34,660 nt of DNA, taken from positions 1 through 34,660 of the forward strand of contig NZ_DATBNB010000691.1 in NCBI RefSeq assembly GCF_036554565.1, read 5' to 3'. Each line of letters opens with the position of its first letter. Positions within the stretch are counted from its first letter, which is position 1. A program made the translations under genes and the position numbers. Source of the stretch: Longimicrobium sp. (lineage in GTDB: Bacteria; Gemmatimonadota; Gemmatimonadetes; Longimicrobiales; Longimicrobiaceae). The notes beneath the pieces are model-generated. The model ran no database searches and was not told the DNA's origin. It saw only the letters and a list, made by a program, of their open reading frames with translations. Of the stretch, positions 1 to 34,660 are shown in pieces.

Positions 1-1426
1 CGCCGTTCTCGTCCAGGTCCGCCGGCTCGCCGTACGCCGCGGTGATGGAGGGCCACACCTGGGTGTCGAACGTCTCGGCAATCGCCGCGTAATCCGCGGC
101 CGTCAGCCCCCCGGACGGGTTCGTGGTGTCGGCGACGATCACGATGCGCGTGCCCACGTGCACCACGCGGCCCGTGCGGTTGTCGGGGGCGGTGCAGGGC
201 TGGTCCGTCTCCACGTTCAGCGTCATCAGGCCGCCCACCACCGGCACACCGGGGGTAACGGCGCGCCGCGGCGCCGGACCGCGCGCCACGCCGCGGGCCA
301 TCAGCGGGCCCAGCTCCCGCCGCTCCGCCTCGCGAAGCCGGGTTTCCCACGCATCGTCGCGCCGAAGCCCGCCCGCCAGGCTCATCGGCGGGCCGGGAAG
401 CCGCACGGGGGTGGGCGCGCCGGCCGCCGGAACGATGCCGGAGGCGGTGAGCCCCAGCGTCATCCCTCCCGCCGTGCTGGGCGAAAGGTTCATGGGTATT
501 ACGGTGTACTCCGCCCCCCCGGTGGTGCCGGGCAGGCAGATGTCCGCGCCCCCCGGCTTGTCGGCCACGTACACGCCGCCGACCGCCAGGTTGGGACAGA
601 CGGCGATTGCCGCCGTGCCGCTACGTGCGCCACTGGTGGCGGAGATGGTCACCGTGCCGGGGCTTACGCCGGTCACGACGCCCCCCGCCGTCACCGTACC
701 GATGGCGGGGTCGGACGAGCCCCAGGTGATGGTCTGCCCCGGGATGGGCCGCCCCACCACGTCGCGCACGGTCGCCGTCAGGGGCTGCGCCGAGTCGGCC
801 ATCATCGTGTCCGCCGGCGGGCTGACGTCCACCCAGCCGTTGGGATGCGGGACCTGCGCCGCCACGTACACCGTGAAGGTGAAGGTGGCCACGGTGGGAT
901 CCACCGTGAACCGCCACGTCACCGGCTGCGACGTGGCGTTGTGCGCGAGGTTGCCGTTGTACTGGAAGTACGGCACGTCCCCGTTCAGGAAGGTCGCCGT
1001 GCCCGACGCGTTCCTCACCGACACCGCACCGGTGGCGCTGGCGGGCATCGACGCGAAGAACACCCGCACCCCGGCGGGGTCCGGCGTGGTGCCGTCCGTG
1101 GTGCCCAGCGGCTGCGGGATGAGGTTCTGCACCGTCGCGTCGAACTTGAACGTGCTGTCGATGGCGGTATACGCCGCGTTCGTGCCGGACATGAACACGA
1201 ACTCACCCTGTCCGCCCACGATCAGCCCCGGCGCCTGTCCGGTGGACGGAGTGGCGGCCCGGCAGCTCACCGTCGCCGATGCCACACGGGCCGTGCAGTC
1301 CAGCGCGGCGAGCGGGGGCGCGGCCGGGGCCTCGACCGGGGGAGCGACGGGGCCCGCGTCGGCACACGCGGACAGGGCGGCGGACAGCACGAGCGCACGG
1401 GCGCCCAGGCGGAGCTTCGGAGTCAT
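1..1426 (-). CDS. Secreted Ig-like lipoprotein, probably a surface peptidase (5' part only)
   Basis: This gene starts at the ATG at 1426 and runs out of the window, so 475 residues are visible without a stop. A signal peptide ends in a lipobox (ALSAC, Cys21), so it should be a lipoprotein of the cell envelope. Residues ~42-202 form a module with Cys44 and Cys55 that recurs in two other lipoproteins of this window. Residues ~205-276 look like a bacterial Ig-like (Big_2) domain. From ~285 on the sequence (GGVYVADKPGG, then TAADYAAIAETFDTQVWPSI near the edge) resembles the start of hyicolysin/M30-like peptidase regions known in similar Gemmatimonadota proteins. The catalytic HExxH would lie outside the window, so peptidase function is an inference. 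No strong Shine-Dalgarno is visible. Confidence 0.8.
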   Translation of the reverse strand, partial: MTPKLRLGARALVLSAALSACADAGPVAPPVEAPAAPPLAALDCTARVASATVSCRAATPSTGQAPGLIVGGQGEFVFMSGTNAAYTAIDSTFKFDATVQNLIPQPLGTTDGTTPDPAGVRVFFASMPASATGAVSVRNASGTATFLNGDVPYFQYNGNLAHNATSQPVTWRFTVDPTVATFTFTVYVAAQVPHPNGWVDVSPPADTMMADSAQPLTATVRDVVGRPIPGQTITWGSSDPAIGTVTAGGVVTGVSPGTVTISATSGARSGTAAIAVCPNLAVGGVYVADKPGGADICLPGTTGGAEYTVIPMNLSPSTAGGMTLGLTASGIVPAAGAPTPVRLPGPPMSLAGGLRRDDAWETRLREAERRELGPLMARGVARGPAPRRAVTPGVPVVGGLMTLNVETDQPCTAPDNRTGRVVHVGTRIVIVADTTNPSGGLTAADYAAIAETFDTQVWPSITAAYGEPADLDENG

Positions 1427-1570
1427 CGGCGAGGGAAAGATCGGGATTGGAGAGAGCGGCGGGGCGCCGCGGGCGTGGGTCTGCGGGGAACAAAGATGCC
1501 GGGGCGCCGGGCGCCCGTCAACGAGGCACGGTCCGCATGAAGGCGGAGCCGGGGTCTCGGTATGTCCATC

Positions 1571-1610
1571 CAAAAAAATCCGGCCCGCTCCAGAAGGTGG
1601 AGCGGGCCGG
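1571..1610 (-). terminator. Rho-independent terminator after tRNA-Leu
   Basis: A 12-bp perfect stem (1580-1591 with 1599-1610, 7-nt loop) is followed, in the minus direction, by seven T residues (1572-1578). It lies directly after the tRNA and would end both the tRNA and the upstream lipoprotein transcript. Confidence 0.9.
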
Positions 1611-1613
1611 CAG

Positions 1614-1697
1614 TGCCCGGAGTCGGACTCGAACCGACAATCCCTTGCGGGAGGCAGATTTTGAGTCTGCTGCGTATACCGATTTCGCCATCCGGGC
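1614..1697 (-). tRNA. tRNA-Leu (anticodon CAA)
   Basis: The minus strand folds into a class II tRNA. The acceptor stem is GCCCGGA with TCCGGGC and discriminator A1614. There is a D arm, an anticodon stem GCAGA/TCTGC with loop CTCAAAA (anticodon CAA, reading UUG), a long variable arm with a CCC/GGG stem, and a T arm GTCGG-TTCGAGT-CCGAC. CCA is not encoded. It starts 14 bp after the stop of the lipoprotein gene at 1711-2475, so it may be cotranscribed with it. No integrase or duplicated 3' end was seen. Confidence 0.95.
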
Positions 1698-1710
1698 GGA
1701 CGGACGAAAG

Positions 1711-2475
1711 CTAACGGATGGGATTCGAAGGATCAACCTCCGCCGGAGCCGGCGCGCCTTCCAGCAGCTGCAGCGCGTACACGGCGCGGCGCAGCGCGCG
1801 GATGCTGTCGCCCGAGGCGAGCCCGGCGCGCGCTCCCGACAGCAGCGCGCGGGCGTTCCGCTCGGCCGCGCCGGACGCGGCGCCCGCCTGCAGCCGGGCC
1901 TCGGCGCTCGCCAGCAGCCGCAGCCCCACGGCCATGGGCGACTGCTCGCGCGCGGCCAGCGTTCCCTCGCCCAGGTGGCGCACGGCGGCGGCGGTGTCGC
2001 CCGCGGCCAGGGCGGCGCGGGCCGCCTGCGCCCGGACGGCGACGGACGCCGCGGCGGCGGCCAGCTCCGGGTGGGCGCCCAGCTCCAGCCGGGCACGGGC
2101 GCGGTCCGTCCACGCCTCCAGCGCGGCCAGCGCCCCCAGCATCCGCCCCGCGTCGGGCGCGCGCGCCACCCCGGCGGCGGCCTCGCGCAGTGCCTGCGCC
2201 TCGAACGACAGCGCCTCGTCGGGCCGGCCGGCGGCGCGGGCCCGCTGCGCGCGAGCCCGAAGCGCATCCACCCCGGCGCGCTGCGCGGGGGACAGGTACG
2301 GGAGCCAGGTTTCCGCCCGCGGCAGGCCACGCGGCTCGGCGACGGCCACCCAGGCCTGGCCGCCCGCCACCTGCACGTACGAGGTGGGCGCGGTGGGCCC
2401 GTCGTCGCACGCGGACACCGCCAGGAGCGCGGATGCACAAAGCACCGCCAGCGGGCGGAAAACGCGAAGGGGCAT
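1711..2475 (-). CDS. Small Ala/Arg-rich helical lipoprotein, unknown function
   Basis: The protein has 254 residues. The start is the ATG at 2475, which gives a compact signal peptide ending in AVSAC (lipobox Cys23). A short linker follows, then about 200 residues very rich in Ala, Arg, Leu and Glu with no obvious catalytic motif. The pattern suggests an all-helical, TPR-like or coiled domain in the periplasm. A good divergent promoter (TTGACC-18-TATGTT at 2518-2547) precedes it with a leader of about 35 nt. The tRNA-Leu and a terminator lie immediately downstream. I do not recognise the family; envelope location is well supported, function is unknown. Confidence 0.8.
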   Translation of the reverse strand: MPLRVFRPLAVLCASALLAVSACDDGPTAPTSYVQVAGGQAWVAVAEPRGLPRAETWLPYLSPAQRAGVDALRARAQRARAAGRPDEALSFEAQALREAAAGVARAPDAGRMLGALAALEAWTDRARARLELGAHPELAAAAASVAVRAQAARAALAAGDTAAAVRHLGEGTLAAREQSPMAVGLRLLASAEARLQAGAASGAAERNARALLSGARAGLASGDSIRALRRAVYALQLLEGAPAPAEVDPSNPIR

Positions 2476-2517
2476 CGGGTTGCGGGCAGGAACGGGTACC
2501 GCGGGAATGGGACGACA

Positions 2518-2547
2518 AACATAGGGCGGCGGGGCGCCAGCGGTCAA
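2518..2547 (-). promoter_or_regulatory. Sigma70-type promoter of the lipoprotein gene
   Basis: Minus strand: -35 TTGACC (2547-2542), 18-bp spacer, -10 TATGTT (2523-2518). Predicted start of transcription is near 2511, 36 nt before the ATG at 2475. It is back-to-back with the tetR promoter. Confidence 0.65.
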
Positions 2548-2567
2548 GCCGCGGCCCCTCTGTACGC

Positions 2568-2597
2568 TTGACACCCTTTCCGCGCGCGGGATAGGTT
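2568..2597 (+). promoter_or_regulatory. Sigma70-type promoter of tetR, with a possible operator
   Basis: -35 TTGACA (2568-2573), 18-bp spacer, -10 TAGGTT (2592-2597). An 8-bp perfect palindrome GTTCGAAC (2605-2612) lies at the expected transcription start, where an autorepressing TetR protein could bind. The operator is only a guess; the promoter rests on the exact -35 and on its mirror-image resemblance to the divergent promoter. Confidence 0.55.
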
Positions 2598-2634
2598 GAC
2601 GGACGTTCGAACACGGTTTCCCGGACACCCGCAG

Positions 2635-3300
2635 ATGAGCACGGACGAGCGCAGCGCGTACGACGAGAAGCTGGAGAGCATCCTTCGCGCGGCCGCCGCC
2701 ATCTTCGCCGAGAAGGGCTACCACCAGGCCAGCATCCGCGACATCGCGCGCTCCACGGGCGTCAGCCTGTCGGGGCTGTACTACTATTTCAACAGCAAGG
2801 AAGAGCTGCTCTTCCTGATCCAGGACCACGCGTTCGGCACGCTGCTGAACAACCTGGAGCGGCTGCTGGCCGGCGAGGAGCAGCCGCACCGCCGCCTGCG
2901 CCTGCTGATGGAGAACCACCTTCGCTACTTCATCGCCAACACGGCCGAGATGAAGGTGCTCTCGCACGAGGCCGAGGCGCTGACGGGCGATTTCCGCCGC
3001 CGGGTGAACGCCAAGAAGCGGCGCCTCACCGAGATCGCGATGGAGATCCTGGGCGAGATCCGCCCGGCTGGCGACGTGGACCTGCGCGTGGCGACCTTCG
3101 CCATGTTCGGGATGATGAACTGGCTGTACAACTGGCACCGGGCAGATCGCGACGTTCCGCTGGACAAGATCGTCGACGACATGTACCGCATCTTTCTCGA
3201 GGGATTCCAGCCCGCCGGCGCCAAGGTTCCCGCGCTGGCGCGCGAGGCCGCGCCCGGCGAATCCCGTCCGTCGATCTGGCGCTCGGGCGCCGACGAGTAG
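2635..3300 (+). CDS. TetR/AcrR-family regulator, probably of acyl-CoA catabolism
   Basis: This 221-residue protein is a TetR-type repressor. Residues ~10-60 form the HTH domain with the usual signature (ILRAAAAIFAEKGYHQASI, then GVSLSGLYYYFNSKEELLF). The rest is a helical ligand domain. The ATG at 2635 was chosen over the in-frame TTG at 2596 because that TTG lies inside the predicted -10 box. The gene is 41 nt upstream of an enoyl-CoA hydratase in the same direction. By analogy with FadR (Bacillus, Thermus) and PaaR (Thermus), which are TetR proteins released by acyl-CoA or phenylacetyl-CoA, it probably represses this locus and itself. The ligand cannot be read from the sequence. Confidence 0.88.
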   Translation: MSTDERSAYDEKLESILRAAAAIFAEKGYHQASIRDIARSTGVSLSGLYYYFNSKEELLFLIQDHAFGTLLNNLERLLAGEEQPHRRLRLLMENHLRYFIANTAEMKVLSHEAEALTGDFRRRVNAKKRRLTEIAMEILGEIRPAGDVDLRVATFAMFGMMNWLYNWHRADRDVPLDKIVDDMYRIFLEGFQPAGAKVPALAREAAPGESRPSIWRSGADE

Positions 3301-3341
3301 CGCCGCGCCCGAACCTTTCACTTCACCACCGGAGCAACCTG

Positions 3342-4169
3342 ATGGCAACGCTTGCCGCTGACGTGCCGACCGAAACCCAGACGCTGGTGCACTACGAGGT
3401 GCAGGACGGCGTGGCGATCTTCACCCTCGACGATCCGCCCGCCAACACCTACACGCACGAGATGATGCGCCAGATCGACGCGTGCATCCTGCGCGCGCGG
3501 TTCGACAACACGGTCGACGTGATCGTCATCACGGGCAAGGGCGAAAAGTTCTTCTGCGCCGGCGCCAACATCAACATGCTGCAGAAGGCCGATCCCACCT
3601 GGAAGTACTACTTCTGCCTGCACGCCAACGAGACGCTGCTCAAGCTGGAGCACACCCCCAAGCTGGTGATCGCGGCGCTCAACGGCCACACGGTGGGCGG
3701 CGGGCTGGAGATCGCCATGGCGGCCGACCTGCGCATCGCGCGCCGGGGCGCCGGCAAGATCGGCCTTCCCGAGGTGGCCCTGGGCGTGCTTCCCGGCACC
3801 GGCGGCACGCAGCGGCTGACCAAGCTGGTGGGCACCAGCAAGGCCATCGAGCTGATGGTACAGGGCAACAACATCGACTTCGACGAGGCCGCGGCCATGG
3901 GCATCGTCAACCGGGTGATCGACGCCGAAGGGCGCGACGCGTTCCTGGCCTCGGTGCTGGAGTACGCCCGCCAGTTCACGCGCCCCAACAAGGCCACCTT
4001 CGCCGTCGGCAACATCAAGCGCTCGTGCCAGAGCGGCGCCGAGCTGCCGCTGGAGCAGGGGCTGGCGCTGGAGCGCGAGCTGCAGGCGCTGCTCTTCAAC
4101 TCGCAGGACGCCAAGGAAGGCCTGAACGCCTACGTGGAAAAGCGCACCGCGCAGTTCACGGGCAAGTAA
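3342..4169 (+). CDS. Enoyl-CoA hydratase/isomerase (crotonase fold)
   Basis: The 275-residue protein has the crotonase fold. The oxyanion-hole segments FFCAGANI (~70-77) and GHTVGGGLE (~115-123) are present. Both hydratase glutamates are conserved: Glu123 in GGGLE and Glu144 in GLPEV, matching Glu144/Glu164 of rat enoyl-CoA hydratase. It should add water to 2-enoyl-CoA esters in the cytoplasm. A CCGGAG sequence precedes the ATG. The gene follows tetR at 41 nt and ends in a hairpin terminator, so tetR plus this gene can form a two-gene transcript. The substrate is not evident; the 14-residue N-terminal extension and the segment around 80-100 (WKYYFCLHANE) differ from the classical FadB/ECHS1 type. 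Confidence 0.92.
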   Translation: MATLAADVPTETQTLVHYEVQDGVAIFTLDDPPANTYTHEMMRQIDACILRARFDNTVDVIVITGKGEKFFCAGANINMLQKADPTWKYYFCLHANETLLKLEHTPKLVIAALNGHTVGGGLEIAMAADLRIARRGAGKIGLPEVALGVLPGTGGTQRLTKLVGTSKAIELMVQGNNIDFDEAAAMGIVNRVIDAEGRDAFLASVLEYARQFTRPNKATFAVGNIKRSCQSGAELPLEQGLALERELQALLFNSQDAKEGLNAYVEKRTAQFTGK

Positions 4170-4187
4170 GCCTGGCAGGGTCGTACC

Positions 4188-4222
4188 GGGAGGGAGCCTC
4201 GTGCTCCCTCCCGTGCTATTTT
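4188..4222 (+). terminator. Rho-independent terminator
   Basis: A 10-bp perfect stem (4188-4197 with 4203-4212, 5-nt loop) is followed after a few bases by ATTTT (4218-4222). It starts 19 bp after the stop of the enoyl-CoA hydratase gene. Confidence 0.65.
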
Positions 4223-4243
4223 GGTAGCGCACGGTCCGCGGGG

Positions 4244-4291
4244 GCGAATGAATTCGCTGCAACGACCACACGAAGTCCACCTGCGTGGACT
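4244..4291 (+). repeat. Two-hairpin 48-nt structured repeat, copy 1
   Basis: Hairpin 1 is GCGAAT-GA-ATTCGC (4244-4257). After a 16-nt spacer ending in CACGA comes hairpin 2, AGTCCAC-CTGC-GTGGACT (4274-4291). A second copy with the same geometry but compensating base changes lies at 8589-8636. The strand is given for the reading in which both copies align. Confidence 0.75.
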
Positions 4292-4341
4292 GGCTTGCCG
4301 CGGTGGGAGTTCCGCTTCCTCGCGCGTCTGGACGTACTGAA

Positions 4342-4523
4342 TTCTCCCCCTCCCCTGCGCAGCGGGGGAAGGGGGCCGGGGGGAGGGGGCTGCCGCGGCA
4401 TGCGAGGCACCCTCTCGAACCCCGATCGAAGTTCTCCCCTCTCCCGGCGCAGTTTGCCGGGGGAGGGGGCCGGGGGAGGGGCCCGCCGCGGCATGCGAGG
4501 CAGCCTTTCGAACCCTACGGAAG
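4342..4523. repeat. Tandem duplication of a ~91-bp GC-rich hairpin repeat
   Basis: Copy A (4342-4431) and copy B (4432-4523) begin with TTCTCCCC and end with CGAAG/CGGAAG. They share a block GCCGCGGCATGCGAGGCA and a pyrimidine/purine-rich inverted repeat that folds into a long C-rich/G-rich stem. The copies differ in the stem sequence but keep pairing. This fills the gap between the hydratase and aldehyde dehydrogenase genes; no gene was seen in 4170-4558. It looks like a dispersed REP-type intergenic element. Confidence 0.75.
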
Positions 4524-4558
4524 TTCCAGCAGGCACGCACCACATCAAACGAGCGCAC

Positions 4559-6028
4559 ATGACGGATACGGCGACGCTGGACATCCAGCCGGGACGGCTG
4601 TTCATCGGGGGCGAGTGGCAGGACGCCGCCTCGGGCAGCACCTTCGACACCATCAACCCCGCCACCGCCGAGCCGCTGACGCAGGTGGCCGAGGCGGGCG
4701 CCGAGGACGTGGACCGTGCCGTCCGCGCCGCGCGCGAAGCGTTCGAGAGCGACGCGTGGCAGAACCTGGACGCCCGCAAGCGCGGCAAGCTGCTGTACGC
4801 CATCGCCGACCGGCTGGAAGAGCGCGCCGACGAGCTGGCCGCGCTGGAGACGATGGACAACGGCAAGCCCGTGCGCGAGGCGCGGGTGATCGACATCAAG
4901 GAGTCGATCGACTGCTTCCGCTACTACGCGGGCTGGGCCGACAAGATCGCCGGCGACGTGATCCCCGTTCCCGGGCCGTACCTGAACTACACGCGCCGCG
5001 AGCCGGTGGGGGTGTGCGGGGCCATCATCCCGTGGAACTACCCGCTGCAGATGGCCGCGTGGAAGGTGGCGCCCGCCATCGCCTGCGGGAACACCGTCGT
5101 CCTGAAGCCGGCCGAGCAGACGCCGCTGACCGCGCTGGAGCTGGCGCGCGCCGCCTCGGACGCCGGGCTCCCCGCCGGTGTGCTGAACGTGATCCCCGGC
5201 TTCGGCGAGAGCGCCGGGGGGGCGCTGGTGAACCACCCCGACGTCGACAAGATCGCCTTCACGGGGTCCACCGCCATCGGCAAGCTGATCCAGCGGCAGG
5301 CCGCGGATACGCTCAAGAAGGTGTCGCTGGAGCTGGGCGGAAAGAGCCCCAACATCGTGCTCGACGACGCCGACATCGAGGCGGCGGTGCGCGGCGCCAG
5401 CATGGCCATCTTCTACAACAGCGGCCAGGCCTGCACCGCGGGCTCACGCCTGCTGGTGCACGAGAAGATCCGCGACGAATTCGTGGAAAAGCTGCTGAAG
5501 CGGGCGGCCGGCTTCGTTCCGGGCGACCCCATGAACCCCAAGACGCGCCTGGGGCCGCTGGTGTCGGAGGAGCAGATCGAGCGCGTGCTGGGGTACATCG
5601 AAAAGGGCAAGCAGGAGGGCGCGGAGCTGCTGCTGGGCGGCGACCGCGTGGAGGTGGGGGGCAAGCGCGGCTACTTCCTGAACCCCACCGTCTTCGGCAG
5701 CGTCACGCCGCGGATGACCATCGCCTGCGAGGAGATCTTCGGCCCCGTGCTGGCGGTGCAGACGTTCAGCGACATGGACGAGGCCATCCAGATCGGCAAC
5801 GCGTCGGAGTACGGGCTGGCCGCCGCCGTGTGGACGAGGGACGTGAGGAAGGCGCACCACGTCGCCCACAAGCTGCGCGCGGGGACGGTGTGGATCAACA
5901 CGTACCACAACCTCGACACGGCCTCGCCCTTCGGCGGCTACAAGCAGTCCGGCTACGGCCGCGAGTTGGGCCGCTACGCGCTGGACCTGTACACCCAGGT
6001 GAAGAGCGTCTGGGTGAACCTGGCGTGA
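4559..6028 (+). CDS. NAD(P)-dependent aldehyde dehydrogenase
   Basis: This 489-residue cytoplasmic enzyme is of normal family length and oxidises an aldehyde to its acid. The ALDH signature is complete: Asn160 in PWNYP, Lys183 in LKPAEQTP, FTGSTAIG (234-241), the general base Glu258 in LELGG, and the nucleophile Cys292 in NSGQACTAGSR. EEIFGPV lies near 390 and SPFGGYKQSG near the C-terminus. The start at the ATG at 4559 agrees with the N-terminus of relatives. It lies downstream of a terminator and a repeat-filled gap, so it probably has its own promoter, which I could not place. The substrate is unknown; phenylacetaldehyde, betaine aldehyde or fatty aldehydes are all possible. There is no MaoC domain, so it is not a PaaZ-type fusion. 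Confidence 0.95.
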   Translation: MTDTATLDIQPGRLFIGGEWQDAASGSTFDTINPATAEPLTQVAEAGAEDVDRAVRAAREAFESDAWQNLDARKRGKLLYAIADRLEERADELAALETMDNGKPVREARVIDIKESIDCFRYYAGWADKIAGDVIPVPGPYLNYTRREPVGVCGAIIPWNYPLQMAAWKVAPAIACGNTVVLKPAEQTPLTALELARAASDAGLPAGVLNVIPGFGESAGGALVNHPDVDKIAFTGSTAIGKLIQRQAADTLKKVSLELGGKSPNIVLDDADIEAAVRGASMAIFYNSGQACTAGSRLLVHEKIRDEFVEKLLKRAAGFVPGDPMNPKTRLGPLVSEEQIERVLGYIEKGKQEGAELLLGGDRVEVGGKRGYFLNPTVFGSVTPRMTIACEEIFGPVLAVQTFSDMDEAIQIGNASEYGLAAAVWTRDVRKAHHVAHKLRAGTVWINTYHNLDTASPFGGYKQSGYGRELGRYALDLYTQVKSVWVNLA

Positions 6029-6033
6029 AACCC

Positions 6034-6059
6034 AGTGCGTGAGTGCGTCAGTGCGTGAG
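6034..6059. repeat. GTGCGTGA-type short tandem repeat, left arm of inverted repeat
   Basis: Three near-identical 8-9-bp units (AGTGCGTGA, GTGCGTCA, GTGCGTGAG). Bases 6043-6059 are a perfect 17-bp inverted match to 6432-6448 on the other side of the HicB-like gene. Confidence 0.75.
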
Positions 6060-6112
6060 CGCGGAGGGCCCTCTCACGCACCGGCCTCTCGTTCTCGAAT
6101 GGAGCGCTTCAC

Positions 6113-6412
6113 ATGCCGATGAAACCGGTGTTCGAGAAGACGCCCACGGGATACGTCGCCTGGGTGGATGGACTGCCGGGGGCGCTCACGCAGGGTGACT
6201 CGCTGGAGGAAGCACGCGAGAACCTGGCGGATGCGGTTTTGCTCGTCCTGGAAACGCGGCGGATGATCAAGGCTATCGATGCCGGAGGGCTCTGGCCTCC
6301 AGCACGGATGCCTGATCCGCTGCCTGACCAGTTCGACCCCGCGGATGATCATGGATGGATCCGGCAGCCGTTCATCCTGCGGCTCGATCACTTCCGGGCC
6401 CTCGATGGCTGA
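6113..6412 (+). CDS. HicB-like small protein without a HicA partner
   Basis: This 99-residue protein has the HicB/UPF0150 fold signature in its first ~45 residues: [20 protein letters not shown], followed by [15 protein letters not shown]. Family members are antitoxins of HicAB toxin-antitoxin modules or stand-alone regulators. No hicA-like gene (about 60-80 codons) fits in the 84 nt upstream or the 61 nt downstream. The C-terminal half is Pro- and Asp-rich and shows no ribbon-helix-helix or HTH DNA-binding domain. A TGGAG sequence lies upstream of the ATG. The gene sits between aldehyde dehydrogenase and thiolase and is flanked by inverted repeats, as if inserted as a cassette. Confidence 0.75.
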
Positions 6413-6431
6413 TGCACGCGGAAGGCACCGA

Positions 6432-6466
6432 CTCACGCACTGACGCACTTCCGCACTCACGCACTT
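6432..6466. repeat. CTCACGCAC-type short tandem repeat, right arm of inverted repeat
   Basis: Four units of the complementary motif lie just before the thiolase ATG. Bases 6432-6448 are the exact reverse complement of 6043-6059. The repeat ends 7 bases before the start codon at 6474, so copy-number change here would alter thiolase translation. Confidence 0.75.
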
Positions 6467-6473
6467 CTTCTCC

Positions 6474-7675
<1,202 letters not shown>

Positions 7676-7679
<4 letters not shown>

Positions 7680-8464
7680 GCGACACCATCCGGCTGTCCA
7701 TCGGGGACGGTGTCGCCTGGATCACGCTCAACCGCCCCGACCGGCTGAACGCCTTCGCCGGGCGGATGCGCGACGACCTTCACGACGCCATCGACCGCGC
7801 GGCGACGTCGCCCGAGGTGCGGGTGATCGTCATCACCGGCGCGGGCCGCGGCTTCTGCACCGGCGCCGACGTGGAGGTGATGAGCGACCTGCTTGCGCGC
7901 GGCGACGACGAGACCTTTGAGGGACTGGTGGAGGCGGGGATGCGCGTGGTCCGGCGCCTCGCCAGCGTGGAGCAGCCGGTGATCGCGGCGGTGAACGGGC
8001 CCGCGGCGGGCGCGGGCGCGTCGCTGGCGCTGGCGTGCGACTTCCGCATCGCCTCGGAGCGCGCGACCATCGGCTTTACGTTCAATCGCATCGGCCTGCA
8101 CCCGGACTGGGGGGCCACCCACTCCCTGCCCCGCCTGGTGGGCCCGGGGCGCGCGGCGGAGCTGGTGATGACGGGGCGGATGGTGGATGCGCGCGAGGCC
8201 GAGCGCATCGGCCTCTTTCAGCAGGTATTCGCCGACGACTGGTTCATGGACGAGGTGCGCAAGCTGGCGAAGGAGCTCGCCGCCAAGCCGCCGCTCGCCC
8301 TCACGCTGGCCAAGCGCACCCTGGCCGCGTCGCCCACGTCGGACCTGGACGCCATGCTCGCCGCCGAGCGCGAGCAGCAGATGCGCTGTTTCCGCAGCGC
8401 GGACGCGAAGGAAGGCATCACCGCGTTCAACGAGAAGCGGAAGCCCGTGTTCCGGGGGGAGTGA
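7676..8464 (+). CDS. Crotonase-family enzyme, PaaG-like isomerase type
   Basis: The 262-residue protein starts at a GTG overlapping the thiolase stop. It has the crotonase fold with the oxyanion-hole motif GFCTGADV (59-66), but neither hydratase glutamate: the GGGxE position reads AGASLA and the QPEI position reads FNRI. Instead it carries Asp144 in HPDWGAT, the position of the catalytic Asp in the E. coli PaaG motif PDAGGT. This argues for an isomerase rather than a hydratase: either 1,2-epoxyphenylacetyl-CoA/oxepin-CoA isomerisation or delta3-delta2-enoyl-CoA isomerisation. The role is inferred from residues and context. It is probably the last gene of the 4559-8464 gene run, being followed by repeats. 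Confidence 0.88.
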
Positions 8465-8492
8465 TCGGGGAGTACCGTCTCCGCCGAGTGAC

Positions 8493-8552
8493 AGTACCAC
8501 TCGTGGTAGTTCCACCAGTGGGAGTTTCTCCCGGGGTAATTCCACTCGTGGC
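8493..8552. repeat. Four tandem 15-bp units, each with a 10-bp palindromic core
   Basis: Units start at 8493, 8508, 8523 and 8538, each of the form A(G/A)T(T/A) plus a 10-bp core plus one base. Cores are CCACTCGTGG (twice), CCACCAGTGG and TCTCCCGGGG. A fifth, irregular inverted unit CCACCCTCCGTGG follows at 8554-8566. The tract lies 28 bp after the crotonase stop, in a non-coding gap (8465-8699). Confidence 0.7.
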
Positions 8553-8588
8553 TCCACCCTCCGTGGCGATCCCCCGACCTCGCGCCCG

Positions 8589-8636
8589 GCGGTTGAAACC
8601 GCAGCTGGCACTTCACGAAGTCCGCCTGCGCGGACT
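8589..8636 (+). repeat. Two-hairpin 48-nt structured repeat, copy 2
   Basis: Hairpin 1 is GCGGTT-GA-AACCGC (8589-8602), the spacer is 16 nt ending in CACGA, and hairpin 2 is AGTCCGC-CTGC-GCGGACT (8619-8636). Compared with 4244-4291 the stems differ at several pairs, always keeping Watson-Crick pairing. Confidence 0.75.
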
Positions 8637-8699
8637 GTGCGGAACGGCGGGCGCTCGCTCGCGTGCCGCGAGTTATTTCACCCCGATCCCATCGCCCAA

Positions 8700-9158
8700 G
8701 TGACTGTTCGCCTGCCGTGGCTGCTGCTTCTATCATCGCTGCTCGTCCTGTCCGCCTGCGGTAGTGACGTGACGCCCGAGGGGCTCGCGCCGGCGCCGTG
8801 GTTCACCATCGGCAAGGGGCCCGTGGGATACACGGCGCTGGATACCTCGCGCATCCAGAGTGAGGGCTCCCGCCGCATCGTTTGGGTGCGGACCGAATTC
8901 CTGGAGCCCGACTCCGCGCCCCGCCTGCCCGGCGCGGTCGTAAAGGCCCGCGAAACGCGCCACGCCCTGGACTGCGGCGTGCGGCGCGTCACGGATTTGG
9001 AAACCATCCTTCGCGACAGCGTGGGCAAGCCGCTCGCTGAATCCCCCGCCGCTGGCGTGGCGCGGGCCTTCGAGGCGCATCCGTACGGCCCCAAGATGTT
9101 CCCGACCGTCTGCAACGCGATCAGCATCACCGCACGACACCGAGAGCAGGGCCGATAA
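8700..9158 (+). CDS. Small lipoprotein, surface-adhesin-E-like
   Basis: This 152-residue protein starts at the GTG at 8700, which gives a minimal signal peptide with lipobox LSAC (Cys20). The mature part follows the pattern of the Adhesin_E-like family: a beta strand with LDTSRI, then RRIVWVRTEF, then a conserved cysteine in HALDCGVRRV, a DSVGKPL turn, and a final PTVCNAI cysteine. The two mature cysteines probably form a disulfide. The domain assignment is by eye and only moderate. No clear Shine-Dalgarno is seen; the repeats at 8493-8636 lie in its leader. It is convergent with the oxidase gene at 9228. Confidence 0.75.
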   Translation: MTVRLPWLLLLSSLLVLSACGSDVTPEGLAPAPWFTIGKGPVGYTALDTSRIQSEGSRRIVWVRTEFLEPDSAPRLPGAVVKARETRHALDCGVRRVTDLETILRDSVGKPLAESPAAGVARAFEAHPYGPKMFPTVCNAISITARHREQGR

Positions 9159-9167
9159 AGGATCGAT

Positions 9168-9197
9168 GTGAAACCTCGGCAGGTCGCGAGGCTTCAC
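9168..9197. terminator. Hairpin between convergent genes
   Basis: An 11-bp stem with one A-C mismatch (9168-9178 with 9187-9197, 8-nt loop) lies in the 69-bp gap between two converging genes. There is no T-tract, so termination is a guess from position. Confidence 0.4.
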
Positions 9198-9227
9198 AAT
9201 TTCACCGCGGCGTCAGCCCGCTCCCCC

Positions 9228-10388
9228 TTAGAGGAATTCCGACGCCGCGTTCGGCTGCCCCTCTGCAAATCGCGACGGGCGCAGGGGATGCACGTCCATC
9301 GACGACGACGCTCCGTCCAGGATGATCTCGGACAGCAGCTGACCCAGCGCGGGCGAATGCATCACCCCGTGCCCCGACGACCCGTTCGCCAGGAACAGGT
9401 TCTCAACCCCTGGCGCCGCGCCCAGCAGCACGTGCCGGTCCGGCGACATCTCGTACAGCCCCGCCACGCACCGCTCGCGGTCGATCCTGGCGTCGCGCAG
9501 GCACGGCACCCAGCGGTGCGCGCGGGCAACCACCTGCGGCAGCCAGTCGGGATCCAGGGTGGTGTCGAACGGGTCGCTCGTGTTCGGCTGGTCCGACCAG
9601 AGCAGCAGCACCCGCCCATCGCGGACGCGCAGGTGGAACTCCGCTTCCAGGAAGGCGGTGAGCGGCATGCACTCGGGAAGCCCGTCGAACGGCTCGGTGA
9701 AGGCGACCTGGCGCCGGAGCGGCCAGACGGGAATCTCCACTCCAGCCATCACGGCGACAGCGCCCGCCCACGCGCCTGCGGCGTTCACCACCACCCCCGC
9801 GGCCACCTCGCCCCGGTTCGTGCGGACGGCGGCGATCTTTCCATCGTCCAAGCGAAATCCCTGGACCGCCGTGCCGTACTCGAAGCGCACACCCAACCGC
9901 CGCGCGGCGTCTGCGTAGCCGGCCAGCATCTGGAGCGGCCGGATGAAGCCGTCGGTCGGGCAGTGCACCCCGCCGACGAGGCCGTCCACCGAGATCGCCG
10001 GGTTCACCTCGCGCGCCTCGTCCACCGACACCCGCCGCGGCTCGGTGGCTCCCAGCGCATGCTGCATCGCCTGCGCCTCCAGCAGCGCCGCCAGCGTCTC
10101 CTCGCGCTCCGCCAGGAACAGGTAGCCGCACGGACGGTAGCCGGGGTCCGCGCCCACCTCGTCTGCAAAGCGAAGCATCTTGTCGCGCGAGAGCAGAGAT
10201 AGGCGCACGTTGGGCTCCGACCCGAACTGCACGCGGAAGCCACCCGTCGCCCGCCCCGTGCTCCCCGCCCCGGCCTCCGCGCCCGCGTCCAGCACCAGCA
10301 CGCGCGTGCAGCCGCGCGCCGCCAGGTGCCAGGCCACGCTGGCCCCGATCACCCCTCCGCCCACGATCACCACGTCGTAACTCTCCAC
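9228..10388 (-). CDS. FAD-dependent amine/amino-acid oxidoreductase (DAO family)
   Basis: The 386-residue protein belongs to the D-amino-acid/sarcosine/glycine oxidase family. The N-terminal dinucleotide-binding motif VGGGVIG (9-15) is followed by the ADP-ribose-contacting acidic end of beta2 (LVLDAG). The typical DAO C-terminal motif GSSGHGVMHSPALG is present. The start is the GTG at 10388, which has a strong GGGGAGGAG Shine-Dalgarno 3-5 nt upstream. It probably oxidises a C-N bond of a small amine or amino acid with FAD in the cytoplasm. It is divergent from the 3-hydroxyacyl-CoA dehydrogenase, with about 190 bp between them. The substrate cannot be inferred, and a link to acyl-CoA catabolism is not obvious. 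Confidence 0.9.
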   Translation of the reverse strand: MESYDVVIVGGGVIGASVAWHLAARGCTRVLVLDAGAEAGAGSTGRATGGFRVQFGSEPNVRLSLLSRDKMLRFADEVGADPGYRPCGYLFLAEREETLAALLEAQAMQHALGATEPRRVSVDEAREVNPAISVDGLVGGVHCPTDGFIRPLQMLAGYADAARRLGVRFEYGTAVQGFRLDDGKIAAVRTNRGEVAAGVVVNAAGAWAGAVAVMAGVEIPVWPLRRQVAFTEPFDGLPECMPLTAFLEAEFHLRVRDGRVLLLWSDQPNTSDPFDTTLDPDWLPQVVARAHRWVPCLRDARIDRERCVAGLYEMSPDRHVLLGAAPGVENLFLANGSSGHGVMHSPALGQLLSEIILDGASSSMDVHPLRPSRFAEGQPNAASEFL

Positions 10389-10577
10389 CGGCTCCTCCCC
10401 GGAACGAGCGACCCAGCCGCGAGTGGATGAATTGTGAGCCCGTGCGCCGCGCGTGGAAAGAGGCGGCGGTGGCGAGCCGCCCCGCCCGCGCATACTTTGC
10501 CGCCGGATGCACATCCGCGGGCGAGCTGCCGTCCGCACCACGACCAGAGGGCGAACCCAGTGGCGGACGACCAGACG

Positions 10578-11438
10578 ATGAGCACCGTCGCCGTGCTCGG
10601 CGCGGGAACCATGGGCAACGGCATCGCGCAGGTGTGCGCGATGGCAGGCTACGCCGTCGCGCTTTCCGACCCGCAGCCCGACGCGCTGGAGCGCGCCGTC
10701 AACACCATCCGCGGCAACCTGGAAAAGGGCGTGGACCGCGGAAAAGTGTCCATCGAAACCCGTGACCGGGCCCTTCAGGGGCTGCGGAAGGCCAGGAACG
10801 TGGCCGACGCGGTGGGCCCCGCGGACCTGGTGATCGAGGCGGCGCCGGAAAGCATGGACCTGAAGACGGCCATCTTCCGCGACCTGGACCGCCTGGCTCC
10901 CGCGCACGCCGTGCTGGCCACCAACACGTCGTCTCTCAGCGTCAGCCGCATCGCCGAAGCCACGGGGCGGCCGGGATTGGTCATCGGTCTGCACTTCTTC
11001 AACCCCGTGCACATCATGAAGCTGCTGGAGGTTGTGCGCGGGCGCGAAACGTCGCAGGAAACGCTCGACGCCTGCCTCGCCTTCGCGCGGCGGATCGGCA
11101 AGGAACCCATCGTGGTCACCGACACGCCGGGGTTCGCGTCGTCTCGCCTGGGGGTGGTGCTGGGGCTGGAGGCCATGCGGATGGTGGAGCAGGGCGTCGC
11201 CAGCCCGCAGGACATCGACAAGGCCATGGAGCTGGGCTACAACCACCCCATGGGCCCGCTGAAGCTGACGGACCTGGTGGGGCTCGACGTACGGCTGGGC
11301 ATCGCCGAATACCTGCACGGCGAGCTGGGGGGCGAGCAGTACCGGGCGCCGGAGCTGCTGCGGCGGATGGTTGCGGAAGGCAAGCTGGGAAAGAAGAGCG
11401 GCCAGGGCTTCTACGACTGGACGCTGGAGGGCCGGTGA
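10578..11438 (+). CDS. 3-hydroxyacyl-CoA (3-hydroxybutyryl-CoA type) dehydrogenase
   Basis: The 286-residue NAD-dependent enzyme oxidises 3-hydroxyacyl-CoA to 3-oxoacyl-CoA. The N-terminal Rossmann motif GAGTMGNGIAQ (8-18) is present. Ser119, His139 (in GLHFFNPV) and Glu151 match the Ser, His and Glu of the family active site. The C-terminal domain is single, so this is the short Hbd type, not the ~475-residue PaaH type. The ATG at 10578 puts the Rossmann strand directly at the N-terminus; an in-frame GTG at 10560 with AGAGGG eight bases upstream is an equally possible start. The stop overlaps the next gene by 4 bp (GTGA). A weak TACTTT -10-like box lies at 10493. Confidence 0.92.
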   Translation: MSTVAVLGAGTMGNGIAQVCAMAGYAVALSDPQPDALERAVNTIRGNLEKGVDRGKVSIETRDRALQGLRKARNVADAVGPADLVIEAAPESMDLKTAIFRDLDRLAPAHAVLATNTSSLSVSRIAEATGRPGLVIGLHFFNPVHIMKLLEVVRGRETSQETLDACLAFARRIGKEPIVVTDTPGFASSRLGVVLGLEAMRMVEQGVASPQDIDKAMELGYNHPMGPLKLTDLVGLDVRLGIAEYLHGELGGEQYRAPELLRRMVAEGKLGKKSGQGFYDWTLEGR

Positions 11439-12217
11439 GCGCGTACGAGCTGCTGCAGATGGAACGCGACGGCGCAGTCGCGATCGTCACCATTGACCGC
11501 CCCGAAAAGCGCAACGCCCTCAGCGCGCAGGTTCGCGCGGAGCTGATCGCCGTCCTCGACGAACTGCGCGACGACGACGGGGTGCGGGTGCTGGTGATCA
11601 CCGGCGCGGGCGACAACTCGTTCGTGGCCGGCGCCGACATCGGCGAGTTCGCGCAGCGCACGCCCCTGGAGCAGCGCGCGGCGATGACGGGCCGCCGCGT
11701 GTTCGACGAGGTGGCGGCGTACCCCAAGCCGGTGCTGGCCATGATCAACGGGCTGGCGCTGGGCGGCGGGTGCGAGCTGGCGCTGGCCTGCGACGTCCGA
11801 TTGGCGGCGGATACGGCGAAGCTCGGCCAGCCGGAGATCAACTTGGGCATCATCCCCGGCGGCGGCGGCACGCAGCGCCTTCCGCGTGTGGTGGGCACGG
11901 GCCAAGCGATGCGCCTGATCCTGTCGGGCGAGATCATCGGCGCGGCCGAGGCGCTCCGCATCGGCCTGGTGGACGTGGTGCACCCCGCGACCGAGCTGCG
12001 CGAGCGGACGCTGGAGTTCGCCCGGGGGATGGCGGGCAAGTCTCCCGTCGCGCTGCGCATGGCCAAGTCCGCCGTCCGCGCCGCCGCCGAGATGCCGCTG
12101 AGCGCGGGGCTCCAGTACGAGACCGAGGCGTTCATCACCTGCTTCGGCAGCGACGACAAGCGCGAGGGCGTCGCGGCGTTTCTTGAGAAGCGCACGGCGG
12201 AGTTCACGGGGCGATGA
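11435..12217 (+). CDS. Enoyl-CoA hydratase (PaaF/crotonase type)
   Basis: The 260-residue protein is a canonical crotonase. The oxyanion-hole motif FVAGADIGEF (63-72) and both catalytic glutamates, Glu114 in LGGGCELALA and Glu134 in GQPEINLG, are present with the standard 20-residue spacing. It also has the typical C-terminal REGVAAFLEKRTAEF. It should hydrate 2-enoyl-CoA to 3-hydroxyacyl-CoA, the substrate of the dehydrogenase whose stop codon overlaps its GTG start, so the two genes form a coupled pair. Compared with 3342-4169 it is the more standard hydratase; the substrate difference between the two is unknown. Confidence 0.94.
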   Translation: MSAYELLQMERDGAVAIVTIDRPEKRNALSAQVRAELIAVLDELRDDDGVRVLVITGAGDNSFVAGADIGEFAQRTPLEQRAAMTGRRVFDEVAAYPKPVLAMINGLALGGGCELALACDVRLAADTAKLGQPEINLGIIPGGGGTQRLPRVVGTGQAMRLILSGEIIGAAEALRIGLVDVVHPATELRERTLEFARGMAGKSPVALRMAKSAVRAAAEMPLSAGLQYETEAFITCFGSDDKREGVAAFLEKRTAEFTGR

Positions 12218-12617
12218 CAGGGCTCCAAGTCCGCGCCGCGACGGCGCTGCCCGGCTGCAACATAGGCAACGCCAAGCCCGCTGCGGAAGTGCAGATCATG
12301 GCTTTCCACAACAGGTACAATGCTCGCCAGTTCCAGGTGATGTACGACAGCGCCGACGCGAGGCTGAGGTCCTAGATTTCCCGCGACGACTTCGTGCGAT
12401 CCGGTGAGGTGCTGCACCGCAAAGTGGGACGAGTCACGGCCACGGCACCCGCGGAATGGATGTGATGGCGGGTACGTCGGGGCCGGAGGTGACCTTGAAG
12501 TATCAGACCACGTTCGAGAAAGCCGAAGGGACCGAGACGTTCCAGTTCCGGGTCCGGGGCGGGAAAGCCGCCCTGGTGGGCTACAACGTCAACTCTCCGG
12601 CGCTGGTGGTCGACTGA
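12214..12617 (+). pseudogene. Decayed NTF2-like (DUF4019/DUF3887-type) lipoprotein gene
   Basis: Frame 1 from 12214 reads a protein fragment with a remnant lipobox (TALPGCNIGN), then AEVQIMAFHNRYNARQFQVM, a stop TAG at 12373-12375, then ISRDDFVRSGEV and TATAPAEWM before a second stop. The same protein continues in another frame from ~12465, with VTLKYQTTFEKAEGTETFQF and ending AALVGYNVNSPALVVD at 12617. A single-base deletion near 12462 explains the frame change (TGGATGTG where TGGAATGTG would keep the frame). The N-terminal signal peptide is also eroded. The order of motifs fits small DUF4019-like lipoproteins known in similar genomes. At least two inactivating lesions are visible, so it is a pseudogene unless there are sequencing errors. 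Confidence 0.8.
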
Positions 12618-12658
12618 CCGGCCGCGCCTCACACCCGCTCGCACACCCAGGCACACTC

Positions 12659-12955
12659 ATGCTCGACACGTTTACGATCGAAACGTTCCGGCCACGCCTC
12701 GGCGAGCTCTTCCACCTCGTTGTAGGCGATCAACGCCTGCCGACGAAGCTCACGGACGTGTTCCCCTGGGGCGCGGGGGGCGGCGACGAACGGGCGCGAG
12801 TGCCGTTCTCGCTGATCTTCCACACCATCCCGGAAGCCATCGTGCCCCAGGGCACGTACAGCATGGAGAACGAGCGAATGGAACCGTTCCAGCTGTTCCT
12901 GGTGCCCCTTGGCCCCGACGAACGCGGCATGCGCTACGAATCCGTGATCACCTGA
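12659..12955 (+). CDS. Small DUF6916-like protein
   Basis: This 98-residue protein has no signal peptide or membrane segment. It shows the pattern of the DUF6916-like family: F-x-P-R-x-GE-x-F-x-V near the N-terminus, PFSLIFH (~40-46), QGTYSMEN, and a C-terminal FLVPLGPDERGMRYESV. A paralogue lies at 18654-19037. Function is unknown; the two copies lie on either side of the 1104-aa lipoprotein and the Tat-leader collar gene. No clear Shine-Dalgarno is visible before the ATG at 12659. A strong symmetric terminator follows. Confidence 0.85.
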   Translation: MLDTFTIETFRPRLGELFHLVVGDQRLPTKLTDVFPWGAGGGDERARVPFSLIFHTIPEAIVPQGTYSMENERMEPFQLFLVPLGPDERGMRYESVIT

Positions 12956-12977
12956 GCGCCCCACCCGCGAAGCGGCA

Positions 12978-13020
12978 CATCAAAGGCCCGGAAGGCGAAT
13001 GCCTTCCGGGTCGTTTGATG
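12978..13020. terminator. Bidirectional terminator
   Basis: A 10-bp perfect stem with a GAAT loop (12987-12996 with 13001-13010) is flanked by a further complementary pair, CATCAAA (12978-12984) and TTTGATG (13014-13020). It separates the convergent genes ending at 12955 (+) and 13046 (-). Confidence 0.75.
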
Positions 13021-13045
13021 TCTTGCGGATGTCAGGCGCCTGGAC

Positions 13046-16000
13046 TCACGGCTTTCGGCAGGTGCCGTTCGCCACGGCGGTATACGTGGTCGCCAGCGTG
13101 GCGCTGCCCGAACTCCCGGGGGCGTTCTGGCCCGCGATGAACGAACCGACGTTCAGCGCGTCGTTTGCGGCCCCGCTCAGCCGCTCCAGCTGAAAGCCCG
13201 ACGTTTCCCGCTGCCGCACGCGGAACTGCGTCGCCGCGCCGACGCTGCCGGACGAGTTGCCCGCGATGTCCATGCACAGGGTAGTGGTGTTGCGCGCCTC
13301 CACGCGCGTTCCGTTCACCGAGCCCACCGGAACCGACGAGTTGTCGTCGGGAGTGCCCACCGTGTTCCCGCGAAGCGTCAGGTCCAGCCGCCCCTTCTCG
13401 GCGTCGGCGTCGTTGTCCAGGCGCGACTGCACGAGAATCCCTTCGAAGTCGGTGTTCCGCGTCGTGTTGTTGGTCACCGCCAGCACGGCGTCCACGTCGC
13501 CGCGCATGTCCACGCTGATCCCGAAGGCGTTCCGCGAGCCGGAATCCGGCGTGCCGTCACCCACCTGGTTCCCCGTGATCGTACCGCGGACACGGGAACC
13601 GTTGGTGCTGGTGGTAGACGAGAGGACGGAGACGCCGCTCCCGCGCTGCCGGACCAGCGTGTTTCCGACCAGTCCAAACGCCAGGTCGCCCGAGAGGTCG
13701 GTTGCCAGGTCCACACCCACGCCGTTGTCGCGGAACGTGCTGGTGGCGATGGATATGGACTGGTCGGCCTGGTCTCCCGACGACGCCAGGAACCCCGCCA
13801 GACGGTTTCCGCCGAAGGTGCTGCCCGAGACGACAACCATGACCTGAGCGGTGCCCGAACCCAGCACCGTGAAGCCGTTCCCGCCCGTGGGCGAGGTGCT
13901 CAGGAAGCTGCTGCCCACCACCGACAGCATGGTGAGCACGCCGGCGTCGGGAGTGAGGCGTACGTTGTCGTCGAAGCTTTCGGCTACGGTGGTGTTCGTG
14001 ATCGCGCTGCTCCCCACCAGCCGGCCAAACCGAAGCCCCGCCTCGCCCGCGGCGTCGCCGTTTCGGACCACCGTGCTGCCCTCGATGCGGAAGTCCGCTA
14101 CGTCGTTCCCGTAGACGCCGTTGCCCGCGTTCTCCCGCACGTCCATGAACGACAGGATCACGTTGCGCGCAGATTCGAGGCGCACACCGTCGCTCGTCAT
14201 CCCGCGGATGCTTCCGCCGCTTGCCGCGGCTCCGCTGCCGGTAACCTGCATGCCGTTCAACGAGCCGGTGTTGACCAGGACGATGCCGTGCGCGCCGCCC
14301 GTGGCCGAGACGCTCACGAACGACAGGCCCGCGGCGCCGATAGCGGCGTCCTGCACGTGCACGGCGGCACCACCCGTGCTGACGACGCTGTTCCCGGCAC
14401 CCGTCACCGTCACGGTGCCGCCATTCGCCGCGTAAAAGCCCGCACCCGACGTGGTGGCGATCGCCAGCCCGCCGCCGCCGAACGAAACCTTCGCGCCCCC
14501 GTTGTTGGAAAGCAGCACACCCGGGTTCGCGCCGGTGGAGAGCGACTTGCTGGCGCCCGTGAAGGCGATGCTGCCGTCGACGTTGTTCTGCACGGCGATC
14601 CCCTGCCCTGTGGAGCCGATGGTGCCGCCGAAGACCAGGGCGCCGCCAGTGCGGCCGGTAACCGACACGGCAAGCGGCCCCGCGGCCGCAACGCTGCCGC
14701 CGTAGGAGAATGATCCCGCCCCCCCCATCACGTCTACCGCCGCGGCACCCGCACCGGTGATGGCTCCGCCGACGGCCGAGAACGATCCGCCCACCCCCAC
14801 CAGGCGGATGCCCGAACCCGGACTGCCCGCTGACGAAAGCGACGTGAACGAGCCCGCCACGCTGCCGGCCGACAGGTCCAGCGCCGGGCCGCCCTGCGCC
14901 GTCACCGAGACGGCGGCGACAGTCAGCGTGCCGAAGCCGCTCCCCGCCATACCGGCGCCCGCGGCAGAAGCCACATCCAGGCCCTGCACCACGTTGTTGG
15001 CCGCCACCTGCACCGTCGTTCCCGACGCGCGGGTCACGGTGGGCGCGGCGCCGGCAGCGAGCAGGACCAGCGTCTGCCCGTTCAGCATCGCCGTCACGTC
15101 CGAGGCGACGCCCTGGCCGGTCAGCGATTGCCCGCTCTTCAGCGCGATGCCGCCGCCGTAGGCACCCGCGCCGGTACGCAGGAGGATCGTCTCGCCCGTG
15201 GCGGACGCGCCCTCCGCCCCCGACAGCGCGGTGAACGGCGAGGCGTCACGCCCGTCGCCCGCCCCCGCCGCCGCGTTGTCCACGTACCACACCCGGTACG
15301 CCGACACCATGGCGGCCGACGCACTCACCGACTCCTGGCCGTCAGTGACGGTGTAGGTAAAGCTGTCGGTCCCCGCGAACCCGGCGGCGCTCCGATAGGT
15401 GAAGCTGCCGTCGGCGTTCAGCACCACGCTTCCGCCGGCCGTCGTGGGATACGTTCCCGCCACCACGGACAGCGCATTCCCTTCGGCGTCCGTGTCGTTG
15501 GCCAGCACGCCGGGCGCGGCTACGGGTACCGTCACGTTGCCGATGGCCTGGAAGGTGTCGGGCGCCGCAACCGGCGGGGTGTTGGGGTTGAAGACGGTGA
15601 GCGTCGCGGACCCGGAGGCCGCACCCGAGGTGGCGGTGATCGTCGCCTGCCCCGTGGCCCGCCCCGTCGCTAGCCCGGAAGCGTCCACCGTGGCCACGGC
15701 CGTGGCCGAGCTGGACCAGGCTGCCGGCGCGCCGGGGATGGGGTTGCCGTGCAGGTCGGTCACCGTGGCGGTGAACTGCTGGGTGCCGCCCACCGCCACC
15801 GACGCCGTGGCCGGGCTCACCACCACACCGCCGGCGATCCCCGTCTCGATGCGGAACTTCACCGGCAGCGTCTGGCCGGCGATCACGGGAACGAACCGCG
15901 TCTGGTCGACGTCGTTCTTTTCCTTGCCGGTGCGGACCACGTCCACGTCGGCGTAGCCCAAGCGGAAGGTGCCCACGAACACCTGCACGCGGTAGAAGGC

Positions 16001-16360
16001 AGCCGGGTCCAGCGACTTGGGCGTGTTCCAGTTGGCGATGTAATGCTGCGCGGCCGCGTCCACGCGCACCGAGCCGGACCCGCTGCCGAACGAGTAGGAT
16101 GCCACCATGGGGCCGCAGGCGGCTCCGGCCAGCTGGCAGATCTCGACGCGGGGCTGCAGCGCCGCATCGAAGGTGCCGGAGTAGGGAGCGGGCGGCGCCA
16201 TTGGAGGCAGGAAATAGAAGCCGGGCACCGATCCGCCGTGGGCGCCGTCGGAGATTGCGCTCAGCGCCTCGTCCTGGGCGGTGGGCGCGGTCATGTCACC
16301 CGAACAGGCGGCGAGGGCGCACAGCAGCACCGCGCGGAAACCGTACTTGGATCGCAACAT
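13046..16360 (-). CDS. Large surface lipoprotein: Ig-like, cadherin-like and beta-helix repeats (1104 aa)
   Basis: A short signal peptide ends in LAAC (Cys19). In order follow: an N-terminal beta domain (~60-175) with the cysteine pair CQLAGAAC; a Big_2-type Ig domain (~178-258; SVAVGGTQQFTATV, GLATGRATGQATITATSG); a cadherin/VCBS-like domain (~265-355; VLANDTDAEGN, NADGSFTYRS, FTYTVTDG); a WYVDN...GDGRDASPF element that typically opens a right-handed beta-helix; and about 680 residues of short G/S/T/V/N-rich parallel beta-helix repeats. The last ~400 residues resemble the C-terminus of the 1916-aa protein at 21479-27229, as does a GASK...GGGGL...GGTVTVTGA module. It is probably anchored in the outer envelope as an adhesin or surface polymer-binding protein. 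No catalytic motif was recognised. Confidence 0.9.
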   Translation of the reverse strand: MLRSKYGFRAVLLCALAACSGDMTAPTAQDEALSAISDGAHGGSVPGFYFLPPMAPPAPYSGTFDAALQPRVEICQLAGAACGPMVASYSFGSGSGSVRVDAAAQHYIANWNTPKSLDPAAFYRVQVFVGTFRLGYADVDVVRTGKEKNDVDQTRFVPVIAGQTLPVKFRIETGIAGGVVVSPATASVAVGGTQQFTATVTDLHGNPIPGAPAAWSSSATAVATVDASGLATGRATGQATITATSGAASGSATLTVFNPNTPPVAAPDTFQAIGNVTVPVAAPGVLANDTDAEGNALSVVAGTYPTTAGGSVVLNADGSFTYRSAAGFAGTDSFTYTVTDGQESVSASAAMVSAYRVWYVDNAAAGAGDGRDASPFTALSGAEGASATGETILLRTGAGAYGGGIALKSGQSLTGQGVASDVTAMLNGQTLVLLAAGAAPTVTRASGTTVQVAANNVVQGLDVASAAGAGMAGSGFGTLTVAAVSVTAQGGPALDLSAGSVAGSFTSLSSAGSPGSGIRLVGVGGSFSAVGGAITGAGAAAVDVMGGAGSFSYGGSVAAAGPLAVSVTGRTGGALVFGGTIGSTGQGIAVQNNVDGSIAFTGASKSLSTGANPGVLLSNNGGAKVSFGGGGLAIATTSGAGFYAANGGTVTVTGAGNSVVSTGGAAVHVQDAAIGAAGLSFVSVSATGGAHGIVLVNTGSLNGMQVTGSGAAASGGSIRGMTSDGVRLESARNVILSFMDVRENAGNGVYGNDVADFRIEGSTVVRNGDAAGEAGLRFGRLVGSSAITNTTVAESFDDNVRLTPDAGVLTMLSVVGSSFLSTSPTGGNGFTVLGSGTAQVMVVVSGSTFGGNRLAGFLASSGDQADQSISIATSTFRDNGVGVDLATDLSGDLAFGLVGNTLVRQRGSGVSVLSSTTSTNGSRVRGTITGNQVGDGTPDSGSRNAFGISVDMRGDVDAVLAVTNNTTRNTDFEGILVQSRLDNDADAEKGRLDLTLRGNTVGTPDDNSSVPVGSVNGTRVEARNTTTLCMDIAGNSSGSVGAATQFRVRQRETSGFQLERLSGAANDALNVGSFIAGQNAPGSSGSATLATTYTAVANGTCRKP

Positions 16361-16441
16361 GGAAGCTCTATGTGGGAAAGCGGGCGAGTAGGCCAGACAA
16401 CGCAGCTTCCACCGTCCTTTCGCTGGCGCGAGGGGAGCGGC

Positions 16442-16470
16442 AGTAGATCATGTCGTTTTCCGGCAGTCGA
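16442..16470 (-). promoter_or_regulatory. Extended -10 promoter of the 1104-aa lipoprotein gene
   Basis: Minus strand: -35 TCGACT (16470-16465), 17-bp spacer, -10 TCTACT (16447-16442) preceded by TGA, which gives an extended -10. Start of transcription would be near 16435, about 75 nt before the ATG at 16360. Confidence 0.5.
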
Positions 16471-16829
16471 TGGGTGGCGCCGGGCATGGGAAGGGGTCCG
16501 CGGGAACGGCTCGCCCGTGCTGCCACCTTGCCCGGCGGCAAGATAATGTGGCATGAACCGCGCCGGGCGAGGTGCCCGCCCCATGCCCACGGACAGAGCC
16601 GGCAAACCAGCGTGGCAAGGATCAGGAGCCTGCCTTGCTGGGACAAGGCTGACCCAGAAATGAGACGCTATGGGTACAACGCTGGCGGGAACAGAGACCT
16701 GGAGACGCCGATACACTACCCATCCTACCCGCGGCTGCGCCTGCGGAGGCACAGGCCCCAACGGCGCGGGGCGGTCAGCCGTTCCGGCCGAAGTCGCCGG
16801 CAGGCCAGGCGTAGGTGGCGTAGGAACGC

Positions 16830-16858
16830 TTGACACATGGGCTTGCGGCAGCCAAGTT
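16830..16858 (+). promoter_or_regulatory. Candidate promoter of the Tat-leader tail-collar gene
   Basis: An exact TTGACA (16830-16835) is followed after 17 bp by a poor -10, CAAGTT (16853-16858). The leader would be ~120 nt. Only the -35 box is convincing. Confidence 0.35.
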
Positions 16859-16986
16859 GAAGGCTTGCCTGCCGCCACATCTACCGCGCGTTGCCGCCAT
16901 CCCCGGCGAATCCGCTGTCAGAGAGTAGGCCCCAATCCGGTTCCTCCGGACCGGTGCACCTCCCCCCACCTCCCCCAGCCATCGCC

Positions 16987-17709
16987 ATGATCATCCATCC
17001 TGGAGATCACGAACGCAGCGCGGAAGAAATCCGCGCCGCGAACCAGATTACGCGCCGCGAGGTGCTGCGCCGAGTCGCGTTCGGCACGGGCGCCCTTCTC
17101 GTCCCGGGGCTGCTCGCCGCGTGCGTCGACGAGAACTTCAACCCGCTGGGCACCGCCAAGGAAGACGACGAGGGCCAACGGGACGTCGGCCCCGCGAATG
17201 GCAGCGAGGCGTTCCTGTCGGAGATCAAGGTGGTTTCGTTCAACTTCCCGCCCAAGGGATGGGCGCTCTGCAACGGCCAGCTCCTGCCCATCAACCAGAA
17301 CCAGGCGCTGTTCGCCTTGCTGGGCACCACCTACGGCGGGAACGGGCAGACCAATTTTGCGCTTCCCAACCTGCGGGGCCGGGTGCCCATTCACAGGGGC
17401 CACGGACATACCCTGGGCGAAGCGGCGGGAAGCACGAGCGTAACCGTCAACATCCAGCAGATGCCGCAGCATCTGCACGTGCTGCAGGCGTCGGCACTCG
17501 ACGGAAACCTCCCGGTGCCGTCCGCTCCCCAGCCGAACCTCCTGGCCCGCGAAGTGGACCAGGTGTACGGACCCGCGGCCAACCTCAGCCCGCTCGCCGC
17601 CGGCACCGTGACCAGCGTCGGCGGAAGCCAGCCGCACAACAACATGATGCCCTACCTGGCGCTGAACTTCATCATCGCGCTCCAGGGCATCTTCCCGTCG
17701 CACAACTGA
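16987..17709 (+). CDS. Phage-tail-collar (MdpB-like) protein with a Tat lipoprotein leader
   Basis: The protein has 240 residues from the ATG at 16987. The N-terminus has a twin-arginine motif (TRREVLRR), a hydrophobic stretch and a lipobox (LLAAC), so it should be exported folded by Tat and lipidated. After a ~30-residue acidic linker comes a tail-collar domain: SEIKVVSFNFPPKGWALCNG, PINQNQALFALLGTTYGGNG and FALPNLRGRVPIH. The C-terminal region is HNNMMPYLALNFIIALQGIF. The collar part is nearly the same as the leaderless protein at 20807-21319, differing mainly in the His/Gln-rich middle. Family members include the microcystin-related MdpB; their biochemical role is unknown. The next gene lies ~80 bp downstream. 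Confidence 0.92.
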   Translation: MIIHPGDHERSAEEIRAANQITRREVLRRVAFGTGALLVPGLLAACVDENFNPLGTAKEDDEGQRDVGPANGSEAFLSEIKVVSFNFPPKGWALCNGQLLPINQNQALFALLGTTYGGNGQTNFALPNLRGRVPIHRGHGHTLGEAAGSTSVTVNIQQMPQHLHVLQASALDGNLPVPSAPQPNLLAREVDQVYGPAANLSPLAAGTVTSVGGSQPHNNMMPYLALNFIIALQGIFPSHN

Positions 17710-17788
17710 GGTCCGTTCTGCCGGACTCGTGGGCGGCGCCGGAACAGGCGCCGCCCGCCTGTTCCATTTCCCCACGAAGGAGGCACAC

Positions 17789-18586
17789 ATTTCCCGTGCA
17801 GCCACCCGCGCCCTGCGCGCCCTGGCGCTCGCGCTCGTCGCGCTGAGTGCCAGCGGCTGTTTTCGCGACCGGGCGGGCGACGCGCCCGAAGTCACCGCCG
17901 CCGAGCAAGCCGCGTTTGCGCCCCCGGCGGACAGCAGCCTTACCCCGGAACAGGTAGACCGCTACCTTCGCACGACGCTCGCGCAGGTCGAGCGGATCCG
18001 CGCCGAAGGGGCCGAGGCGCGCAAGCAGGCGGCCGCGCAGGCGGAGCGCGCGCGCGCCCGGCCCGCCACCGACTCCGGCCCGCGCCCCCGGTCGGCCAGG
18101 GCCCTATGGGGTGACTTCGTGGACGCGTCGTTCGTCCGAGCCGCCCGAAAGCTGGGGTATCAGCCCGCCGAGATGTGGTACGTCCGCGGCCGGATGTCGG
18201 CCGTCGGCGCGCACCTCACGGGCACGCGAATGGATGCGTCCCGGGGCCAGGCGGTCGGCCTCCTTCGCGAGCAGGCTGAAGCCATGCGTGGAACTCCGGG
18301 CGTTACGCAGGCGCAGATCGATGCCATGCTGAAGGCGGCGGAGCAGGCGGAGCGGCAGCCCGCACCGGGGGGGGCCCCGCCGCACCTGGTCCAGAACCTC
18401 GATGCTCTCCGCCGGGCGCGTCCCAACCTGAGCCCCGCCGCCTGGGTACGGGTCGCCGCCGTAGCATCCGCGACGGGACTGAGCGACCTGTCCAAGGCTT
18501 CGCAGGCCGACGCCGGACGGGCCCTGGACGGCATCGAGCAGCTCTACACGCACGCGCTGGAGAACCGCGAGCCGCCCGTGCGCTGA
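17789..18586 (+). CDS. Lipoprotein with helical domain, unknown function; possible ATT start
   Basis: The protein has 265 residues if translation begins at ATT 17789. A near-perfect Shine-Dalgarno AAGGAGG (17777-17783) ends 5 nt before this ATT. Starting there gives an ideal lipoprotein signal peptide (charged n-region, Leu/Ala core, SASGC with Cys24). The nearest standard in-frame start is GTG 17729, which adds 20 unlikely residues and has no good ribosome site. The mature protein is Ala-, Arg- and Gln-rich and mostly helical, with a coiled-coil-like stretch (~60-95) and no motif I recognise. It follows the Tat-leader collar gene in the same direction (79 nt gap) and may share its transcript. 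A strong bidirectional terminator follows. Confidence 0.75.
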   Translation: MSRAATRALRALALALVALSASGCFRDRAGDAPEVTAAEQAAFAPPADSSLTPEQVDRYLRTTLAQVERIRAEGAEARKQAAAQAERARARPATDSGPRPRSARALWGDFVDASFVRAARKLGYQPAEMWYVRGRMSAVGAHLTGTRMDASRGQAVGLLREQAEAMRGTPGVTQAQIDAMLKAAEQAERQPAPGGAPPHLVQNLDALRRARPNLSPAAWVRVAAVASATGLSDLSKASQADAGRALDGIEQLYTHALENREPPVR

Positions 18587-18600
18587 GCTCACCCACCCTG

Positions 18601-18643
18601 AAACGAAGAACGGGCGGCCCGCTGGGCCGCCCGTTCTCCGTTT
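18601..18643. terminator. Strong bidirectional terminator
   Basis: Arms 18601-18620 and 18624-18643 pair over 20 bp with one mismatch, with a 3-nt loop. A short T-run (GTTTT) lies on the + side and an A-run on the - side. It separates convergent genes ending at 18586 (+) and 18654 (-). Confidence 0.8.
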
Positions 18644-18653
18644 TCCCGAGAGG

Positions 18654-19037
18654 TCAGGTGTAGACGGCCTCGAACCGCATTCCGAACGGGTCCGGCCCGA
18701 TGGGCACCAGGAAGCAGTCGAACGGCTCCATCTCCGGATTTTCCACCCGGTAGATCTGCTGCTCCAGGCGCACGCCCGGCGGAGCATGAAACACCAGCGA
18801 AAACGGCATCCGGGTGCGGATCGGCGAGTCGTCGCTCGCGAGCCGCGTGATCTCGGAAAGGAGGATGGCTATGGGCTCCGATGCTTCGCCGACGACGTGG
18901 AATACCTCGCCGACGCGCGGAAGGAAACGATCGATGGTGAAGTCGTCGTACGTGCCCGGCTCAGCGCCGAGCCGGGGCACGGCAGCAACAGGTGCGGCAG
19001 TCGCCCTCTCGTTCCCTGTATCATTCCGGTCCTGCAT
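18654..19037 (-). CDS. DUF6916-like protein, second copy
   Basis: This 127-residue protein is a paralogue of 12659-12955 with a ~30-residue N-terminal extension rich in Ala and Pro. The core shows the same landmarks: FTIDRFLPRVGEVFHVV, MPFSLVFHAPPG, QQIYRVEN, and FLVPIGPDPFGMRFEAVYT. There is no signal peptide. A good AGGAG lies 6 nt before the ATG at 19037. The GNAT gene lies 114 bp upstream in the same direction, and the two may be cotranscribed. The long-standing proximity to collar and beta-helix genes suggests a shared but unknown role. Confidence 0.85.
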   Translation of the reverse strand: MQDRNDTGNERATAAPVAAVPRLGAEPGTYDDFTIDRFLPRVGEVFHVVGEASEPIAILLSEITRLASDDSPIRTRMPFSLVFHAPPGVRLEQQIYRVENPEMEPFDCFLVPIGPDPFGMRFEAVYT

Positions 19038-19151
19038 GAGATGCTCCTGGATCTTGGTTTGCCCCCGCAGCGCGAATCGCGGACGCTGGCACGTGCGGCG
19101 ACGAACGCCGAACCGGGGGCCCGCTCGCCATCTCGGTTGCTGGCACGAGGC

Positions 19152-19631
19152 TCACCCGGGGTGCCCCTCGGGCGGCCGCTCCATCAGCAGGTACACGCCC
19201 CGGTCGCCCGCCTGCGTGAACCCCAGCCGTTCGTACAGTCTGCGGGCCGGGTTGAAGATCTCGACATGGATGCTGAGCTTGCGCCCCGAGGCGTCCCCTT
19301 CGGCCATGAGCCGCCGCAGCAACCCGGTCCCGATCCCGCTTCCACGGTGCTCCGGGAGCAGGGCGATGTCGACGATGCGGATCTCGTCCGGCCACCGCGC
19401 AACGTACAGCCGCCCCGCGGCGCTCCCGTCCGCAAGTACGATGTCCCACGTGGTATCCTGGTAGTTCTCCTGCCAGTAGGCATGCTGGGCTTCGAACTGC
19501 TGGCGCACGAAGCTCGCCTTCTGTTGCGGCGTCCAGGGAACCTGCTTCAACTCCTCTTCGCGCGTGGTGGCGTATAGGTCGAGAAGAAAGGGCAGGTCGG
19601 CTTCGGTAATGGGGCGGAGGGTGATGTTCAT
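19152..19631 (-). CDS. GNAT-family N-acetyltransferase
   Basis: The 159-residue protein is a single GNAT domain that transfers acetyl from acetyl-CoA to an amine. Motif A is clear: VDIALLPEHRGSGIGTGLLR (88-107), where R96-G-S-G-I-G101 is the pyrophosphate-binding loop. A C-terminal ARRLYERLGF motif is also present. N-terminal MNITLRPITEADLPFLLDLY is typical. The substrate is unknown. It lies between the collar operon and the DUF6916-like gene; a terminator at 19689-19716 separates it from the collar operon, so it should have its own promoter, for which only weak boxes are visible. Confidence 0.9.
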   Translation of the reverse strand: MNITLRPITEADLPFLLDLYATTREEELKQVPWTPQQKASFVRQQFEAQHAYWQENYQDTTWDIVLADGSAAGRLYVARWPDEIRIVDIALLPEHRGSGIGTGLLRRLMAEGDASGRKLSIHVEIFNPARRLYERLGFTQAGDRGVYLLMERPPEGHPG

Positions 19632-19688
19632 GGCTGGTGTTGAGAGGCCGGGAAAACCGGTTCAATACAATCGTTCCCAACAAGGCGC

Positions 19689-19716
19689 AAAGGGGGCGGC
19701 CCGGCAGGCCACCCCC
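19689..19716 (-). terminator. Terminator of the tail-collar operon
   Basis: In the minus direction a 10-bp stem with one G-T pair (19716-19707 with 19701-19692, 5-nt loop) is followed by TTT (19691-19689). It lies 23 bp after the last collar gene. Confidence 0.55.
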
Positions 19717-19738
19717 TTCGCCCGTCGCCCCGTGGCGC

Positions 19739-20257
19739 TCAGGGACGCTGGGGGAAGATCCCCTGCAGCGCAATGCAGAAGTTGAGCGTCAGGTACGGCT
19801 GCATGTTGTTGTGCGGCAAGCCGCCCCCCGCCGGAGGAAGCGCCTGGAACGCCATCTGGGTCAGGTTCGCCGCGGTGTTGCTCTGGTACGCGTTGGAGTA
19901 CCGGGCGATCGCGTTGTTGGTGGGCAGCGGGTTGTCGCCCGGGCTGTTGGAGCCCATCAGCGTATGGGTGTGCACCGGGATCTCGGAGACGAGCAGGCTG
20001 ATGCTCTCCACACCCGACATCTCGCCCAGGTCCCGCAACGAGAGCCCCTGTCCCTGTCCCGGCTGCATGGGCGCGGCGCCCTGAAGGTCGGGAAGCGCGA
20101 AGGTGCTCTTCCCGTCGCCGCCGTACACGGTTCCGAGAAGGGCGAACAACGCCGTGTTTTGCGAGATGGGCATCAGCTGCCCGTCGCAGAACGCCCACCC
20201 GGTGGGGGCGAAGTTGAACGGAAAGATGCGGATTTCCGCCACGAACTGGTCAGACAT
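19739..20257 (-). CDS. Phage-tail-collar (MdpB-like) protein, third gene of the operon
   Basis: The 172-residue protein consists of an N-terminal tail-collar domain (AEIRIFPFNFAPTGWAFCDG, PISQNTALFALLGTVYGGDG, TFALPDLQGAAPMQ), a variable middle with PVHTHTLMGSN, and the family C-terminus HNNMQPYLTLNFCIALQGIF. There is no signal peptide. GAGGAG lies 7-8 nt upstream of the ATG at 20257. It is the last of three collar genes spaced 11-13 bp apart, so a single operon is clear. The middle region differs from the two siblings, which suggests different partners or ligands. Confidence 0.92.
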   Translation of the reverse strand: MSDQFVAEIRIFPFNFAPTGWAFCDGQLMPISQNTALFALLGTVYGGDGKSTFALPDLQGAAPMQPGQGQGLSLRDLGEMSGVESISLLVSEIPVHTHTLMGSNSPGDNPLPTNNAIARYSNAYQSNTAANLTQMAFQALPPAGGGLPHNNMQPYLTLNFCIALQGIFPQRP

Positions 20258-20268
20258 GTTCGCGCTCC

Positions 20269-20793
20269 TCAGGTTTGGCTCGGGAAAATCCCGAACAGCG
20301 AGATGATGAAGTTCAGGCAGAGGAACGGCTGCGTGTTCTCGTGCGGCTGGCTGCCCCCCACGGGCGTGATGGCGTTCGCGGCCATGGCTACCGTCGGATC
20401 GTCCTCGACGTACATGTCCTTGCCCGCCACCCGCGACTGGGCCACGGTGTTGCCCCCGGGGTCGGCCGAGCTCGCCAGCGTGGTGGAGCCCAGCAGCGGG
20501 TGCGTGTGGTTGGGGATCTGCTGCACGGACAGGGTTTCCTGCTCCGTTCCCGCCATCTCGCCGATCTGGTACGTGGTGCCGTCCGGCCCCGTGCCCATGT
20601 GCATGGGCACGCGGCTCGCCAGGTTGGGCAGGTTGAACGTTTCCTCCCCGTCCCCGCCGTACGTGGTGCCGATCAGCTGAAACAGTACTTCGTTCTCCGA
20701 GATGGGCAGCGGCTGGCCCTCGCAGAACATCCATCCCACCGGGGGAAAGTTTCCGGCGAACATCCGGATCTCCCCGACGTAAGGCTGCGCCAT
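20269..20793 (-). CDS. Phage-tail-collar (MdpB-like) protein, second gene of the operon
   Basis: The 174-residue collar protein has GEIRMFAGNFPPVGWMFCEG, PISENEVLFQLIGTTYGGDG and FNLPNLASRVPMHMG at the N-terminus. A divergent middle has NHTHPLLGST and an acidic MYVEDDP. It ends HENTQPFLCLNFIISLFGIF. It is the least similar of the four collar proteins. There is no export signal. A GGAG lies ~9 nt before the ATG at 20793; it starts 13 bp after the first gene of the operon. Confidence 0.92.
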   Translation of the reverse strand: MAQPYVGEIRMFAGNFPPVGWMFCEGQPLPISENEVLFQLIGTTYGGDGEETFNLPNLASRVPMHMGTGPDGTTYQIGEMAGTEQETLSVQQIPNHTHPLLGSTTLASSADPGGNTVAQSRVAGKDMYVEDDPTVAMAANAITPVGGSQPHENTQPFLCLNFIISLFGIFPSQT

Positions 20794-20806
20794 TTGTTGG
20801 CTCCGT

Positions 20807-21319
20807 TCAGTTGCGGGAGGGGAAGATGCCCTGGAGCGCGATGATGAAGTTCAACGTCAGGTAGGGCATCATGTTGTTGTGGGGCTGGCTTCCGCCCACG
20901 CTGGTGACCGTGCTGGCCGCCACCGGCGAAAGGTTGGCGGCGGGCCCGTACACCTGGTCTACCTCGCGCGCCAGCAGGTTTCCCTGGTTGTTGGCGAAGG
21001 GCACCGGCAGGTTTCCGTCGCTGGCCGAGGCATTCAGGAAATGGGAATGCGTCGGCAGCTGCTGAATCGTAACGGTGACGCCGGTGCTCCCCGCGGCTTC
21101 CCCGAGGATATGCCCGTTCCCCATGTGAATGGGCAAGCGGCCGCGCAGGTTGGGAAGTGCGAAGGTGGTCTGCCCGTTCCCGCCGTAGGTGGTGCCCAGA
21201 AGGGCGAACAGCGCCTGGTTCTGGTTGATGGGCAGGAACTGCCCGTTGCACAGCGCCCATCCCTTGGGTGGGAAGTTGAACGAGACGACCTTGATCTCGC
21301 TCAAGAACGGTTCCGACAT
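20807..21319 (-). CDS. Phage-tail-collar (MdpB-like) protein, first gene of the operon
   Basis: The 170-residue protein has SEIKVVSFNFPPKGWALCNG, PINQNQALFALLGTTYGGNG, FALPNLRGRLPIHMG and the C-terminal HNNMMPYLTLNFIIALQGIF. It is a close paralogue of the mature part of 16987-17709, matching at most positions, including a shared LLAREVDQVYGPAANLSP segment. It has no Tat or Sec leader. AGGAG lies 5 nt before the ATG at 21319. The gene starts the three-gene collar operon just downstream of the terminator region of the 1916-aa lipoprotein. Confidence 0.93.
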   Translation of the reverse strand: MSEPFLSEIKVVSFNFPPKGWALCNGQFLPINQNQALFALLGTTYGGNGQTTFALPNLRGRLPIHMGNGHILGEAAGSTGVTVTIQQLPTHSHFLNASASDGNLPVPFANNQGNLLAREVDQVYGPAANLSPVAASTVTSVGGSQPHNNMMPYLTLNFIIALQGIFPSRN

Positions 21320-21416
21320 AGATGCTCCTTTCAGAGCTTGCCAGGTGGGACTGCGGAACACCCCGGCGGGAGGTGCCGGGGCACAAGGGCCAAAACCGCA
21401 CCCTCCGGTGCCGGAC

Positions 21417-21447
21417 GGGCAGGCAGACCGTGGAGGTCTGCCTGCCC
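21417..21447 (-). terminator. Hairpin terminator after the 1916-aa gene
   Basis: A perfect 13-bp stem (21417-21429 with 21435-21447, 5-nt loop GTGGA) lies 31 bp after the stop of the giant gene. No T-tract follows in the minus direction. A second 7-bp hairpin CCCCGGC/GCCGGGG lies at ~21362-21382. Confidence 0.5.
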
Positions 21448-21478
21448 TTCCGTTTCAGGTTACGGCCATCGAGGCGCC

Positions 21479-24400
21479 CTAGAAGGCCGCCGTCTGGCAG
21501 GTGGCGCTGGTGTAGTTGACCACGGTTCCGGTCCCCGCGGTCACGACGGCTGACGTCGCGGTGTTGCGGGGAGAATCCAGGTAGTCGTTGATGCTCGTCG
21601 AGTTCGTCCCCACCCCGGCGAACGCGTCCAGTTGGAACACGGCCGAGTTCGCCTGGCGCGTGCGGATCCCCGCCGCACCCATGGAGCCGGTCGAGGTGTT
21701 CGCCGCCATGTTCAGGCAGGTCGTACGCGAGTCGCGCGAGGTGACGCGCACCCCTTCGAAGGGAGTGAACGGGTCTTCCGCCGGATTGAACGTGTTCGAC
21801 GACACGATGAAGTCGCTCCGCCCCGTTCCCAGGCGGTTCTCGATAATCATCGGGTACATCAGGGTATTCTGCACCAGGTTGTTCTGGATGGTGATGGCCG
21901 CCTGCGCGCCACCCCGGATGTCGACGCCGATCCCGTTTCCGTTGGTGGTGCCGCTGCCCGCCGTACCAGTTCCGATCACGTTGTTGGAAATGTTTCCGTT
22001 CGCCTTGGTCGTTCCCGTCGACGCGGCGTCGGAGATCACGTTCACCGCGGCGGTGCGGTGGTTCACCAGCGTGTCGTGCTGGAACGTGAAGGTGCCGTTG
22101 CCGCCACCGATGCCGTGGTCCAGCCCGATGTTGTTGCCGCTGAACTTCGTGAACTTCACCGAAACGTTGTACGTGGCCGTATTCGCGAACGAGGTCAGGA
22201 ATCCGGCCGTCTGGTTGCCCGACACCACCGAACTGTCGACCACTGCGGTGACCGACGCGTCGTTGATCGCCACCACCGCGAAGCCGTTGCCCCCCGTGCC
22301 CACCGGGTTGGGACCCAGCGTGCTCTTCACTACCCGCAGGGTGCCCTGCGCGCCGCCGTTGGCCTCCCAGCGAACGCCGTCACCGTTGGTGCCGCTCACC
22401 GTGGTGCTGCGGATGGTGTTGCTGCCCAGCAGTGTGTTGAAGAACAGCCCCGACTCGTTGGTGCCCGTTGGATGGTCGGCGTCGTTGTTGGTCACCTGCG
22501 ACCCGGTCAGCGTGAAGTTCGTCAGCTGGTCGCCGAAAACGCCGCTGCCGTTATTGGCGGTGACCAGCATCGATGCGAGCGAAACGTTGGTCGCGGTCGC
22601 CAAGTGAATGCCGTTTCCGCTCATCGACTGGATGGTGCCACCCGAAGAGGCCGTTCCCGTGCCGAGTACGGCGAAGCTGCCGTTGGTTCCGGCCAGCCGG
22701 ATGCCGTTCGTGCTGCTGGTCGCGGTAACGCTCGTGAGCGAGATCGCCAGCGGCTGCGTGCCGGCGGAGGGCGCAATGTTCACCGCGGCGCCGCTCGCCG
22801 CGTTGAGGGTGCCGCTGCTGATGGACAGCGTTCCCGATCCCGCGGCCGACGTCATCGCCAGCGCCGTGGACGATTGCGTGAAGATGCTCACAGCGCCCAG
22901 GCTGATGTTGCCGGACCCCATCTGCAGGGCGAGGGGCGTGAAGGTGTAGCGTGCGCCGCTGTTACCCAGCGTCAGGCCGGCGAAAGTGACACTGCCCGCG
23001 TTGGTCACCATCCGCACACCCCCGGAGGTGTTCGGCGCCGAAACGGTAGCAAACGTGTACGACCCGCCCGTGGTGTTCGAGATGTCCACCGCCTGCGTGG
23101 CCGTCGAGGCCGAGGTCAGCGTGGGAGCCGTCCACGTAGCCACTGCGTTGCCGCCCGACACGTTCAGCGCGTCGCCGTTGGCCGAGCCGGTCATCGTGCC
23201 CCCGCCGACCGTGTAGGTACCGCCGACCGAAGCCAGCGACACTGCGTGCGTCGCGGCGCCCGTGCCCGAGGCGTTGATGCTGGCGATGGTTCCGTTCAGC
23301 GTACCGGTGTTCAGGTTCAGCGCGCCGGGGCCGCCGGTGGCGGATACCGACGTGCTGCCGATCGTCAGCGTTCCAAAGGTGGTGCCGGTGATCACTGCGC
23401 CAGTGCCCGCGGTGCGGCTGAGCGTCATCCCGGAGAGATTCACCCCGGTGGTGAGGCTCGACAGGTTGGCCAGTGACACGCCCGCACCGGTGGTGCCCTG
23501 GATGGTTCCGCCGTTCACCTGCACACCCGGGCCGGCGGTCAGGTTCGACAGCAGGATGCCGTTCACCGCGCCGTTGGCCGACACGCTGGCCAGGTTCACG
23601 CCGCTGGCGCCGGTCGCCACCGACGACAGTGAAAGCGCCGTTCCCGACGTCGTCGCGATCGTGTTGTTGGCTCCCGTCACCTGCACCGTGCCGCCGCCGC
23701 TGGCGGTGAAGCCCGCGCCGGTGGTGGTGGTGATGCCCAGATTGCCGCCACTGAAGACGAGGGTCGAGCCCGTGTTGTTCGTCGCAGTGACCGCGGGGTT
23801 AACCGTGGTGTTCAGCACCTTGCTGGCGCCGCTGAAGGTGATGGTGCCGCCGGTGTTGTTCTGCACCAGGATGCCGTTGGTCCCGCTGATGGCGCCCGAC
23901 GCGGTCACCGACCCGCCGCTGACGCCCTCCACGTGCACCGCAAGCCCCGTGGCGCTCGACGTGACGCTGCCGGCGTACGACACGTTCGTGCTGGCGCTGC
24001 CGTTCTGCACCCGCAGGGCGATGCCCGACGCGTTGGCGATGCTCGCCCCGGCGCCGAAGCTGATGGCGCCGTTCGAGCCGCTCACCACGTCCACGCCGGC
24101 GTCGCCGCCGTTGAGCGTGGTGGTGCCGTTGAAGGCCACCGTGCCGTCCGCGTTGCTGAGCGAGATGCCCGTTCCGGCGGTCGCCGAGAGCGTACCCGTG
24201 TTGAAGGTGACGCTGCCGGCGGGCTGCTCGCCGATGTCCACCAGCAGCCCCGCGTTGCCCTTGGTCAGGTTGCCGCTGTAGGTCACCGTCGGCGAGCTGC
24301 CGTACACGGTGAAGGCCGAGCCGGTGGGGTTGGTGACGCTCGCGCCCGTGCCGAAGGTGAAGCTGCCCGTCGACGAGTTGGTGATGTCGATGGCCGCGTC

Positions 24401-27229
24401 ACCGCCGTTGAGGGTCGTGGTGCCGTTGAAGGCGTACGTGCCCACCGCGTTGTTGAACTGCAGGCCGGTGCCGTTGGTGGCGCCCACCGTGCCCGTGTTG
24501 AAGGTCAGCGCGCCGTTGTGGCTGCCGCTTACCGCCACCAGCGGGGCGTTGTTCGCCTGCGAGATGGAGCCCGAGAGGGTGGCGCTCACCGAGCCGCCGG
24601 CCACCGCGAACGCCGTCGAAGCGGCGCCCGTGATGCTGCCCGCGGCGGCGGTGAAGGAACCGCCCGTGCTGGTCAGGATCACGCCGTTGCTGGCGCTGCT
24701 GGCGGAGCCCAGCGAGCTGAACCCGCCGTTCAGGGTGCCGGTGGCCAGGCTGAGCGCCGGTCCGCCGGTGGTGGCCACCGAAACGCCCGTCACCCGCAGC
24801 GTCCCGAAGCCGGAGCCGAAGATGCCCGCGGTACCGGCGTTGCCGCCGCCCACCGCCATGAACTTCAGGCTCACGCTGTCGGCGCCCGTCATGCTCGACA
24901 GGCTCACCGCGTGGCTGGTGGTGTTCTGAACCGTGCCGCCCGAGCCGCCGTTGCTCCCGTCGCCGGTCACCTGCAGCCCCGCGCCGGTGACGCTGGCCAG
25001 GGCGATGCCGTTCGCGGCGCCGTTGGCCGACACCGACAGGAAGTTCACGCCGCTGGCGCCGGTGCCCACGCCATTCAGGGTGACGGCGGTGCCGGTGGTG
25101 CTCTCGACGGTGTTGTTGGCGCCGGTCACGCTCACCGTGCCGCCGCCGCTGGCGGTGAAGCCCGCGCCCGAGGTGGTGGTCACGTCCAGGCCGCCGCCGC
25201 CGAACGTCACCGCCGCGCCCGTGTTGCTGGTCAGCGACACGCCCGCGTTGGAGCCGGTGGTGATGGTCTTCGACGCGCCCGTGAACGAGATGGTGCCGCC
25301 CGTGTTGCTCCCCACGCTCACGCCCGAACCGGTGAGGCTCAGCGCGCCGGAGAAGCCGACCGTGCCGCCCGAGATGCCGCTCACCGAGATGCCGCCGGCG
25401 CTGTCGGTGACGTCGCCGGAAACGGCGAGCGCGCCGCCGGTGCGGCCCGAGATGGAAGCCGCCAGCCCCGACCCGTTGGTGATGGAACCGCCGTAGGTGA
25501 TGTCGGCCGAGCCGCCGGAGACGTGGAACGCCGTGCCCACCGAGCTGGCGATGGCGCCGCCGGTGGCCGCCAGGGAGCCGGTGACATCCGTCAGGCTCAA
25601 CCCCGTCGTGGTGCTGCCCGTGGAGGAAAGCACGTCGAAGATGGCGTCGAGCGCGCCGGTGCTCAGCAGCAGCGCCGGGCCCGCCGGGTTCACGCCCGTC
25701 TCGCGCACGAACAGCGTTCCGAAGCTGGTGCCCGAGATGGCTGCGCCGGCCGCCGCCGTGATGCCCACGCCGCGGATGACGTTGTTGGTGCCCAGGGTGA
25801 TGGTGGCGCCCGGTCCCGTGTTGGTCAGCGCGGGGGCCGCGCCGCCAGCCGCCAGGACGGTGATGGCCGCGCCATTGTACGTGCCGCGCGAGACGGCCTG
25901 GCTGGTGCCCCCGCCGATGATGGCCTGGCCGGCTTCCAGCGTCACCGCGCCGTTGAGCTGCTGCACGCCGTTGGCGAACACGATGATGGTATCGCCCGCC
26001 ACGGCCGAGTCCTGCGCCGCGGCCAGCGTTCCGAAGGGCGAGGCATCGCGCCCGTCACCGCCGGAGCCCTGCTTCACGAACCAGAACGGGCTGTTCTCCA
26101 CCCGTACCACGGCCTTGCCCGGCAGGGTGCGCGCGCCGTCGGTGACGGTGTAGCGAATGGTGTCGAGGCCGGCGTAGCCGGGCTTGCTCAGGTAGGTGAA
26201 GCTGCCGTTCGCCGCGATCGTCGCGGTGCCGCCCCGGTCGGTGCTCACCGTGCCGGCGCTCACCGTCAGCTTCTCGTCGGTTCCGTCGTTGGCCACCATC
26301 CCGTGGGCGCTGTCCACCGGCATGGTGACGTTGGAAACGGCGCTGATGCTGTCCAGGTTCAGAACCGGCGCGTTGTTCACGGTCACCAGGATCGAGTCCC
26401 TGCGCACCGAGTTCGCCTGGCTCTCGGCCTTGATCCAGGCCGTGCCCTGTGCAACCCCCTGGATCTGCGCCGTGGAGTCGGAGGTCTCGGTCACCGTGAC
26501 CACGCCCGTGTTGCTGGACGACCAGTTCACGTTGTCGGCGAGCCCGCGGCCCACCACGTCGAACACGCTGTCGGCGAGCACGGCCGTCTCGCCGACGTTC
26601 AGCAGCGCCGAGTTGGGCGTGATGTCCACCCACCCCTGCGGGTACTTCACCCGGGCCGAGACGTAGACCTTGAAGTTGAACTGCGGAGCCCCGTTGAGCG
26701 CGAGCTTCCACTGCTTGGCCTCGGAAACCTCGTTGGGCTCCAGGGCGCCGGCGTACTGGTAGTACGGCTTGTTCCCCGAAATGAAGACCTCGGAGCCGGA
26801 CGCCCCCGCCACGACGACAGGGCCCCCGCCGCCGACGGCGTTGGGGCCCGCGTGGAAGAAGACGCGCACGCCCTCCGCGTTCGCCGATCCGTCGTCGTTC
26901 ACACCGAGCGCCTGCGGAAGCAGGTTCTGCACGGTGGCATTGAAGACGAAGGTGTCGGCTACGACCGCCATCCCCGTGGAGACCAGCTTCACGAACATGT
27001 CCTGTCCGCCCACGATCAGCCCCGAGGCCGCGCCCGTGCCGGGCTGCGCCGAGGTGCACGTGACGGAGCGCGAGCTCACGGTGACGGTGCAGTCCAGTGC
27101 CTGGAGGACGTCGGAGGGCTCGGGAATCGGCGGCTTGCGGCCGTCAGGACCCAGCGGGTCGCCCGCGTCGCTGCAGGATACGGCGGCCAGAAGGCCCGCC
27201 AGGAACAGAGCGCGTCTACGCAAGGACAT
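21479..27229 (-). CDS. Giant surface lipoprotein with beta-helix repeats (1916 aa)
   Basis: The signal peptide ends in AAVSC (Cys19). Domains in order: the shared N-terminal module (~45-202, Cys47/Cys58, ending in KYPQGWVDITP); an Ig/Big_2-like domain (~205-285); a cadherin-like domain (~287-378; MVANDGTDEKL, NGSFTYLSKPGY, IRYTVTDG); then WFVKQGSGGDGRDASPFGTL (~384) opening ~1500 residues of parallel beta-helix repeats. Recurrent modules such as TITFSGASK, AGFTASGGGTV, VTGANNT and FNGTTTLNGGDA occur several times. The last ~400 residues, with TRQANSAVFQLDAF, match the C-terminus of 13046-16360. The start at the ATG at 27229 has GGAG 9 nt upstream. It is probably an exposed adhesin or fibre. 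Base composition is like its neighbours, without signs of recent transfer. Confidence 0.93.
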   Translation of the reverse strand: MSLRRRALFLAGLLAAVSCSDAGDPLGPDGRKPPIPEPSDVLQALDCTVTVSSRSVTCTSAQPGTGAASGLIVGGQDMFVKLVSTGMAVVADTFVFNATVQNLLPQALGVNDDGSANAEGVRVFFHAGPNAVGGGGPVVVAGASGSEVFISGNKPYYQYAGALEPNEVSEAKQWKLALNGAPQFNFKVYVSARVKYPQGWVDITPNSALLNVGETAVLADSVFDVVGRGLADNVNWSSSNTGVVTVTETSDSTAQIQGVAQGTAWIKAESQANSVRRDSILVTVNNAPVLNLDSISAVSNVTMPVDSAHGMVANDGTDEKLTVSAGTVSTDRGGTATIAANGSFTYLSKPGYAGLDTIRYTVTDGARTLPGKAVVRVENSPFWFVKQGSGGDGRDASPFGTLAAAQDSAVAGDTIIVFANGVQQLNGAVTLEAGQAIIGGGTSQAVSRGTYNGAAITVLAAGGAAPALTNTGPGATITLGTNNVIRGVGITAAAGAAISGTSFGTLFVRETGVNPAGPALLLSTGALDAIFDVLSSTGSTTTGLSLTDVTGSLAATGGAIASSVGTAFHVSGGSADITYGGSITNGSGLAASISGRTGGALAVSGDVTDSAGGISVSGISGGTVGFSGALSLTGSGVSVGSNTGGTISFTGASKTITTGSNAGVSLTSNTGAAVTFGGGGLDVTTTSGAGFTASGGGTVSVTGANNTVESTTGTAVTLNGVGTGASGVNFLSVSANGAANGIALASVTGAGLQVTGDGSNGGSGGTVQNTTSHAVSLSSMTGADSVSLKFMAVGGGNAGTAGIFGSGFGTLRVTGVSVATTGGPALSLATGTLNGGFSSLGSASSASNGVILTSTGGSFTAAAGSITGAASTAFAVAGGSVSATLSGSISQANNAPLVAVSGSHNGALTFNTGTVGATNGTGLQFNNAVGTYAFNGTTTLNGGDAAIDITNSSTGSFTFGTGASVTNPTGSAFTVYGSSPTVTYSGNLTKGNAGLLVDIGEQPAGSVTFNTGTLSATAGTGISLSNADGTVAFNGTTTLNGGDAGVDVVSGSNGAISFGAGASIANASGIALRVQNGSASTNVSYAGSVTSSATGLAVHVEGVSGGSVTASGAISGTNGILVQNNTGGTITFSGASKVLNTTVNPAVTATNNTGSTLVFSGGNLGITTTTGAGFTASGGGTVQVTGANNTIATTSGTALSLSSVATGASGVNLASVSANGAVNGILLSNLTAGPGVQVNGGTIQGTTGAGVSLANLSSLTTGVNLSGMTLSRTAGTGAVITGTTFGTLTIGSTSVSATGGPGALNLNTGTLNGTIASINASGTGAATHAVSLASVGGTYTVGGGTMTGSANGDALNVSGGNAVATWTAPTLTSASTATQAVDISNTTGGSYTFATVSAPNTSGGVRMVTNAGSVTFAGLTLGNSGARYTFTPLALQMGSGNISLGAVSIFTQSSTALAMTSAAGSGTLSISSGTLNAASGAAVNIAPSAGTQPLAISLTSVTATSSTNGIRLAGTNGSFAVLGTGTASSGGTIQSMSGNGIHLATATNVSLASMLVTANNGSGVFGDQLTNFTLTGSQVTNNDADHPTGTNESGLFFNTLLGSNTIRSTTVSGTNGDGVRWEANGGAQGTLRVVKSTLGPNPVGTGGNGFAVVAINDASVTAVVDSSVVSGNQTAGFLTSFANTATYNVSVKFTKFSGNNIGLDHGIGGGNGTFTFQHDTLVNHRTAAVNVISDAASTGTTKANGNISNNVIGTGTAGSGTTNGNGIGVDIRGGAQAAITIQNNLVQNTLMYPMIIENRLGTGRSDFIVSSNTFNPAEDPFTPFEGVRVTSRDSRTTCLNMAANTSTGSMGAAGIRTRQANSAVFQLDAFAGVGTNSTSINDYLDSPRNTATSAVVTAGTGTVVNYTSATCQTAAF

Positions 27230-27398
27230 GTGACCGGCTCCGGCCGAGATGAAGGAAGAACGAAGAGGAGAGACGAATCCGACCGACCAGGACGGCGAGG
27301 GGTATGCCCTGCCAGGGGGGTAGTCAGAAGAGCGCGCGAGGGGCCGAAAGCCCCCACTGCGCGTCAGGCGGTCCCGCGAAGCGGTCCACTGAGACGTA

Positions 27399-27415
27399 CC
27401 AATGTCTCACATTGG
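27399..27415. promoter_or_regulatory. Palindrome overlapping the giant gene's -10 box
   Basis: CCAATGT-CTC-ACATTGG is a perfect 7-bp inverted repeat with a 3-nt centre. An interleaved second repeat, TGAGAC (27390-27395) with GTCTCA (27404-27409), lies beside it. Both overlap the predicted -10 of the 1916-aa gene, as an operator would. Confidence 0.55.
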
Positions 27416-27429
27416 GGAACCGGCGTCAA
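27401..27429 (-). promoter_or_regulatory. Promoter of the 1916-aa lipoprotein gene
   Basis: Minus strand: -35 TTGACG (27429-27424), 17-bp spacer, -10 GACATT (27406-27401). The leader to the ATG at 27229 would be ~165 nt. The rest of the gap (27230-27557) holds no gene that I can see. Confidence 0.55.
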
Positions 27430-27505
27430 GAGTAAGCGCACCAGCGACATGGCACGGCGCGCGGGTAGCGCCGCCGCCCCGCCCAGGCAACGCGCCACCC
27501 GCGCC

Positions 27506-27550
27506 AAAATACTCCGTTCGACGGAAATCGGCGCGGCCGGCCAGCCGCGC
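27506..27550 (-). terminator. Two small hairpins after the aminotransferase gene
   Basis: In the minus direction a 7-bp stem GCGCGGC/GCCGCGC (27550-27531) is followed by a 5-bp stem TCCGT/ACGGA (27525-27513) and then TATTTT (~27511-27506). The position 8 bp after the stop favours a terminator, though the last stem is short. Confidence 0.45.
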
Positions 27551-27557
27551 GTGCGGG

Positions 27558-28796
27558 TCATCCCGGGGGGACTCGCCCCAGCACCGCCCCGATGCGCTCG
27601 GCCGCCTGCGCCAGGCGCGACTCGGGCTCGATCAGGGCGAAACGCACGTGGCCCTCGCCCTCGGGCCCGAAGCCCAGCCCCGGCGACACCACCACGCCGG
27701 CCTCGCGCAGCAGCAGGCGGGCGAACTCGATGGAGCCCATCTCCCGGAACGCGTTTGGGATGGGCGACCACACGAACATGGTGGCCGCGGGCACGGGAAC
27801 CGGCCAGCCGGCGGCGTTCAGCCCGGCCACCAGGGCATCGGCGCGGCGCCGGTACACCTCGCGCGTTTCCGCCACGCACTCCTGCCCGGCGCGCAGGGCG
27901 TGCGCGGCGGCGATCTGGATGGGCTCGAAGATCCCGTAGTCCAGGTAGCTCTTGATCCGCGTCAGCGCCCCCACCATGGCCGGGTTGCCCACGCAGAACC
28001 CCACCCGCCAGCCCGCCATGCAGTACGACTTGGACATGGAAAAGAACTCCACGCCGATCTCCCGCGCCCCCGGGACGGCGAGCAGGCTGGGCGGCTCGGC
28101 GCCGAAGCCGAAGTCGGCGTAGGCAAAGTCGTGCACCAGCAGCAGGCGGTTGCGGCGGCACACCTCCACCGCCTTCTCGAAGAACCCGGGCGGCGCCTGC
28201 AGCGTGGTTGGATTGTTGGGGAACGACAGCACCAGCAGCTTCGGCGCGGGTGATACGGTGCGGCAGGCCTCCTCCACGCCGGCCAGCAGGGCGTCGCCAT
28301 CCACGAACCCGTCCGCCCCGGCCACCAGCGGCAGCCCGTGCACGCGCCCGCCGGCGAACAGCACCGAGTAGCGGTGGATGGGGTACGCCGGCGAGGGAAC
28401 GATCACCGTGTCGCCGTCGCCCAGCAGGGCCAGCATCAGGTGGGCAATCCCCTCCTTGGCGCCGATGGTGACCACCACCTCCGTCTCCGGATCCACCGTC
28501 ACGCCGTACCGCCGGGCGTAGTGCTCGGCCATCCCCTCGCGCAGGCCGTAGATGCCGCGCGATGCGCTGTAGCGGTGGTGCTTGGGCTTGCGCGCGTGCT
28601 CCACCAGCTCGTCGACGATGTGCCCGGGGGTGCCCAGGTCGGGGTTGCCCATCCCCAGGTCGATGACGTCCTCGCCCGCGGCGATGCGTTCCATCTTTTC
28701 GGCGTTGATCGCCGCGAACACGTACGCGGGAAGGCTGCCGATGCGGGGAAAGTCGGCGCTGGAGGTCGGGGGCCAGGGCGAGGGCTGCGCGGTCAT
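27558..28796 (-). CDS. alaC: PLP aminotransferase, AlaC-like (glutamate-pyruvate transaminase)
   Basis: The 412-residue protein is a class I/II fold-type I aminotransferase. It follows E. coli AlaC nearly segment by segment: IDLGMGNPDLGTPGHIV, YSASRGIYGLR, VTIGAKEGIAHLMLALL, VHDFAYAD, EFFSMSKSYCMAGWRVGF and VSPGLGFG. The PLP-binding Lys256 lies in SMSKSY; Asn194, Asp223, Tyr226 and Arg264 are the other expected cofactor contacts. The likely reaction is alanine + 2-oxoglutarate to pyruvate + glutamate, in the cytoplasm. The start at the ATG at 28796 agrees with the family N-terminus; an upstream ATG at 28835 is possible. It is a single gene between the rpmA terminator and the giant lipoprotein promoter. 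LL-diaminopimelate aminotransferase is the main alternative. Confidence 0.9.
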   Translation of the reverse strand: MTAQPSPWPPTSSADFPRIGSLPAYVFAAINAEKMERIAAGEDVIDLGMGNPDLGTPGHIVDELVEHARKPKHHRYSASRGIYGLREGMAEHYARRYGVTVDPETEVVVTIGAKEGIAHLMLALLGDGDTVIVPSPAYPIHRYSVLFAGGRVHGLPLVAGADGFVDGDALLAGVEEACRTVSPAPKLLVLSFPNNPTTLQAPPGFFEKAVEVCRRNRLLLVHDFAYADFGFGAEPPSLLAVPGAREIGVEFFSMSKSYCMAGWRVGFCVGNPAMVGALTRIKSYLDYGIFEPIQIAAAHALRAGQECVAETREVYRRRADALVAGLNAAGWPVPVPAATMFVWSPIPNAFREMGSIEFARLLLREAGVVVSPGLGFGPEGEGHVRFALIEPESRLAQAAERIGAVLGRVPPG

Positions 28797-28928
28797 GCGT
28801 TCTTGGAGCGACGGGTGATCCGGAGGCAGAGCCATCCTGCCGAAACCGCCCCCGCCCATGCACGAACCTCGCCCGCGTGCGGGTGCTCGCATCCGATGCG
28901 GACATGCGGCCCATCGTGAGGTGGGCGG

Positions 28929-28967
28929 AAAAGAAGAACCGCCCCGGCATCACTGCCGGGGCGGTTC
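28929..28967 (-). terminator. Rho-independent terminator of rplU-rpmA
   Basis: A perfect 14-bp stem with a 4-nt loop (28936-28949 with 28954-28967) is followed in the minus direction by TTCTTTT (28935-28929). It lies 30 bp after the rpmA stop. Confidence 0.9.
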
Positions 28968-28996
28968 CCGTATCCTGCGTGCGGCGAAGCCAGGCG

Positions 28997-29296
28997 TCAG
29001 TCGCCGGCCTCGAGCTCCACGACGGCTTCCACGGGCTCCGCCAGGAAGGGGAGCACCGCGACCGACTTGCGCTTCTTGTCCTTGCGGACGAACTGCACCT
29101 GGCCGTCGACGAGCGCGAACAGCGTGTCGTCGCTGCCGATGCCCACGTTGGCGCCCGGATGGAAGCGGGTGCCGCGCTGGCGCACCAGGATGTTGCCGGC
29201 GAGAACCTTCTCGCCACCGAAGCGCTTGACCCCCAGCCGCTGCGCGTTCGAGTCGCGCCCGTTGCGGGTCGAGCCGCCGCCCTTCTTATGTGCCAT
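28997..29296 (-). CDS. rpmA: 50S ribosomal protein L27
   Basis: The 99-residue protein begins [20 protein letters not shown], the universal L27 N-terminus that reaches the peptidyl-transferase centre. The core is [20 protein letters not shown], then [20 protein letters not shown]. The mature N-terminus is encoded directly, without the cleaved extension of Firmicutes L27. AGGAGAG lies ~7 nt upstream. A basic DKKRKSV stretch and an acidic tail end the protein. It follows rplU by 15 bp; the two genes are an operon. No obgE follows, unlike in many bacteria; a terminator and alaC come next. Confidence 0.98.
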
Positions 29297-29311
29297 GGCT
29301 GCTCTCTCCTG

Positions 29312-29626
29312 TTAGCCGAGGTTGATCTCGTTGACGCGAACCTCAGTGAACTTCTGCCGGTGCCCCTGCTTGCGCCGGTAGTTCTTGCGCCGCTTGTGCT
29401 TGAAGATGATGATCTTCTCGCCCTTGCCGTGCCGTACGACCTCGGCCGTCACCGACGCACCGCTCACGCCCGGCGCGCCGATCTTGATCGAGTCGCCGTC
29501 GGCGCCCAGGAGCACGTCGTCGAAGCGAAGGCTTTCGCCCGGCTCGATGGCGACGGAGGGAATGCGAAGCGTCTTGCCCGGCTCGGCACGGAACTGCTTG
29601 CCGCCGGTGCGGATGATGGCGTACAT
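29312..29626 (-). CDS. rplU: 50S ribosomal protein L21
   Basis: The 104-residue protein has the L21 signature: [20 protein letters not shown] at the N-terminus and the basic [19 protein letters not shown] near the C-terminus, which contacts 23S rRNA. The ATG at 29626 matches family starts. A good promoter at 29687-29715 gives a ~54-nt leader. It is the first gene of rplU-rpmA. Confidence 0.98.
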
Positions 29627-29686
29627 GTCGTTGGAACCCCGTTGCACGGACTTGGCCCGTTCTCCAAAAAACAACACAAGACGAGC

Positions 29687-29715
29687 AATATCGCCCCAAA
29701 CACCCCGTGTGTCAA
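29687..29715 (-). promoter_or_regulatory. Promoter of rplU-rpmA
   Basis: Minus strand: exact -35 TTGACA (29715-29710), 17-bp spacer, -10 GATATT (29692-29687). The leader contains a T6 run (TTGTTTTTTGGAG) that stands out in this GC-rich DNA. Confidence 0.75.
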
Positions 29716-29751
29716 GGCGTGCCGGGCCGGGACTTGCCGGCCCGCGGCGGG

Positions 29752-31113
29752 TCAGAAGGGCACCGCGAAAGGCCGCAGCACCGGCGTGGCGCTGGCGCCC
29801 CCGCTCAGGATCAGCCCGCCCGCGCCCCCGGCGGGGTTCACCCAGCGCAGCTCGTTGCCGGTGGCGGTGTAGGCCAGGTACACGATGCGGCCGTCCGGCG
29901 TCCAGGTGCCCGACGCGTCGCTTCCCGCGCGGTCGGTCAGGCGGGTGACGGCGCCGCCGGCCAGCGTCAGCACGAACAGCTCGGCGTTCCCCGGCGCGTT
30001 CGACGAGTAGGAAAGGAACTTCCCGTCGGGGCTGAACGCGGGGGTCACCTCGGCGCTTTCGCCCCCGCGCAGCAGCGAGGGCATGGCCCCGGGCGCCGCC
30101 AGGTCGAAGACGTCGGCGGTGCCGTTGGGCGTTCCCACCAGGGCCAGGCGGTCCGCCCCGGGAAACCAGGCCGGCGACGCCTCGGGCGCGCCGCCGAACC
30201 CGAAGCTGCTCGAGGCGGCCCGCGTGGCGCCGGTGCCGTTGGCCGCGGCCACGAACACCTTGGAGACGCCGCTGGCGTCGTAGGAGTAGGCCAGGCGCGT
30301 TCCCTCGCGGTTCAGGGCGGGCTCGGTCTCGAATGCGGCCGTGGTGGTCAGCCGCGTTTCGGCCCCGCCCACCAGCGGCATGGAGTACAGCTCGGCGTTG
30401 CCGTTGCGGAAGCTGGTGAACACCACCGTTCCGCCGCCGGAGGTGGGGTTCATGTCCTCGGCGGCGTGGGTCGTCATCCGCACCAGGTCGCTGCCGTCGA
30501 GGGCTACCCGGTACAGGTCGCGGTTGCCGGCCACCACGCGGTCGAACAGCACCACGGGCATCTTCGCGGCCTGCACGTACACCCGGAAGGTGAACGCCGT
30601 CACCTTCTTCGCCACGGTGAACTCCCAGCGCTGCGACGCGGTCTCGTTCAGGGCGAGCACCTGGCCGTACTGGAAGAACGCCTGCTGCTTGCCTTCCACC
30701 GTGCGCGCCTGGCCGTTGCGCGCGTCCACCGCCCCGGTGCCCGCCGAGGCGTCGGGACCCGCGGCCAGGTACACCTGGATGCCCTCGGCGGGGGAGCCGC
30801 CGGTGGTGCCCAGCTTGAAGACGAGCAGGTTCTTCACCGACGCGTCGAAGCCGAAGACTCCGCCGGACGAGGCGACGTTGGCGGCGGCAAACTGCACGTG
30901 GGCCGCCGCGCCCGACACCGGGGAGCAGGAAACGCTCGCGCCCGCCACGTTGGCGGTGCAGTCCAGCGCCGCCAGGGCGTCGGAGGGAACGGCGAAGGTG
31001 GGCTTGGCGGGCACCTCGGGATCGGGGCCGACGCCGTCCTTGCAGGCCGCGGCCAGCAGCAGGGCCACGGCCGCGCCGAACGGCGAAAGGCGGCGGAAGA
31101 ACGTGAGTGCCAC
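29752..31113 (-). CDS. Lipoprotein with novel N-terminal module and TolB-like beta-propeller
   Basis: The protein has 453 residues from the GTG at 31113, which has a GCGAGG Shine-Dalgarno 6 nt upstream; longer starts would give an unlikely 33-residue extension. The lipobox is LAAAC (Cys24). Residues ~50-195 are the module shared with 1-1426 and 21479-27229 (Cys52/Cys63, FFQYGQVLALN, W in QRWEFTV, FTFRVYVQA). Residues ~205-450 contain PD40/TolB-type propeller blades: NRDLYRVALDGSDLVRMT, NAELYSMPLVGGAETRLT, PAFSPDGKFLSYSS, AELFVLTLAGGAVTRLTD and WTPDGRIVYLAY. Such propellers bind peptides, proteins or sugars. The gene lies between rng and rplU, a pair that is adjacent in many bacteria. Confidence 0.9.
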   Translation of the reverse strand: MALTFFRRLSPFGAAVALLLAAACKDGVGPDPEVPAKPTFAVPSDALAALDCTANVAGASVSCSPVSGAAAHVQFAAANVASSGGVFGFDASVKNLLVFKLGTTGGSPAEGIQVYLAAGPDASAGTGAVDARNGQARTVEGKQQAFFQYGQVLALNETASQRWEFTVAKKVTAFTFRVYVQAAKMPVVLFDRVVAGNRDLYRVALDGSDLVRMTTHAAEDMNPTSGGGTVVFTSFRNGNAELYSMPLVGGAETRLTTTAAFETEPALNREGTRLAYSYDASGVSKVFVAAANGTGATRAASSSFGFGGAPEASPAWFPGADRLALVGTPNGTADVFDLAAPGAMPSLLRGGESAEVTPAFSPDGKFLSYSSNAPGNAELFVLTLAGGAVTRLTDRAGSDASGTWTPDGRIVYLAYTATGNELRWVNPAGGAGGLILSGGASATPVLRPFAVPF

Positions 31114-31283
31114 GGGAAACCTCGCGAGGAAGGGTCGGGCCAGCCGCGCGGAAACGGGGGCGGCCGGGCTGGGGAACGCACGCGCCGCGGCCCGCGGGAC
31201 GGGCGGCGGCACGGCGACGAATCTAACGGCGCGCGCCCGGAGGCGGAATGCCCACGGGCGCTACCTGCCTGCGCGGCTTGCGC

Positions 31284-32855
31284 TTAGCCCAGGTTGAAGC
31301 GCTGCGACACGTCCTGCTGGGTGGCCGTGGCCATCAGCTTGATCTCGTCTGGGTGCAGCAGCGGGTCGTCGCGCATGGCCAGCGTCATCTTCAGCGAGCC
31401 TTCGAGCGTGCGCAGGAACCGGGGCTCCTGCTCCAGCACGAAGAGCGCGACCTCGGGGTGAACGCGCACGGTCAGCTGGCGCTCCTTCCCCTCGGCGGCG
31501 GCGCGGCGGATGGCCCGCTCGATCCGGCGTACCACCGTTTCGGGGGTAAAGATCCGCCCCGTGCCGCCGCAGGTGGGGCAGGCCGCCGTCTGCGTGTGGT
31601 AGAGCGAGGGGCGCACCCGCTGGCGCGTCATCTCGATCAGCCCCAGCTCGCTCACCTGGAATGCCTTGGTGCGCGCCCGGTCGCGCGAAAGGCACTGCCG
31701 CAGCTCCTGCAGCACCTTCTCGCGGTTGGCCTTTGACTCCATGTCGATGAAGTCGCAGACGATGATGCCGCCCACGTCGCGCAGCCGCAGCTGCCGGGCG
31801 ATCTCGCGCGCCGCGTCGACGTTGGTCTTCAGGATGGTTTTTTCGGGGTCCTTCTTTCCCGTGTACCGCCCCGTGTTGACGTCGATGCTGACCAGCGCCT
31901 CGGTGGGCTCCACGATGATGTAGCCGCCCGAGGGCAGGTTCACCCGGCGCTGAAAGGCGTCGCGGATCTCGCGTTCCAGGTCGTACGCGTCGAAGAGGGG
32001 CTTGGCGTCGTCGTACAGGTGCACGCGATCCACCAGCGACGGGTCCACCTGCTCCAGGTAGGCGCGGATCTCGTCGAAGGCGGTCTTCGTGTCCACCGTC
32101 AGCGAGTCGACCTTCTGCGAGAACAGGTCGCGGATGATCCCCGCCGTGAGCTTGGCCTCGCGGTGGATGGCCGTGGGTCCGCGCGCCTTGGCCGCCTTCT
32201 TTTTGATCTGCGCCCAGGTGCCCATCAGGGTCTGCAGGTCGCGCTGGAAGGTTTCGCGCGTCAGCTCCTCGCCCACGGTGCGCACGATGATTCCGCCCGA
32301 CTTTTCGGGAAGGATCTCCTTGGCCAGCGCGCGCAGCCGCGCCCGCTCCTCGCGGTCCTCGATCTTGCGCGACACGCCCACGTGCGACGAGCCGGGCATG
32401 TACACCAGGAAGCGGCCGGGGAGGGAGATGTGCGCGGTGACGCGCGGGCCCTTGGTGCTGATGGGCTCCTTGCTCACCTGCACCACCAGGTCCTGCCCCT
32501 TCTTCAGGATGTCCTGGATGGGCGGGTACTTGCGCGAGCGCCGTCCGCCCCCGCCGTTCCCGCCGTCGCCCTCGTCCGCCGCCGCCTCGTCGCCCCCCGG
32601 CTCGTCGTCCTCGGCCTCGTCGTCGTCCTCGAGCGCCACGTCCGACACGTGAAGGAACGCCGCCTTCTCGGTGCCGATGTCGACGAACGCGGCCTGGATG
32701 CCGGGAAGCACGGCCTCGACCCGCCCCTTGTACACGTCGCCCACCATGCGAGCCGCGTCCGGACGGTCCACCATCAGCTCGACGAGCACGTCGTCCTCGA
32801 GGATGGCGACTCGCGTTTCGCGGGCCGTGGCGTTGATCAGGATCTCGCGCTTCAT
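31284..32855 (-). CDS. rng: Ribonuclease G/E family
   Basis: The 523-residue enzyme is of RNase G length, without the long C-terminal scaffold of RNase E. It processes rRNA and mRNA 5' ends by single-strand endonucleolytic cleavage in the cytoplasm. The S1 domain (~37-145) contains an inserted acidic, Gly-rich stretch (residues ~76-107, DDDEAEDDEPGG...GGNGGGG). The DNase-I-like catalytic site is intact: Asp325 in SIDVNTGR and Asp368/Asp371 in CDFIDM bind Mg. The Zn-link Cys426/Cys429 in CPTCGGTGR dimerises the enzyme. The ATG at 32855 has GCGAGG upstream and gives the standard MKREILINAT start. Confidence 0.95.
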   Translation of the reverse strand: MKREILINATARETRVAILEDDVLVELMVDRPDAARMVGDVYKGRVEAVLPGIQAAFVDIGTEKAAFLHVSDVALEDDDEAEDDEPGGDEAAADEGDGGNGGGGRRSRKYPPIQDILKKGQDLVVQVSKEPISTKGPRVTAHISLPGRFLVYMPGSSHVGVSRKIEDREERARLRALAKEILPEKSGGIIVRTVGEELTRETFQRDLQTLMGTWAQIKKKAAKARGPTAIHREAKLTAGIIRDLFSQKVDSLTVDTKTAFDEIRAYLEQVDPSLVDRVHLYDDAKPLFDAYDLEREIRDAFQRRVNLPSGGYIIVEPTEALVSIDVNTGRYTGKKDPEKTILKTNVDAAREIARQLRLRDVGGIIVCDFIDMESKANREKVLQELRQCLSRDRARTKAFQVSELGLIEMTRQRVRPSLYHTQTAACPTCGGTGRIFTPETVVRRIERAIRRAAAEGKERQLTVRVHPEVALFVLEQEPRFLRTLEGSLKMTLAMRDDPLLHPDEIKLMATATQQDVSQRFNLG

Positions 32856-32970
32856 GCGGCCCTCGCGAGGCGAAGGCACGGCCGGGCGAGACCCGTACGG
32901 GGGGGCGGGGAGCCGCGAAGGGCGCGGGCGCGCCCATCGTTCCGCCTGTGGATGTGCATCGGTCCTCTGC

Positions 32971-33007
32971 AAAGGGCCGCGCCGCGAAGGTGCCGCGGCG
33001 GCGGCCC
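32971..33007 (-). terminator. GC-rich hairpin after the acyl-CoA dehydrogenase gene
   Basis: Stems 32974-32986 and 32994-33007 pair over 13 bp with a one-base bulge and a 7-nt loop, followed in the minus direction by CTTTGC. The T-run is short. It lies 6 bp after the stop at 33013. Confidence 0.5.
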
Positions 33008-33012
33008 GCCGG

Positions 33013-34224
33013 TCAGTGGGAGAGCTCGCGGAGAAGGCCCCGGGCGATCACCATCCGCTGGATTTCGCTGGTCCCCTCGCCGATCTCGCAGATCTTGGCG
33101 TCGCGCATCATGCGCTCCACCGGGTATTCCTTGGTGTAGCCGTATCCGCCGTGGATTTGCACCGCCCTGGTGGTGGTGCGCATGGCGCATTCGCTGGCGA
33201 ACAGCTTGGCCATCGACGCCTCGCGGGTGTACGGCTTTCCCTGCTCCTTGAGCCAGGCCGCGTGGTAGACGAGGTGCTTGGCCGCCTCGATCTCCGTCGC
33301 CATGTCGGCCAGCATGAACTGGATGCCCTGGAACTCGGCGATGGGCTTGCCGAACTGGTGCCGCTCGGCCGCGTACTTCACCGACTGCTCGTACGCGCCC
33401 TCGGCGATCCCCAGCGAAAGCGCGCCGATGCCGATGCGGCCGGCGTCGAGCGTCTTCATGAAGTTGATGAAGCCCATTCCCACCTCGCCCAGCACGTTCT
33501 CGTCAGGGACGAAGGCGTTCTCGAACACCAGCTCGCGGGTATCGGAGGCGCGCCACCCCATCTTGTCTTCCTTCTTTCCCGCGCGCACGCCCTCGATGAA
33601 GGCCAGCTCGTCGCTGTGCCCCACCCCCACCTCGCGCGCCCGCTCCAGGTCGGTCGTCGGCTTGGTGACGATGAACGAGGTGATCCCCTTGGTGCCCTTG
33701 TCGCGGTCCGTCACCGCCGTGGCCACGAAGATCTCGCCGACCCCCGCGTGGGTGATGAAGATCTTGCTGCCGTTCAGGATCCACCCGCCGTCGGCCTTCA
33801 CGGCCGTGGTCTGGGTGCCCCCCGCGTCGCTGCCGGCGCCCGGCTCGGTGAGCCCGAAGCCGCCGAGCACCTTGCCCGAGGCCAGGTGCGAGACGAAGCG
33901 CTGCTTCTGCTCCTCGGTCCCGAAGTTCATGATGGGCGAGGTGCCCAGCGTGGTGTGCGCCGAGATGGTGATGGCGTGCGACGCGTCGACCTTGGCGAGC
34001 TCGTGGATGGCGATCATGTAGGCGATGCCGTCCATCCCCGCCCCGCCGATCTCCTCGGGCCAGGGCACGCCCAGCAGGCCCAGCTCCGACATCTTGGCGA
34101 CGTTCTCCCAGGGAAACTCCGACGCCTGGTCCAGCTCCCCCGCGACGGGCGCGATTTCGTTCTGGGCGAACTCGCGCACCATGTCGCGGATCATCAGGTG
34201 GTTCTCGTCGAAGTACCGTTCCAT
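33013..34224 (-). CDS. Acyl-CoA dehydrogenase
   Basis: The 403-residue FAD enzyme introduces the trans-2 double bond in acyl-CoA and passes electrons to ETF. Family landmarks in order: [16 protein letters not shown] (FAD/substrate binding, ~121-136), [53 protein letters not shown], and [15 protein letters not shown] with Glu383 at the position of the catalytic base of short/medium-chain enzymes. A charged insertion [11 protein letters not shown] lies before the usual [13 protein letters not shown]. It could supply the first step for the hydratase/dehydrogenase/thiolase set at 3342-12217, though it is 21 kb away. A 14-bp palindrome and a candidate promoter lie in its leader. Confidence 0.95.
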
Positions 34225-34269
34225 GGGTGGTTCCGCAGCCCCGCGATGCAGTCGTTTGTCGTTGTGGGA

Positions 34270-34283
34270 CGCGGAATTCCGCG
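34270..34283. promoter_or_regulatory. Perfect 14-bp palindrome upstream of the acyl-CoA dehydrogenase
   Basis: CGCGGAATTCCGCG is fully self-complementary and, after one mismatch, extends by GGG/CCC-type pairs. It lies between the candidate promoter and the ATG at 34224, where a repressor could bind. It is unlike the GTTCGAAC near tetR, so a link to that regulator is not supported. Confidence 0.4.
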
Positions 34284-34309
34284 CCCGGACCCTTGTGCTA
34301 AACCGGGGG

Positions 34310-34337
34310 AATGTAGCAGCGAAAGTGAGGTTGGGAA
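34310..34337 (-). promoter_or_regulatory. Candidate promoter of the acyl-CoA dehydrogenase
   Basis: Minus strand: -35 TTCCCA (34337-34332), 16-bp spacer, -10 TACATT (34315-34310). The leader would be ~80 nt. Boxes are moderate matches only. Confidence 0.4.
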
Positions 34338-34341
34338 AGGT

Positions 34342-34366
34342 GGCCCCGGGGGAGCGGAGCGGGGCC
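34342..34366 (-). terminator. Weak hairpin after recQ
   Basis: GGCCCC and GGGGCC (34342-34347 with 34361-34366) can pair in the minus direction, followed by ACCTTTCC. It is 17 bp after the recQ stop. The long loop makes it doubtful. Confidence 0.3.
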
Positions 34367-34382
34367 GGGAACTGAGCGCCGC

Positions 34383-34660
34383 TCAGTCGCCGCGCAGGAT
34401 TTCCAGGAAGGCCGACCCGTACTTCTGCATCTTTCCCGGCCCCACCCCGGGCACGGCCAGCATCTCCGTTTCGCTGCGCGGATGGCGCCTGGCGATCTCC
34501 ACCAGCGTGCGGTCGGCGAAGACGCAGAAGGCGGGCACCTCCTCTTCGCGGGCCAGCGACGTCCGCAACTCCCGCAGTTTCGCGTACAGCTGCCTCTGCT
34601 CGGCGCTGGGCGGCGCGGCCGCCGCCGTCCCCGCCGGCGCGGCGCGCTCGAAGGCGTCGC
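34383..34660 (-). CDS. recQ: RecQ-type helicase, C-terminal HRDC domain (5' end outside window)
   Basis: The last 91 residues of a longer protein are visible, entering from the right edge. An Ala/Pro linker is followed by an HRDC domain: [20 protein letters not shown], then [17 protein letters not shown] and [20 protein letters not shown]. The HRDC domain in RecQ helicases binds DNA and tunes unwinding of branched substrates. RNase D also carries HRDC domains, but the C-terminal position, the VPAFCVFAD motif and the preceding linker fit RecQ best. The helicase motifs lie outside the window. Confidence 0.8.

What the first reader, a model, noticed from the sequence alone, without database searches (positions are those of the whole stretch)
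1..31113. Undescribed ~150-residue N-terminal module shared by three unrelated lipoproteins
The proteins at 1-1426, 21479-27229 and 29752-31113 all carry, right after the lipobox linker, a module beginning ALDCT and containing a second Cys exactly 11 residues later (Cys44/55, 47/58, 52/63). Shared landmarks are F-x-F-(D/N)-A-x-V-x-NL, a G(V/I)xV(F/Y) strand, (Y/F)xQYxGxL-like, a Trp strand, and FxF-x-VYV. Two copies end in GWVD. The module is followed by quite different domains: Ig plus a likely peptidase, Ig plus cadherin plus beta-helix, and a TolB-like propeller. This looks like a common envelope-sorting or surface-docking domain with a disulfide. I know no name for it.
Basis: partly seen in the sequence, partly recalled or inferred. 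Interest (0 to 1): 0.8.

Follow-up and report, generated by a model that had tools for sequence, protein, structure and literature searches.

The report
Undescribed N-terminal module of surface lipoproteins
Three otherwise unrelated lipoproteins in this Gemmatimonadota genome do start with the same undescribed, disulfide-bearing beta-sandwich domain, which some relatives carry in up to 24 copies in front of very different outer parts, so it is most likely a standard docking or stalk piece for proteins displayed on the cell surface.

Summary
The three segments are homologous (pairwise BLASTP E 2e-47, 5e-24, 3e-16). Three more copies lie elsewhere in the genome, and 24 lie in one congener. No Pfam, NCBIfam, PHROG or PDB sequence family covers the module. 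AlphaFold2 gives a confident beta-sandwich (pLDDT 93, pTM 0.85) for the most divergent window copy and the same strand order for a second. Its nearest solved folds, all weak, are CBM2/CBM3-type sandwiches. The Cys pair lies across the first hairpin: 79 of 86 copies have both, and it is lost together in a side clade. Found hits are confined to Gemmatimonadota, patchily. Passengers include Big_2, LTD, PD40, RCC1, nuclease and GH44 domains. 91 of 98 copies follow a lipobox; three follow a signal peptide plus Dockerin_1 instead, so the module goes with surface display but is not the anchor. New here: 76 of 91 module lipoproteins carry Asp at +3, against 8 of 71 other lipoproteins of one congener (p=2e-21). 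SusD homologues share acidic +2/+3 residues. A short C-x-D export signal, not the module, is therefore the better candidate for sorting. This is a real new domain family of a known general kind; its function is inferred.

The parts
1313..1426 (-). Protein 1: signal peptide, lipobox (LSAC), CADAG (+3 Asp) and Pro/Ala-rich linker
   Evidence: translation; lipobox analysis
827..1312 (-). Protein 1: N-terminal module (Cys44/Cys55, ends GWVD)
   Evidence: BLASTP and profile matches
608..832 (-). Protein 1 passenger: Big_2 Ig-like domain; the rest runs off the contig end
   Evidence: Pfam 1.5e-10
27107..27229 (-). Protein 2: signal peptide, lipobox (AVSC), CSDAG (+3 Asp) and linker
   Evidence: translation
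26624..27106 (-). Protein 2: N-terminal module (Cys47/Cys58, ends GWVD); AF2 pLDDT 77.7 with six sequences
21479..26623 (-). Protein 2 passenger: Ig-like segment, Big_9/cadherin-like (26129-26377), long Ser/Gly/Thr-rich repetitive region (beta-helix type, by its similarity to window:13046-16360)
   Evidence: Pfam; similarity to window:13046-16360
30976..31113 (-). Protein 3: signal peptide, lipobox (AAAC), CKDGV (+3 Asp) and linker
   Evidence: translation
30550..30975 (-). Protein 3: N-terminal module (Cys52/Cys63; lacks a roughly 13-residue loop); AF2 pLDDT 93.4, pTM 0.85
29755..30549 (-). Protein 3 passenger: PD40/TolB-like beta-propeller
   Evidence: Pfam PD40 1.3e-15, TIGR02800 partial match below cut-off
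13046..16360 (-). Fourth lipoprotein (CSGD): passenger homologous to that of protein 2 but with a different, module-free N-terminal domain (contrast case)

Best explanation
The module is a disulfide-stapled beta-sandwich that forms the membrane-proximal first domain of outer-membrane surface lipoproteins. Inferred steps: the precursor is lipidated at the lipobox Cys; a short signal right after it (C-[S/T/A/G]-D) selects it for the outer leaflet, as the lipoprotein export signal does in Bacteroidota; after a Pro/Ala-rich tether of about 20-25 residues the module folds on the outside and holds varied passengers (Ig stacks, propellers, lamin-tail domains, nucleases, glycoside hydrolases) off the membrane, probably by contacting a common envelope component. 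Shown here: homology, predicted fold, Cys pairing pattern, position, copy number, passenger diversity and +3 Asp enrichment. Inferred: surface location, the export role of C-x-D, and docking.
For: Homology and copy number: 6 copies in this genome, up to 24 in a congener. Position: 91 of 98 copies behind a lipobox, most with a 17-30-residue Pro/Ala-rich linker. Fold: pLDDT 93.4, pTM 0.85, ten strands; the same strand order in an independent run on another copy. Cys pair in 79 of 86, 3 with neither at the aligned columns. Passengers are almost all extracellular-type domains, and some recombine with the module: at least 27 label changes against a minimum of 10 and a shuffled mean of 57. Three copies use Dockerin_1 in place of a lipobox. 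+3 Asp 76/91 against 8/71; SusD lipoproteins of the same group have Asp at +2 in 14/25 and at +3 in 12/25. The known Bacteroidota signals are also acidic: SDDDD, SDDFE, K-(D/E)2 (PMC5080379).
Against: No experiment localises any of these proteins. The +3 Asp enrichment is not phylogenetically independent, because signal and module may be inherited together, and the background set comes from one genome by a simple regex with a few false positives. The module sequences usually carry one acidic residue, often followed by Arg, not the two that C. canimorsus needs. Passenger classes are clustered on the module tree, so much of the spread is whole-gene duplication.
Confidence: 0.5

Rival explanations
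1. The module is a carbohydrate-binding module of a CBM2/CBM3-like fold that holds the lipoproteins to extracellular polysaccharide (own capsule or plant/fungal glycans).
For: Foldseek against PDB repeatedly returns CBM2 chitin/cellulose-binding domains (6qfs, 2rtt, 3ndy), a GH20 N-terminal domain and CBM3 for both models, and a Chlorella virus chitinase in the viral library. A genuine CBM2 occupies the same slot in a CSDV lipoprotein of a family member, followed by a chitinase-like region. Two passengers are GH44. hhalign finds the expected register with p 0.006 against 0.14-0.65 for shuffled or reversed profiles.
Against: No Foldseek hit at E <= 1e-3 and query TM at most 0.49; hhalign probability only 6%; none of 79 members listed CBM_2 in the Pfam scan at E <= 0.5; the CBM2 Trp positions are not conserved, the only near-invariant Trp being in the penultimate strand. 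Most passengers are not carbohydrate enzymes.
Confidence: 0.25
2. The module itself is the envelope-sorting signal: a receptor recognises it and exports or retains the lipoprotein.
For: It follows the lipobox in 91 of 98 copies and precedes very different passengers.
Against: Module-less lipoproteins with surface-type passengers exist, including the window's own module-free paralogue of protein 2 and SusD homologues. Dockerin-bearing copies keep the module without a lipid anchor. Most Gemmatimonadota have no detected copy. A short +3 Asp signal tracks the set better.
Confidence: 0.12
3. The module is only an inert Ig-like spacer, conserved for folding, with no binding partner.
For: Beta-sandwich fold; Big_2/Big_9 spacers commonly follow it; several near-invariant residues fit a buried or turn role.
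Against: Conservation is stronger than expected for a spacer (Asn 85/86, Trp 83/86, Cys 81/86, Tyr 81/86), the position is nearly always first, and no strong second copy was seen within one protein.
Confidence: 0.25
4. The lipoproteins stay at the inner membrane: Asp near the lipid anchor is a Lol-avoidance signal, and the module works in the periplasm.
For: In E. coli, Asp at +2 (helped by +3) retains lipoproteins at the inner membrane (established knowledge, not tested here).
Against: SusD homologues, outer-membrane proteins by family, carry the same acidic +2/+3 residues in these genomes. Passengers such as Ig arrays and GH44 make sense outside.
Confidence: 0.08

Closest known systems
CBM2 (Pfam PF00553) and CBM3-type beta-sandwiches
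   Same: Best recurrent structural neighbours of both models; similar order of landmarks (F-x-x-x-V-x-N strand, hydrophobic strand plus Pro, V-x-V-x-N, final F-x-F strand)
   Different: No significant sequence, profile or Foldseek E-value support; CBM2 Trp positions absent; extra N-terminal hairpin with its own Cys pair
NCBIfam 'choice-of-anchor' domains
   Same: Same logic: a domain next to alternative anchoring devices (here lipobox or dockerin) with varied passengers
   Different: Only sporadic weak one-member matches (choice_anch_V 0.075, CoaZ repeat 0.0061); not a member of any of them
Bacteroidota lipoprotein export signal (LES)
   Same: Acidic residue(s) right after the lipidated Cys, polar residue at +2, associated with SusD
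   Different: One Asp at +3 usually followed by Arg/Gln/Gly, instead of two or more acidic residues; different phylum; export not tested
Big_2 / Big_9 / TIG Ig-like surface domains
   Same: All-beta domains of extracellular lipoproteins, often directly downstream
   Different: Different sequence family; the module sits before them and has its own conserved features

Membership tests
CBM2 (PF00553) | Recognisable by the family HMM | tested here: not met
   79 members scanned against Pfam, no CBM_2 match listed at E <= 0.5
CBM2 (PF00553) | Profile-profile homology | tested here: inconclusive
   hhalign probability 6.4%, p 0.0057, better than shuffled and reversed controls
CBM2 (PF00553) | Beta-sandwich fold of this type | tested here: inconclusive
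   CBM2 chains among top Foldseek hits but E >= 3e-3 and TM <= 0.61
CBM2 (PF00553) | Conserved Trp on the binding face | tested here: not met
   Single near-invariant Trp, in the penultimate strand, not at the CBM2 positions
Any Pfam, NCBIfam or PHROG family | Match above curated cut-off, or recurrent matches among members | tested here: not met
   only sporadic weak hits (CFSR in 4 of 79 at best E 0.09, the rest in one member each)
NCBIfam choice-of-anchor domains | HMM match | tested here: not met
   Best 0.075 in one of 79 members for choice_anch_V; CoaZ repeat 0.0061 in one member
Bacterial lipoprotein | Lipobox with hydrophobic segment | tested here: met
   All three window proteins; 91 of 98 copies
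Bacteroidota LES (K-(D/E)2, SDDDD, SDDFE) | Two or more acidic residues at +3 to +6 | tested here: not met
   Usually one acidic residue, at +3
Bacteroidota LES | Drives surface exposure | not testable with these tools
   Needs a localisation experiment

The most novel reading that the evidence does not exclude
Gemmatimonadota export many lipoproteins to the cell surface through a C-x-Asp signal of their own, and a single undescribed beta-sandwich module serves as a universal socket that docks these passengers to one shared envelope structure. That would be a surface-display system outside Bacteroidota.
Probability: 0.2. Interest if true: 0.7.

Novelty: new member of a known kind. Interest (0 to 1): 0.45.

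Why it matters
It adds an unnamed domain family that labels a large part of the surface-type lipoproteins of some poorly cultured Gemmatimonadota, and it would let annotators recognise them. The +3 Asp pattern shared with SusD gives a directly testable hypothesis for how lipoproteins reach the surface in a phylum where no paper in the searched library mentions a lipoprotein export signal.

Tried and rejected
Chance similarity: rejected by BLASTP and profile E-values. Known family: Pfam, NCBIfam, PHROG and PDB sequence searches negative. 'Peptidase' passenger of protein 1: no Pfam support in full-length homologues. A divergent copy of the module in the fourth window lipoprotein: its N-terminal region has about the right size but does not match and looks different. 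Plasmid spread: no plasmid match. Phyla outside Gemmatimonadota: a genome-collection scan with two peptide patterns found six loci, all Gemmatimonadota, but its sensitivity is low; an E. coli locus could not be used as a centre or target for a genome search. Alignments A1 and A2 were too diverse for that scan. A viral fold search added nothing beyond the CBM2-like trend. Whole-genome download was not available. Literature searches found no description of this module.

Full report
Observation. The three minus-strand proteins were translated. Counting from starts at 1426, 27229 and 31113, the Cys pairs are 44/55, 47/58 and 52/63, as stated. The segments align over their whole length (BLASTP E 2e-47, 3e-16, 5e-24). 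A profile of the three plus three further copies finds exactly six copies in the 5.36-Mb genome: three here, two close together on contig 195 (passengers LTD, and LTD plus an Ig-like part plus what looks like a DNA/RNA endonuclease) and one on contig 637.

Family. Of 395 genomes sampled across the phylum, 34 have a match; only nine candidates per genome were scored, so this is a lower bound. A deeper search of 61 relatives gives 24 copies in one congener and 12-15 in several others, but none in many close relatives. The named records found in a separate scan of 84,980 species genomes are all Gemmatimonadota; that scan relies on two exact peptide patterns and is insensitive. Ninety-eight copies were collected. 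None of six library searches gives a name, and no solved structure matches by sequence.

Fold and cysteines. With a 79-row alignment, AlphaFold2 models the most divergent window copy (protein 3) at pLDDT 93.4, pTM 0.85, ten strands and no significant helix. Protein 2's module, with six sequences, gave the same strand order at pLDDT 77.7. Protein 1's module was not modelled separately, and no superposition could be made because coordinates are not exposed. Cys6 and Cys17 lie in register across the first hairpin. Both are present in 79 of 86 aligned copies. In four of the other seven the pair appears only displaced, as reading the sequences shows, and in a side clade (for example L112, L114) both are gone. 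This is the pattern expected of a disulfide. Near-invariant residues also include an Asn (85/86), a Trp (83/86), a Tyr (81/86) and a G-x-x-Q motif (80/86 each).

Structural neighbours. Foldseek gives no hit at E <= 1e-3. The recurrent top hits for both models are CBM2 chitin/cellulose-binding domains, a GH20 N-terminal domain, CBM3, white spot virus VP37 and AP2-mu domains. Profile comparison with CBM2 is at the noise limit, but better than shuffled and reversed controls and in a sensible register. A distant common Ig-like ancestry is possible; membership in CBM2 is not supported.

Passengers and anchors. Pfam tallies over 94 passengers: Big_2 in 27, LTD in 14, RCC1, PD40 and Big_9 in 5 each, Endonuclease_NS in 3, TIG in 3, GH44 in 2, CARDB in 2. 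On the module tree the passenger classes need 27 changes (shuffled mean 57, minimum 10): mostly whole-gene duplication, with some exchange. The window contains a telling contrast: protein 13046-16360 has the same Big_9 plus beta-helix passenger as protein 2 (about 40% identity) but a different N-terminal domain. Ninety-one of 98 copies follow a lipobox with a linker of typically 17-30 residues. Three (L055, L064, L093) instead have a signal peptide and a Dockerin_1 domain (E 1e-10 to 2e-12) before the module. The module is therefore tied to surface-type proteins but not to one anchor.

Sorting signal. The position after the lipobox is striking: Asp at +3 in 76 of 91 (Glu in 6), with low conservation on either side. 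In about 1.2 Mb of one congener, 8 of 71 other predicted lipoproteins have it (Fisher p = 2e-21). Among those 8 are two SusD family proteins, a TIG protein and an amidase with a Golvesin_C domain. A dedicated look at 25 SusD homologues from relatives gives Asp at +2 in 14 and at +3 in 12. Bacteroidota export signals are also acidic and near the Cys (PMC5080379). The caveats are shared descent of signal and module, a small single-genome background and a regex-based prediction that lets some non-lipoproteins in. Three lipobox calls were corrected by eye. With these limits, a C-x-D export signal is a better candidate for sorting than the module.

Mechanism. The best-supported picture is a lipidated surface protein whose first folded, disulfide-stapled domain holds or docks the passenger at the outer membrane. 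Position, conservation and diversity are shown; surface location, docking and the signal's role are inferred. A glycan-binding role and an inert spacer role remain live.

Verdict. It is a new member of the broad class of surface-lipoprotein beta-sandwich modules. It is of moderate interest by itself, higher if the export signal proves real.

Noticed in passing
window 13046-16360 (-): Fourth surface-type lipoprotein with the same passenger as protein 2 but a different, unnamed N-terminal domain (ANW...YRVQVFVG...LGYADV...LPVKFRIE), apparently a second swappable module.
   Followed up: partly
window 16861-17709 (+), 20269-20793 (-), 20807-21361 (-): Three Phage Tail Collar domain genes lie near the 3' end of protein 2's gene; the first has what looks like a twin-arginine lipoprotein signal.
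   Followed up: partly
window 28997-33047: Protein 3's gene lies between a ribonuclease E/G-like gene and what look like ribosomal protein L21 and L27 genes, normally a tight conserved cluster (identified by reading the translations).
   Followed up: no
L049 (G032:C10:36500-47500): Five tandem lipoproteins with module plus lamin-tail domain, a recent local expansion.
   Followed up: partly
L055, L064, L093: Gemmatimonadota proteins with signal peptide, Dockerin_1, the module and then Ig domains: dockerins at the N terminus instead of a lipid anchor.
   Followed up: partly
L191:487-2052 (-): A CSDV lipoprotein with a genuine CBM2 in the module's slot followed by what looks like a chitinase domain.
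   Followed up: partly
L192-L221: SusD homologues are common in this group (24 of 26 genomes searched) and carry acidic +2/+3 residues after the lipid Cys.
   Followed up: yes

Follow-up and report, generated by a model that had tools for sequence, protein, structure and literature searches.

The window is the whole 34,660-nucleotide stretch of DNA analysed here, contig C691 of a Longimicrobium sp. genome (the own genome, G000). Between an aldehyde dehydrogenase gene and a thiolase gene it holds two short tandem arrays that bracket a HicB-like open reading frame (ORF). The features are as follows.

4559–6028, + strand: aldehyde dehydrogenase gene, left edge of the gap (name from the first-pass annotation; position conserved in relatives)
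6034–6065, + strand: left array, AGTGCGTG AGTGCGTC AGTGCGTG and a partial fourth unit AGCGCGGA
6113–6412, + strand: HicB-like orphan antitoxin ORF of 99 aa, at the same position as hicB of a complete hicBA pair in the related genome G007; no hicA follows
6431–6465, − strand: right array, reading on the − strand AGTGCGTG AGTGCGGA AGTGCGTC AGTGCGTG and a partial unit
6474–7679, + strand: thiolase (PF00108, PF02803), right edge of the gap
7676–8464, + strand: enoyl-CoA hydratase/isomerase (PF00378), the next operon gene after thiolase

Read directly in the sequence, positions 6043–6059 and 6432–6448 are exact reverse complements over 17 bp. The longer arms around this core agree at 92% (6034–6059/6432–6457) and 87% (6034–6063/6436–6465). 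Tandem Repeats Finder, run on the window, returned period-8 arrays at 6034–6063 and 6431–6465, both built of AGTGCGNN-type octads, and the perfect 17-bp inverted repeat inside longer tandem units described by the first-pass annotation is thus confirmed. With up to two mismatches, AGTGCGTNAGTGCG has eight matches in the window against 1.26 expected (at least eight in 0 of 100 shuffles), and seven of the eight fall in the two arrays. The left array starts 5 nt 3′ of the aldehyde dehydrogenase stop codon and reads outward from that gene; the right array starts 8 nt 5′ of the thiolase ATG (6474) and reads outward from thiolase. The right repeat had been placed 7 bases before this ATG; its outermost complete unit ends at 6465, 8 nt before it, and the 17-bp core ends 25 nt before it.

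The ORF between the arrays resembles HicB weakly, scoring below the Pfam cut-offs (PF15919, 19.8 bits versus 27; PF21748, 19.2 versus 27.3), and its coding score is low. At the same junction in G007, HicB reaches 28.0 bits in PF21748 (cut-off 27.3), and a complete HicA overlaps the end of hicB (PF07927, 38.3 bits, 37.1 in a second search, versus a cut-off of 27). HicA was not found in the window; the matches in the own genome lie on contigs C741, C2 and C646. NCBIfam gave no match for the HicB or HicA proteins. Matches to the window HicB adjoin thiolase in G007, G009 and G002, and hicA is absent behind hicB in G000, G009 and G002, so that G007 keeps hicB and hicA and the other three keep hicB only. 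The junction is like a HicBA module in its HicB-like antitoxin and, in G007, its complete HicA; the window differs in lacking hicA and in the extra stretch that its HicB carries before the C terminus. The earlier call of a HicB-family gene with no HicA partner therefore stands, with the profile scores below cut-off. Since no hicA lies beside it, the window gene is an orphan rather than a HicBA module, most plausibly a remnant antitoxin or a repurposed one. A FastTree tree of three operon proteins joins G009, G000 and G007 with support 1.0 and places G002 with G008, which has no hicB; this grouping allows both one old gain followed by losses and two gains.

The repeat extends far beyond this gap. 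We defined the border repeat by the core AGTGC in a unit of 7 or 8 bp (heptads, AGTGCNN, or octads). The 17-mer GTGCGTNAGTGCGTNAG, about two units long, has 140 exact matches in the own genome, tandem units being counted repeatedly. Among 61 related genomes, an octad 22-mer occurs in 12, namely all ten of the genus and two others of the family (2 and 4 copies), and the heptad AGTGCNN occurs in 11, the same ten and G018; a backward control of the heptad search gave no matches in the 61 genomes except 11 in G009. Phylum-wide, 14 of 395 genomes hold the octad form, and eight of these are all the genus members drawn. Genomes with a 25-mer of the left array include Longimicrobium sp. YPbin7, a Gemmatimonadetes metagenome-assembled genome (MAG) and also one Acidobacteria MAG, which makes Longimicrobium or a close neighbour the probable genus. 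Two other genera of the family have arrays of different units, each confined to one of the 61 genomes: GGCTCNC in G012 and GAATTNC in G016 (91 matches). Literature searches for an AGTGC repeat in this bacterial group, including searches by the letters of the unit, returned no relevant report. The first-pass annotation had named a common intergenic repeat as one finding that would speak against its reading, and the genome-wide search and the relatives reveal essentially that, a genus-wide repeat at gene borders.

We then compared the orthologous junction, using one genome per species. In each of the ten genus genomes aldehyde dehydrogenase and thiolase are neighbours, separated by 91–503 nt. 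In four of the five family outgroups with adjacent genes the gap is 0–13 nt; in the fifth, G012, it is 226 nt and contains facing GGCTCGC heptad arrays (G012:C251, ~28460–28680, L075). Eleven genomes of other families have gaps of 8–129 nt. Facing arrays without hicB occupy the junction in five of the ten genus genomes (G001, G003, G004, G005 and G006), with units of the AGTGCCC, AGTGCCT or AGTGCTA type. Arrays and hicB occur together in two (G000 and G009, the right arm of the latter being irregular), hicB without arrays in two (G007 and G002), and neither in G008, which has another hairpin instead. The gap grows from 0–13 nt to about 91–100 nt exactly where the array pair appears. The ten junctions thus keep the same architecture with different units, and they indicate that arrays and hicB were gained and lost independently.

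These patterns bear on the proposal, made from the window alone, that hicB and its flanking inverted repeats came in together as a single cassette, mobile or prone to recombination. Inverted repeats on both sides of hicB and the 0–13-nt gap in four of five outgroups would fit such an insertion. Repeats and cargo do not travel together, however: each is found independently of the other at the same junction, the own genome has one copy of hicB but repeats throughout, and no transposase or recombinase ORF was seen in the gap. The junction comparison (hicB only in G007 and G002, arrays only in five genomes) contradicts the mobile cassette, to which we give almost no credence. What survives of the insertion idea is that a toxin–antitoxin gene was added to a gap of high turnover, one that measures 0–13 nt in four of the five family outgroups with adjacent genes; the inserted unit does not end in the inverted repeats. 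The other counter-case named for the cassette, presence of the gene at this place in all relatives without the repeats, did not occur among the ten genus genomes.

A second site behaves similarly in its turnover. The gap upstream of ruvX has arrays in G000, G003, G005, G006 and G007, degenerate arrays in G001 and G002, and none in G004, G008 and G009. In family outgroups this gap measures −4 to 70 nt, except in G016, where it is 206 nt and holds facing GAATTAC heptad arrays (G016:C28, ~8010–8215, L209). A second interspersed element of ~200 nt, GTCATCCTGAG...GAAGGATCTA...GGATGAC, lies between facing AGTGC arrays in G005 (G005:C14:59335–59673) and in the ruvX gaps of G005 and G006 (L204, L200). 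A passenger between the arms is therefore not special to hicB.

To describe where arrays sit, we scored two sets of sequence from genus members and outgroups, 1,733,303 bases in all (45 and 38 arrays with flanking genes). Three or more AGTGC cores at a spacing of 7 or 8 bp counted as an array, and genes came from a simple home-made finder, without annotation. All 84 arrays are intergenic, with overlaps of at most 9 nt into the end of a gene in a few cases; one had no flanking gene pair and was left out of the edge count. Beginning a few bases beyond a start or stop codon, arrays run outward from the gene: in 51 of 83 (27/45 and 24/38) a gene edge is no more than 15 nt from the 5′ side of the unit, and in one of 83 it is that close to the 3′ side. 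Random placement in the same gaps gave means of 4.3 (maximum 11) for the 45-array set and 5.4 (maximum 13) for the 38-array set; the contigs scored were partly picked for holding arrays, and these tests count arrays rather than independent events. Thirty-two of the 83 start more than 15 nt from any gene edge. Among the 51 edge-flush arrays, 33 adjoin a stop codon and 18 a start codon.

The same polarity emerges with no motif preset. In the own genome AGTGCG shows the strongest polarity away from gene edges of all hexamers (43 to 3), and the same, an overlapping or a related hexamer tops most other genus members, less clearly in G003 and G006. In G012 the top hexamer is GGCTCG (16 to 1). Many arrays are unpaired. 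Where arrays neighbour each other within one gap, 22 pairs face, one is back-to-back and two run in the same direction. When two neighbouring genes each have an outward array, the arrays face and look like one inverted repeat, and facing arrays are accordingly to be read with caution as ends of a mobile cassette. Arrays occur in 42 of 549 tandem, 10 of 121 convergent and 3 of 131 divergent gaps. A reading-frame constraint was considered as the cause of the polarity and rejected by reasoning as not general, because the unit GGGAATC, a known gene-border heptamer, has no stop in any frame.

Two further observations concern individual gaps. At G000:C327:25854–25893 (L102:13855–13894) an array overlaps a predicted gene end, whose TGA stop codon it seems to provide. 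A third interspersed repeat of the own genome, TGTGTGGCGGATCCCTCAGTCGCTGC...GGGATGACA, shares gaps with arrays (L103 ~9680–9900, L106 ~10330–10420, L107 ~6280–6370).

The excess of facing pairs (22 versus 1 back-to-back), the step in gap size from 0–13 to about 91–100 nt with the array pair, and the Y1-type (RAYT-like) transposases in nine of the ten genus genomes would all suit short palindromic elements, MITE- or REP-like and non-autonomous, that land in intergenic gaps and have the facing arrays as their terminal inverted repeats. The arms themselves argue otherwise. Across 22 pairs, the arms of one gap have a unit similarity of 0.188, compared with 0.219 after shuffling within genomes; the window pair was left out because hicB lies between its arms. 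Variants that the arms do not share speak against terminal repeats of one element and equally against palindrome correction, and arms as mutual copies, by either route, were rejected on this comparison. An octad arm can moreover face a heptad arm (G008:C3:15942–16305), many arrays are single, and G012 has arrays of its own unit and no Y1 match. Of 30 Y1_Tnp matches found, 19 loci were examined; none of the 19 has an array within 420 nt, while other inverted 12-mers flank 18. Mobilisation of AGTGC arrays by RAYT was rejected as far as these loci go, and we regard the insertion of palindromic elements as unlikely overall.

The Y1-type transposase loci (L225–L243; for example G000:C184:3070–3411), present in nine of the ten genus genomes, mostly have on their flanks another inverted repeat that often includes CAGTCCGCGAAGGCGGACT or GTTGTTGCCGCG. 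Together with this different repeat they look like the genus's own REP/RAYT system.

A neutral origin deserves more weight, and we consider it possible, if still doubtful. Arrays would arise by replication slippage from border sequence and be tolerated only outside genes, with no function. That all arrays are intergenic, that unit and presence turn over fast and that arrays are depleted in promoter-bearing divergent gaps agree with this. Slippage alone does not explain why arrays start at the gene edge and read outward at both start and stop codons, nor why unrelated units behave alike elsewhere (PMC4692102).

The arrays might instead be binding sites of a translational or post-transcriptional regulator, as proposed for the TAACTGA repeats of Beggiatoaceae. 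These are intergenic heptamer arrays near start codons, in genes with no obvious Shine–Dalgarno sequence (PMC4679880). Ours are likewise intergenic short-unit arrays close to start codons, and a Shine–Dalgarno-like 4-mer precedes 0 of 16 genes whose start codon abuts an array versus 358 of 795 other genes (gaps of at least 40 nt), a zero that is partly forced because the array occupies the position of the ribosome-binding site. The stop-codon side is the commoner one here (33 of 51 edge-flush arrays), whereas the Beggiatoaceae repeats mostly share one orientation, forward towards the start codon, do not as a rule form facing pairs and have a unit that predicts no particular RNA structure (PMC4679880). 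Binding of such a regulator seems improbable to us.

RNA folding points to a different role. Three array-only gaps fold into predicted hairpins of −47.9, −57.7 and −66.6 kcal/mol (z −7.5, −9.6 and −5.7 versus shuffles). In the window gap the outer arms are predicted to pair around hicB (z −5.2 for the whole stretch), so that the hairpin would enclose a coding gene. In a transcript across such a gap the arms may thus pair into a long intercistronic hairpin, and this hairpin could act as punctuation between cistrons in the mRNA: it might shield the 3′ end upstream, offer a site for double-strand-specific cleavage or damp read-through. The arms of one gap share no variants beyond the core, so the pairing is not fine-tuned, and arrays also occur in convergent and divergent gaps, where no intercistronic transcript would span them. 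We infer that punctuation of mRNA between cistrons is the likeliest role of the arrays, with at best an even chance against no function.

Taken together, two unrelated things probably share the window gap: outward, genus-wide border arrays, which may form a punctuating hairpin, and a leftover HicBA antitoxin as passenger. The inverted repeats are two arrays of the border repeat that face because each reads away from its own gene. A HicBA module would have entered the gap in the ancestor of G009, G000 and G007 or earlier. Because the presence and absence of hicB and of the arrays are independent, hicB is more plausibly a passenger in the loop between the arms than cargo moved by them.

Several known systems invite comparison. 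Cyanobacterial STRR heptamers, which serve as a fingerprinting tool, are lineage-specific short tandem repeats in intergenic DNA, and the AGTGC arrays are of this general kind with another unit in another lineage. REP/REPIN sequences with RAYT transposases are interspersed extragenic palindromes of high copy number. The AGTGC repeats are also interspersed, extragenic and high-copy, in a genus with Y1 transposases, but it is a different inverted repeat, not AGTGC arrays, that flanks those transposases.

The closest likeness is to the GGGAATC heptamers of Xanthomonas and the GGGGA(C/T)T heptamers of Nostoc. These are intergenic and have an ORF close by on the 5′ side of the unit; behind a stop codon the unit reads on the coding strand, ahead of a start codon on the non-coding one (PMC4692102). 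Pairs in facing, inverted arrangement number 70 in Xcc and 75 in Xac and are few in Nostoc, and the heptamers are few between divergent genes (PMC4692102). The AGTGC arrays match them in being intergenic (84/84), in their tandem 7-bp units (the window arrays being octads) and in lying near an ORF on the 5′ side (51/83, versus 1/83 on the 3′ side). The same source reports that the Xanthomonas and Nostoc units form G-quadruplexes and discusses the outward rule in those terms (PMC4692102), whereas in the AGTGC units of the window and in the common units stretches of three or more G do not recur. As the outward rule holds for units without G-runs that are swapped between sister species, quadruplexes cannot be its general cause, and what places arrays at gene edges becomes a testable question.

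More speculatively, and with considerable reserve, a process independent of the repeat sequence may write outward 7–8-bp arrays at gene borders in unrelated bacteria (Longimicrobium-like Gemmatimonadota, Xanthomonas and Nostoc), the unit being settled per genus or species and exchangeable at one site without loss of the facing architecture. If so, the mechanism, in DNA synthesis or in selection on RNA, would respond to the border of coding or translated DNA and not to a sequence. Measured against the Xanthomonas and Nostoc heptamers, the arrays described here are a non-quadruplex variant of a known gene-border repeat, with fast turnover of the unit and an orphan antitoxin in one gap. What is new is a unit without G-runs, the mixing of 7- and 8-bp periods, the swap of units between species at one site, and the use of other units, GGCTCGC and GAATTAC, in sister genera.
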